A stretch of 64,000 nucleotides of DNA from Nereocystis luetkeana. Lineage: Eukaryota > Sar > Phaeophyceae > Laminariales > Laminariaceae. A program made the translations under genes and the position numbers. Shown in pieces: positions 1-64,000 of the stretch; position 1 is the first letter of the stretch, and each line of letters begins with the position of its first letter. The stretch covers positions 7,984,830-8,048,829 of the forward strand of contig JARUPZ010000002.1 in the NCBI GenBank assembly GCA_031213475.1, in the 5' to 3' direction. A model generated the notes under the pieces. It was not told where the DNA came from and searched no databases. It saw nothing but the letters and a program-made list of their open reading frames with translations.

Positions 1-239
1 TAAGTCGTGCAAGGGGCAGTGCCTACCTATAGCAGCAGCAGCAACAAACTGCAGAATCAGTAAGCAGCACAGCAAGCACCAACAGGCAACAGTGCGATCA
101 AACTTGCGCTCGTCGACACTCGTTGTGCAAGCAACGCCGCCACAACGAGAAGATCGCGCTCCTTCTTCTTCGTTGTCCTCTCTGCCCGAAAAGGGGTGGT
201 ATTGCGGCGAAGATCAGGAGCGTGGCGGCAAGGGTGCGC

Positions 240-600
240 GCTTGCAGCAGCAGAAGCAGCAGCAGCAGCAGCAGCAGCAGCAACCGCAAGCAGCAGCAAG
301 CTGCGCCTGCAACAGCGCTTGCAGCAGCGCTTGCTTGAGGCGGCTCTCATGCTTGCAGCAGCGCTTGCTTGCAGCAGCGCTTGCTCGCAGCAGAGTTTGC
401 TTGTGCAGCAGCGCTCGCTTGCAGCAACCCTTGTGTGCAGCAACGCTTGCTTACCGCAGTGCTTGCTTGCCGCAACGCTTGCAGCAACAGCACCGCACAG
501 CCAGCTGCACACTACTACTGGCAGCAGCAGCAGCACACTACATGTCGTAGTAGCGGTAGTCCGTGACGTGCATCAGCAGCTGCAGCAGCAGGCAGCAGAC
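240..600. repeat. CAG-rich degenerate trinucleotide / GCTTGC repeat
   Basis: A run of CAG triplets near 246-285 passes into a degenerate array in which GCAGCAGCG alternates with CTTGCTTGC and CTTGCAACA up to about 600. All frames stay open for long distances because the period is a multiple of three, giving poly-Gln, poly-Ala or poly-Leu translations with no domain. I read it as a simple-sequence tract, not a gene. Confidence 0.8.
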
Positions 601-965
601 TAGGCATGCAGCAGCACCGGCAGCAAATCTCGCAAAACCCCGCCGGTATCAGACATGGCCCCAGGTCACTCTCGGGGCAAGCTTGGCCAATCCGAAGCGT
701 CCGGAGAGTTTTCGGCCAACAGAATGCAGCGGTCGAATCTCATATCTTACAAATATGACTCTAGTAAAATATACTATCCAAAAATGCGTAACTTCGTCAT
801 TTCTATGCAAATTTGATTACGATATTTGATTAGTCGTCGGTAACGGGGGAAAAAAAATAAGCAAAATTCCTAATACTTTTTATTTTGCGCGGACACCCTA
901 TTGGTATTTTGTTCTTCTCATCTGGTCTTGATTATGCTGTTGTGTTCTCGTGCCCGGTACGCTGG
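601..965. other. Intergenic, no gene seen
   Basis: AT-rich non-coding DNA with short ORFs only. The last 60 bases resemble the stretch at 38700-38750 and seem to be the left part of a dispersed repeat that is interrupted here and resumes at 1711. Confidence 0.5.
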
Positions 966-1710
966 TGGAAGATGTACTCATGACATCACTATCCTTGTGA
1001 CAGCAGTAATAGTTATTCGGAGATTTGGTACGGAGATTTGGATCTGGCACGGAGATCTGGCGGGGCATTGCGGGAATATTGGGAGATACGTGTGGGAACT
1101 TGGCTTTGAGTTCTGGTTTCACTTGACCAAGGTGGTTCCCTTTTCGTGTTGGTATGGGCTCGCGCCGAGCCCCCGTCCACTTCCACAACTACTTCGAGAA
1201 CTACTTGTTCTTCTCCCCAACGTACACGATAATACACATGAACTAACAGGCCGATCTAGGCCGCCTGCCTTCATTCCGAGAGCCCCGTCAACTGGGCCGA
1301 CAGCACCATTCATGAACGTGCACGATAATACACATGAACTAACAGGCCGATCTAGGCCGCCTGCCTTCATTCCGAGAGCCCCGTCAACTGGGCCGACAGC
1401 ACCATTCATGAACGTGTACGATAATACACATGAACTAACAGGCCGATCTAGGCCGCCTGCCTTCATTCCGAGAGCCCCGTCAACTGGGCCGACAGCACCA
1501 TTCATGAACGTGCACGATAATACACATGAACTAACAGGCCGATCTAGGCCGCCTGCCTTCATTCCGAGAGCCCCGTCAACTGGGCCGACAGCACCATTCA
1601 TGAACGTGCACGATAATACACATGAACTAACAGGCCGATCTAGGCCGCCTGCCTTCATTCCGAGAGCCCCGTCAACTGGGCCGACAGCACCATTCATGAT
1701 CTACCTATTA
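966..1710. mobile_element. Possible 745 bp insertion carrying a minisatellite
   Basis: The repeat copy at about 38700-38940 runs continuously through the point where this copy is interrupted. The interruption is bounded by GCTGG at 961-965 and again at 1711-1715, which could be a 5 bp target duplication. The inserted DNA contains the 5 x 96 bp array. No terminal inverted repeat or transposase is visible, so a deletion in the other copy is also possible. Confidence 0.35.
1219..1698. repeat. Tandem minisatellite, 5 copies of 96 bp
   Basis: Five direct copies of a 96 bp unit lie head to tail, each starting at AACGTRCACGATAATACAC and ending at CACCATTCATG. Copies differ at one or two positions (GTACAC versus GTGCAC). 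Since 96 is divisible by three, ORFs pass through on both strands (for example 901-1731 on +, with a 32-residue repeat containing HDNTHELTGR). There is no splice context, start context or homology to support translation. Near-identity of the copies indicates recent expansion. Confidence 0.95.
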
Positions 1711-1890
1711 GCTGGCATTTCACTTGCTTGAAACTTGAATTTGCGATTTATTTAGTTATTTTTGTCTTCGTCTGTGTCACAGTCTGTGACCACAGAATCA
1801 GTATATCTCTAGGATAAAGAATCAGGACAAACACTGGGTGTACTGGTGAAGCTGGGTAGAAAGGACGATTTAGTGTGAAGACAACAACAA
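1711..1890 (+). repeat. Dispersed repeat, copy 1 (right part)
   Basis: This stretch aligns by eye with 38745-38940. Both contain CATTTCACTTGCTT or its variant, then a T-rich run, GTCTGTGAC, CACAGAAT, AATCAGG, ACACTGGGTGTACTG, GGTGGGTAGA or its variant, and TGTGAAGAC. A short (ACA)n run follows here. No coding content. Confidence 0.7.
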
Positions 1891-2014
1891 CAACAACAAC
1901 AACAACGACAAAAAAAAAGGTCAAGCTTGCGTTGTGAACTTGTGACGACCACGTATGCACCCAGCCATCGAAGCACCGCACGACGGAGGCTAACGGGTTA
2001 CCAGGTACCTGGTA

Positions 2015-4660
2015 TCTGGTAACCTGTACAAGGCGCTTCGCTTCGCGGGCGGCCTACGCCGCCTGCTACGCTCACTCAGAAAGGACAAAAACATCAATTT
2101 GTGCGAAGCGGACAGAGGCCCATGATTGAATATAGTTTTTTTCGAGATTTTGTATTTGCAAACTGGCGACTTGATAATGCCAAGAGTCGCGCCGCCATGC
2201 TTCAGGAAAAAACAGCTCGGACGCCACATACGCTTCGCGTCGCGGGCGGTTGGTTCCGCACGCTACGCTCGCGCACATCCCGTACGTACGTACATACCCC
2301 AGGTAGGGTAATCCTCTTCTCCTTTTGATATGCTTGCTGAATGTACGAAAGAGAAATCACAGCACGGCACAGCAGCACCGCAAAAACAATGGAAATGAAC
2401 CGAAAAAATTGGAAGGAAAAAATAATCCCCATCCCCCTTATGAAATAATTTTCTGCCTGATTGGAACACCTTGCACCGGTCAGGGCCGGTTCAAATGGGG
2501 GCAAAATAAACAACAAGAAACGAAATAAAAAACGAAGAACAGAACTAAAGAGTACGTGAGTTTTATTGGTCAAATTCAAAAAAATAGACGTAGAGATCCC
2601 GATACCTACGTTTTCACATTTCGTTTTTTTAAAGTCTCACCTGAGGGCCGGTCTTGACGAGGGCAAAACAAACGAAAAAAAAAACGAAATGAAATGAACT
2701 GATTTCCGTTTTTCGCAAAAAACTGCAGGTTGAGTCCTAACGAGAGAAAAAAAACGAAAAAAAAAACGAAACAAAAAGAAGAAGCAGAGTTGATTTTTTT
2801 CGCGGTACAAATTTTCGGAATGACTCAACCGCCACAGCACGTGATTCCCGGCGATAGCGCTCGACAGCGACGGTGGATAGACACAACTCGCACACGTGAA
2901 GCACCCTCCACAGCAGGCGGTTCTCCTGGTCCAACCCGCTCCCTACGGAGTGCTCTAGAACGTGTGTATCGGCCATCGCTGTTGGAGAGCAGACGTTTGA
3001 ATGTTGAGTGGGACGCATGTCGAAAAATATACCGCCAAGCCACTTCCTGATCCCCCGGTTTCTTGCGAGGGCACCCCATGATGATTCCCTACCCATATGT
3101 GCTCGCGCCGTCAGCAGACAAGCCGCGTGGCAGCCACATGCAATACCTCGGCCATCGTGCGCTTGCCAACCGGTCGTAAAAACTTTATCGGAACTGCATC
3201 CCAACGCTTCGAGCTCCACCTATGTTCCTCTTCGACCCTGGGTATCCCATATTTCGTTTATTTGGCACCCATTTCGGGTTTTTTCAAGTCCTCTGGGACT
3301 TAAAAAAACGAAATGTGAAAACGTAGGTATCGGGATCTCTACTTCTAATTTGTACAATTTGACCAATAAAACTCGCGGACTCTTTAGTTCTGTTCTTCGT
3401 TTTTCCATTTCGTTTTGTTTTTCGCTTATTTTGCCCTCGATAAGACCGGCCCTCAGAGGACTTGAAAAAAACGAAATGGGTGCCAAATAAACGAAATATG
3501 GGATACCTAGGGTCGAAGAGGAACATAGGAGGAGCTCGAAGCGTTGGGATGAAGTTCCGACAAAGTTTCTACGACCGGTTGCGAAGCGCACGATGGCCGA
3601 GGTAGTGCATGTGGCTGCCACGCGGCTTGTCTGCTCACGGCGGGAGCATGGGTAGGGAATCACCATGGGGTGCCCTCGCAAGAAACCGCAAGAGACCGGG
3701 GGACTAGGAAGTGGCTGTGGAGGTATATTTTTCGACATGAGCCCCACTCAATATTCAAACGTCTGCCATCGAACAGCGATGGCCGATACACATGTTCCAG
3801 AGCACTCCGGACGGAGCGGGTTGGACCACGAGAACCGCCTGCTGTGGAGGGTGCCTCACGTGTGCGAGTTGTGTCTATCCACCGTCGCTGTCGAGCGCTA
3901 TCGCCGTGAATCACGTGCTGTGGTGGTTGAGTCATTCTGAAAAATTGCACCGCGTAAAAAATCGACTCTGCTTCTTTTTGTTTCGATTTTTCTCTCGATA
4001 GGACTCAACCTGCTGTTTTTTGCGAAAAGCGAAAGTCTGTTCGTTTTATTTCCTTTTTTTCGTTTGTTTTGCCCTCGTTAAGACCGGCCCTGGAAAAAGA
4101 AAAAAAACGATCAGCATAGCTTTTCTCTCAGCCTCGTACGCCGCCCGCCCCTCTCGCGATCACCTCGCCACCGATTCGGTCCGGGTAAAGCTTTCCTCAC
4201 TCTCTGCCACAGTGAGCCCCATCGCCCGCCTCGCGTGAAGCCCGGTGCTCACCGTGGCCGTCGTTCGCCAGCTCGACAATGTTGGTGCTCAGAAGCGTAT
4301 CTCTCTCTTCGAGCTTCAGCCCGGTCGCAAAAATATGCACCGCTTGAATGTTATCTTGCAACCCCGAACGACCCTTATAAACTCGTACATACTCTATCCA
4401 AAATCACAAAAGGAGGCCAGACAGAACCCTTTCATGTTTCCCTCGTGTCTCGGGGCACACGCAACGCCTAGCCACGAAAACGGCAACCGCGCTCCTTGCA
4501 ACCCCCCCTCTACCCGCTAGCACTCGCTGGCACCCGCGACGGGGTCGGGCTGGCCCGTGGTGCCGTGCTCCGAGTACACGCACGCACACGAACCGAAAGA
4601 AGAAGAAAGGAGTAAAGGATTGAAAGTGCCAACAAAAACGGAGCAAACAAAGAACCGCTG
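2015..4660 (+). mobile_element. Composite repeat element interrupted by a fold-back insertion
   Basis: The left part (about 2025-2478) and right part (about 4095-4660) together match the element at about 37045-38050. Shared landmarks in order are a GGCGCTTCGCT tract, GCGAAGCGGACAG, GGCGACTTGATAATGCCAAG, TACATACCCCAGGTAGGGTA, AGCACAGCA, GGAACACCTTGCACC, then CTCAGCCTCGTACGCCGCCC, TTCGGTCCGGGTAAAGCTTT and GTGAAGCCCGGTGCTCAC. The 37 kb copy passes directly between the halves, so 2481-4092 is an insertion. A third, shorter copy of the left part lies at 22530-22745. No ORF with a recognisable transposition protein is present. Confidence 0.7.
2481..4092. mobile_element. Fold-back / inverted-repeat insertion (about 1.6 kb)
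   Basis: The block is bounded by CAGGGCCGGT at 2481-2490 and its exact complement ACCGGCCCTG at 4083-4092. Inside, B (2642-3295) is repeated in inverted orientation as B' (3454-4092), and a shorter A (2481-2641) is repeated inverted as A' (3296-3453), giving the order A, B, A', B'. The B/B' arms are about 640-650 bp with a 158 bp spacer. Ends starting CAGGG, followed by GAGGGCAAAA, resemble hAT-type non-autonomous elements, but no clear 8 bp target duplication was found. ORFs of up to 160 codons within the arms mirror each other and are not supported as genes. Confidence 0.75.
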
Positions 4661-5078
4661 GAAAGGTTCGGCAAGTAATAAAAGGAGGCGATTCCCAAGT
4701 GGCAGCTCTGAGAGGCCAGGGATGTACCAACCGAGCACGCTCAGAGAGTGAGATATCTATAAGTAGTTCTATGTACGCACTGCTGCAATCCCAAATGATA
4801 TTCACTGCTGTTCAACGTTCAAAAGCAAATTTGCAAATTCGCACACCATAAAACTGTGACACTTGCGCATGCTGTCCTGCTGTGATGTTGGTATTGTAAA
4901 CTTTCAAGTCACAAATAGCAAATCACCAAAATCTTCGAGGAGCAAAGTTGGCGATTGGTTCCTACTGCTGTACTTTTCACCAGGTATTTTCTTTGTCATG
5001 ACATGGCATGGTGCTGGGCGGATGCGTCTCTGCCGTGTCCTCACCTACTGATGCACGATCGAGACATTACAGGGTACA
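4661..5078. other. Intergenic, nothing recognised
   Basis: AT-moderate DNA with no long ORF, no clear repeat copy and no RNA gene that I can recognise. Confidence 0.5.
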
Positions 5079-5918
5079 TCAATAATCGCATGATGAGCAA
5101 GCGTGTACGCGTACAGGTATGCACGCACCTGGATAGCCTTGACCGCTACAGCAGCCTTTTTCCCCCTCCCTGGAGCGTCGGCAACGCAACACGACAGGAC
5201 CAGCCTCACGAAGTCCACCTGTAAGCAACAGGCAGGTCAAAGTCGGGACGGGCAGGCCGTGACGATGGTGATGGTGATGGCCATCGGCGGCGTAACCTAC
5301 GGCTGCGAGACACCACAGCCTACTGCCTACTCGCGAGAGATATGCCGTAAGGGGTACCACCCTGTCCGATAACACAATTGCCGTTCCTACTCCGAAGATG
5401 TGAATCCTCACATAGCGGTTCCGGCTCGCGAGCTCCTGGGAAGCCTTGCCCGATAAAATCTCCTCGACAGGCTTAACGGCCAAGTCGCGCATTAAGCCAG
5501 CGGTGCCCGCGTCGGCATTGAGCGCGATCGAGCCCGAATTCAGGTTGACGCTGCGAGCCCCTAGAATGCTGTTATTCTCTGAATTTTGGCTCACAAAGCT
5601 AGAAGCTTGAGACAATTTGCACGCGACAAATCGCTCCCAAACAGGATCAACGCTGGCCATTGCAGCCGTGGAATAAGATGGTAAAGGCAGTAAAGCCACC
5701 TCTGGCGCAGAACCCCTAAGTTTGTCGGGCGCTGCAGGGTGAAAGGGTCGACCATCTAAAATCACAAAATCACCAACTGGAAAAAGGTGGAGTGCAGAAA
5801 ATTGAAATTCAAATTTAGACTCATAAAAAAGCATCCGAATATCATCGAACTCCCCAAACTTGAATCCCGAGCATCCGACTACTGGGTTTACTTGGAGCAG
5901 CCGCGGGGTACAGCCCAT
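5079..5918 (-). CDS. Long ORF of unknown function (uncertain)
   Basis: A 279-codon reading frame on the minus strand starts at ATG 5918 and runs toward the window start. The middle (MASVDPVWERF, LNSGSIALNADAG, VKPVEEILSGKASQEL) has ordinary protein composition, while the C-terminal 100 residues include a His run and Cys-rich sequence that look non-coding, so an unseen splice site may lie before them. It is divergent from the C1-VPS9 gene, and its first 130 bases overlap the antisense of that gene's possible leader. I recognise no family. It could be a real first exon or a chance frame. Confidence 0.3.
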   Translation of the reverse strand: MGCTPRLLQVNPVVGCSGFKFGEFDDIRMLFYESKFEFQFSALHLFPVGDFVILDGRPFHPAAPDKLRGSAPEVALLPLPSYSTAAMASVDPVWERFVACKLSQASSFVSQNSENNSILGARSVNLNSGSIALNADAGTAGLMRDLAVKPVEEILSGKASQELASRNRYVRIHIFGVGTAIVLSDRVVPLTAYLSRVGSRLWCLAAVGYAADGHHHHHRHGLPVPTLTCLLLTGGLREAGPVVLRCRRSREGEKGCCSGQGYPGACIPVRVHACSSCDY

Positions 5919-6047
5919 GTTGAACGCCGAGGCGCGGCATCAGCTAACAGGGAGAAGAAAGGTTGTTTTATTTTGGTAGGTTACCGGGAAGAGCGAAGAC
6001 GTGGGTGTGAAGCTGTAGGTAGATTGTTTGTCACACCGCTGTTGCTG

Positions 6048-9000
6048 ATGACACTATCCGTTCTTCCGAAATACGCTGCCGGTGCTGTTGCAACGTCGGG
6101 CCAGCAGCAGCGACGCGACGATGATGCAGCCGTCGATGAGGTGGGGCCCTTGACGTCCCTCACGGAGTCCGAACGCCTTGCATTGGCGGTCAGGTTCGGC
6201 CGCACCCGCATGTGCGCCGCACTGACCCACGGTCACAGCTTCGAGACCTCCATTTTCCGCTTGCCGGCGAAGTGCTCGGGTTGTCACGAGCTCGTGTGGG
6301 GGCCGTTCGCGCGAGGGGTTACCTGCCTCATCTGCAAGCTCACGGCGCACCGATCGTGCACGGGGATGGCGACGATACCTCAGTGCCCGACGAAAGAGGT
6401 GTTCGCGGATTTTTGTCGCTCAGAACTTGAGCGAGCAAATGGGGCACCCTGCTTCGACGGCGCCGGCATAGCAGCAAAAGTTGCGCCGGCAAGAGCAAGT
6501 GCCTCAACGTGCGCCGCTGGTGGTGACCTCGACGAATGGGCGACGGTGGAAGGGATGATGGACCAGTCTTGCGAGGGGACAGAGAACAAGCGACCGTCTT
6601 CCTCGCCGCCTCCGCCACACTCCCCACCGCTGGTGGCCTCTCAGGCTGTCCAAGACCTCGGGTCTTCCTTCTCCTGGAGCCCACTCGGAAGCGGCTACCG
6701 CAAGCTAGGGACCCAAGACAACGAGCAGCTGCCGCCACACCAGCAGCCGCAGCCGCAGCAAGAGCCGTCCACGTCTATCGCCGCTGCTGCTGCTGCTGCT
6801 GCTGCTGCAGTGACGCCGGAAGGCGACCTGGAAATAATCACCGAGGTGGCTCTATCGGAGAAAGACGATGGTGTAACCACTCCAGACCCTGCCACTATTA
6901 CTGTTGGGGCTGGTGGTGCCGCTGCTGGTGCTGCTGAACCGGCGAACTACAGTACCTCGAAGATCCGAAATGTTGGCAAGATGAGCGTCGCTGGTGGCGT
7001 CGTCGGCGCTGTTCTCGGCGGCCCGGTCGGCGCTGTGGTCGGCCTAAAAGTCGGAGCCTTCCTGGGGGCTGGAAGGTGGAGCGTGCAGGAGTTGTGGAAG
7101 CGAATTGAGAAGGACCGGCGGGAGGCCGGCGCCGAGGGGATAAGGCTTTCGAAAGGCTCGAAGGGGGCGGTGGCAGCGGCAGCGGCAGAGGAAGCGCTCG
7201 CTCGGAGACATCGAGATGTCTGGGCCCGCATCGCGGAGAAAATTGAGGGCGAGAAACAGCCGCTTGTCTGGTGAGTGTATCTTGCCCGTTGGAGCCACGA
7301 GAGCAGTGCGTGAGTACGTACGGTGGTTGTCGTACGGTAGTCAAGACGGTGAGCTGCTCATACCGGTAGGACCTACCAGGTATGTTCGATGCCCGATCTA
7401 TTTTGTCGTTGGATGTCCCAATGACCTTCTCTTGCGTCGAGCTTTCGTGAGCGCTTTTTGTGCGGCGTTACACCCTCGAATCCCTTAATGCAATGCGTAC
7501 GTACGTAAGTACGTACGTACCTGTGTAAATATCATCGCGTACATTGTTGAGCTGCATGCTGGTTCCGACTCGCCACAATTTGTAACCGCATATCGTGTGA
7601 CACGCAAGAGAGCACACCCCCTGGGCCAAATTTCCGAGACAAGTTTCTCCGAAAGTATTAGTAGGGGGGTATACGTACACAACGAGAGTGGTGGCGTTGG
7701 GGAGATGTCGTCGAGGCCTTTCCATAGACACATGGCTCGGCGTTTGCACCCGTCCTGTTGTCGAACAAATTAGCAGAAAATAATCCGAGAGGGTGTGTTA
7801 CCTTGTGCCTTATATGGTACGAGTATCAGAAATGAGGTCATCATTTTCCAGCTTCAACGTTAAACCTTACTTCTCCTTAGAGTTGCCGGGCGAGAAAACG
7901 CAATGAGGCCCACACTTGGAAACCGGGAAAAAAAAAAAACAGAACTTGTGCGGCGATATCTCTTCATCGTGGAGAATCCCGCGAACAGTGTCGTCGGTAC
8001 GTGTAGACTTGGGTATTTTTGTTCCCTGCTCACACTGGAAGAGTATAGTTTTTTCGCAAGCAGCACCAACGGCCGCCTCGCTTAACAGAGCACGGATCAC
8101 GCCAATACTACCAAGGATGTGTGATTGCTCTGAGATCCCTCGCTGCCGAGTTGTAGGGGCGTTCGTGGCGTGTGTTTGAGACGTCGTCCGACACGTGAGA
8201 GCCTGGCTCATTCTCGTGTCCTTTTTTTCACGCGGAAATTATGTGCTGTATGTGGTACGAGTGAAGGGCTGAAACAGAAGGGATTAGGCTCTCACGCCTT
8301 AAGCCAGACCTGCAGACACACACCACGAACCGCCCTCGAACTTTGCATTGAGGACTCTCTGCTCAGTGGAGCATGCACCCTCTGAAGTTTGTCGTCTTTG
8401 TCGTGGTCCCGTGATGTTCGAGGCGAGAGCTTGGCGGCGGTGGTTGTTGCTGTGTGGGAAAAGCTCATTTGTTTTGCTACGTCGGCAAGTTTAGGCAGGC
8501 AAAAAAATACCAACCCGACGACTGTGGGTTTCAACACCTCAAGAAGAACCCCCGTTTTTATACATTGGCCGCATGTCATTGTAACTGGCCTAGGGTACCT
8601 GGTACGCAAATTACAGTACCGCTCTGTAAAAGTGCCCCCATGCTCCTACCTCCCTCCGACTTCCTCGCCTGAACTGCTGCGGTGCTGTTCGTCGCTTCAA
8701 CGCCCCCCTCCCTTCCCTTTTTCTCTGCTTCCCCGCGAGTAGGGACCTCGGCGCCGAGCAACGAAGGCTCTTCGAGCAGGGGGAGTGCGATGCTGGGGAG
8801 GTGGCGATGTTTGTCGTTGGCAAGGTTCTGGCGGACGAATCGGCTATGCCGAGCCATCTCTACGCGGCCCTCCTCTGCGAGTTCCGCTCCAGACATCGCC
8901 TGTGCGACTGCCGCCGCCCTATCAAGCGGCGCTCCAGCGACAGCGATATGGTCGCGCTCTTTCCCCGAGCGGGCGGCAGCCGCCAAGCCGTGGACTCGAG

Positions 9001-10564
9001 CACCCTCGGCGACGGGGCCGCCTATTTCGCGAGCACGCCAGGCCTGGAGAAAACGTTCAGCTTCGTGGAAGAGACGGAGATTGTGGAGGGAGAGGAGAGC
9101 GACACGGCTGGTTTCGGCGAGGACGGGCATGGAGACAGCAGCAGTGAGGACGGGGGAGATGGGCGAGATGGGTCGGTGCCTGATACACATACAGATCGCC
9201 CCAACAGAGCAGCATGGGCGGGGCTGACGGCGTCATCTTCTACCCCCACCTCCCCCGGAACCGCTGTGCCTCCGCCGTCCGGCAGGCGCTTGACGTCCAT
9301 TACATCGAAAGACTCCTGGCGCAATGGCTCGTCTCATATGGATAGTTGGGTCGAGCTGGAGGGGGTTGGGTGCAGCAATTGCGGCGGGAGGGTATCTAGC
9401 GGAAGCAAGCAAGGGCAGTCTTCCGAGTCGCTGGGTAAGGACGTGGATGAAGATGAAGGCGGGTTTGGGGAGGGCTGGGCGGCCGCCGATGTCCCTCCGT
9501 GCTGGTGTGCGGACGAAGGAGGCCTCTCGGCTAGCCCCGAAAGCGTTCAGAGTTTGGTGCCCGCCTTACGACGCGATTCCGTGGGTCGCACGAACGAAAG
9601 CGCGCAGACCCCCCGCGGAGACAGACGAAAGAAACCCGGAATGAAAATATCGCCGACGAAGGGGACAACGGAGCTTGACGGTCGGACCACGGGCGAGCCC
9701 TCTCCTGTCGGAGGTATTTCAGCGCCTGGCGTGCAAGAGTGGGTGGATGGCGCTGAAGGCGGGAAAGGGTCGAACGAATGTGGCTCGGCGACCGGTGCAG
9801 CGGGTGGGACGGCCGGCGATGACGGTGGGGCTGGCGAAGAGGCGTGCGACGCCCTGCGGGACGTGCATGGCGTGCTGCGAGAGCTCACGCAAGCTCTCCT
9901 CACTTGGTGCCCGCTGCTCACGGCCTGCGATGAAGCCGCTATCCAAGCCGTCAACTGCATCGACCAGCGAGTCTTCTCGGAGACCTACGGTCCTGTCTAC
10001 GGCCGCATCGCGTCGGGCCAGGCACGGGATCGCGACGCAACCCTCGCGCGGCGTGTGGAGAGGGAGGAACGCTCGCGGCTGTTGGCCGGTAGGCCAAGTC
10101 TCGCTTCTGAGTGCTGGCCGGAAGTGCTTGCGGCGCTCCGCGCCGCAGATGCCGCGCGCACAGGTCGCGACAAGCTGGGGTTTCTCGTGCAGGCGGTGGA
10201 GAGAATCAGCGAGGCGTTACCTGCCACGGCCAGTACGGATACCCTGCTGTGGTCCTTATGCCGGCACCTGTCGGCTGCGACGATAAGATTGGGTGCAGCG
10301 GGCGGTAGAGCGGGGGGCAGCAGCGCACCCATGCCTCGACCGCACGCCGAGGTCGCGTTCGTAGAACAGTTCGTGCGCGACGAGTCTTGGCTGATGGGGA
10401 AGCAGGGCTACGTGCTGACCACGGTAGATGCGGCCTTGCACGTGCTTCTCGATCCCAAGATGTCCGACGAGGTGTTTTTGGATTCGCCGGAAGAGGCCTC
10501 TGAACAAGCCCCGCACGACGGTGAGCGTCGCATGGGAAGCGCGAGACCGCACAGCGATAGATAG
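6048..10564 (+). CDS. C1-domain and VPS9-domain protein (putative Rab5-family GEF)
   Basis: Predicted as two exons, 6048-7270 and 8743-10564, encoding about 1014 residues. The join is well supported: exon 1 ends GTCTG before GTGAGTGT, the intron (1472 bp) ends GCGAGTAG, and phase 2 is kept, giving QPLVW-DLGAEQ. Residues 63-113 form a C1 zinc finger (His63, Cys76, Cys79, Cys93, Cys96, His101, Cys104, Cys113). C1 domains bind diacylglycerol or phorbol ester or mediate protein contacts. A Gly/Ala-rich stretch (near residues 305-340) and an Asp/Gly/Ser-rich linker follow. Residues about 780-980 resemble a VPS9 domain, the Rab5/Rab21 exchange module: DKLGFLVQAVERI, an Asp in STDTLLWSL (Asp907), and GYVLTTVDAAL with Tyr964 and Thr967 spaced as in the catalytic motif. 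The start is uncertain: the frame is open to 5787, but the upstream sequence does not look coding. Poly-Gln and poly-Ala runs sit near residues 230-255. The VPS9 call is from motif pattern only. Confidence 0.75.
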
Positions 10565-13411
10565 CTGAGCGGTGAAGGGAGGGTCGTTGTGGATGCCGAT
10601 AGCAACGAGGGGAGACGGGAGCTTTGCCGGCGCGTGACTTGAAGGAAATGCGTTTTTACAGGGGGGAGGGGTAGATGGCTAGGTGCTCAGCGTGGTACTC
10701 GGGCACGCATGGCTGCGGCAGAGAGTGCCGGAAGGTGGGGGGGGGGGGGGGGGGCACAGTCATTGCAGCATTTTTTTTGTTTGCAGGCAATGCGTGAAGA
10801 GCTTGTTTATAGTGTCACGTACCAGGTATGTTTTATTTATTTTATGGGGAAGCGCCAAATGGGCGCGGCGTGAATATGGGCATTTGCGTGCCAACCACCG
10901 CAAATCGGATATAGAGCACGTACGCTTTGCTGGGCGCGTTATATTGCAGGAATGGCAAACGGCGGTTAGAGAGAGGAGGTTCCGTGCTGTTAGTACTACC
11001 AATACGTGCGAACTGTACACAATGTGATTATAATAGATTCGACCTTGTGGCGTCTCAGGTGTATGAGTCTCCCTGCTCCAATTCCTAACGGTCCGGCTTC
11101 GTGTGAAGTACCTGGGGGTGTATGTGTATGCAACCGGGGGCAGCCATTAGTTTCCGGAGCGCGTCCATTATTTTGCTCTGCGGAGCCTTTTATGTGGAGT
11201 CTGTGGTGTCGCTCTGCTCTGTTGTACGTGATCGATCGAAGGTTCGGCAGCATGGTTCGCTCAAAGCAAGCGCATAATAATGCCCTCCAGGCCAGCGAGA
11301 GGCTGACTCAATGGCCGCCACCGCTCAGGTGTTGCGTGGCCGGTTTGTGGCCGGTTCTTCAGATCGACTCGCAAGTCTCTGAATCGGAAAAGCCTCTATC
11401 GCCCCTCTGCCGGATGAATTATTAATAGCACTGTTTTCTTGTTAGATCTAGACCCCGGCGGCTCAACGAACGTGTCGTTCGGTTTCCCCTCAGCTCAATA
11501 TACAAACGAAATCAAGACATTAAAAAAAAACACTCCGCGAGGGTACGGATGCCCACATACAAAAAAAAAGCGCAGGCTATTCCATGCACTGGAAGCTTAT
11601 AGTAGAGCTACTCCTCTCACTCTCCTACACCAACCCCCCGTGTGCGACCCAGACCCGAACCGCCTCCTCCTGTGCGCTGGACCTCTTATCGCTGGGAAAT
11701 CGGATCGCTGGATCTCGTCACAGCGGTAAGTACATTTATTGAACCAACAGACACCAAAATAAGATAAAAATAATGGCGTGCAAAATAAAGCGCTTTCAAT
11801 AAGCAGCCCGGCCTGGCCCTACCAAAACCGAGACCAGGGGAAGAGAACACAAGAAACATTTGATAGATCCGAGGGGGACTGGAAAGTAAAGCGTCACACG
11901 AATGCGGTAACAGCCGTACCGCAACGTAACGCACCCAAAACTGCCCGTCTGTGCCGAGCAAAACTCGCTTACTCTCAAGTTGAAGCGTCTTGGGGGAAAA
12001 CATGCTGGCACCCAAGGTAGGACCGAGGTTACCGCCGTCGTGGGTAAAAACCTCTACGAGAGGACGGGGTGTGGAGCAAGGCGATTTATACTATCGCCAC
12101 CAAAAACGCCACCCCGTGACGTAGGAACAACGCGCGTCCAAAGCGTGGGCACACCTGGTACACCCTGCGCATTCACTCTGGGAGAAAAAAGGCGAAACAA
12201 GAAAAAACAGGGACAACCTGCAGCACGCCGTTACGGCTACAACCGACCACCACCCCACGCTTTCAACCTCTACAAAACCGCCGCAGATACTTCTATATTC
12301 TTACTCCTTCGCGTACGGGAGCCAGAAGAGGGCAAAACTCCATACGCAAAAGACTAATCAATGGAGATTTATTTTACTGCGCGATTCTCGTTCCACGAGC
12401 ACAACATTTGTCCGGCGGAAACCCCATACGACAACCACTATAGTGGAGAAGGGCCGGTGCTAGTTTACGCCGCGCGAACGCTCTATATATACGATGTACC
12501 GGATATACCATAAAAACCGGCACCTGATGCGTGCTCGAACAAGTTCGTACACCAAACAGATCAGATACATATACGACTAGACATTAAACTCCAACATTTC
12601 ACGATGAGCACACCCCCGACCGAAAGCCACACTCACGGCCCTTCAATCGATATACCCACAACAAGCAGTGGGGCTACTCACAGACGGCAAATAGTATACC
12701 TGGTAATCAGATACCAGTAGCAGCAACCGGTCGGGAGCAAACATCTGCCGTAGCGAATATGTTCTCGAGTGCAGTGAGTGGCCACAACAATTTCTGCGCG
12801 CTAAACCTCATGAATCTCCAGAAGCCCGACGCGCCCAGAAAAAGCCGACAGCCATAAATATCAATATCCACCCACACTCGACCAAAAATCCATCAACTGG
12901 GTTTATAGACACAAAATAGAACAACAAATCGAGCGACAACAGAACCTCGATTACAGAACGGATTAAAAAAAAAAAAACAGAACAAAACAAAACACAGGAC
13001 GCCAGCGTTGGAAACCTCGTGAACTACAGAACGAGTTCAAAAAAGAAAAAATAAAGCACAGGACGCCATCGCCGAACGGCAACCTCGTGGCAAGTACGCG
13101 AAGCGAAACGTCATCTGCTGACAGCAAGGCTCGAGCGCCGCCACCAGGATCGATCGGCATTTCCTACCTCCAGCATCGTCGACCATGCTAAAAAGGACAC
13201 GATGTGCTTCCATACTCTCAAGTCGAACGCCAACCCCCGCGCCCCCTGCGCCACCCTTGCTGCACCTGCGCCATTGCATCCTCGCTATGCCGCTCTCCAG
13301 CCACCTGACAGTGAGGCAGGCCACAGCGCCACCTAGAGCTTGGGTGGAATGGCTCCGGCAGCGCGGCCGGGGCAACCGGGGGGGGGGTCGGGCGAAATGC
13401 TTCTAAAAAAA
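10565..13411. other. Intergenic, 2.8 kb without a supported gene
   Basis: This begins after the VPS9 stop codon and contains a run of about 18 G at 10737-10754, several TACCWGGTA words and short ORFs only. On the minus strand, 13160-13375 carries exon-like sequence (VRLESMEAHRVLFSMVDDAG followed by a GTAGGA donor), which might be a further exon of the CH-domain gene if the TAG at 13412 is spliced over. I could not confirm this. Confidence 0.45.
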
Positions 13412-16400
13412 CTACCTGCACCCCCGAGTGACGCGAGACGACGAGCCCGTAGCGCTTGCGGCACCGGCGTACTCCGCGCCAAACGTCGGGCCGCTTTTAG
13501 AGACGTTAGTCCGCTCCATTGTCGCTTGGCTGCCCATGGTCCAGAGCGCGGAAGCCGACGCGTCCCCCGTCCCCGACGTGCTCGCTCCGAACGTTACCCC
13601 CTCCTTGATGATGACTCCACGCTCCATCGTTTTGCTCGAGCCCGCCATGAGCTGCGACATCGCGCCGGAGCTCTGCAACACCTTTCATTATCGAAATTTC
13701 GGGTTGGTTTTATTTGATTGAGAGCACGCCGAACGGATAAGCGGACGGAATAGGCGAAAAAAACTGAACCCATTCCCAAGTTTAGGGAGAAGTAAATAGC
13801 GACAATATATATGTATATTATATATGTCGTGCATCACATCGCCAAACGTTCATCACAGACACATCTCGTCGACATGTAAACAATAGGCTAAACAATAGGC
13901 AGATAGGCAAATACATAGGACTAAAACCGCTCGTGTGTCGGTGATCGGCACTCGCAAGTATATAATACCTGGTAACAAATAAGACTCTATACCGCTGCTG
14001 ATGTAAGTTCTCGTTGGCAAACGGATTTTCACGAGCGAAATACAAAATACACCGCCCCACTTCCCTCGTGCCGCTCGCTGGACATGCCATGCACATATTT
14101 CTCGTCGGCACTCTGTTAATAAGAAGAATGCTCCAGCAGAAAAATCTCCGGGGCTGCCCTGCTGCTTATAGTAATAAAGAGGAAACGCTACACCATTCTT
14201 CATCCATTTCCGTTGACGGACAGAACAGTGCGAGGAAAAAGAACCGCCTCAACCGTGCTGCTGGACGCAGGAGGCAGCAGTCAAGACGAATAGTGAGGAG
14301 GAGTGTAATTGGTGCAGACACCACGCGCAACTAAAAAGGTCAGGCTCTGTGCGGCTCGGATGATCGACCCGTTCCAACAACAAAAGTGCGCAGCAGCCCC
14401 CGGAAATGAAGGCCGCCGCCCAACGAATTGTCCGCGCGCATGGGCACGGACACACACGGAGAAACCAAGAGCAACGTTGGGTACGCCGCGTCAAGATGTG
14501 TGCAGGGTGCTCAACCATGTGAAGGCACGCACGCACAGCCACCATGAATACTGCAAGTGCAGCTAGCTGACTACAGTAGTTCTGTATGTATTTTACGGCA
14601 GGAAGAAAATGTGGAGGTCGCTCGCGTGAAAGGGGCAAAGGTCTTAGATTAGAGCTTGCATAGCACTCATGTATGAGTACGCATGCCCACCTGTTGTCGC
14701 TGCTGCTCGGTGGTCCATTCCCGCTTGTTGGAGTCCGTTTGTTTAATGCCGAGACGGGGTCCGTCGTACTCGGGGCAGCTCTTCTGCACCGTTTGGCCCA
14801 GAGCATGCTGTACGGTAAGCGTCGGTTCACGTTTCGGTGGCAATATTAGGAGAGCAGTCGTCATGTCATGTCATGGCTCTTACGAAGGGGCATGCGAGGA
14901 AGATTCAACCATGATTGTGTGAGTAACCAAAAGGCACAAATGCCTTCCCAGCGATCGTAGAAACACAACCAATCGTCGAACGTAGGAGGCAACGCAACAT
15001 ATATACTTCGTAGAAATGTAGCAAAAGGGAGAGAAGAGCAACAGAAAATCGAGGAAGAGGATACCTGGTACATGTTGGAACGAGCGCCAGAGCAAACGAA
15101 GCCACACCACTTCGATGCGGATATGAGTTTTGTCCGTAGTACGAACGAGCGGGGCAACATGTAAACAATACAATCACTTGAAATAAAACACAAGCGTACA
15201 AGGTGGCATACCCACACTACATACAGACGTCGAGCCGTGCGTATTGCAGACGGCTGGCTGGCTCACCAGACATCTGACGACGAGGCCAATGTCCTTCCCC
15301 TCAAACAGGTCCACCGTCTCGAACAGCGAGTACTCCGTCACGCCGACCGCCCTGCAGGCCTTTAAAAAGTTGCTGATGTTCTCCATCTGCTTGAACGGCA
15401 TACGAGAGTCGTTCACGCGCCGCACCGCGCCCGGCTTGATGCTGTTGATCAGCTCGCACAACCGGCGACCGCTCTTCAGCTCCTCCGCAAACTCGTCCAC
15501 GAACGGCTCCCCCGTCACATCCTCGATCCAATCCTGCGCCTCCCGCTCCGCCTGGTGGTCGTACGTTGCCTCGCGTCTCGCCGCAAGCTCGGCATCCAAT
15601 CCGTAGCCCCCGCCCCTCACGGTCGAGGACGGCCCTGGCCGGGAGGCGGCGCTCGAAGCCACGGATCGGGGGGAGAGTTGCGGGGATGTGGCCGCCTTCT
15701 CCGATCGCGGAGGTGAACGCGAAGGCGAGCGCGAAGGCGAGAGCGAGGCAGAGGGTGATTTCGCGGAAACGTTGACGGTAGACGCCACGGACGCCACAGA
15801 GCGACCCTGACCCTGGCCCTGCTGCGCCTGTTGCGAAGATTCGAACGCCGTAGGCTTGGGCAGGGTACTCGCCGGCGCCGGCCGAACCTGGGGAACGCTG
15901 CGGCTACCATCTCCCGAGCCGCGAGCGTTGGGCGAGACGCTCCCTGTGGCACAGCTGTCTTCGACGCGCACCGCCTGCGAGAATCGAGAGGATACGTCGT
16001 CCGGCTTGGCTGTCGCAGCGACCGAGGTAGTCTTCGCGGGCGGCGACCCGCTGTTGATCTCCCGGTAGGCAGGTGGAGGAAGCCGTTCACCTCCGCCAGA
16101 CGTCCCAGTCCCCACCACTGCTGGAGGCGGCAGCTGGGGCTTCTTGCGCTCGCCTGAGCCCCACCGAGCGGCCGACTCGTCGAACGGCGGCGGAGGCAGC
16201 TGCGCGACCGCGGCACCGTTAACGGACGGGATTGTGGCAATCGAGCCATCCCCCGCCGAGGCGTCGAAGCACGGCGACGACGGCGCCGACGAGTCATACA
16301 CCGGCGACGGCGACTGAGTGCGCACGGGAGACGCCTGCGGCGATAGCGGTACCTCCGTCGGTGTTGACACTGACGGCAACGGCGAGTTGGCCGGGGCCAC

Positions 16401-19400
16401 ACCGTACCGTGAGCTGGAAGACCTCAAACCTGCTTGCCCTGAAGTGGCCGTGAGCCCAGCCTTCGCGGCCGTTGCGAGCTTGAGAGGGCTCTTTTGCAGG
16501 GGTTTCAATCCCAGGTGCGGGCCTTTGAAGTCGGGGCAGTTGAGCTGCACAGTCCCGCCAAGCGCGTGCTGCGGCGGACACAGGGGCGGCGTGAAAGACG
16601 AGGGAAGTCATGCCGGCCAGGGCGGTAGTAAGAATGCGTCTGCAAGCAAGCTGTGCCGGGAAATCTATCGGATTCACGCTCAAAGCAAAAGCAGTACATA
16701 CGAATATACCTGGTACAATACTATTCTGTATTGTTGTCAAATGTCAAATGCAACACACAGAATGTGATAATGACGTATATACGCACAATATAATGTGTAC
16801 GTATATACAATTCGTACAAGCTCAAACTTTACAATTTACACGAGCAGTATAAATAAATAGTAAAAGTACATTATTATTAATGGAAATGATTCCGCATGAA
16901 GATGACCAAACGGCAGTGGCAGTAAAGCAACGGCATCATAAAATACCAGCGAAGAACTGCTGTTGCGTCGTCTTTGGGATGAATACTCGTACATAATAGC
17001 AGATGTTATCACATTGTCACATTGTTCCTGATTACTTTCTACCCTCTTGCCCCACTCGCTAAGCGAGCGTGAGTTCGTCGTTCTCGTCAGATTTGTCGGA
17101 TGCCGCGGTACCGCCCCTGCTTGTTGCAGGCGACCAGGCGAGCGTGACTTCTAGTCTCCAGCACACCACAGCCAGCACCCAGCACACCACAGCAGACAGC
17201 ACAGCTAACCAATCCGCCGGATACGCGGGATAACTTTTAGGATTGAGTAGCAGCAGTATTAATAGTATCAGTACGTAAGGAAGCAGTGATGCGTGATTCC
17301 CCGGGCGGGGGCGTTGTTTCCTCACATTGATCATGTTCGCCCTTATTTTTGCTTTCCCGCGTACATAGCCGTTACCGAGACCTCAGAGGTCACATACCGT
17401 TACTGAGACCTCATAGGTCACATAGCGGACTCTCCTCCCCCCTCCCTACTACGGTTCGTCCCTTGCAATATTATCGCGACAAGACTTCAGTGCAGCCCTT
17501 TCTTCCCTCATCAACTCGCGTCCAACCAGCTCACGTCCGGGAAACAGAGTCTGCCTTTCAATTCAGCCTTGGGCAAAAAAAAACTGTTTCCTCTCTATAT
17601 ATAGGCCGAGGACCGTAAGACATCGTTTCGAGGCGGGGACAAAACTTATCATCCCCGAGTGGCCGATGTACTATACGACGCATAAGTGTACGATTCGTTC
17701 AGACCTTCCGGCATTCCTTTTCTGCGTTTTTACTTTACGTCTGAAGGTAGGGCGCAGTTGCGCACGCACAATCTGATTGTCTCCATATGTGACGGCTTCA
17801 ATTGATGTTTCCAGCATGTATTTCCCCAGGCCCTCCTTGACTTGAAAGACATTGAAAAAAACACGAATCCCCCAAAGACCGATGACAATAGAGACGACGT
17901 GTCAAAGTTTAGTTCCCATACTACTGCTGCAATGCTTTCAAGAAACAGCTAAAGTTATTCTCGTACCGCTGCTGTGGAAACAATAAGAAAAAAAAATGTT
18001 TTTTGTAATTTTTTCTTCGTTCACACGGCTCCACGCGGCGCTTTTTTTTGGTCGTCGTAGATTGCCAATACGCTGATAAAAAGTCGGCTCATGCGACAAC
18101 AGACCTTCGATCTCAACACAGATCCAATACAACCCACGGCCAATCCGCTTGATGCCGGGCAAGGCCAACGAATGTAGATGGCAGCCTAGCAAATATCAGG
18201 TGGGTCCAAGGTCCACAGCTAGGCGAGAGCTTGCCGGCGGCGTCCTACGCTGTGCTTCCTCCCAAACCTGAAAAAAAGAACTATATTTTGCCATCCGAAG
18301 GGGATCGAGAAATGTTGTCGTCTGTTTTCTACATGCACACCAGCGGCCAACCGTTTTTTTAACAAACGCCTGCCCAGCGTCCGCCACAGAAAAACCGGTC
18401 ATTGTGTGAACACTGTTGTAACCCTAACCCTTTCAGGGCTGCAGTCTCGTTGTGGGGACAATTTGGGACAAACTACTTGGAATTTGACTGGTGTGTCCCC
18501 AAAACGGGGCTGGAGTTCTAAAAGGGCTAAGGTGGGTCGGAGCCCCTAACGGGCGCGCACCGTTCAGAGTTCATTCATGACGCAAACGTTTGTTCTGTCG
18601 ATCGGGGTCAGTCGGGGACTCGGAATCTCGCCATTTCGAATAAACATTCGCTGAGTTTATCCTAGCCGATCTTTGCTGAGGTTGACTTCGTCCCAGGAAT
18701 TATATTTTCCGGGGGTTTTCCGAAGTTTGGAACTTTCGTTTTGAAGAATCGTGCTCATAGCGAGCGGTACTGAAATGTTCCGGCGGGTATATTTGGAATT
18801 CAAACTTTTTATGGAACAGAGCGTTCCCACTGCCATAGGTCTAACTCGCACAGAATATTTCAGTACTTTACCAGGTGTCTGTATAACTATCTGTGTGTTT
18901 GGGGGTTCGAGAACACGGTACAGGCTACTTATCTATTTGCGCGGCTTAATGCTGTTATACCGTACTTTACATTTATGCATGGTTCGAAAAATGTTCGGGA
19001 GGTTCCATGCCATCCCATCTAGCGGGCGTTGGTTTAAGCCGGACACGCGCCGAATATCAATCCTCCCAAAAATATTTTTCCCTCCAGGTCTATGAATTTC
19101 CCTACCGCCACTGGAGGTGAATATTATTGATCTGAATACTATTAATAAATACCTGGTAAATACTACCACCAATCATATACTTAGCTGTTTTTTTGGCTTT
19201 ATAAATATACTTGTGGGTACGTTCGTATTATATTCGTACCATATTCGTTCTGGATTCTGGATACGTACTGGATACTGGTATAAATACACGTCATGGTACT
19301 CCGTACCTGGTACCACGGACTCCTTCGTCAGAGAGTTTTTGTTCATGAAAAAAATATGTCGTACAATACGTGTGATGACTCGATTGAAGGAGACCACAAA

Positions 19401-21153
19401 CCATTAATACGTACTCGTCCTGGTGAATCCTCACATCCTCACACAACAACAACAACACACAGCACACCCCCATTTACCACATAAATCCTGCTTGGTCGTG
19501 CCGGAGCTCTCGAGATTGTTGCTTGTCAAGCGACTCGGAATTCGGACGAGTTTTTTTGCTGGCTGGACGTCCCGTCCCGCCCCGGCACCAGGTCGAAAAC
19601 GCTCACAGGAGCCCAACAAACACGAGCACGCTTCTGGCCCACGAGAACGGTTCCGGAAAGGGACGACGCTACTTTAACTTCGAACACTCACAATGACAGG
19701 ACTCGTACTTATGATACGTGCGTATCCTATATACCAGCCACATACCTGGTACCAGATATGTATGTAAAATGGCATTACAAGTTACAAGACAACAGAGTGC
19801 GTGGTACGAATAAGATGCCAGTCACGTGAGGTGAAAGTAGAGGTCGAGGGCAGCAACGGCTGTACTCACCTGTGGGATATTGTCGTTTTTTTCAATATGA
19901 AACTCTACTTTTGCTGCTGCTGTAGTAACCCAGAGGGGTAGGTAGCAATGATGATGACGATGGTGTTCTCACATGGCATTCCGGTACGTACTATAGCACT
20001 GCTGGTGCCCTGCTGCCGTGTAATACTGCATGTGTCTGCTATTAATAATGTACCGGTAAGTCTACAAAGTACACACCTCTGTTGTACGTAAGTAGCTATT
20101 TAGGCGAGTACGGGGGGTGGTCTGTCCATGTACTCGAAACGTCGAATCCAACGACACGAGGGAAGTTGAGGCGAGGAGAGAGAACCCTCAAAAGAACGGG
20201 TATTTTGCTCGTGCGGTTATCCTGCAGCAGTTCTCCTGCAGCACCGACACCATAACGAACGCCCGTCGGCAAACCGGCAAGCCTCCCACTCGTGATGCGC
20301 CAAACACCAGACACAGCCTCGCGATCATACTGCCCGTGGTACGTGGTGCCTCAGGGCGGGGAAGTTCTGAACAAAAATGGCCGCGTGCGTGGCTTACTTC
20401 GGCACCTACAACATCGCTTCGACTCCTTCAAATCTGAACGGCCCTAGAATCCCAAACCAAATCAAGAATACATAAAAAAACACCAATAACTCATAAAACA
20501 ACAATGCGCAGTAGTGCTCGAAGGGTTGGATATGAATGGCTGTATTTGTGCAACGCAGACGACGATACCACAGCACACACACGGAAGCACAGCTCGACGC
20601 AGTGAGCATGCACGTGCAATGCGGGGGATTGGTGTGACGGGCGCAGACAGCAGTGGCGCAACACGTGGAGCAACAACAGCACTCGCGCCGATGCAGAGGC
20701 AATAAACAGCAAGTAAACCCACCAGCACTTGCAGTAAAAAAGCTTTTCGCAGCAGGCAAAAAATCTCAGGTTTCGCAAAAAAGGCAGAAGAGACCCGCTC
20801 GCTCGCATCTCACTCACCAGGCACTTCACCACAATCCCCAGATCCTTCAGCTCGAAGAGGTCAACGGTCTCGAACAAGGAGTACTCCGGCACACCAACCA
20901 CCCGGCAGGCCTTTAAGAAATTGGAAATGTTCTCCATCTGCTTGAAAGGCATTCCCGGAGAATTGTTGACTCGACGGACAAACCCCGGCTTTATGGCGTT
21001 CACCAGGTTGCACAGCCTCCTCCCATCGCGCAGCTCCTCCGCAAACTCCCCCTGGAAGGCCTCCCCGGTCACCTCCTCGATCCAAGTCTGCGCCTGGGCT
21101 TCGAGCTCGATGCTGTAGACAGCTGAAGAAGTCGGATTGGTGCCCCGGACCAT
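13412..21153 (-). CDS. Tandem calponin-homology domain protein with calponin-like repeats
   Basis: Predicted as four minus-strand exons, 21153-20818, 16568-15267, 14807-14691 and 13672-13412, encoding 671 residues. All three introns (4249, 459 and 1018 bp) are phase 0, with GT-AG ends. Exon 1 holds CH domain 1 (EAQAQTWIEEVTGEAF to LGIVVKCL). Its last helix continues in exon 2 (HALGGTVQLNCPDFKGP). Residues about 140-450 are a Ser/Pro-rich linker with PPPP and SPSRSPSRSP runs. CH domain 2 (residues about 455-546, EAQDWIEDVTGEPF to IGLVVRCL) again ends at an intron, and exon 3 supplies HALGQTVQKSCPEYDGP. Exon 4 has two calponin-like repeats (AGSSKTMER..VTFGA and MGSQATMER..PTFGA). Single CH domains with such repeats are typical of transgelin/calponin actin-binding proteins, so actin bundling or stabilising is the likely role. 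The start at MVRGTN is chosen because it precedes the CH domain directly. Two separate genes are an alternative, but the phases fit one. Confidence 0.75.
17380..17600 (-). mobile_element. SINE-like element body (minus orientation)
   Basis: Read on the minus strand, this has the same order of words as the elements at 33895 and 47575: GCGAGTTGATGAGGGAAGAA, then TCGCGATAAT, GACGAACCGTAG, a GGGAGGGGGG run and CTATGTGACC. An A-run lies at the expected side. It sits in intron 1 of the CH-domain gene. Confidence 0.6.
17955..18850 (-). mobile_element. Truncated copy of a TIR transposon (family of 27138-27958)
   Basis: Aligned in reverse, this matches 27138-27900 through many blocks: TTCTCGTACCGCTGCTGTGG, GAGAGCTTGCCGGCGGCGTC, GGTGGGTCGGAGCCCCTAAC, CTCGGAATCTCGC and CCATAGGTCTAA. 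The right end (18815-18840) keeps the terminal inverted repeat GCGTTCCCACTGCCATAGGT, but the left terminus is missing. A MITE-like insert at 18425-18540 interrupts it. Confidence 0.7.
18425..18540. mobile_element. MITE inserted in a TIR transposon copy
   Basis: A roughly 110 bp element flanked by TAA starts CCCTTTCAGGGCTGCAGTC and ends CTGGAGTTCTAAAAGGG, with inner GGGGACA and TGTCCCC inverted. It is related to 35561-35656. The other transposon copy (near 27425-27435) reads CCACCCTAGGGTCACC without the element, which is an empty site. Confidence 0.7.
18860..20800. other. Intron sequence, nothing recognised
   Basis: The remainder of intron 1 of the CH-domain gene is AT-rich and contains several TACCWGGTA words (19150, 19304, 19743) and short ORFs only. 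Confidence 0.4.
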
Positions 21154-21590
21154 GATACGATACAGGGTAACCAAGGGTGGTGCTTGCGAATGTTTGTGGT
21201 GAAGTTTCAACGCTATCGGCTGGCACAAACCCCCCCTCTCTTCACAAATTAGGAGCTAGAAGTACGCACCACAGCAAGCAGGCGAGTGAGCGCTCTAGTT
21301 CGGGCGGGGGCTCGGTAGTTTGCAGCGAATCTAGGTGGGGTGTGACCTCCAATGGGGACCCCGAAACACACGTTCATAAGTTATCTATCCAAACATGGTT
21401 GAAGATAACGCCATCTCAGCGGTATATGAACTCCCAATAAACGTAATTCCGATGTTCCCACGATGCTCCCACGAACGAAGGTGAGCACTGCTGTTCCGTG
21501 TGATTCCACAAGCAATTGGCGACAACTGACGGTTCATCAGTAACCTCAGCTACAAGAGCAGGGCCACCATTGGTGATAGAATAATCGTAG
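21154..21590. promoter_or_regulatory. Divergent upstream region between CH-domain and hydrolase genes
   Basis: About 440 bp separate the start codons of the minus-strand CH-domain gene and the plus-strand hydrolase gene, so it should carry both promoters. I see no clear TATA box or palindromic operator; a CTCGTTGCAG just after the hydrolase ATG resembles a splice acceptor and leaves some doubt about that start. Confidence 0.4.
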
Positions 21591-24500
21591 ATGCTCCTCA
21601 TTTTCTTCCTCGTTGCAGAATTATCATTGGCACTGCTGTTCTCGGTGACCCCTGTTCATTCTTTCGTTCTGCATTCCTCCAGCACGCCACGGTACGTACA
21701 AGCCCGAGCCATGACTTCCACTACGACGATTGGGTCCGCCCCTGGTACGACAGCTGTCGGCGAAGGAGCGGCGCCAGGGTTACCGAGCACGGAGCGGAAG
21801 TCACAGTTCAGTATATGTAACGATGAAGAGGGATACACTCTGAACGGAGTGATGACCGTGAAGAACGAAGGGTCGAAGTCTTTGTGGGTGCTATGCCACG
21901 GCCTCTGCTCGAGCTGCGAAGGGACTGTCCCGCGTTTCGTAAGCGACGAGCTGAACGCCAACACGTTCAGGTAAGCTCCACTTAGGCCCGCACCCGTCAT
22001 CTGCTCATAGTTTGATGTGCTGGCTTTGATTGTGTTTAGTTTAGGTTTGCCTCGCTTCCTCGCGCGGACGGCTGAAACGAGCGTCAAGAGAAAAGCAAAA
22101 GAAGATAGAGTGTATTATAGTCACCTCCAGTGTACAGACCTCGCATTCCTGTGTAGCGCGCGGCGTGCGGCGTGTTGAATACATGCCTGGCGTTCATGAT
22201 ACATCATGCCCACAGGCCACCCAGGCACAATCAGTACTCACGGTAGATGCCAGGTATAATAGGGCAGCAGTCGTAACCTCCCACTGGGACGAAGTGTGCG
22301 TACGTGCGTCTGATAAGAGATACCTGCAGTATAGCAGTACCGCTTCTATCTATTCTTATGACGCCGCAGGTAACAGCCCTATTCGTTCATGGATGCCAAG
22401 TGCCAAGCAGGAACTGGCACGTACTCGTACGCGTACCTTTTGAAGGTTGCCCTGCGATAGGAGTATAATACTGCTGCCCGCGTACGTGCTACTTGGCGCT
22501 GCTGTATTCGTATCAGGTATTAAATACGAGATGCTCCGCTCCGCGGCCGGCATACGCCCCCCGCTACGCTCGCTCAGGAAGGAAAAGTACATCAAATTAT
22601 CCGAAGCGGACAGAGGTCCGTGATTGATTTTACAGCAGTAGTTTTATTGTTGTAGTTGCGAAAAGGCGACTTCACATTGCCAAGAATCCCGCCGTCATGC
22701 TCCAGGAAAAAACAGTTCGGACGCCAGATACATTTATGAGTACAACACCTTCGAGTATTATACCAGGTACGTACTAGTATTCCTTTTTGGGGCCCTCCCC
22801 CCACAACCGTCCGGGGCGCTCCTCCACCGCCACACCTCCACTACCACAGGACTCGCTCCGCCAGAAGCTGGGGCGTACCCGACCTGGATCGCTGTATAGC
22901 GGGGATGAACTTTAAATCGCAGACATGCTATTCGTTGCTCCGAGCTTGCACGTGCTGTGCTGTTGTGGGGAGACCGAGCCTCGCCAACTTCAACGAATGA
23001 GAGCCTGTCTGACTGCTGACTGCTACCAACTCGCCCCTGAAAATAAATATACTGGGAATTATCTTGAAAATAGTGGTAATCTAAAAATATGGACTGCGTG
23101 ATACCCAATGTATAACTTCATCATAGTATCGCCTCTAATACCAACTTGTTTTTAAAATATATACCTCACGTACTTCAAAATCAACTTTTGTAAGCTCCCT
23201 TCGTGCAACGTCAAAAAAAAGTATCTCTCACATACTCCGAAATCACCTTCTGCTAGCTGCCTTCGTGCAACGTTCCAAGATCTTGTCCTTGCAACGTCAT
23301 CTTCGAAACACGCATGTGTTCCTGCCCGCCTGCGCTTTGAACATCCGGTCCTCGTCATCTACCGCCCCTTGACCCGAAGCCCATCGAAGTAAGAATCTTT
23401 CGAGCTACCGAGAGGTTCACGCAATCCTCTCTGTCCTCTTTTGTACACTACATACGTCGCGCTGTGGACTATTACAGACAACAAAGCAGTACCTTCCTCT
23501 ATAGCTCTTAAACAACACCCAATTTCCAAATCATCCTCCCTATCTCCTTCTGCGTACCGCAGCACACTGCTGTACACACACAACCATGCACGCTTAACAC
23601 GAGAAGGTATCTCCCCCAACAAAGTTTGTTTGTCCCGCCGCGTTGTTGGTCGAGATCGTATTTTCCCGTGACATATCGAAAACCCGCCGCAATTGGTATT
23701 ATTCACAGCTACAGTAAGCAACCGACTTCACCTCCCGTATAGAGAGGATGAGGAGCGACGCTCGCTACACCGCGTTGTTGGTGGCCCGTGGCGATGATGA
23801 TGAGTTTCGGCGCGAAGACCTTGCCCCGAGCAAAGACAACTCAACTGCATACAGCAGCGGAAGGAAGAAGCTTGCCTGCAGCACCTGTTGTGAGACAACA
23901 CAAACCGCTTATCGTCGCAACGCGGAGACTCACGAACGAACTGGCTCGATGCGTTACCGGTAATAAAAGTTGACCGAAGGCATACGACACCTGACTATAC
24001 CTCCAACAGGGCGCGAAGTCGGCCAATGGGTTGGCCGCGTCTGTCTGTCTGCCTCGCAACTATCAACCCGGCCGCGAGAGACGAGTTAACCCGTATTCTT
24101 CACACAGTTAGTTATTTACCCATTTATCTCTATCTCACAGCCGTGCTTCTCGCGCGTTTATCACTCGTTTCCGGTCCACTTTCTTCGCTTTTGCGAGACG
24201 CTTGTTCGCGGTGCGAAAGACGTTAGCTCTCCTAGCAGGAGCGGATGTATGACGCGTATGCGTGGTTCGTTTATCATCCTCCGTCGGTTCACGTTTGCTC
24301 GTGCCTGCTTCGTTTGATCCGCGTCGATTTTTACCACTCGGCTTGACGCTGCTGCTGCTGCTCCTCCCTCTGTTGTTTCGCCATCGTATGGTGCTGTGTT
24401 GCTGGCACCCTGCTCGGGCTCCACCACTACTTTAATATCAGTAAGAATCACGATGATCCAAAACAGTTTTTCACGACGTCAAAACTCGCCCTATATCACC

Positions 24501-27500
24501 TGTGCAGCAGCTGGTTTGACGGTTTTTGAGGGTTGTACCGACAATGCTCGCGGCTCGAAAGCGTTCGATTTCTCGGTATCACAAAATGCACCGTAGCAAT
24601 CATCATCCGTGCGTACACTTCGTTGAACCAACATTCCACAGATGCTCCGAGTATACTCGATACTCCGAGGATACTCGATACTCCGAGGATACTCCGAGTA
24701 CTCCGAGTATTAGAGTACTGGTGGCCTAAGTACTCGGAGTACTGCGAGTGTGAGCAGTGCTGAAGGCCCAAATACTCCGAGTACTAGGAGTATGAGCAGT
24801 ACTTATACTCGAGTACAAGCAGTACCCGGAGTACAAACATCTAAATTTCTTGGAGTACTCCGAGTGTCGCGAGTATTGAACCCAGGAATACTTCATCGTC
24901 CGAGTTAAATACCCGGAGTACCTTGGAGTATAAAACCCTGAAATACTCCGAGTATTACTCGTACCTCGGAATGTGAAACCCCGAAATACTCCGAGTATTG
25001 AAGTTTTCGCGGTATGAAATGCCCAAGTACTCCGAGTACTTAAAGTAGGAGCAGTACGAGATCCCCAAATACTTCAAGTACAACGAATATTCCGGAGTAA
25101 TGAACCCCAAAATACTCGGAGTACAGCAGTATTTCAGAGTATCGAACCCCAAAATACTCCGAGTACAAGCAGTAATGAGAGCGATCATACCCGAAATATT
25201 CCGAGTACGAGCAGTATCCCGGAGTATCAAGCCCTGACATACTCCGAGTACACGAAGTACCTGAAGTAGTTCATCTCCGATACTCGTTACTTTACTCCAA
25301 GGTACTCGGAGCATCTATCTGCACCTTCCCATATTGATAACTTACGAACATCGTCTGGCCTTTGCTCAGGACGACCCAATCCGGCACACTCTTCTGTCAA
25401 TGGCCACCATAATTACAGCCGTTCTTCGTCCAGATACGTCTCGTACGGCATTTACATTTTGCGATACCACTGCTGCTACCGTCTCCATCATCCTCGTGTT
25501 TGTGATGAAGTAAGTTCGACATCGTTTTCATTTCATTATCCTACCAGCACGGTCGTCTGACCTCTGCTCTGACACCTCGATTTAACACGCCCCATCCTCT
25601 CGGTTAAAGTGATAATATTGACGACCGTTCATTCGAATATTTCGGCGTCCGATCCTGCGGGCACTCCTTGCACCCGTGGCATTTGGATGTTTAGTACTAG
25701 TCGCACTCGCACTTACTCGCAACATTCAGGCAGAATTTCGAGGTTTGAAGTTGAGTACTGCTCACACTCGCAGTCACTCGCAATGTTCAGGCCGCAAGCA
25801 CCCTAATATCGTGGTCTCAGCATTCAGAGTACGAAATTTGCTCGATACGGAAACAGTCGATACTCCGAGTGTGGTCCCTCTGCTGTGCGTGTATCGTATT
25901 ACCCGCTGATTGTATTGCATCGCACTGCTGCAACCAACGACTAATAAAGTTGCAGTGTGAGATTTCAGAGAGGGAGCAAGCACATCAAATAAATATTGCA
26001 CAATTCATACTTTTTGTAACGCTTATTGAGGTCCTACATAAAGTGACTTATAAAGTGGTTTTCATGAATATATAGCACGGGGCCACAATTAATGTCCTAC
26101 CTATGTAGGTATTGACTCACCTATTATACCCCCTATAGTATCTACAGAAATCTGGCCCGACCGCCGTGGGGGCGGGAGGGCCTTTTATTCCCTAGTAACT
26201 TTTTTTTGTGTAGGATCGACTATCTCGTTCAGGTTCGACGGGATTTCGCTGTTTCCTACGCAGTTCGATTTTTGAGCTTCGGGCTTTGACCCGATCGCAT
26301 TGTTCAGATATATGTGAATTTGACAAATCGAAACAGTCGTCCATAGGCACGATAACACACAGATTTAGTTGTGCTTGCAGAGATTGGAGCAAACGCCGAG
26401 ACCAACTGCTGTTGTGGCCTGGCGCCGCCAAGAGGCGCGCTGAGGCGCTGCACTGCACGTAGGATCCAAGCGTCCGAGCCCACGCTGACTGCCTCAGGTC
26501 TGGCGGCAAATAGACGTCCCGAGTGTGCTGGAGTCAACCTGTCTTGGTATTTTGAATTGTGACACAATGCGACTGACTGCTGCTGCTGCTGCTGCTGCTG
26601 CTCCTCCTGTAGCCTACGAGTACGTATCCACGGAGAGGTGGGCGCCGAGTGCGCTTCTCTTGGTGTCTAGGCCCCAACCCGCGCCAGCCGACCTTAGTCT
26701 GGTCACGAAGAGACGCGCCACCCGCCGACTGCGCGTCGGGCGCGACGCAACGTCGCTATTCAGCTACTAGGTCACCATCCAACTCGTCGATCGTCCTGCT
26801 GCTACTTGCTGTTGTAGATAACATCTTGAATTTCGAGACTGCCATTTTTCGATTTGAAAATCTGATGACCCAGGTCGTAGGATTTTGGGCCCAAATCTGA
26901 CGACTTGGGTCATCGGATTCTCAAATTGAAAAAAATCCGGTCAGATTTTGCATATTCGGACTGCATAAGCAGATGCTTTCATTTTTGGGATCGAAAAATA
27001 CAAATCTGAACCTCGAAATCGAACCGCATAGGAAACAGCTTGAGTCCGATTGTGAGCATGTCCAGCTTTTGTTTTTTTTCGGCTAATGTTTATCTGATTT
27101 TTTAAATCATGAATTAAGTGTGAGATTTTTTTATGGGCATTAGACCTATGCCAATGGTACAGCGAAGTTGCAATAAAAAGGTTGAATTTCAAAGATACCC
27201 GCCAAAAAAAACAGAACACGCTTCCTATGGGCCACGTAAAAAAAAAAACAAGTTCCTAACTTTTGGAAAAGCCCGAAAAAGCAAGTCTGGGGCCGATGTT
27301 GGGCCAACATCGGCTTGAGAAAAACTCAGGCCGATCTTTGGTTCGAAGCAGCGAGATTCCGAGCCCTCGACAGACATCGATCAACAAAACCAACGATTGC
27401 GCTCGTTAGGGGCTCCGACCCACCCTAGGGTCACCGTCTTCACACCATGGCCGGTGTCATGTGGCGGCAGCTGACCAGGCGTGTGATAAAAAAACATTTG

Positions 27501-29178
27501 GCCGCTGGTTTGCACAAAACAGAAGACAAAACTTCTCCATCCGTCTCGAATGGCAAAAAATAGACTTTTTTTCAGGTTTGGGAGGATACCGTAGGACGCC
27601 GCCGGCAAGCTCTCACCCCCTACGTAGACCATGGATCCACCTGATATCTTCGAGGCCGTCATCTATATTCGTTGGGCTTGCCAGATACCGAGTGGGTTGG
27701 CCGTGGGCTGAGTCTATGTGGAGATCGAGCGTCGATCGTCGCACGAGCTGGTTTCGATCACCGTGTTGACAATTTGCGACCAGAAAAACACAAATTGCGC
27801 CGCCTGCAGCCGTTGGGGGAAAAAAAAGAAAAAATCAAACTTTTTTCTCTCTTTTTCCCACAGCGGCGGTACGAGAAATTTTTCGCCTGTTTTTTTAAAG
27901 CGATATATTTGAAAAAAAAAAATTGAACTTCGCGTTTCCATTGGCATAGGTCTTAGTGTGGATTTTCGTTATCTTGGATCAAGTGTCGAGAAAATTATTT
28001 CAAAGTTAGTGTGAGGGGGCAAAGAAAGCAAATAACGCAGAGAAAGCAATTCCTTCTCCGAGAAAAAAGTGTGGCACCATAAGCAAGCACGCAAAGAAAC
28101 TAAAGAACGCAAAGAAACCAAAGAACGCAAAGAAAGCAAAGATCGTAGAAGCGACAATTATTCGTCGTAGACTCGCTGATCGTGAGGCAGGTCTTTATGA
28201 TCAAGTCAAAAAAATGACGAACGTCAGTAAGTTCATTTTCATATTTCGTATTAAGGAGTATCAGGTACGTATTATTAATCTTAATAGTAGCAAAACACCA
28301 TGTAAGAATGAATGTGGTGGAGGTTGATGGTCTGTGCAGACGGACCAGCGCAGAGGAAAAGTTGCATACCAGGAATACACAGACAGCACGCGACAGCAAT
28401 TAAGAATCTCTCTTGTTCTGGCCGCGGCTTTTGTGATGTCAGCACTGGGCACAGGCTCTCAAATTCTACTACCTGGTATGTAGGATTTAGATTGGCGTCC
28501 TCGCTGCTCGCTGAGCACAAATGATTATTAATAGCTGTAAATTACCATGCAAACAATTTTTTCAGGCTGAAATTCTACCAAATTGTTGCCACATATAGCG
28601 TACGTACTGCGGTACTCGTACATTGTTGTTGTTGTTGTTGTTACCTGGTACTGATTGCTGCCCGGCAGCGGTACTGCCCTACAACGCCGAACAAAGCCGG
28701 TGGGTCTGGCCTTAGAACTATGGTCTCGTGATGAGCAATTGCTGACAACGTAGTTGTGTGCTTCTCAATAGTAGGGTTTTTGAGCTCGGTACTCGGTGTT
28801 ATCGGGACTACGTAACTCGTAGTGATTACCTGGTACGTCGTATGATGAACGCTGTTGCCTTCCAGGTTTGATTTTGCCGGGTGCGGTGGATCCGGAGGTG
28901 ACTGGAAGTACGCAGGCTACGATGTGAGTAGTGTGAATAGAAATGGTACCTACAAGCAAGCAGTGGTACAACTACTGCTGTAGCGCACGATAGTAAGTTT
29001 TGAGCAGCGATTGTTACTATAGTAGACGGACACCTGCTACAACAGTTGTAGCGCGTATGCGCGCATGCATGCACTTAGTCCAAGAACCAAGCGCCGTCGC
29101 GTTGTTCGTACTGGTGCTATAACGCCGACCGATGGCATCCGCTTTTGTTTCGCGAGCGTCTCTGCGTAGTCCTCGCTC

Positions 29179-29212
<34 letters not shown>

Positions 29213-32200
29213 AACTTACACCATGGTATTTACAAGGCCGTTGACTCGTCGGCATGTCTTCCCAACCCAGCCCACGGACGGTACCATCACGGACGGTACA
29301 ACCGTCGAAAAATGAAACTTGTGCTTTTTGGAGATCGGCCGTCCAGAGCTCCGTGATCTGTTGCAGACATTCATCAGGACATGCCGCATGTCATTATTAA
29401 TAGTTTTTCTCTGAACGGAAGAAAACAGGGTTGGGTAAAGTTATCTAATGCTGGGATTCATCGTGGTACGGCTTTGTTATAACGTACCTTGGGTATTCGT
29501 TGTCGTGTTTTCTGTGCGCAATCCCATAGAGGGAACTAGGTGACTTGCGAGCAATTGTCCTGGGTCTACGGAAGCTCGGGTGGAGTGTTGACTGCGTTCT
29601 GGGACATTCTAAGGGTAAGTGGCGGGTTGCGGGGCCGATGTTGGGGATCGTCGAATTGATTTGATTGATGACATAGACCATAGAGATTTGTTTGTTGGAG
29701 AGCTGTACTCGTAAGTCTGGCGAGTTATGTGTACGATAATTCCTGTGTGTCGGCAATCGTAAATGTTTTTTTGCCAAACTAAGGTATACGTTGTCAGATT
29801 TGTGCCAAAACAGGTACACATTACTGTAAACACAAATTCAAGTCACCCCTGCCATTGGCCAGCCTCGCATCGTACCTGTTTTTGGCTTGAAACTGGCTAC
29901 AGGTCGAACATCCGGATGTGTCTATATTTTGTCTATTATAGCTTTCAACTGCTTTTGCCTGATTTTCAGCCAATCAGAGAGGCCATACATACACTTTTTT
30001 TTATCTGCACATGCGATTTCCGGTCCCTCGGTTGCAATTATAGTGTCTAAACTCTGCACGTACGTATCCGGTACATGGCTGATATTTTGTTTTCTTCTCT
30101 GGGGTGGACGATGTGCTGCTTCAGTTGTTATGAAGTGTACTGTTGTTTTACGGCATCGTGGGCACAGAGGGCAGTCCGACTGCTTCACCCCGCGTCGAGG
30201 TGGCCCCAGGTTTCGTACGGCAAATAGCTTCGCGCCGAGCAGGCGGTTCCGCGAGGATCGTCGAGGGTCTCCAAAGCTGGCAACGCGGGGGAGGTGCCAG
30301 AACAAATAATCTCGGAGCGCCCGCCGTGGCGGAACCAACCAAGCCTGGTGACCTTCTTCAGGTCCAAGTGGAGCCCGTGGTGCCTATACCCTGAAGAAAA
30401 CGAAACTATTAAGATTTCGGAGTCCACACGGTCGACGTTCAGGCGCCAAAAAAAAATGTTTGTAATTTCTCAATCGCCAGGAACACCGCTCGTGGCGTGT
30501 GCTTTTTACTTGGTCTCAGTAGGTAGCTGTTTTTGGCTCGAACAGAACAGGTGTACCTGATTTGCCAAAACAAGCATTGTAAATTGTTCCGTTTGCCGAC
30601 GAGATGCCTGACACAATTATTACCGGTACCTGGTTCGTTCTACGGTACCCTCAGGTATGCAATAGTGGTGATCCCGTGGTATGGCATACCTGGTACTTTA
30701 CAAGGCGCGTACGGCTATCAGGCGACCTAAATTGGCTTGAAACGACTACTGCTGTAGGAGCTTAAACAAGGCGAGTCGCCTTATATAGGTACCGCACCTA
30801 TGATATATAGGGCGACACAGGGCGACTCGCCCTGTATTCGTAGGTACTATTGGCAGTGCCTACCAGGTATTTAAGACGGGCGATCGCCTTATTCAGACTA
30901 CTCCGACACGGAAAAAGTACCAAGTCACCCTCCGACACGGCCCCTTCTCTCGCCACACAAGCAGTCCAATGTTTTCGCAACTGCTACTACAGCTCTCTCC
31001 GTGCAATATATACGGTTCTTCAGATAGGTCGGCGACCTTCGACCAGCTGGAAGAGTAAGCACGCCGAAGCCAGCAGCAACGACGAGGCGCCATTCGCCCC
31101 CCCCCTCCCCCCCCACTTCCCCCCCCGTTTCAAATCCATCCCTCCTCGAAGACGAAACTCACTACCTGGTACCTCACATAATCATACACCCCCCCCCCCC
31201 CCCCATTTTATATAAGATGGGTTGGCGTCGTTGGCAACGACACTGTAAAACATGCCGCTCACTACGCGAGCTAGACAACCAGGGTACCGTTTATTTATTT
31301 ATTTATTTTTGGCGGTCACCCACAACCGGTTGTCGAGTTAGATCATTTGTGCGAGGTAAAGAACCTTTACTTCGCACAATTGGGAATGATCGCATCACGT
31401 AGTGCTCTAGGTAAGGCACCCAAGAGGCAGTTACATAGTACTCCCATTGCTGTCTCTGGAAATGCCTACACCGGAAATTAAATCAACTCATTGAAGCTGT
31501 CGTCCATATGCAAGTCCGCCTCGCAAGCGGTTCTTAGTAGGATGCAACTCACCCTTCATGCGACACGCCAGACACCTCACGGCGCTTCGCGCTTGGTGCA
31601 AGCAATGTCTGCCTGGCCGGTGAAAACCCGACATGCTCCGTCCCGGCATTGTAGGGATGCGAGGGTCTATGGTCATACGACAATGGCCATGCATGAGATC
31701 GAGTACATCCCTCCTATCGAGTACACCCCCCCCCCCCCCCATTTCTTCCCCCCGTTCAAACCCATCTCTCTTCCCGAGCCGCCTCTACCGCGCCCATGAA
31801 TTATTTTTTGTCTAGGATGAAGTATGGTACTCGAAGAATTTGGTGTGATGGCCAGCGTGTGATTCCGGTGCTGTGAGAAGGAATATATGATACCGGTGTA
31901 TTATCATTACATTATTACATTATTAATAGTATTTCCTCTCACTGCGTACCGCTTTTATTGTATATAACCTCAGGCAAGTGGTTCCACACCTTACTCGACG
32001 ATTGGACCCGAAAAATAAAAAGGGTTGGTGCAACGTAAAAAACAAACCCATGGTGGTACGTGTCACGTGTCGCGAATCCAAAAAAATCGCGAAACCTCTT
32101 GACCGCCAATAAATACGTAGGAAAGTTAGTCGGCCGGGTGGCTCTGCGCGGCTGCAAGAGCGAGGACCTTGAGTTCCCCCCCCCCTTCAGCATCACCCGT

Positions 32201-35200
32201 CTACGCCGGCCACAAACTGGCTTCCGTGGGGGCATATCCCTGGGGAAGAGATCGGCTAAACAAGTGGGCGTTCACCGTGCATCGCAGAGCAAAAACTATT
32301 TGCAGATCGTGTTCGGGAATCGCGATGGCGGTGCTGATGTTTTCGTAGCTCGTAGTGCCTAAGTGTGCCCGTGTCTTCGGCGTTCTTCATTATATCCAGG
32401 GCTTTTTGTACTCAAGTGCAAGTAAGATGCTGAAACAAATGGCAATAGTCCATTGAAAGTAGCGGACTTCATTGTATATGCTGTTGAGTCCACACCTGCC
32501 CTCTACCGTAGATTCTCTCCATGTGACGCTGCGGAACTGGACGTCAAGCTCGCGAGAAGAAACATGCCCTGGGAACACGATGGAACACACGTGCTCTCGC
32601 AGCGCCAAAACTGAAAATTGGCACGAAGTAAGGTGCTGTGTTTATTTACTACATGGCTGAGTAGCACCTGCGCCTTATGTAGGTGTTTTTCGGCTATTAG
32701 GCGAATAGGGCTATAAGGAGACTTCGAGCGGCTTGCCACTATTAATAGGTCGCCTTTTGACGGAACCACCACTGTAATACGATACCACATTACACGTCCG
32801 TGGTACCTGGTTCAATGTATAGTCTACGTACGTACTGACTCGGTATATATCAAGGCCTATCGGGAGATGATAACCACGATCATACTGACGCACAAATAAT
32901 AAAATTCACTTTTTGGACGAAGTTAAGAAATTCCGATCACTAGATAACCGAGAGTGGGCTCGTTGTGGTGACTCTCACATAAGAAATAGCGATAAAGAAA
33001 GAACGACCTACAAGCCGAGTTGTAAAGAGAAAAAGGCGTTTTCGGGACGGTGCAGATGAGGTGGTGGGTGAATCCAAGTTGTGCTATATGCTATTTCTAT
33101 TTTGTATGGGTAAAAGCGCCAAGGGTAGCGTACACTCTGCAGCAAGCTACTAATAGTCGGTTGCTGGCGGCTGCTGGCCATGGAACATTTCCCTTTCCAA
33201 ATAACCACCAGCGATCAGAAGGTAATCGTGTAAGAAAAAACGCGTTTCGACAGTTTTCGTGGATAAGAAGCCGGGTATACGTAGGAAAAAAGTGATTTGG
33301 CCTTGACAAAAAAACACGAATATTTGTGAGGCTCACTCAAAATGGATGTTCCTTGTTGCTGGTTAACCAGCCTATACTGCTGCTGTAGTCATCCGTTTTT
33401 TATAGATAGATATGATGCTATACACTAGAAATATCAGACTACTAATATTACTTGTATATACAACATCAGTATTGCAAACCAGGCTCGCCGAACGTCCTGC
33501 CCCGCCTGAACGAGCACGATCACCCACCCTATCCTCAACACATCCTCAACCCTAACCCTCACCAAAGCCGACACATTTAACATGTGACACATGTGAAGGT
33601 GAAAGCGGGCAAACAAATGGGGGGGGGGGATGACGGTTGTATACCATCACATGGCGCAGGTTTAGACTGCTGTATTTTGGTCGTTTGCCATGCTCACGGG
33701 GTTGGTTTCAGGCCGGAACAGACCATGCGCAGGTTTGAAGAATATATTCCATACCAGGGGTATTCCATACATAATCAATCGTGTTCACCACCATGCCTTC
33801 CATCCATACATGTCTGTTTGAGGGACCTTCGTTGTGCTCATGCGTTGACCTGGCTCCTTGTCAGATATTAATAGTACATTCGCATACGTATATATAAAGC
33901 CGGTTGCCCCGGTGGTTCAAGTCGTTAACCTCGAATTCTACTTGTGTTTTGAGTCCTGGGTTCGAGCCCCAGGTGGGTCGGACATTTGACTTCATTTGCA
34001 AAAATAAAAATAAAAAGGATTCAATTGTTGAGAGCGCCTTGCAGCGTGGGTAGGCACAATTCGATGCGAGTCGACGAGGGAAGAAAAGGCTGAAATCTTC
34101 TCGCGATAAAAAATGAAGGCACGTACCGTAGCGGGAAGGGGGTAGCTATGTGACCCCGGATCTGAGTTACGAGTTGGAAGGAGAGAGAGAAGATGTGCGA
34201 AGATAATAAATGGGATGAGCAAAATATATACGGATATATATATATATATATATATATACCTCGTATACGAATATGTTTTTCGTTGCTGCCCTTAGATGTC
34301 GATGTACCAGGTATAATACCTGGTATCTGGTATATATAAACCTGTTTAGATTCATATAAATGTAACGATAACCATACCCGGCCTGTACAGAATGTCGTTA
34401 CGGCCACCTGGGGATACCTCCGCAGACCGTACAGACCGGCCTCTGTACGTATGATATGAGTGTTCATGTTTCTCCCGCTAAACTACGTACGAGCATTAGG
34501 TGGAGATTTTTCCCCCCGCTATACTCTTGATAGCATCAATTGCACGGGGAGATTTTAAGAGCTGTTGTAGGTTGTTACTTATTACGTGAGATATGCCCGT
34601 TCAGGATGGATTCTGCTGTTCTTGGTGCCGAAGATGTCAGGAGACGGCACTTTTAGCTTTCGCCCCTTGACAGACACCAACTTTGCCTTGACTGCCTTGA
34701 CATACCTTGACTGACACCAAACTACTACCACTGTCTTGTGGGTTTCAGTGTGAAACCCTACCAAACTACTAGGGTTTAGTGTGGAATAGACCCCACCAAA
34801 CGATTTGGTTTTGATGTGGAACACTACTAATAGGCCCTATACCCTGGAAAGCACGCGTTTTGCCTTGCTTGACATGTCTTCCTCTCGTCTCCGTGTTGGT
34901 ACTTTGATTTAATTATGTATTTCACGTCCCGTTTATCATCTTCGCCCTTCTTGTTCTTTTTTATCTCTAGTCAATAGCATACTCTTAAACTCAGATCTGG
35001 GATCTTCAAGCAGGCTCTCTCACCTCCCCCCTCCCCACTACGGTTCGTGCCTTCATTCGGAACACTATAATGTTAGTAGGCCCTACATACACCCCTGGCA
35101 GCGCACGTTTTGCCTTGCTTGACATGCCCCCTTGCGGCTTTGCTTGGTATTTTATTTGCTACCAGGTATCTTTTTTCTTCCCACACGGCGCACGTTGTGC

Positions 35201-38200
35201 GTTGCTTGACATGCCTCCTTGCGTCTCTGTGCGGTACTTTATCTATCTTTTTTTCTTCTCTTTGCCCGTCTTTTCTCTCTCCCGTCCTATTAACAGCAGT
35301 CGTAACTCAGATCCGGGGTAACATTGCAGGCTCACCTCCCCCCCTCCCCCGTGCCCAATACGGTTCGTGTCTTGCATTTTTATCGCGAGAAGACTCCAGC
35401 CCTTTCTTCCCTCGTCGACTCGCGGTGGTACTGGCTGCCACTGGAAACACTGTTTTGCCGCCACTAGACATAAATTTCGTTTTGCACATTGTCAGATGCT
35501 TTCGTATTAGACGGCGCCATGTTCGATGTACTGCGTGGAGTGTTGTTGTCCGTGCGCTCTTAACCCTTTCAGTACCGCAGTCCCGTTTTGGGGACAAACT
35601 ACTTGAAATTTGAGTGGATTGTCCCCAAAACGGTACTGCAGTTCTATAAGGGGTAAGAGGCATGCCGTTAGTACCTCCGAGTGCGTGAGCATTTTGGGCT
35701 TCGCACGCGTTATACTACAGAGGTAAGACATTTCCGCTCAAGTGTTCTGGATGACGGGGTTCCTTATCCCCAAATCGTCGGAATGACAATCTTGTTTCGA
35801 AAAATGACGTTTTTGCATACTCGGGCCATGGCATTATTCATCGGGATGCAGTTTGATTTTTGTTGAAGTCGGTTTTCGGGTGAGGTATATGGAGCTCCTT
35901 AAGCGAGGGGCCTCAGAAAAAATAGGGTGGGCCTCTATCGTACAACGCCTCTTCGGTGTGTTGAATTTATTGGAGTGTTGTGCGTGCGCTCTCGAAGGCA
36001 TATCGTTGACATTTCTGAATAATCGGTGAGGTATATGGTGTGTGGAATAGGGAGTGTGGGCTTTTTTGGCGGCTAGGGCACAACGTGACACACGGTACGA
36101 TTGAATGAGCTAACTATTATGAAACTATTGTCTTTTTTGGCGCGCTGTCTTCGCGAAGGCTCGTTGGGTTATTCCACGTCACGTTTCATTGCGGTGTTTT
36201 GCGATGTATTGTGTTTTTTCAACCGAGCCAATGAATTGCCGTCTTAATGCAAACAACATTTGTTATACTCGTAACTCTTCCCGTATGGCACTATCAGCTA
36301 TCAGTGACTGTCACCGCTGTCATGGTATTGAACTCGCTTCAATGATGCGGGCGGCGTTAGCCGCAGAACCTTGTTATATGTCCATGTCGCATGTATTCGT
36401 ATTAATAAAATTTATAAAGAACAGCTATTTTAGCTGTGAGCTCGAGGATTTGGTCGAAACTCATATTTTCAAGCTGTGGTGTAGAGTTGCACTCCGTCTG
36501 ACTGAGAACCGGGTACCCGGAACCGTTGGAACCGAAATCGTCCCGGTCCAGCTCACGGAACCGCGGGTATTTGTACCGCGGGTACCCGGGTACCCGCCAA
36601 TTGTTCTATACGGAGGCCCCAAGACTGGGGTATACGTTGATTTACACTCCAGCGGCTGTGCCTCTAGACTCTTGCCTCTCGCCCCTGCAGACTACAGACC
36701 GAGAATAGAGAACACCCCTCTTAATACCTGCCTTGCCTACCACGCCGCCGCTCCAAAGCTACAAGGGGGGCAAATAGTGTATGCTAACCCGGGTACCCGT
36801 GTCCGCCTTACGACGCCGCCGCTCAAACGCGAAATGGGGAGCAAATAGTGTATGGTAAACCGGGTACCCAGGTACCCGGGTACCCGTGTCTGCCGGTACC
36901 CGGTTCCGGTTCCGCCTCAACCACCCCCCACCCGGTCGGGTACCCGGTTCCAAATTTTGAGGCCGGGGTGCAACTCTACTGCCTGTGGTGCGATCGCGCG
37001 TACTACGGGTTTTTTATGGTCTCGTGTAGGAAGGATGTATAATATACAAGGCGCTTCGCTCCGCGGGCGGCCTACGCCGCCCGCTACGCTCGCTCTCGAA
37101 GAATAAGTACATCGAATTACGCGAAGCGGACAGGAGATCGATGATGAGCATATTTTTTTATGATTGTTGTAGTTGCAAATTGGCGACTTGATAATGCCAA
37201 GAGTCACATGCCGTACGTACGTACGTACATACCCCAGGTAGGGTACTGATTTTCTTCTTTCGATATGCTGTATGATATGTACCTGGTATGTACGCACGTG
37301 CGAGAAAGCACAGCATGGCACCTGGTATGTACGCACGTGCGAGAAAGCACAGCATGGCACAGCAGCAGCACCGCAAAAACAATGAAGACGAAACCGAAAA
37401 AATCGGAAAGAGAAAAAAATCCCCGTCCCCTCTCATGTAATAATTGTCTGCCCCTGGAACACCTTGCACCTGTCAAAGAAGAAAAAAGAAAAAAAATGAA
37501 CAGCAGAGCTTCTCTCTCAGCCTCGTACGCCGCCCGCCCCTCTCTCGACCACCTCGCCACCGATTCGGTCCGGGTAAAGCTTTCCTCCCTTTCTGTCACA
37601 GTGATCCCCGTTACCCGCCCCGCGTGAAGCCCGGTGCTCACTGTGACCCTCGTTCGCCAGCTCGACGATGCCGATGGTCAGACGGGCGTTCGTCTCTGTG
37701 TATAGTTCAGCGTGGTCGCAAAAATAAGCGCCGCTTGAATGTTAGCTTGCAATCCCGAACGACCCTTATGGACTCGTACATACTCAGTCTATTTTTTCAC
37801 ATGGAGGCACGACAGAGCCCATTCATGCTTTCCTTCCTTGTGTCTCGAGGCACACACGACGCCTATCCACGAAAACGGCGCCCGCACTCCTTGCAACCCC
37901 CCCTCTACCCGCCAGCATCCGCCGACACCCGCGACGGCGCCGGGCTCGCCCGCGTCGCCGTGCTCCGACTACACACACGCACACGAAACGGAAGAAAAAA
38001 AAGGAAAAAATAACTGAAAGTGCAAAAGAAATTTCAACCAGCCGGTGGAAAAAAGCGAAAGAGAGCCTCCCAAACCGCTGAAAAAACAAAATCGACTATT
38101 TATTTTTCCGATATTTTTTTTCTATTGTTCCGGGGAAAAAAGTGCGGCTCGAGAAGAAAGCACGCAAAGGAAGCAAAGAACGCGAAGAAAGCAAGGGTCG

Positions 38201-41023
38201 TAGAAGAGACAAAAAATCGTGGGAGACTCGCTGAGCGTGAGGCAGGTGCTTATGATCAAGTGATTTTAGGAAAGGGGTAAACGTAATTATGTCTATGTGT
38301 GTGTGTTCTTCTCATTAAACCGTTTCTTTCTACCCGTCGACATCCAGCTCAACCAGTGCCCGTGCCCGTTCTTCAATTCTAGAGAGATGCGAGTACAAGT
38401 TCTGTGCTCACTAAACTATACCAGGTATATATTCATACTTGTATCAAACTATACATGTGTGTTTTCGTCCATGTTGAATGTTGATGCTGAAAATTGTAGA
38501 TTCGGAACGAATCTCAAGTACTACTGTCGTGTACTATGACACAAGTACTGATGTTTTGTCTGCTGTGTTCATGACACTTTTGCGAAGAGTTTTATACGAA
38601 TTCCAATTTTGTTTCACCTTCGAAAGTTGCACCACATTTGATGGTGCCACACGTACACAATTATTTTTGTTTTGTTGCCTTTTTGTTCTCAATTGTATCA
38701 TTTTCTGGTCTGACTTGTGATGCTGTGTTCTCGTACCCGGTTTGTTGGCATGTCACTTGCTTTACCCATTGATTTTCGATTTTTTTTTTTTTTGTCCTAG
38801 TTTTTTCTCTGTCTCACCGTCTGTGACGACAGAATATAGAGCATATATCTATGACATGTAATCAGGGCGAACACTGGGTGTACTGATGGATCATACGGGG
38901 CAGGTGGGTAGAGAGACCACTTTATTGTGAAGACGGCATACACATGTATGTATCATTAACAAATACCTGCTACTCGCTTTCAGGAAAATTGAAGGTATCG
39001 ATTGTTTTTTTTTTTTTTCAATTCAAAGATGACATACCAGGGTACCAGGTAATACGTACGGGTATGTATCATGTACCAGGTACTTGGTACCATACCAGGT
39101 ACTTGGTACCAGGTACCAGGTATTATATAAATACCATGGGGTACCTCATGTCTCTGTGCGAGTAGGTTGATCAGACAAAAATTAATGTATTATTTTATAT
39201 GGCGGCAGGAGAGTCTGGAGGCAGGACCACACGACCACCGGCCTGTCACTCCACTCGCCCGACCTGCACCGCCCTTACATTTGCGATGCGTTTGCGATAA
39301 ATTGCGAACAACATGTATGCCACATCATGTTTTACCAAGAACCTGCACCGAACGCGCACGTGCACGAAGTTTAATTCGCAGGATAAATCGGTTGATTAGA
39401 CAGCAGTCAGATTATTGTAATATTGCAATGCTGCGGAGAGAGAGGTAAGTACTCAAGTGGCCACCAGCACTACCCCTCCTATTCGAGTCGGACGTGATGC
39501 GGTCACCTTGTCGTTTTCACTTTGGTTCTGGATTGTAAACTTGTTCAGCGAGCCGCCGGTTCTTCCCCCGTGAACCCTTCGCCGTGTGCACCGAAAACTA
39601 TTAGTGGGGGCTGCTGCCTTGCCTGAGCCCCTCCACTTGGGGCAATGACAACTGACTATTATTGGTCAATTTTGGTGAAACGCAGGTGCTGCAGCGGTCT
39701 TGCGGTACGGGGAGACATTCGGCGATGTGCCCCTGATCGTCAACGTTGCGGGGCGGTTCGACACGAGCGAGACTCCTCGGTCGCGCTTCACGGAAGAGCA
39801 ATGGGACCAGCTGGAGAAAACGGGTTCTTTTCAGTGGAACGTGAAGGCAAGTTTTACGCGATACGCGCCGGTGGAAGGATAGCTTTATGGTTGTATGTGC
39901 TGTTGGCCATCGTGAGCGCCCCTACGGATCCAGGTCAGTCGGGTCGGTTGAACGACGTCCACTTCTTTATACACGGCTCGTCATAGCGAGTCCTTGGTCT
40001 GATGTGTACTGTAGAAGATGTGAAAGGGTATGTGCTCTGGGTTACCCTGATTCTAAACCTGTTTGTTTTGGTCATACTCGAGGGTAAGCACGCGGGTACC
40101 CCCGAAATGTATACCCTATATACTTCGTACGGTAAATTCTCAACGCGCCCTTGGAATATTTGATATTTTCGTTTCAACGTAACTATGTCTTCAGCTTTCG
40201 CATGTTGCGATGTTGCCGGCGCTATCGCTGTGTATCATGCCTGAAAATGAGGTGCAAGAGGGGCTTTCCGCGTAAGTCCTATAAAATTATAAATGGTGAC
40301 CTTTTGAAGCAGGGCCCCGTCGCACGCAACCCTCAGTTTTGTTTCTTCACAGGGTCTTCCAACGTTAACGCTTGCATCGACATTCCTGCACCCAACCCGG
40401 CACCCACGCCTTACACCCCTCTCCAGGGGGAAAACTTGACTATCAATCGCAGCGACTTCGAGGAGCGAGCCAAACTGAACATGCGAAATACGGCCAAGGC
40501 GATCACGTAAGTACCTGCGGTGCGACAGGCCCCGTTGGAATGAACGACACGCCTCCTATCGCGTTTTTATGCATCCCGTGGTGTTGGCGAAATACGTCAT
40601 ATAGAGGTAGACGACATACATGTTTTGTGTTTGGTGAAAGGTATGTAGAGAAAGTACGTGGATGGGGATGGGGTTATGCGCTGTCCCTGCACTGCTGTGT
40701 TTCTTGCACTCCGCCTGGAGCAGGGTGTGGGTTGCTCCGTCAACAGGCGCCTTTCCCCTGCAAAATTACAGTGCCACTATCCCACACACACCCCTCCTCT
40801 CTTCTACGCGTGCTTGTCGAGCAGGCGATCGAAAGTTGTGACCGTCCATGGCACGGACGATGAGACGATCCCAGTCGCAGATGCACGCGAGTTTGCCAAA
40901 GTGCTGCCCAACAACGATCTCGCCATCATAGAGGGCGCTACGCACCGCTTTTCGACCGAACGAGAGCAGCGCGAAGTGATGAAGGTCCTCTCTCGTTATG
41001 TAGAACCGGTCCCGCCTACATAA
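21591..41023 (+). CDS. Alpha/beta hydrolase, possibly plastid-targeted, with giant introns
   Basis: Predicted as six exons: 21591-21970, 28866-28923, 29530-29614, 39686-39846, 40427-40506 and 40825-41023, totalling 963 bases (320 residues). Every junction keeps phase and gives a continuous hydrolase sequence. The oxyanion-side motif is LCHG (His103-Gly104). The nucleophile elbow is GHSKG with Ser173, split across the exon 3/4 junction. The acid is Asp267 in VHGTDDETIP and the base is His295 in EGATHRFS. It resembles serine aminopeptidase-like or esterase hydrolases of plants and algae; the substrate is unknown. Introns are 6895, 606, 10071, 580 and 318 bp; the fourth starts with GC (AAG before GCAAGT). 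The N-terminus is hydrophobic and then Ser/Thr-rich with Phe after VTPVHS, which resembles a heterokont signal-plus-transit peptide and suggests the plastid. The Met at 21591 was chosen because it gives this leader. Confidence 0.8.
22530..22745 (+). repeat. Partial copy of the 2 kb / 37 kb composite element
   Basis: Within intron 1 of the hydrolase, this contains CGCTACGCTCGCTCAGGAAG, CCGAAGCGGACAGAGG, AAGGCGACTT, TTGCCAAGAATC and CATGCTCCAGGAAAAAACAG, in the same order as 2060-2225 and 37080-37200, with many substitutions. It is an old truncated copy. Confidence 0.65.
22746..24639. other. Intron sequence, nothing recognised
   Basis: Hydrolase intron 1. Several ORFs up to 120 codons occur (for example 23359-23721, minus) but none shows a domain or sits between splice signals that would fit the flanking exons in phase. 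Confidence 0.4.
24640..25315. repeat. Degenerate satellite-like array of TACTCSGAGTA palindromes
   Basis: About 680 bp are built of diverged modules of roughly 52-55 bp, many reading CCCNAAATACTCCGAGTAC followed by AGCAGTA or AAGTA. The core TACTCSGAGTA is an odd-length palindrome. The left end is a compact run of the core (24650-24720). Isolated cores continue near 25860. It lies inside hydrolase intron 1. Confidence 0.8.
25316..27137. other. Intron sequence with a (GCT)n run, otherwise nothing recognised
   Basis: Rest of hydrolase intron 1 before the TIR transposon. A (CTG/GCT)n microsatellite lies at 26576-26602. No exon-like frame with matching splice phase was found. Confidence 0.4.
27138..27958 (+). 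mobile_element. Non-autonomous TIR transposon, about 820 bp
   Basis: The left terminus reads TTAGACCTATGCCAATGG and then GCGAAGTTGCAATAAAAA. The right terminus, in reverse complement, reads TAAGACCTATGCCAATGG and then AAACGCGAAGTTCAATTTTT, giving a terminal inverted repeat of about 30-35 bp. The interior has no transposase-like frame. A second, truncated and MITE-interrupted copy is at 17955-18850. Superfamily unassigned; the target duplication is not evident beyond a possible TA. Confidence 0.75.
28060..28215 (+). repeat. Dispersed repeat with AAGAACGCAAAGAAA tandem words
   Basis: This matches 38140-38265: GCACGCAAAGAAA-type words in tandem, then GATCGTAGAAG, GAGACTCGCTGA or its variant, TCGTGAGGCAGG and TTATGATCAAGT. 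The repeated AAAGAACGC words encode Lys/Glu-rich sequence in one frame, but the frames differ between copies. Confidence 0.65.
28624..28644. repeat. (GTT)n microsatellite
   Basis: A short GTT run sits in hydrolase intron 1 immediately before a TACCTGGTA word. Confidence 0.85.
29180..29212. repeat. (CTG)n microsatellite
   Basis: Nine or ten CTG triplets lie within hydrolase intron 2. They are not translated in the predicted mRNA. Confidence 0.9.
29615..31559. other. Start of the 10.1 kb intron, no repeat family assigned
   Basis: A GC-rich patch at 30170-30400 has open frames on both strands, but I find no domain. Poly-C runs lie near 31100-31130 and 31190-31204. TACCWGGTA words are at 30687, 30861 and 31163. 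Confidence 0.4.
31560..31735 (+). repeat. Dispersed repeat, copy 1 (partner at 60050-60190)
   Basis: The string CACGGCGCTTCGCGCTTGG, GTGCAAGCAATG, CCCGACATGCTCC, CCCGGCATTGTAG, GATGCGAGGGTCTATGGTCA and CATGCATGA occurs here on + and, with a few changes, on the minus strand near 60190-60050. A poly-C run follows in both copies. Confidence 0.75.
31736..33890. other. Intron sequence, nothing recognised
   Basis: Hydrolase intron 3, AT-rich, with ATTAATAG words at about 31921, 32740 and 33867 and no exon-like frame. A CCTAACCCT string at 33548 is too short to be an internal telomere repeat. Confidence 0.4.
33895..34170 (+). mobile_element. tRNA-derived SINE-like element
   Basis: The head has a polymerase III B-box-like arm, CTGGGTTCGAGCCCCAG (5 bp stem, 7-base loop), preceded by a weak A-box (TGGTTCAAGTCGTTAACC). 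An A-rich bridge (GCAAAAATAAAAATAAAAAG) and a body with ATTCGATGCGAGTCGACGAG, TCTCGCGATAAA, AAGGCACGTACCGTAG and CTATGTGACC follow. The same body occurs at 47575-47830 on +, and in reverse at 35280-35430 and 17380-17600. Confidence 0.65.
34230..34258. repeat. (TA)n microsatellite
   Basis: A short run of about 12 TA units in hydrolase intron 3, next to the SINE-like element. Confidence 0.85.
34630..34900 (+). repeat. Dispersed repeat, copy 1 (partner at 62266-62440)
   Basis: Shared words in order are GATGTCAGGAGAC, TTTGCCTTGAC, GACACCAAA, CTACTAGG, TTTAGT, TGGAA, GGCCCTA, and CGTTTTGCCTTG or CGTTTCGCCTTG with TTGACATGTCT. The last segment (TTTGCCTTGCTTGACATG) recurs at 35107 and 35192, so it has locally triplicated. 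Confidence 0.65.
34980..35060 (-). mobile_element. SINE-like fragment
   Basis: ACTCAGATCTGGGATCTTC, a CACCTCCCCCC run and CTACGGTTCGTGCCTT match the end of the SINE-like body in reverse orientation. Only this end is present. Confidence 0.5.
35280..35430 (-). mobile_element. SINE-like element body (minus orientation)
   Basis: AACTCAGATCCGGGGTAAC, the CTCCCCC run, ATACGGTTCGTG, TTTTTATCGCGAGAAGACT, CAGCCCTTTCTTCCCTCG and TCGACTCGC are the reverse complement of 34070-34165. Confidence 0.65.
35561..35656. mobile_element. MITE of about 96 bp
   Basis: It starts TAACCCTTTCAGTACCGCAG and ends CTGCAGTTCTATAAGGGGTA, with TTTTGGGGACA and TGTCCCCAAAA facing each other. The terminal inverted repeat takes up about a third of the element at each side. 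It is the same family as 18425-18540. Confidence 0.75.
35660..36470. other. Intron sequence, nothing recognised
   Basis: Hydrolase intron 3 between two mobile elements; only short ORFs. Confidence 0.4.
36482..36982. mobile_element. Candidate hAT-like TIR element rich in GGGTACCC
   Basis: The ends read TAGAGTTGCACTCCG (36482) and GGGGTGCAACTCTA (ending 36978). Next inside, both sides carry GAACCGGGTACCCG or its complement, and the interior repeats CCGGGTACCC many times. CTGTGGTG occurs directly before the left end (36474-36481) and 4 bases after the right terminal repeat (36983-36990), a possible 8 bp target duplication. TAGAG ends and 8 bp duplications fit the hAT superfamily. There is no transposase frame. 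Confidence 0.5.
37045..38050 (+). mobile_element. Composite repeat element, uninterrupted copy
   Basis: This is the partner of 2015-4660 without the fold-back block: it runs from GGAACACCTTGCACCTGTC across an A-rich bridge to CTCAGCCTCGTACGCCGCCC. A 43 bp direct duplication of GTACGCACGTGCGAGAAAGC-containing sequence lies at 37285-37360. No coding frame with a recognisable domain. Confidence 0.65.
38140..38265 (+). repeat. Dispersed repeat (partner at 28060-28215)
   Basis: GCACGCAAAGGAAGCAAAGA, GAAAGCAAGGGTCGTAGAAG, GAGACTCGCTGAGCGTGAGG and GCTTATGATCAAGTGA match the 28 kb copy. In one frame it would encode a Lys/Glu/Arg-rich helix, which is not conserved in the other copy. Confidence 0.6.
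38700..38940 (+). repeat. Dispersed repeat, copy 2 (uninterrupted)
   Basis: This is the continuous version of the repeat split by 966-1710. It has GCTGTGTTCTCGTACCCGG joined directly to GTTGGCATGTCACTTGCTT, then the T-run and ACACTGGGTGTACTGATG. Confidence 0.65.
39043..39122. repeat. Cluster of five TACCAGGTA palindromes
   Basis: Exact TACCAGGTA words start at 39043, 39074, 39093, 39107 and 39114, interleaved with TACTTGGTACC and GGTACC. It is the densest cluster of the word in the window, near the 3' end of the 10.1 kb hydrolase intron. Confidence 0.9.
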
Positions 41024-42484
41024 GCGAAGGCTACGGGGACGGCATTCGTTGTATTTACCTTCGTTTTCTGGGGGGGGGGGGGGGTCGGTTGGTTGGTTGC
41101 TTTGGGTTTTCTGGTTCCACCGCTCGCCTGCAGGGCTTTTCTCCGATAAGCTTGCAGTCGGGTGGATGCAAAAACAGCTAAATAGAGCATTGCAGCGAGA
41201 GAGAGATGTGCCGTCAATGGCCGAAATCACATTACTAATAGTATGCGTCTATTGTCGTGTACTGGTATCGTGTGTGTTGGTCGCTCTTGGCGCGGGAAAA
41301 ACATCGAAATCCCAACAAGCCATGTGGTGTGCATGCACGGTGCATGAATCATGGCACAGCTGTATGTAGCTGTTATGTTTCGTGATACCGGTGTGAAGAC
41401 ACCGACCGTGCCGGAATGGTACATAAGACAGTCAGTCGCGGGGGCTGCACACGAGGCTAGAAAGTTGCGCTCAGTCCTCGTCATTCCGATTAGGCAGCTT
41501 ACAAGTATAGTAGTATACGTGTGAATATCTGAGGCGGCAACTTGAAGAAAAAAAGTATTTTGTAATGCATTCGCAACGCGAGGGTAGTGGACCACTTGAA
41601 TATACGTGCGTATCTACTATTATTACCCGGAATGTTAAGGCACGGCGACATCAGTTGTGTCGGTTCCCGCCCCCGCCGCCAGAGGGGCTCGTACAGTAGT
41701 AGTGTATGTAAAAAAGCGTACGATATGTACCGTAAATAGTTCCTGTAATTGGTCCCATCTATTTCCCGTAGAATCGCCTCGTCAACTCGTGTTGTTTTCT
41801 CAACGAACTTTCTTTACGACGTGCATCTCGTGGCGCCGGAGCAACGCGCAACATTCATCCCACTGCCGTTACCACGGTTTTTGTTCCATCGCGCCCTCGG
41901 TTACAATAATTGTCAAGTACCTGTACTTGCTGCTGTATTCATACCTGTTACTATATCACTGCTGTGAGTATACGAGTATGTGCAAACCGCAGCAACAGCA
42001 GTATAAACGTATACCTTGGTACCTGGTAATCGTACACCTTGCACGTACCGTAGCAGCCACCCATGACATGAACCACCATTATTATGCATTGCGGCGTAGG
42101 GGAGGGCGGCGTGGTTCGCACCACGGTCGTTTTTCTTTGGTCGGGGGCTCGAATGTCCAGGAATTACACTTTGAGGGGGGCCTACCAGAACTGGATTACA
42201 TTTTATGGTGGGAGATGGAGTACGTGCACCATTGTTGTGCGAAGAGGTCGTTGGCAGAGCGGCATGGAGCACACGAGCAGCGTATTTCTACACCTGAGCC
42301 GTGCGTCAAAGATTCAAGATTTTTTGGGGATTCATCCTTTTCACCCCCTGTCATCCGCAACGCCCCCTGTCCCCGAGGAATAAAGCTTCGTGCAAATTAA
42401 CTGTGGAAACCCCTTTTCTGGCACCCAGCAGCAGACTGCAACGTACTCCCTACTTTCGAGGACCAACGCACGAGCTGTTCGGGG
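41024..42484. other. Intergenic between hydrolase and clpP
   Basis: About 1.46 kb separate the hydrolase stop from the clpP start. It contains a poly-G run at 41070-41082, a TACCTGGTA at 42020 and no supported gene. The clpP promoter should lie in its right end; I see no clear core element. Confidence 0.5.
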
Positions 42485-45400
42485 ATGCTACCGCAGTTAA
42501 TGTCGTATCGGGCTCTGCCACGTTTACCTGCTGTAGCACTACGTAGCGCTGTTCTCTCGTCTGCCCTGAGTCTCCGTTCAGGCATCCAAACAAGTCGCCG
42601 AAGAAGGGCGTATAGCAGCACGCGCCGGACGGAGAACTACTTGCCCATGGTGCTGGAGTCGACCCCAAGAGGGGAGCGCGCGTACGATATATACTCTAGG
42701 CTCCTCAGGGTAAGCTCGCGTCGTCGTGCGGCGCCAATGTGCTGTGCAAAGGGAGGCCAGGGAGCCTAAGTTGTGTAAATCTGCGAATGTTTAATGTTGC
42801 GTCGAAGTTCAACACTCAAGTACAAGTTGGCTGGTCCTACGTCCTACAACAACTGTCAGTCTTCTGTACGTACGTGTTGTAATGTAACACGCATCCCGTC
42901 AGGGATAATGCAGGTACTACTGCTGCAGGTAGGGTAGACCTCTGGCAATGTTTTGATGTTCTGCTCCTGCCTCCTGGTTCCCGCACTCGTATACACAGAG
43001 CTGTTGGTACAAGGGCCGCAGATACAGCAGTGAGCAGCCTGCTTTCCCCCCTCCCTGTGCAGGAGAGGATCATCTGCATGCATGGGCCCATCACGGAACA
43101 AATGTCCTCGCTGGTGACGGCTCAGCTCCTTTTCTTGGAGTCAGAAGATCCAGAGAGGCCTATCAACATGTACATCAACAGGTTCGTACACCAGGTATAC
43201 CATCAAGCAACCAAACGCTGTGGCGCGTATCGCTACTGCTGCTGCATGCATGATGCGCAAACCACTCCTTTAGTCTCTGAGGCGGTCACTTGTTCCTGGG
43301 ATCCACACTCGTGCAAGCCGACTCGGAGTGAGCTGAATTCCTGTTGGCGGCAAGCCCATACGCCACTCACGGCAACGGGCAGCAGTGTAAGGCCGGATCT
43401 TATGCAATTTTTTTTTAGGTGATTATATGACTGTTTACGGAGGCTTCGGGGTATCTGGTCCCATATCTGATCAGATTTTATCAAAATCACGTCTTATGGG
43501 GCCTGTTTGGTGGAAAAAATGTTCCTCCGAGATTTTATCACTCCTGAAATTCCATGAGATGATTTTTTTTGGCAGCCTTTTCTGATCAACTCTGAAAGTG
43601 ATAAAATTTGGCTTTGCACTAGACCTCGGTGGCATTATACAATTTTGTCTAGGTTATAGACTGGGTTCATGACGGGTCACGACGCTACATGCTTGGTTAC
43701 GCTTGTACACAGCTGGGCTCCAACACTTGTGCATCGGCCACCACGGAGAGGGAGGGCATCAGTACCTTGGCCACCACCGTGTCTCTTGCGGCTGCCCAAC
43801 TGCAGCTGCTCGAGGCAAAACAACTTTGGAAACGAATAGGACGAGACTACAGCAGCAGTATCAAAACAATCAAACGGTATTTTTCTGACTACGACCGCCG
43901 CAAGCAGCTCATGCTCCGCGAAGGCGAGAGTTCCTTGCTGGTCCAGCGACTAGCAAACCCCTTACGCAGCTCCCCAGGGGGTTCCACATTCCGCTGCTTC
44001 CTTCGAGGAGCTGGTGGTGAAGGTTGATCGCCCAACCCGGCGTGAGCGACTCTCGTTCGTGTCGTGGTCCACGTGGAGTTCAAAATGTCGGTTGTGTTCT
44101 GTTTTTTTAGTTCTCCCATGAAATAAAACCAAAATCACGATAAGACGGCACATGGCGCACCGATCTGGTGTGGCTTTTAGCCGGTGGAAAATCCGACTTC
44201 CTGCCTTTTTCAATCACTCAAAAAAATTTGCATAAGACCCAGCCTAAGCGCACCTCTTTACGTGTGTGTGATATGATACGTGCTGCATGCCGAGCGTGGA
44301 GTCCCTATTCGTTTGTTCATGAAACGGAAATACAAGCCGCAAACATGCGATTTCGATCGGCCATCACATGTCACATGCATACGTGGTCGAAGCTTGTTCG
44401 AGCTACGAGTACCTGTATATGCTCGGTCGACTATGAATTTCGAACGCCGTGTCGAGCAGTCTTCCAGAAGAACACCTCCAGAGAGGTCGCAAGTAGCAAG
44501 CCACTTGATCGCCTGGCAGGTGAAAAACGTTTGGCCTTTCGATTGCGTCGCGAATTGTGGTGCATGTGCACGGCACCTGTCTGACTTGCGCCGGAACCAA
44601 CGTTTTGTTTCTGTGCACGTCGAATCTCCCCCAAAAATCGCGTGGTGGGATACTGCTACCCGTGTGAAAGCCAAAGCTCGTTTCACCGCTACCATGCTGC
44701 GCCAATGTTTCGCGCCATCTTGGCCGGCACGGCGCCGCTACACCCGGGCCTGCAATCGACCGTGCGTTGCGACAAATGTGACGAGATCCGTCAAAACCGT
44801 GCTCTTGTTATGTTCGACGTCGTTATAATAGGGATACATACCACTTATTTTGGTGAAAAAAATTTAGACTGCCCGGGCTCCTTCGCCCAACAATATTGTT
44901 GGTCGAAAGTGAAAAAAGATATTCGTGCTATTCTCATATATATGTGTACTAATAGTAGTAGGCTTTGGGATGGTTCATCGGATTGAGCTTTCAACTTATC
45001 TCGAAATCAGTTTGGGGTGAGACTGAAGAGCTTCTCAGGTAAGAAGAGAGCCTCAGAAGGCAAAGTTGGGTGCCTGTACCCATCCCGCAATCACGCGTCG
45101 TTCTCACGCGCCGCTCTGTCTCAGCTCTATGGTGAGTAGCATCCCGTATCCCCCCCTGCTCGCGCCTCTCCCGAATCGCCGCATCTCTTGATTTGATCAG
45201 CCCCGGCGGTATCGTGACTTCCGGTCTGGCAATTTACGACACGATGCAGTACGTGCGCCCCGACATCTGCACCATATGTATGGGACAGGCGGCGTCCATG
45301 GGGTCGCTACTTCTGACCGCGGGGTCGCCGGACATGCGCTTAATTCTCCCGAACGCCAAGGCGAGCGAGGGCTAGATATTTCAACGGGGGGGAAGTTGGA

Positions 45401-48400
45401 TCTAAAGCATGGTGTCGATTAGGCTATGTATTGGCGAAGTACGGCCCGGTATCAAGATTTTTCCTGGCGCGTCTTGCGATAAGTCGTCGCGAAGTTGTCT
45501 ATCACTGTGTTTCCCCACGCAGGTGCTGCCTTTCAAATGCTGCGCTACGGGGGGTTGATTGCATCAGTCGTCAGTGCCAGGCTCTCGGCGTTTACGCTTG
45601 AAATATCGGTGGCTATTATATGCAAGAGAAACAGCACAAGACATCGTAGGCAGACAGAATCGCCGGGCCCGCCGTATGCGTGCTCGTGAGCGTCGGAAGC
45701 ACACGGCACTGCCGTACGGAAAACAAGGGTGGTGCCCTCTACTGCAGTGCCTCAACGTTGGCCTATATTTCGAGCCCTGCCAAAACGCTCAAGTGCCATA
45801 GCATGCCGCTGTGCTTTCGTCGCAATCTCGCTGCAGGTAATGCTGCATCAGCCTTCTGGCGGAGCGAACGGGATGGCCGCCGACATTGCGATTGTGGCGG
45901 AGGAGATCATAAAGACAAGGGCGCGTTTAAACGAGCTTTATGCTCAGCACACCAAGCAGGTAAGCGGTCGGGTCGCCTTTCCCCCACCTACGGCGGGTTG
46001 GTCTGACCCTGGAGGTAATGTTCACGGCTATGATTTGTAAAGTGTTTACAAAGTTTTTTTTCTCGGGCTGGGTTTCTTGTAGTCGATTCCCTATGGAATC
46101 GCAATACCAACCCACGAAAAAAACATTTTTGTGGGAAATAATGACCGAAATGATGTTTTTAAGCCAAGGATTCTTTGGGTTCAGTAACTCGGTGGGTTAG
46201 TTGGCAAACGGAGTAACCTATGATACGATGCACCTGTTTAACCAATCGGCTCCTCATGTTTTGTCGAATAAAAAAAAATGGATAACCCAACCAAATTGAA
46301 TTATCGCAAACACCCTATTAATAGTAACCCACCAGCTGCTAATATGCGAAGAGGCGGCAATTTAGAACTTAAGCCTGTGACGGGCGGCGGTCCAGGCGGA
46401 CTTGCTATTAGTAGCCTCAGTTCGGGAGCTTTTAAATATATGTGACTGATAGTGCCCAAAACTGCACGTTTCCTGGCGTATTTGGTCCCCATTTGTCCTG
46501 GCAATGAGCCAACCTCACGCGCAGAAAAAGCACGGCGTTGTTTTGTTCTTCAGTATTGGCATTGCTGTTGTTGCTGCTGCTGCCGCCGTATTGAGTTGGA
46601 AGGCCATTGGCAGGTCATGGGGCAAGGTTCCACATGTCACAGAGATTAAATCCCTTCTGCTTCATGATACATGCCTGGTATATTTGTGCATTGATAGATC
46701 CCTGACCTGCATGATCTGCACGATCTAGATAATGTTTGGACGCATTGGATCTGTACGATCTATCTATTGCACACACATTGATTTGGGTGCGATCTTTATG
46801 ATCTGCATGTGTTGTCCGGGTGGGATCTGTATGAACTTTATGATCTGCACGTATTGGCCGGGTGGGATATGTATGATCTGCACGTGTTGTCCGGGTTGGA
46901 TCTGTATGATCTGCACGTGTTGGTCGGGTGGGATCTGTACGATCTGCATGGTCTTCACGTGTAGGTCGGGTGGGCTTTGTATGGTCTACATGATCTCCAC
47001 GGTGGAATCTGTATGACCTAGGCCATGTTCGTCGAGTCGGATTAGTATGATCTAGCTCTTACGATCGTTTGCAAGGGTGCAATCTGTATGTAGATTTTTC
47101 CCGGGGTGGGGTATGTATATGGCCTATAGATATCGCTGGCTCGTTTTTGGGTAAAATCTGTGAGGTCTAGATATTGCGGACATATTTCGCCGGGTGGGAC
47201 CTCTTCTGATGTGCACATGTCCGATTTTTATTTGCATGATTTCGTGTTCGCCCAAATCCTCACCTTTACGAACAAGTTCCTCTCTTCCTGGATACTGGCT
47301 ACTGTAGTGAGCGCTGCAGTTCCTCTCGTCTTCTTGTGTTCTTCTATCCTGCCCCCACTGCCGTTGCACATGTTGACTGTTTATTGTGTGCTTTGTTTCC
47401 TTATTACCACGTACGAGTATTCTGTTATTTTCGTTTTCTCCTGTATGTCCTGTCTTACTATTGTTGTGCTTTTGTTTGGTTGTGTGGTATGGTATGTGCT
47501 CTTTCACGACCTTTACCTTCGGCATTTTACTGATTTTCTGCTCTCTCATGCTATTAATAGTGCCCAAGCCACCGGCGTCCCCGGTGGCTTGGTAGGTGGT
47601 CCGCGTGCCTATCAAGATCAATTTCGTGGGTTCAAGTCTCACCGAGTGCATGCTCGTGGCTTTTTCTTGCAAAAAAAAAATTGATTAGCGGAAAGCGCGA
47701 GAGCGTGAGTTAGCTACATTCGATGAAAATCGACGTGCAGTGGGAATGCTGAACCCTATGCGCGACAAAACCTAAAGGCACGTATCGGGGGGGAGAAGGG
47801 ATGACACCTGTGACCACGGCTTGTCCAGAAGCTCGTAGAGGGTAAAACCTCCCACGAGTAAGGCTGGAAAGTAAAAGTGATGTTACTGCGGAGCATGCGT
47901 TTCTCTTTCTTGTCTTTATGTGACCACCATAGGTGTACTTGGGTCTGGGGTTGGTACGGACCCCCGAGTGTGCTGATTATAATACAACACCCGAAAGTCG
48001 CTGGAACACTAGAAAAAACGACATCTCTTGGACTTGAGTTGTTTTTTTCTACAGTAGTGCTCGCTCCTTTCCAGCTTACCTCGAGTAATACCTGGTACAC
48101 TACAATAGGATGCATGCACCCTCACGCGTTGTTCTGGACAAACCGTGGTCACAAGATACAAGTGCCTTCCCTTCCCCTCCTTCTGTAAAAAAAAAAAAAA
48201 AACATTTGTCGGGCGTAGGTCACAATTCAGCCTTCCTACCGCTCGTCGATTCCGTTGAATTTTTCCCATTCGCGCGCGCTCTTGCAATTTCGGCGACATA
48301 AATATTGAGAAGATACCGGTATGAAAGACTCATGAAAAAAGGGATACACATAATACACCAGCCGAGATTCGAAGCCGAGCTCAACCGCCCAATGGGTGAC

Positions 48401-48921
48401 ACAATACCCATCAACAATATCAGGCATCAAAAAATATAAATACACCAGCCGAAATTCGAAGCCCAGCTCAACCGCCCGCTGGTGACAGAATACCCACCAT
48501 AAAGAATACCAGGCAACAAAGGTCGTTTGGTCTTGGTGCTTGTTTTTTTTATTCGGCGATGTTACGACTCGCGGCCTGCCGGTGTTCGATGCAAAAGCAA
48601 CCGCGTCTCTAACCGCTATATGCGAGACAACCATGGGTCAAGCTTTGTGTTGGTACTTGTTTTGTTTTGGCGACGATGCTGACTGCCAATTACCAGGTAT
48701 ACAGTAGTATGCTGTACAATGAAATTGTTCGCTATTGTGATTGGTCACCCTTCGTTTCCGTTCCGTTACCAACGCCGGATTTGCAGGAAGTAAAAGAGAT
48801 CGAGAAGGTCATGGATCGCGACTTTTACATGACTGCTCAGGAAGCCATGGACTTCGGTGTAGTGGATAAGATTATCACCAAACGTCCAAAAGAGGGCGAA
48901 GGCTCAGGAATCGTAGAGTAA
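42485..48921 (+). CDS. clpP: ATP-dependent Clp protease proteolytic subunit (ClpP)
   Basis: Predicted as five exons: 42485-42709, 43063-43181, 45201-45360, 45837-45959 and 48787-48921 (762 bases, 253 residues). Each join keeps phase and reproduces the ClpP order: [42 protein letters not shown] with the catalytic Ser147, HQPSGG with His172, and [12 protein letters not shown] with the acidic residue (Asp219 or Asp221). ClpP forms the 14-subunit proteolytic chamber used with ClpX/ClpC-type ATPases. The first 45 residues are Arg/Ser-rich with few acids and contain RRRRAYSS, a mitochondrial-presequence pattern; a second in-frame Met lies at 42500. Introns are 353, 2019, 476 and 2827 bp. The third has a GC donor (AAG before GCGAGC). 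No active-site residue is missing. The gene is nuclear, unlike plastid-encoded clpP copies. Confidence 0.93.
43182..45200. other. clpP intron 2, nothing recognised
   Basis: The 2019 bp intron has ORFs up to 182 codons on both strands, but none has a domain or forms a phase-compatible exon. The segment near 43495-43620 (GGGGCCTGTTTGGTGG, then two GATTTTATCA-like words in opposite orientation) may be a MITE remnant. Confidence 0.4.
46795..47015. repeat. Minisatellite of 33-42 bp units
   Basis: Units such as CGGGTGGGATCTGTATGATC followed by TGCACGTGTTG repeat about six times with length variants of 33-42 bp inside clpP intron 4. The frame stays open ([10 protein letters not shown]-like) only because 33 is divisible by three. 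Confidence 0.8.
47575..47830 (+). mobile_element. tRNA-derived SINE-like element
   Basis: The A-box-like TGGCTTGGTAGGTGG and B-box arm GTGGGTTCAAGTCTCAC are followed by a (A)10 bridge, ATTCGATGAAAATCGACG, GCGACAAAA, AAGGCACGTATCG and TGTGACC, the same order as the 33895 copy. It lies in clpP intron 4. Confidence 0.65.
48350..48520 (-). repeat. Tandem pair of tRNA-like (B-box) units
   Basis: Two copies of about 90 bp begin CACCAGCCGARATTCGAAGC and continue CAGCTCAACCGCCC. In reverse complement each gives GGCTTCGAAT, a polymerase III B-box-like word. A further A-box-like word (TAGCGGTTAGAGACGCGG) lies on the minus strand near 48610. They are probably SINE heads, not functional tRNAs. Confidence 0.5.
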
Positions 48922-48981
48922 AAGAACCGCTTTTCACGTGGGTTAGTTTTTCGTTTTGAAGTGACCTCACGGACCGCGAGC

Positions 48982-49335
48982 TTACTTTTTCGCAGAAAGG
49001 GTTGCCCCAAACGCCATGGTCGTTGATTGAGCGCCTCCTAGCCGGTGAAGCAAAGGGGCATCTACTTCAGAGGAACAGCTCGGACGCTCAACTGCACGAA
49101 GCGCTAGCTGAAAGGCGCTGGAAAGGCAGCGTTGTATATGCAGGCAAAAGTTGGTATGCATACTTGTAGCGGGGCGTGCCGGTACGCGAGCCGATACTTG
49201 CGCACACGGCGAAGCTTCCCTGGGGGAGGAAGCCGTCGCTGGATTCCCGTCGAATAATAACTTCATGATCAGCTTGAGGATTTGATTGCCCACACGCATC
49301 TCGCGACAGCGATCCAGAAGGAACGGTGCGTTCAT
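48982..49335 (-). CDS. Small hypothetical protein (uncertain)
   Basis: A 117-codon minus-strand frame starts at ATG 49335 (MNAPFLLDRCREMRVGNQIL, then KLIMKLLFDGNP) and ends about 60 bp beyond the clpP stop, convergent with clpP. The first 30 residues look like an amphipathic helix; the rest is Ser/Ala-rich. I recognise no family. It could also be part of the clpP 3' untranslated region read backwards. Confidence 0.3.
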   Translation of the reverse strand: MNAPFLLDRCREMRVGNQILKLIMKLLFDGNPATASSPREASPCAQVSARVPARPATSMHTNFCLHIQRCLSSAFQLALRAVERPSCSSEVDAPLLHRLGGAQSTTMAFGATLSAKK

Positions 49336-50232
49336 TTTTTGTCATTTTCCTTTAGTTTTGGCGACAGCTGCCGAGATTCAGTAAACTCCACTTGATTTTT
49401 CATTACCCGGATAACAGCGTCAATGTTTGCACTCGCGAAAAAGTCCAATGCCGAGCTGTGTCATGAAAAAAATTTACTTCAATTAATAGACAATCTCTCA
49501 CTCCATCGTGCTTGCGAGGAAAACATATAATGGGTGTTTTCGACTGCGTGTCCAACGTTACGCGAAAGTTTTGAGGTGGTGGCAATAAATTGCTTCACTT
49601 CCAAAGCAAAAGTAACATTTTGTGGTTTACTCAACCGCGGCCTGAGACGTCCGTGTCACGATCAGCGATGAGCGCAAAACAGTTGAAAATCGACGTACCA
49701 GATAAAACGACCGAGACGAGACGCAATCGTTGATTGTACGCAGCGGCAACGATCTAACATGTTCCATGCGCGGCGTATATCTACAACTACCGCGCGTACT
49801 ATGCATACAAAACTACAACCGAGGGCGCGCCGCGAGCCCAGCCCGCCAAACACATCTGCGCTCGAAACCACCCGCTGGACCTTCAAATAGGAAGGGGCGC
49901 CATTGGAGGGAGAGCAGCAAGCTCGAAGAAACAGCGAAAGCACCATCTAAAGAACGACATGCGACAGCTGAAAGAAAGACGCGCGCACCCTTATCTTCTG
50001 TCAAGCATCAAACAAACAGGAAACAATCTATGGACATATTGCAACACAGGCATACAGCTACTTGAGGGCGTCAGAGATAAATCCTTGCGAGTATGTAGAA
50101 AAAGCGAAGAGGAACAAAAAAAAGCGACAGCGCACGCCGCCCTCTTGCTGAAAAAAAAGCCCCGCCAGGGCACCCCCTTGCAACAACACGCCCAAAAGAA
50201 ACAGCACACGGCAACCGACAACATCTTCTGCA
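49336..50232. other. Intergenic, nothing recognised
   Basis: AT-rich then GC-richer DNA between the small ORF and the end of the left tubulin gene, with no supported gene. The tubulin 3' untranslated region should occupy the right end. Confidence 0.45.
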
Positions 50233-53200
50233 TTACATCATCCCGTCGTCGAGCTCCTCGTCCTCGTCGAACTCTCCCTCCTCCTCCGCCGTGGCGTCCT
50301 GGTACTGCTGGTACTCGGACACGAGGTCGTTCATGTTGGACTCGGCCTCGGTGAACTCCATCTCGTCCATGCCCTCGCCTGTGTACCAGTGGAGGAAGGC
50401 CTTTCGCCGGAACATGGCGGTGAACTGCTCCGCCACGCGCTTCCACACTTCCTGGATGGCCGTGGTGTTGCCCACGAAGGTGGTGGACATCTTGAGCCCC
50501 TTGGGCGGGATGTCGCAGATGGATGCCTTGACGTTGTTGGGGATCCACTCCACGAAGTACGACGAGTTCTTGTTCACCACGTTCAGCATCTGGGACGAAA
50601 CGGGGATTTGGCAGGGTGGGAGTGGGGTGCAAAAACGCGAGTTCGTGGAAGCGATACGATGTCAGTCAGCTACAGCCAGAGTACACCTGGATGGTCTTTC
50701 CAAGACGTTTTGGCCACGTATCTATCGATGCCTGCGCCGTGGCGAGAGTCGTCATATGAGTACGGATATGTTTTCTACGCACACAGCGAACGCAGCACCA
50801 TTTGATACAATATTATATTGCGCCCACAGGCTCAAATTTGGTCACGAGAGACAGGGAGGGTCCTACACACTGACTTCAGTACCAGGTATAAAACATGTTC
50901 AGCTCTCATGTTTCGAGCAAAAAGTTCGAGCAAATATTACGGCGAAACATGCACGTCCAGGAGTATCGCGTTCAAACATGACTTTATACTCATGGCGCAG
51001 CGTACGTCTTCCACAAAGGTAAAATTCCATGCACCTCAATCCAACATACAAAAAGGTTCTACTGCTGTAAGTACGGTGTCTCACCTGCTCGTCAACCTCC
51101 TTCGTAGACATGCGCCCGCGGAACATCACGGCGCACGTCAGGTACCGCCCGTGGCGAGGGTCGGCCGCACACATCATGTTCTTAGAGTCAAAGCACTGCT
51201 GGGTCAGCTCCGGCACCGTGAGCGCACGGTACTGCTGCGAGCCGCGGCTGGTCAGGGGCGCAAAGCCGATCATGAAGAAGTGGAGGCGAGGGAACGGCAC
51301 CATGTTCACGGCAAGCTTGCGGAGGTCGCAGTTGAGCTGGCCGGGGAACCGCAGAGAGCAAGTCGTACCGCAGATGGCCGCCGACACGAGGTGGTTCAGG
51401 TCGCCGTAGGTGGGCGTGGTGAGCTTGAGGGTACGGAAACAGATGTCGTACAGCGCCTCGTTGTCGAGCGTGAAGCACTGGTCGGCGTTTTCCACAAGCT
51501 GGTGCACAGACAGAGTGGCGTTGTACGGCTCCACCACAGTGTCGGACACCTTCGGGGAAGGGATGACCGAGTACGTCGACATGACGCGGTCCGGGTACTC
51601 CTCGCGAATCTTGGAGATGAGCAGGGTGCCCATCCCCGCGCCCGTCCCGCCGCCCATGGAGTGGGTCATCTGGAAGCCCTGGAGCGCGTCGCACGACTCG
51701 GCCTCCTTACGCACGACATCGAGCACGGAGTCGATGAGTTCGGCGCCTTCTGTGTAGTGACCCTTGGCCCAGTTGTTTCCGGCGCCGGTCTGTCCGAAGA
51801 CGAAGTTGTCCGGGCGGAAGAGCTGGCCGAACGGCCCTGCTCGCACGGAGTCCATGGTTCCCGGCTCAAGGTCCATGAGGATGGCGCGCGGCACATAGCG
51901 GCCGCCGGTGGCCTCGTTGAAGTAGCAGTTGATGCGCTCCAGCTGTAGGTCTGAGTCGCCGTGGTATGCGCCCGTGGGGTCAATGCCGTGCTCATCGGAA
52001 ATCACCTCCCAGAACTTAGATCCGATCTGCGGCGCATTACGCGAAGAGCCCGTCGGGGGAGGAGGGTCGAGAGCGAGAAAAATGATCAGAATATCGAATG
52101 CGGTTTCATCATCGAGCGAACGGGGATGACGCAGCAGCGAGGTATCAAAAGCCTTACGCGGTCTATACATCAGCGAGCGGCAGAACAGTAAGCAGCACAC
52201 GGGTCGAGAAGGTAGTAAAGACTGGATCCGAGGCAGGCCAGGGCTCTGAAACCTGGAGGTCGTGGCCAGTGGCCATTGGCTGCAGTTGACAGCCGTTTGA
52301 ATTCGGGAATACGTGTGGTAGACTTGGTACAATCACGCAAGCCACCACCAGTAAAAAAATCGACAGCTCAGTACTGCTGCTGTAGGGGTCTTCCCGGAAA
52401 AAAGAGGCCGCCCACACTCCCTCCCGAGCGACAAGCAGCAATGTTTTCAGAGTCCCCGCAGCAGCAAGGGGGAGACGTTGACGCTTACAACGCACAGAAG
52501 CGGCGATCCATGCAAACCACAGCTCAGGAAAGATATGATACTCGTATGAGCACGAGTACGAGGTATTAGTAATATAGTAGTACTCGTTGGGAGAGTTGTG
52601 CTCGAAAAATTTTAAAAAATGACGAAAAACTGCTGTGTTGAAATAAAAAACATTCGAATTCCTCAAGAATCGCCGACACCGACACGTCGATACCATGTTT
52701 TAGACTGCTGTTTTGCACTGGACTTGCTGGGCAGCGCCTTGCGAGCGCTCAGCGTGCGGACAGCACAAAACCGCGGACGACGGAAGGAGGGTGGCTCTAG
52801 GGCGTGCAATATGAAGGCGGATCCAGAAGCTGCGACAAGATCCGCCAAGGGCGCGGATCGAAAACGACTCCGTTCGCCGACGCGTGGGGTCAAGGGCACC
52901 TCGATGCTGCCCATATGCTCGATTGGCCCGCCAAAAAAAACGCGACAAACCAAGACTAGCAGTGGACGCTCCAAACAGAGGGAAACTCTTTAGGGCCCGA
53001 ACAGCAAGCCAAAGCTTCGTACACTTCATGGAATGAGCGGGTGCAGGTTGCGTGGGGGGCTTCCCTCGGCCGCGGATCCAACCCGCGAGAACCGCAAACG
53101 ATACAGGCTTTGCACTTTTCAACGCGTGTACCTGGTAGGTCCTCTTTCCGCATACCTAGTACCTGGTATATTGCAACGGCCGGAATTCGTATTTCAATCG

Positions 53201-53488
53201 TGTTGCCATCGACGCGATGGGCTGCACAAAGTTTTCGAGGGCGTGCACACGGTATCCTCCACACGTTGCGAGCCGCATCTCTTTCGCGGACGGCCGCTGG
53301 CGCGGCTACCCTTGCAACAAAGGCGTTGCGTTTTGGAGGGAGGAACGGCTTTTCCTTATTGCTTGATTTGAGCTTTGCGTTTTTTCCGAAAAACAGCATT
53401 GCCGGTAGAGAGAACAACTGCAGCGGCGAGGATCGAATCGTACCTGGTTACCACACTGCCCCGCCTGAACGTGCACGATCTCCCTCAT
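50233..53488 (-). CDS. TUBB: Beta-tubulin (left copy)
   Basis: Three minus-strand exons, 53488-53444, 52026-51085 and 50589-50233, encode 447 residues, the usual beta-tubulin length. Introns are 1417 bp and 495 bp, both phase 0 with GT-AG ends. The protein starts [15 protein letters not shown] (the MREI tetrapeptide of tubulin autoregulation) and has the GTP-binding loop MGGGTGAG (139-146) and an acidic tail ending [11 protein letters not shown]. Tubulin beta pairs with alpha in microtubules. Residues equivalent to the fungal benzimidazole positions are Tyr167, Gln198 and Phe200. It differs from the right copy at residue 7 (Val versus Ile), 201 (Thr versus Met) and the last residues. The first splice donor lies in a TACCTGGTT context. 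Confidence 0.97.
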
Positions 53489-53821
53489 GGTGCTTAGCGT
53501 TGGTGAAGGAGAGGGCTGCAAGGTGTAAGGGACGAGGAGATGGGGGAAACCTTCTTGCTGTGCTGTGTGAGATGAGACCTGACGAGTGAGACTGGGAACG
53601 GCCTCATGGAAACCCTTTGGCATGTTTTGTAACCGTTTCCCGCAAGTATTACGGTTACAGGAGAGTACGAGTACGACTTTGATTTACGAGCCAGATGTAT
53701 AGCAGTCGACCTTCCCACAAGCCGAGTTGCCGCACACGCTGTCACTCCGCCACGCGACCACTCCAGCACGCGTACCGCAGACGTCCTCCTTCTCCATCTT
53801 TCGTTCACCGCACCGTACATC
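53489..53821. promoter_or_regulatory. Bidirectional upstream region of the tubulin pair
   Basis: Only 333 bp separate the two start codons, so both promoters and 5' untranslated regions lie here. Near the centre is a perfect 9 bp inverted repeat, TGTAACCGT (53628-53636) and ACGGTTACA (53651-53659). The CCGTT/AACGG core resembles the plant MSA element bound by three-repeat MYB factors at G2/M; that link is an inference. No TATA box is obvious. Confidence 0.6.
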
Positions 53822-56465
53822 ATGAGGGAGATTGTTCACATCCAGGCGGGGCAGTGCGGCAACCAGGTACGTCGTCGGCTGTCGCTGCCATGCGACTTTG
53901 TGACACGCGAACATGCGGTACATGTGCACCTCATGTGTGCACTTTTATACCATTCCCGTGGTTCCCGTAACACGCTGGGCTGCCTTGCAATGACTTGCAT
54001 GGCAACGTCGCAAAGGCACGACCAACCAGCTTGGGCTCGGGTGCCGCTACCCCGAAGAGCAGCGCTCTTGCCACCTCTTGGGGGGGGCTGCGAAAGACGA
54101 CTGCGAGGAGAGCAGGTTCCCCAAAGCCAAATCCCTCGTTTACAAGACAATGCGAATACAGCACATGAACCGGAACCATCGGCCTTCGTTGCAATCTCCG
54201 AATCTAAAACACCACGGGGTGCAAAGAGCTGTCGTCCCCCGCCACAGCTGTCATCTCGCAGGGCGCATCGAACAAAAGCAGAAAGTGAGTGCGGACGAGA
54301 GCACGCAACACTGCCGATGCAAGACAAGGGAGCTCACGCTGGGCTCACAACATGACAACATGAGCCTCCACGGTTACGTCGTCCTTCAACTACACAGCGA
54401 AAGAGCCAAACAAAGCTCTGTACACATGTCCCATCCCTGGTGACCCCGAGCATCTCGTGCGTGCGAGTATCACCGGAAGAGAACGGCACCCCTTTGACGA
54501 CCCGTCTGAGCCCGAACTCTTGACCGCTTGTCCTCTTCTGTGCGGCTTGAGAATGTTGTACTCTGAACACTGCTGACTGCTACTCGCACGACTTTCACTC
54601 CACTTTCCAGTATTTTGCGGTGTATATCTAACACAGCATTTCCTGACTGGTTTCATGTAACCGCGCCGCAGATCGGATCCAAGTTCTGGGAGGTGATCTC
54701 CGATGAGCACGGCATTGACCCCACGGGCGCATACCACGGCGACTCAGACCTACAGCTGGAGCGCATCAACTGCTACTTCAACGAGGCCACCGGCGGCCGC
54801 TATGTGCCGCGCGCCATCCTCATGGACCTCGAGCCGGGAACCATGGACTCCGTGCGAGCAGGGCCTTTCGGCCAGCTCTTCCGCCCGGACAACTTCGTCT
54901 TCGGACAGACCGGCGCCGGAAACAACTGGGCCAAGGGTCACTACACAGAAGGCGCCGAACTCATCGACTCCGTGCTCGATGTCGTGCGTAAGGAGGCCGA
55001 GTCGTGCGACGCGCTCCAGGGCTTCCAGATGACCCACTCCATGGGCGGCGGGACGGGCGCGGGGATGGGCACCCTGCTCATCTCCAAGATTCGCGAGGAG
55101 TACCCGGACCGCGTCATGTCGACGTACTCGGTCATCCCTTCCCCGAAGGTGTCCGACACTGTGGTGGAGCCGTACAACGCCACTCTGTCTGTGCACCAGC
55201 TTGTGGAAAACGCCGACCAGTGCTTCATGCTCGACAACGAGGCGCTGTACGACATCTGTTTCCGTACCCTCAAGCTCACCACGCCCACCTACGGCGACCT
55301 GAACCACCTCGTGTCGGCGGCCATCTGCGGTACGACTTGCTCTCTGCGGTTCCCCGGCCAGCTCAACTGCGACCTCCGCAAGCTCGCCGTGAACATGGTG
55401 CCGTTCCCTCGCCTCCACTTCTTCATGATCGGCTTCGCGCCCCTGACCAGCCGCGGCTCGCAGCAGTACCGTGCGCTCACGGTGCCGGAGCTGACCCAGC
55501 AGTGCTTTGACTCTAAGAACATGATGTGTGCGGCCGACCCTCGCCACGGGCGGTACCTGACGTGCGCCGTGATGTTCCGCGGGCGCATGTCTACGAAGGA
55601 GGTTGACGAGCAGGTGAGACACCGTATTTACAGCAGGAGAACCTTTTTGTATGTTGGGTTGAGGTGCATGGAATTTTACCTTTGTGGAAGACGTACGCTG
55701 CGCCATGAGTATAAAGTCATGTTTGAACGCGATACTGCTGGACGTGCATGTTTCACCGTAATATTTGCTCGAACTTTTTGCTCGAAACATGAGAGCTGAA
55801 CATGTTTTATACCTGGTACTGAAGTCAGTGTGTAGGACCCTCCCTGTCTCTCGTGACCAAATTTGAGCCTGTGGGCGCAATATAAGATTGTATCAAATGG
55901 TGCTGCGTTCGCTGTGTGCGTAGAAAACATATCCGTACTCATATGACGACTCTCGCCACGGCGCAGGCATCGATAGATACGTGGCCAAAACGTCTTGGAA
56001 AGACAATCCAGGTGTACTCTGGCTGTATCTGACTGACATCGTATCGCTTCCACGAACTCGCGTTTTTGCACCCCACTCCCACCCTGCCAAATCCCCGTTT
56101 CGTCCCAGATGCTGAACGTGGTGAACAAGAACTCGTCGTACTTCGTGGAGTGGATCCCCAACAACGTCAAGGCGTCCATCTGCGACATCCCGCCCAAGGG
56201 GCTCAAGATGTCCACCACCTTCGTGGGCAACACCACGGCCATCCAGGAAGTGTGGAAGCGCGTGGCGGAGCAGTTCACCGCCATGTTCCGGCGAAAGGCC
56301 TTCCTCCACTGGTACACAGGCGAGGGCATGGACGAGATGGAGTTCACCGAGGCCGAGTCCAACATGAACGACCTCGTGTCCGAGTACCAGCAGTACCAGG
56401 ACGCCACGGCGGAGGAGGAGGGAGAGTTCGACGAGGACGAGGAACTCGACGACGCCATGGGATAG
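53822..56465 (+). CDS. TUBB: Beta-tubulin (right copy)
   Basis: Three exons, 53822-53866, 54672-55613 and 56109-56465, encode 447 residues. Introns are 805 and 495 bp, phase 0, GT-AG. The N-terminus is [15 protein letters not shown], and the nucleotide-binding loop and acidic tail are as in the left copy, ending [11 protein letters not shown]. Exons 2 and 3 and intron 2 are almost identical to the left copy; exon 1 has six differences in 45 bases and intron 1 is unrelated in length and sequence. The genes are divergently transcribed from a common 333 bp region and probably co-expressed. Both copies look intact. Confidence 0.97.
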
Positions 56466-59400
56466 GCGGCAGTAGGACGCCGGTCTCAATAGTAGATTTT
56501 ACAGTCTGCTCTTTTTCGCTGAAGATCGATGCTTGCCCGAGGCTCTTTTTTATAGACCACACAAGGCGGCCAGAGCTCTAGAGCTATTGCTGTTGTGCGC
56601 GTGTTTTTTTTCTTTCTTTCCCCGGTCGCGCACGGTGTGGCGCGTTATGTACCTATACGAGTCCAAAGAGCTTCAATCAAAAGTGTAAATATTTCAGTAG
56701 AGGGGGATCAGCGGACGTTGTGTCCAGCGCTCAGCGGATGTTTTCAGGACCTTCATCTATTTACGATCGTATGGGTTAGGCGAGCGGCTGAGGAGGAATG
56801 AGTCGCGCTTGCCCCATGCGCGAAGAGTGGGTAGACTTTGTATCGGTTTCTGCATCGGGGCCTGGGGGGTGATCGAAAATATTAATTTCGGCATCGGGAC
56901 GACATAATCTATGGCCACCCATCGCTGCCTTCGATCGACTATTAAACCTCAAGGACCGATTTTGACCATGTGGAGCCGATCAATGCTGCGAAGAGTTTTG
57001 GGAGACCCCATTTTCGCTTCTCTGTCATGTTGTGGTTCCCGCTGCCGGCTCGGTAGGCCGCTACGTACGTGTTCGTCCGTATCCGAGACGACGTGAGGAG
57101 AATTGGACCAAGAAATGAAAAAAAACGTCTTCGTCACACGATGTATTTATTCTACCGGAGGACGGCGGAGGCTTTCCTTCTCGCTGTCGAGCTTGCGATT
57201 TGTTTTCACTCTCTACCTCTACCTTTTCTCTCCCGCTCGCTCGCTCTCTACATGTTCCACCGCGCCTAGTGCGACGAATGACAACGTGCCTTCGTGAACA
57301 CCGGTCAGGCGCCGCCAAAATGTAGATCTTGAACGACGTGCGCTGTGCTGTGTCGTACCGTCGCTTCCGAATGCTGCCACCAATCCTCCATGAAATCAGG
57401 CTGACTGCGCGATCGAGACAAAAAGACAAACGGCACAAAGCGACAACCCATGCTGACCGCACCCACGCGAACCAATTATAACTGGCGCAACAACACGTAT
57501 ACGTATGGCTCTCAAAAGCAGCGAAATACAAAAGTACAAAAAAACATATCAAAACATAATTCCAACGAAATTGCTTGAGTAGGGCAGCACAACAAAGGCT
57601 GCAGTCGTGGTTGACTAGCGAGCCGGCTCGAACGCGTTTTTCCCTTTAGAATCCTTCTGAACAAATATGATGGTTTCGTCATTCGGCGCACAGAGGAGAA
57701 AGAGAGTTGGACGACAATTCGATTGTCGCCCTCGACCACCCGGTCAACAAGATGACAAAGACGTCTACAATCACCCGCCCACCACCTCCTTCGCCTTTTC
57801 TCTCGTCTCAGAAAACGCTGAGCAAAAAAGCACGCCTCTTGATAGCTCACGATGCCATCACACCGTCTTCCGCTTTCATTCAGTGCTCGAGTGCGCCGCA
57901 CTACGATCATACCGCTACGTATAACTTCGTACTCTACTACTACTGCAAAACATCAAATCACTACAGTACCTACAGCACCAAGGGACGCAACACTCGGGAA
58001 ACTTGCAGCACCGGGAAACTTGCGATCAAACTTATTTTAAGTTTAGTCATGCCTTCTCACAGCAGACGGCAGCACAGCTCTACAGCACCACATCGCACCT
58101 CACGGAAAGAGGGAAAATCACAAAAGGGACCGGGCACCACGTGCTGGACATCTACATACTTGTAACACAACTGTAACACAACTTCACTCCAGGCCGAGGG
58201 GCTGGCCGGCTACCAAAAAACCCATCTAGCACACAACACAAAAGTTCCCCCTTCGCCTTTTTTTCGGGGGGGGGGGGCGGGAGGGGGGGGGGCGCAATCG
58301 GAGAACACAACACAAGTCGACCTCTACAGCTTTTTGGGGGGGGGGGCGGGGGCAACCGGAGCAACAGCTGAAATCATGCCGTCACTTTTAGCGCAGCCGC
58401 ATTGGAAGCCTAAGCAATGCATGGGTACGATGAATCCGTCCCGACCGCCCGTCTCTCATCTTGGTCTCCGGCGCCGACGACATACCCGCTACGGCGTAAG
58501 CAATGCAAACCTGAAACGCGCCGCAGATCTACGAACGTTTGGTGAAGAAACACAGCAGTGTGGACGGGTGTTCCAGTGGCTGCGCGGCGTAATCATAAAA
58601 AAACGGTGGTGAAAGGGGGGGGGGGGGGGGAGGGGGGTCGCGCATGGCCAAACCCAATTCAACCGCCGCGGGCGCTTGCTTGCTCCACTGACCTCATCGC
58701 AGAGCGTCGAAATGTGCGTTAAGCGAGGCTTGCGGATACCACCAGAACCGCTGTTAGAAACCTTTGAACATCGCGGGGGGGGCGAGGGAATCCACCTATT
58801 TTTACCTACCCGGGAGTATATATATATTTTAAACAGAGCGCAACCTCCGGCGATGCTGCGAGGAGCAACAGAACAGACGCGCCAAACGCGCAAAAATATC
58901 GCCGTACATACGAGCCATCCGCGGAGGCATGCCCGCAGGTGCAAGAAGGCTGAACGTGAAACATCACACAACAACAACACAAACACACGCTCAACGGCCA
59001 AAACACACCAAAACAGAAATGAGGCACTAAAACGAATCTTAAGGAATAAAAAAGTCATTTTAAAAGAAACAACTACGAGTACGTTCCTAATATGGGTCGA
59101 CGATTTGAACCGAAGCAAGATACAGGGGAACTTAAAGCTTAATATAAACAAGCAACATCTAAAAAAACAAAACTACGAGTACGTACGGGCACCTACGGGT
59201 AAGAACCAAAACGCGATGCCACAGCAAGAAAAAAACGCGGAACACAAGCTCAAAAAAAAAAAAACTATAACAACAACAACAATGTTGAAAAAAAAACAAG
59301 CACGGACGGGCGGACGGACAGACGACCGCAGGGACACACACAAAAAAACACCCTCCCACACACATGGCGCGCGGGGGGGGGGGGGGGGATCACGCACAAA

Positions 59401-59487
59401 AGACGCACAAACGGACGCCTTGAACCTTTGCGCGCCGCTTTCGCCCTTATCCCCCCACAGGCACCAATCAACCAATCAACCAGTTAA
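56466..59487. other. Intergenic, 3 kb with G-runs and A-rich tracts, no supported gene
   Basis: This contains the tubulin 3' flank, poly-G runs at 58265-58292, 58336-58347 and 58616-58630, and an A-rich tract from 58980 to 59400. The largest frame (58676-59680, +) is Lys/Thr/Pro low complexity. The minus frame 58489-59151 has hydrophobic segments but no splice or domain support. Confidence 0.45.
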
Positions 59488-60702
59488 TCAATCGACGTGC
59501 CTCCCTCGCCCTCCACCGCCGACCTGTCCCCCCCGCCCTCCCCCTCTAGCGCCCCCTCCTCTAAAGAGAGGCATGAGGCCCCCGTTAGCGCCCACTTCCG
59601 ACACCCCGGCCCTACCCCAAACGGTCCGCTTTGCGCCCCGCCCCCGCTTTGCTCCGACGGTAGACCCGGAGGCGACGTAGGACAGGACGCCGGCGCTGCC
59701 GAGAAGCCAGGGGCGCGTGCCGAGGGTGAGCCCTTCCGAGACGGACAGGGAGAGCACGAGGAGATTGAACCCCGCCGAGGCCATGAAAGCTGTCGCCACC
59801 GGCCTGTGTTTGTTTTGTCGCCGTTGTTGTTGAAAGTGTTCATAGCGTATACACGTATCCATGTTTTGTTTTGGGGTACGGGGGGGGGGGTTGTGTGTAT
59901 TCGGTACATATGCGTCACACCCATCGTGTGGTTGGATATTATGGCGACCGCGGGCGCGGGAGGAGTGGGGTGGAAGCGGGGGCAGAGGCAGGGGGGGGCC
60001 AGGGCGGGAGGAAGGGGGAAGGCGGGGAAGGTGAGGGGGGGCGTTAGGGGGGTGTACCCGATATCATGCATGGCCGTAGTCGTATGACCATAGACCCTCG
60101 CATCTCTACAATGCCGGGGCGGAGCACGTCGGGTGTTCACCGACCAGGCGGGCATTGCTTGCACCAAGCGTGAAGCGCCGTGAGGTATCCGGCGAGTCGA
60201 ACGAAGGTTAAGAGGGTGGAAAAAAGGCAAAAACACAACAAAACACACAGTAGTAGCACTAGCTGTAGTATATACATAGCCGAACACCGCGCGCACGGCC
60301 CACGAAGCACCGCTCCAAACCAAAACAAAATCATCCGAGTATACAAAAAAAAAAAAACGTCGGTTTGACCTTCCGCCCGTCAGGCGTGCATGCTCCCTGC
60401 CCACAACGACCCCTTCCTCCAACCCTTTCACGCGCGCACGCCTCGCCCCGCCCCGCCCCGCCTCGCAAAGCGCGTCGCAAGCGCGTCGCAAACGCCTTGA
60501 AAACGCCAAGCTCCGCCTCACAAACGAGACAACATCCGCACCTGTGCTGCAGCTGCCGCCTAGCCGCCAGCAACATCCCGGCGACCACGGTCAGCAAGAA
60601 CCCGCACCAGAGGGCCAGACTGACGAGCCACCGCCTGCCCCTCGTGTTCCTCCGATAGTTCGCTCGCGCCTTGGCCTCGATCTTTCTAGCCTTGTTGGCC
60701 AT
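59488..60702 (-). CDS. Candidate small membrane protein (two or more exons)
   Basis: Two minus-strand exons fit together: 60542-60743 (possible start ATG at 60702, MANKARKIEAKARANYRR) and 59803-59488. The donor CAGCACAG before GTGCGG and the acceptor ACAAACACAG keep phase 2, giving LQHR-PVATAF. The product (about 158 residues from that start) has a basic N-terminus, a membrane segment (LVSLALWCGFLLTVVAGMLL), then a hydrophobic pair (AFMASAGFNLLVLSL and RPWLLGSAGVLSYVAS) and a Gly/Arg-rich tail. The last part vaguely recalls the C-terminal region of PEX11 peroxisome proteins, but this is weak. An upstream acceptor-like CTCCGCAG at about 60744 leaves open additional 5' exons. Confidence 0.4.
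60050..60190 (-). repeat. Dispersed repeat, copy 2 (partner at 31560-31735)
   Basis: In reverse complement it reads CACGGCGCTTCACGCTTGG, GTGCAAGCAATG, CCCGACGTGCTCC, CCCGGCATTGTAG, GATGCGAGGGTCTATGGTCA and CATGCATGA. It sits within the intron of the candidate membrane-protein gene. Confidence 0.75.
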
Positions 60703-61512
60703 TAGGTCGCCGTCAAAACACCTCGCCGGCTCGAACGACGGCGCTGCGGAGTAGCGCAGGGGAGCCAGCGAAAATAAGGAGGTCGATTGTGACACCTGTT
60801 GTTTTGCGGGAGGGCGGGCGGGCGGGTGGGTGGGTGGGTGGGTGGGGAGGAGAACGGCGTAAACAAAACAAAATTATGAAAAAAAAAGTGGGAGCAAAAC
60901 TAAGCCACACCAAAATCCGAACCGAACTAAACTCAAACCACAACCACAACCAACCAGAAAAACAAACAAACAACTAACCAAACGAACCAACCGACAACCT
61001 AAAATCAAAAGCCTAAAATCGAAACGACACCGCACGAAAGTAAAAAAAAAGGACAAGAAAAAACGAAAAAACGAAAAAATGAATGTCGCAGGTCCGAAGA
61101 CGTGGTGACCAACATCGGCCCGCCACGTGAACAGAAAAGAACACACACAACCATTATGACACCCACGCATACATACGGCAAAGGCAAAATACAATTCCCA
61201 TCAACAAACGTTCCCCATCGTTCAAACGTTTCGTACGCCGCGTCCGTCCATGTCTATCGCGGTATTCCTACGCAACCGGTGACGACATAAGCGCCTCCAC
61301 CTCCCCCGTCACACGCTTCCGCCGTCTCGCCACCCACCCCTGGACCGTGGGACGCCCCTACTTAGACACCTGGTCTGCCAAAAACATATCGCGCTACATA
61401 CCCTCACAGAGAGAATACTGGTATATCTACAGTAGTATGCTCGTATTATACGAGGACATATATATTTATATATAATATACGTATGTTCGTCAAATTTTCG
61501 TACTTTTGCCAA

Positions 61513-61620
61513 CTTTTCTCTTTGCAGGAGCACTTTTCGGCGAAACATTAAGTACTCGGACACGAGAAACCCGGCCAGACACATTGGTCTAGGCCTCGGC
61601 GCGATCCGTGCACTCTGAAG
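61513..61620 (-). CDS. Possible exon with a short hydrophobic segment
   Basis: The minus-strand frame from ATG 61584 reads MCLAGFLVSEYLMFRRK and continues with basic residues (LLQREKLAK). It may be an upstream exon of the membrane-protein gene, but I could not find a donor that keeps phase with 60743. Confidence 0.2.
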
Positions 61621-61639
61621 CGCGTGGCGGGCGGTCAAT

Positions 61640-62265
61640 TTTTTTTTTTCCGGCGGGAGTGGATCAGACGATTTCCCTGGTTTCAGTACGAGAGGCTTTA
61701 TTTTGTACGTACGTACCTCTGAAATGTCTTCATTTTTTTTGTCTTTCATGTACTCGTAGTACGTACCGGTACAATTTTTTGCGTCTGAACGCAACACACA
61801 ACACAGACAACAGACAACCCAATACAGCAGCAGAGCAGAGAACGTGGTTAACACCAGCTGCATACAGCACTACAACCCTGCCGTCCAGCAGCAGCAGCAG
61901 CACAGTGGTCAGCCACGGGCACGTGTGGCAGGTCTACATGCTGCTGTATGGCTGTGGCTATCTGCTTTTTCTGACCTGTTAGCCTTTTTTTAGAACACTA
62001 CACATCGTCGGATGGCAAGCATAATAATAATCATCCCGCAACAACACACCTCCCTCTCTGGCGCTGTGCGCGATCATGCGATAGTACAACATGTTGGGGC
62101 TGTTGCACACAGCAGTGCGACTCCGGCAACAGACACCAACACGAGCAGCGCAGAGAGCGTGCTGACTGACTGCTAACTACAGCATCAACAGTCGGCAATA
62201 CCATGCACGTGTGGTAGAGCCGCGCTGGACGGTAGATGGAGACTGTCTGTGCTTGCTGTGTCATA
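61640..62265. other. Intergenic, CAG-rich patches
   Basis: Short CAG runs near 61830 and 61888-61903; no gene recognised. Confidence 0.4.
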
Positions 62266-62440
62266 AGATGTCAGGAGACAGAATTTTTATCCCACGACGG
62301 AAAGCAAGTTTGCCTTGACACGCCTCGACCGACACCAAAATACTACTAGGTTTTAGTATGGAACACTCGGCCCTACACCCTTGACAGTTCACGTTTCGCC
62401 TTGATTGACATGTCTCCTGACATCTTTGGTGTGTGACGGC
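62266..62440 (+). repeat. Dispersed repeat, copy 2 (partner at 34630-34900)
   Basis: GATGTCAGGAGACAGAAT, AAGTTTGCCTTGACACG, GACACCAAAATACTACTAGG, GGCCCTACACCC and CGTTTCGCCTTGATTGACAT appear in the same order as in the 34 kb copy. Confidence 0.65.
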
Positions 62441-62455
62441 ACAAGTTGATTTCTA

Positions 62456-62475
62456 GTGCTGCTGCTGCTGCTGCT
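62456..62475. repeat. (CTG)n microsatellite
   Basis: A short run of six CTG triplets in non-coding DNA. Confidence 0.8.
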
Positions 62476-63336
62476 GAGGTGTGCTCTTCTTCTGCTTTGT
62501 TTTGCTATACACATAGATAGACAGCAGCAGAGCAGCAACAGTGAAGCAGTGGTGCGATGCTTGCAGCAGCGGAGAGGCCAGCAGTCAGCAAGTATGAGTC
62601 TGCGAGGACCTGTTGTTGCTCGTTGCTGTTGTCGTGTTGGCCGCTACACACCAGGCACACAGCTGCTTGCTCGGCTTGCTGAAGTCTGCAGGCACATTTT
62701 TTTTTTCTTGGTGTAAAAACTCTCATACCACCAGGTATAAAAATCATGTCATGTGTCATGTGCACTGTTAATACGTCATCCGCACAATCGTACGACGAAA
62801 AACTGGCTGCTGTTTACCCTACTACAGGTGTTGCTGCGGAACACTATGAATACGGGGCACTTTCTACCTACAGTATGGACAAGCCTGAGATTCTTATTGG
62901 GGCGCCATCTTGAAACAGCCTTGAGCATAGGCTTTTATATAGGATTTAGTGTAGAGTGCACCACTGAGCCGTTTTCTTAACCCAATTTTCTTAGCGTTCT
63001 CCAGAAAGTGAGCATTATGTTCTTATCCGGGACTTTCTTATTGGCGGGGCTATACTGCTGTACCAGGTATAGCAGTACCCGTGCTACCGGTACCGTCCTT
63101 TTTTATACCTGGTGTTAACTACAACTAAATAATGACACATTTCCGCAACAAACTTTATTAACAGCAGCAGTACAGCAGTTATGCCCTCATAAATGGGTGT
63201 GTGTGTTCTTCATATTAATAATGATGGGTGGGATGCAGTTCTAAACAGGTGTGCAGGTATATCATACTGGTATTATATTTTTTCGCTCTTGCGCCACTCC
63301 CCTAGGCACTTCCCGGAGGGGAACCTTGATAACATA
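62476..63336. other. Intergenic, nothing recognised
   Basis: Short ORFs only, with one exact TACCAGGTA at 63061 and near-matches at 62730 and 63104. Confidence 0.4.
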
Positions 63337-63341
63337 TATAA

Positions 63342-63344
<3 letters not shown>

Positions 63345-63402
<58 letters not shown>
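63345..63402. repeat. (TA)n microsatellite
   Basis: An uninterrupted TA run of about 29 units. The poly Tyr/Ile frames crossing it are artefacts. Confidence 0.97.
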
Positions 63403-63404
<2 letters not shown>

Positions 63405-63560
63405 ATCAGAACTAAATACGGTGTGTAAACGGAGATGTACTGTACCCTGGTAGTAATCAGAAACAAAAACGGTGTGTAAACATGGGGGTAGGTATATCGA
63501 TCACATCCAAACACGGTTGTGTAAACGTATCAGAACCAAATACGGTGCGTAAACACAAAC
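63403..63560. repeat. Degenerate tandem repeat with GGTGTGTAAAC
   Basis: Four units of about 30-60 bp share ATCAGAACYAAATACGGTG and GTGTAAAC, ending GGAGATG, ATGGGGGT or ACAGGGGGAT. It directly follows the TA run. Confidence 0.7.
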
Positions 63561-63758
63561 ACAGGGGGATGCCTGGTTTTCGGTCACACGGTGGGTTATG
63601 ATTCTTACTACATATGCCCACCCCGTGATAGGTTTAGTGGTGGCATGTACTGTAGCTTCCAACACTATCAAATAATCCAAACATCTTGACTTTACAAGTC
63701 CAAACCCGGAACCCCCCCCGACACACCCACCGAAACCAACACATCGTTTTCACGCACC

Positions 63759-63941
63759 CTACACCTTGGGGACGCATCTAATCACAGTAGCGGTGTGCAA
63801 AGTAACTTCTTGCAGATCCGGTCTGCGATTAGCTATGTGGTACACCCGTATCTTACCGCAGATGTCACCTCCACCCTCTTGGTGCTGTACGGCGCGCAAA
63901 AGGCCCACCGAAAACGGTCCGAACAAGCTTGAGAGATTCAC
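63759..63941 (-). CDS. Short ORF, possible partial gene
   Basis: A 60-codon minus frame (MNLSSLFGPFSVGLLRAVQH, then GKIRVYHIANRRPDLQEV) has fairly normal composition and is the only coding-like stretch at the right edge. No family recognised; it may be an exon fragment or a transposon remnant. Confidence 0.2.
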   Translation of the reverse strand: MNLSSLFGPFSVGLLRAVQHQEGGGDICGKIRVYHIANRRPDLQEVTLHTATVIRCVPKV

Positions 63942-64000
63942 TCGGGTTTTTAGAGGGCATGCCCTTTTTAGTAGCAGAAAATTGCATGCCCCGTCTGCCA

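Follow-up and report, generated by a model that had tools for sequence, protein, structure and literature searches.

The question raised by this stretch of Nereocystis luetkeana DNA (64,000 nucleotides of contig JARUPZ010000002.1, here called the window) is why the 9-mer TACCWGGTA recurs throughout it. The 37 exact matches counted in the sequence-only reading, including five at 39043-39114, were all recovered (Table 1), as opposed to 0.28 expected from dinucleotide shuffles (mean 0.28, maximum 3) and 0.67 from an order-3 Markov model. A genome-wide count, proposed in that reading as a check, gave 182,395 copies in the 465-Mb host genome, far above the 1,744 copies of a control consisting of the same word read backwards (approximately 105-fold). 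In a 264-kb sample the sequence was very uniform, a palindrome except for the central W, the central base being A or T at 99 sites but C or G at 6. An origin as a microsatellite was rejected because the copies are dispersed, and an ordinary long repeat as carrier because the 99 aligned flanks had only weakly shared positions (R/Y adjoining the word and TA approximately 7 bp out). The absence of a strong common flanking signal, together with the presence of copies in many unrelated sequences, also disposed of the earlier suggestion that the words are residual ends of a repeat family.

Table 1. Positions of TACCWGGTA copies, read as probable footprints, and of their variants in the window
Feature	Positions	Strand	Match
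Tandem footprint TACCAGGTACCTGGTA, two copies with common TA	1999..2014		exact
Footprint TACCAGGTA	7374..7382		exact
Footprint TACCTGGTA	8596..8604		exact
Footprint TACCAGGTA	10820..10828		exact
Footprint TACCTGGTA	12697..12705		exact
Footprint TACCTGGTA	13966..13974		exact
Footprint TACCTGGTA	15062..15070		exact
Footprint TACCTGGTA	16707..16715		exact
Footprint TACCTGGTA	19150..19158		exact
Footprint TACCTGGTA	19304..19312		exact
Footprint TACCTGGTA	19743..19751		exact
Footprint TACCAGGTA	22761..22769		exact
Footprint TACCTGGTA	28470..28478		exact
Footprint TACCTGGTA	28642..28650		exact
Footprint TACCTGGTA	28827..28835		exact
Footprint TACCTGGTA	30687..30695		exact
Footprint TACCAGGTA	30861..30869		exact
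Footprint TACCTGGTA	31163..31171		exact
7-nt variant TACCAGGGGTA	33752..33762	+	
Footprint TACCAGGTA	34305..34313		exact
Footprint TACCTGGTA	34317..34325		exact
Footprint TACCAGGTA	35160..35168		exact
Footprint TACCTGGTA	37280..37288		exact
Footprint TACCAGGTA	38419..38427		exact
6-nt variant TACCAGGGTA, exact copy directly after	39035..39044	+	
Footprint TACCAGGTA	39043..39051		exact
Cluster of four footprints (39074, 39093, 39107, 39114)	39074..39122		exact
Footprint TACCTGGTA	42020..42028		exact
Footprint TACCTGGTA	48089..48097		exact
Footprint TACCAGGTA	48691..48699		exact
Footprint TACCAGGTA, adjoins left tubulin ORF; common to 55810 in inverted duplicate	50880..50888		exact
Footprint TACCTGGTA	53129..53137		exact
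Footprint TACCTGGTA	53160..53168		exact
Footprint TACCTGGTA, site 50880 in inverted tubulin duplicate	55810..55818		exact
Footprint TACCAGGTA	63061..63069		exact
6-nt variant TACCAGGGTA	63443..63452	-	

The nature of the word was evident from duplicated sequences that differ by 7 bp, reading X-TA-Y in one copy and X-TA-CCWGG-TA-Y in the other. TACCWGGTA is thus a 7-bp insertion at TA. Among the loci examined, a spanning paralogue was found for 19 of 122 exact copies, of which 5 were empty, 6 filled and 8 unclear, with identity at 26 of 26 positions for one empty site. Some copies lie within MITEs, and in one MITE family the extra 7 bp were present in 1 aligned copy and absent from 12; a double, 14-bp insertion was noted at one locus. 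Unselected 7-bp insertions between repeat copies contained the exact word in 2 of 16 cases, and others resembled decayed versions of it (e.g., TACAAGGTA and TACCTCGTA); indel lengths between repeat copies showed no peak at 7 bp (27, 16, 15 and 18 for lengths of 6, 7, 8 and 9). Control TA-N5-TA words were also called empty in 17 of 151 classifiable cases, mostly simple repeats and decayed scars. Divergence near 8% suggests that most of the insertion events are old.

These empty sites support the option, raised in the sequence-only reading, of a mobile-element footprint. TACCWGGTA is very probably a footprint left on excision by a cut-and-paste transposon that targets TA and whose ends read 5'-CCAGG(G) directly inside the TA. 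Insertion would duplicate the TA, and the cuts made on excision would leave behind overhangs of 4-5 nt from each end, which would pair CC with GG around an A:A mismatch; repair of the mismatch to A or T would then give TA-CCWGG-TA, so that the site would be 7 bp longer than before insertion. In this scheme we infer the transposase, how long the overhangs are, which sequence the ends carry and that the mismatch is repaired. Variants of the scar were also abundant. Thus, a 6-nt variant occurred 13,000 times compared with 771 times for its control, and among the first 100 matches listed it read TACCAGGGTA in 93 cases and TACCTGGGTA in 7 (85 and 7, respectively, without 8 matches in one tandem array). 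The longer variant is therefore strand-biased towards CCAGGG, and since the one-base-longer scar is mostly TACCAGGGTA rather than TACCTGGGTA, 5'-CCAGGG is the probable terminus of the missing element. The form lacking the mismatched base, TACCGGTA, was likewise in excess (28 vs 6.7, both strands together).

A palindromic protein-binding or recombination site under selection, also proposed earlier, would fit the near-perfect symmetry of the word, the weak symmetric preference in its flanks and its absence from six domain-bearing ORFs, but is extremely improbable: paralogues retain the TA and lack the inserted 7-bp unit, which largely refutes it, the copies number 182,395 and lie in part inside MITEs, and a symmetric site predicts otherwise than the 93 to 7 strand asymmetry of the 6-nt variant. 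The earlier claim that no copy lies in an exon stood insofar as none of the 37 fell within six domain-bearing ORFs (13% of the window), these ORFs being the whole of the exon test. This avoidance was significant by length (p=0.006) but not once the placement of TA was allowed for (p=0.11), and the claim is therefore consistent with the data but unproven. The resemblance noted at the tubulin exon 1 donor proved unrelated, as the strings at 53441 and 53869, inspected by eye, consist of Gln-Cys-Gly-Asn-Gln codons followed by GTA and have no outer TA.

Known transposons offer partial parallels. In footprint formation by Sleeping Beauty, overhangs pair. The Sleeping Beauty scar, TACWGTA, is described as the product of staggered cuts and TA duplication (PMC4378557) and, like TACCWGGTA, is TA-flanked and near-palindromic with a central A/T. 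The Sleeping Beauty scar is, however, 3 nt long and its element is known, whereas TACCWGGTA has 5 nt, a missing element and approximately 182,000 natural copies. Tc1/mariner (IS630) footprints are given as 2-4 bp (PMC7913693), a range exceeded by the 5 bp found here; the TA target site duplication of that group was evident from the empty sites, and neither the 322 kb scanned nor the matches listed genome-wide, together a small part of the genome, contained a resident element with CCAGG-type TIRs next to TA.

A further parallel resides in the same genome. A second, independent scar, TATTAATA, behaved similarly (of 13 cases, 6 were empty, 5 filled and 2 unclear) and likely derives from a Tc1/IS630-like family (L037) with the TIR TTACGG directly inside flanking TA, the ends of which match a 3-nt TTA overhang. 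Both scars involve TA duplication, and TATTAATA, with a net gain of 6 bp, can similarly be read from overhang pairing. In contrast with TACCWGGTA, the TTACGG family is recent (10 near-identical ORFs), has resident source copies and MITEs, and has an overhang of TTA rather than CCAGG.

Searches for TACCAGGG ends caught two resident hAT families (TIR CAGGG, L052-L067), which first looked right as the source. Footprints of such elements would read TAC-CWG-GTA, i.e., duplication end, 3 nt and duplication start, and hAT ends do read TACCAGGG where the duplication ends in TAC. These families were rejected on their 8-bp duplications, which follow no TA rule. In the first family the duplication was exact for 7 of the 8 copies inspected; in the second it was exact for 2 of 8, and another copy agreed at 7 of 8 positions. 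Since the hAT duplications in this genome are 8 bp, a scar of 3 nt would lengthen the site by 11 bp as opposed to the observed 7 bp with TA; moreover, the outer bases of the word are those of the empty site, and no 8-bp duplications surrounded CWG among five clear empty sites. An hAT origin is thus very unlikely.

Further searches for the source dealt with ends and transposases. When 322 kb were scanned for inverted repeats flanked by TA and 50-900 bp in length, the TTACGG family was recovered but no CCWGG-ended element, the sole CCWGG match being the tubulin inverted duplicate; TIR pairs with TACCWGG in the loci examined were this duplicate, paired footprints and chance matches only. Among the matches to TACCAGGG ends that were listed (100 of 873, 100 of 287 and 100 of 249), the repeated ends followed were those of the hAT families, with one exception, TACCAGGGGTCGTCG, which occurred at two places among the matches listed and, at the one read (L069), had no TA-flanked partner in 560 bp. 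Other repeated TACCAGGG extensions among the matches listed looked like duplicated loci. A DDE_3 profile search gave nothing at E<=1e-3, a lossy first pass that missed L037, and at E<=10 the matches were confined to the L037/C17 type and degraded relatives. The one other intact IS630-like ORF (C17:1213220-1214974) was single copy, lacked a matching pair of TIRs within 7.5 kb and appears unlikely as the source, a single TACCAGGG downstream (L040:4402) having no partner; for its C10 relative, the 2.2 kb read contained no end in common. The mariner Transposase_1 profile had no match above the cut-off, and DDE_1 had 46, with no TACCWGG TIR pair within approximately 1.5 kb of the 8 examined (L029-L036).

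Transposase-independent or programmed insertion of TACCWGG units, e.g., by developmental excision of elements absent from the sequenced tissue, would account for the great uniformity of the scar and for the failure to find a resident source even though scars in the sample outnumbered (99 vs 64) those of the TTACGG family, which has resident copies. Such a process is quite unlikely, since the same data are accounted for by an ordinary element that is old, low in copy number or extinct and the divergence points to mostly old events. The best reading is that the footprints are mostly old and that their source has few or no surviving copies.

The putative transposon also appears to have been selective in its targets. 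Tandem pairs with a common TA numbered 15,917 compared with 2 for the control, and a second TA lay 7 bp away on 75 of 198 sides (38%) compared with 7.4%; insertion thus favours TAs that have a second TA 7 bp away. Flanking TA was mildly raised also at offsets of 2, 4 and 14 bp. Among the 59 plus-strand tandem matches listed, 40 had like centres (AA 23, TT 17) and 19 had mixed centres (AT 14, TA 5), and because half would be expected to be mixed if the two were independent, some pairs probably arose by duplication. A separate viral_contigs scan for tandem words found 2 or 3 copies at each of 9 loci, which were taken as chance.

A literature search, with subscription papers outside its coverage, yielded no description of a comparable number of scars, and one for the literal word gave no titles on transposon scars among the matches listed. 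Tentatively, a transposon with unusually long, self-complementary overhangs of 4-5 nt may long have been active in this lineage while low in copy number, leaving more than 180,000 intact, uniform 7-bp insertions while it stayed rare or died out, its own scars, with TA every 7 bp, being preferred targets. The inserted bases amount to approximately 1.3 Mb (182,395 x 7, less chance copies). The case also warns that an abundant non-coding palindrome is not necessarily regulatory. Most excision footprints are too short and too variable to be counted; this scar is long and uniform enough for genome-wide counting of events, which would allow the rate of excision, the choice of targets and the decay of scars to be measured without the element. 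If the reading of a low-copy or extinct element is true, the genome holds a countable, datable excision record of an element that itself can no longer be seen.

All 37 exact copies of TACCWGGTA (W = A or T) counted in the window by the sequence-only reading were recovered at unchanged positions, compared with a mean of 0.28 and a maximum of 3 in dinucleotide shuffles and an expectation of 0.67 from an order-3 Markov model. In the eukaryotic host genome (465 Mb, assembled as 1,987 contigs of which the largest exceeds 20 Mb) the word occurred 182,395 times, or once per 2.5 kb, as opposed to 1,744 times for the same word read backwards. A 264-kb sample, comprising the window and 20 chosen 10-kb loci, contained 99 copies; the central base was A or T at these 99 sites and C or G at 6, and each of the remaining one-base neighbours was present at most 12 times. 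Of the 13 sample copies listed for another near-palindromic word, TACTCSGAGTA, most resemble the degenerate tandem array at window 24641-25252 and a few lie elsewhere. The TACCWGGTA copies are very probably footprints left by the excision of a cut-and-paste transposon that targets TA. Their reported absence from exons held for the six domain-bearing ORFs inspected (C1, VPS9, two CH and two tubulin; 0 of 37) but gave p = 0.11 once the distribution of TA was taken into account; absence from exons is expected because a 7-bp insertion would shift the frame.

TACCWGGTA is an insertion. A paralogue search across each of 122 exact copies, limited to the loci extracted, identified a spanning paralogue for 19, of which 5 were empty (left flank-TA-right flank, compared with left flank-TACCWGGTA-right flank here), 6 filled and 8 unclear, with empty-site matches at 26 of 26 positions in the best case and 21 in the weakest. 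Extra CCTGGTA was noted in one aligned copy of a high-copy MITE and was missing from 12 others (TA in 10, CA in 2), and a 14-bp double insertion was seen at one locus. For control TA-N5-TA words, 17 of 151 classifiable cases were scored as empty (15 empty, 2 both), mostly at simple repeats or decayed scars. Unselected indels between repeat copies included 16 of 7 bp, two with the exact word and several resembling decayed scars (e.g., TACAAGGTA and TACCTCGTA). No peak at 7 bp was evident among these indels (27, 16, 15 and 18 at 6, 7, 8 and 9 bp, respectively), and scars are therefore a minority among small indels of old repeats.

TA was located exactly 7 bp outward of the word in 75 of 198 flanks, compared with about 7.4% for any TA, and was also mildly enriched at offsets 2, 4 and 14. 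Neighbouring scars that shared a TA (TACCWGGTACCWGGTA) numbered 15,917 genome-wide versus 2 for the control. Among 59 plus-strand places listed, two of them overlapping triples, a tally by hand gave centres of AA (23), TT (17), AT (14) and TA (5); the mixed pairs suggest independent insertions, and the surplus of like pairs suggests that these are partly duplications.

Scars longer by one base numbered 13,000 versus 771 for the control, and the first 100 listed were 93 TACCAGGGTA, eight of them from one tandem array, and 7 TACCTGGGTA. This strand bias is not predicted by a symmetric site but is predicted by an element ending 5'-CCAGGG. Both ends of such a missing element would leave CCAG(G) overhangs, pairing CC:GG around an A:A mismatch that repair would settle as A or T. 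A scar lacking the mismatched base would read TACCGGTA, and this word was also in excess (28 versus 6.7, both strands). A known analogue is the 3-nt Sleeping Beauty scar TACAGTA/TACTGTA (PMC4378557), and scars of 2–4 bp are given for Tc1/mariner elements (PMC7913693). The scar maker works like Tc1/mariner; its membership of that class is not claimed, since the scar could be linked to no element or transposase.

An internal positive control was provided by TATTAATA, which was in excess at 64 sites; with both strands counted, this makes 128 versus an expected 9.5. It acts as a 6-bp scar, with a spanning paralogue for 13 of 73 copies (6 empty, 5 filled, 2 unclear). Its likely source is the resident IS630/Tc1-like TTACGG family (about 4.27 kb, inverted ends TA-TTACGG, DDE_3 match with E 2e-12), which was represented by 10 ORFs of 98–100% identity, by 23 MITE ends of the form TATTACGGnGG in 322 kb and by high-copy MITEs of about 108 bp with the same ends; TTA overhangs pairing through TA would yield TATTAATA. 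Among eight closely related hAT copies, L058 alone carried a TATTAATA insertion at one place, which suggests that the TTACGG family was active fairly recently.

Features of the window and of loci from the same genome
Feature	Location	Description
Tandem repeat	window 1219-1699	96 bp, five copies, 99% matches, open frame
Degenerate tandem array	window 24641-25252	rich in TACTCSGAGTA
Two tubulin ORFs	window 49991-56498	inverted arrangement
L037	C2:6044001-6049000	recent IS630/Tc1-like family, TIR TTACGG, D2-E spacing 123 residues
L040:1420-3177	C17:1213220-1214974	585-aa intact DDE protein, single copy, 39% identical to L037 transposase
L052-L059		hAT-like family, 928-989 bp, two internal variants
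L069	C2:6483039-6483639	end shared with the C4 place
C4 place	C4:2773008-2773041	end shared with L069

A resident source of TACCWGGTA was not found in a 322-kb inverted-repeat scan or at ends among the matches listed, a small part of the 465-Mb genome. TA-flanked inverted repeats of 50–900 bp in the 322 kb included the TTACGG family, and the sole CCWGG match was the tubulin inverted duplicate, whose copies are 99% identical around a footprint carried by both and therefore older than the duplication. Ends with TACCAGGG, examined at 100 of 873, 100 of 287 and 100 of 249 places listed, led to two hAT families. In the first (L052-L059), with TIR CAGGGATGCGTATTTCC, 7 of the 8 copies fetched were flanked by exact 8-bp duplications; in the second, with TIR CAGGGCTNTTC, this held for 2 of 8, and a third copy matched at 7 of 8 positions. 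Some repeated extensions resembled duplicated loci. Both families were rejected as the source because their scars would gain 11 bp, as opposed to the 7 observed. One L052-L059 copy was inserted within pre-existing TACCTGGTAC, and L053, the copy checked, contained no ORF above 129 aa. L069 and the C4 place had a common end, CAGGGGTCGTCGYGGGARAAGCAA after TAC, and may represent a third family of hAT elements; within L069, the one place read, inverted GGAGAAGCAA lay 0.5 kb off and no matching duplication was seen. In the 7.5 kb examined, no TIR pair was detected for the intact IS630-like transposase in L040, which may be domesticated. The source may have escaped detection owing to few copies, decayed ends or extinction.

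One-substitution derivatives of TACCWGGTA numbered 129 against a background of about 53, with 99 intact copies, and this excess suggests a mean divergence of about 8% per site. Exact copies were absent from the eight fetched members of the first hAT family, the alignable interiors of which were nearly identical; two occurred in their flanks. Thus, from both the divergence and the absence within near-identical hAT copies, the majority of TACCWGGTA events look old.
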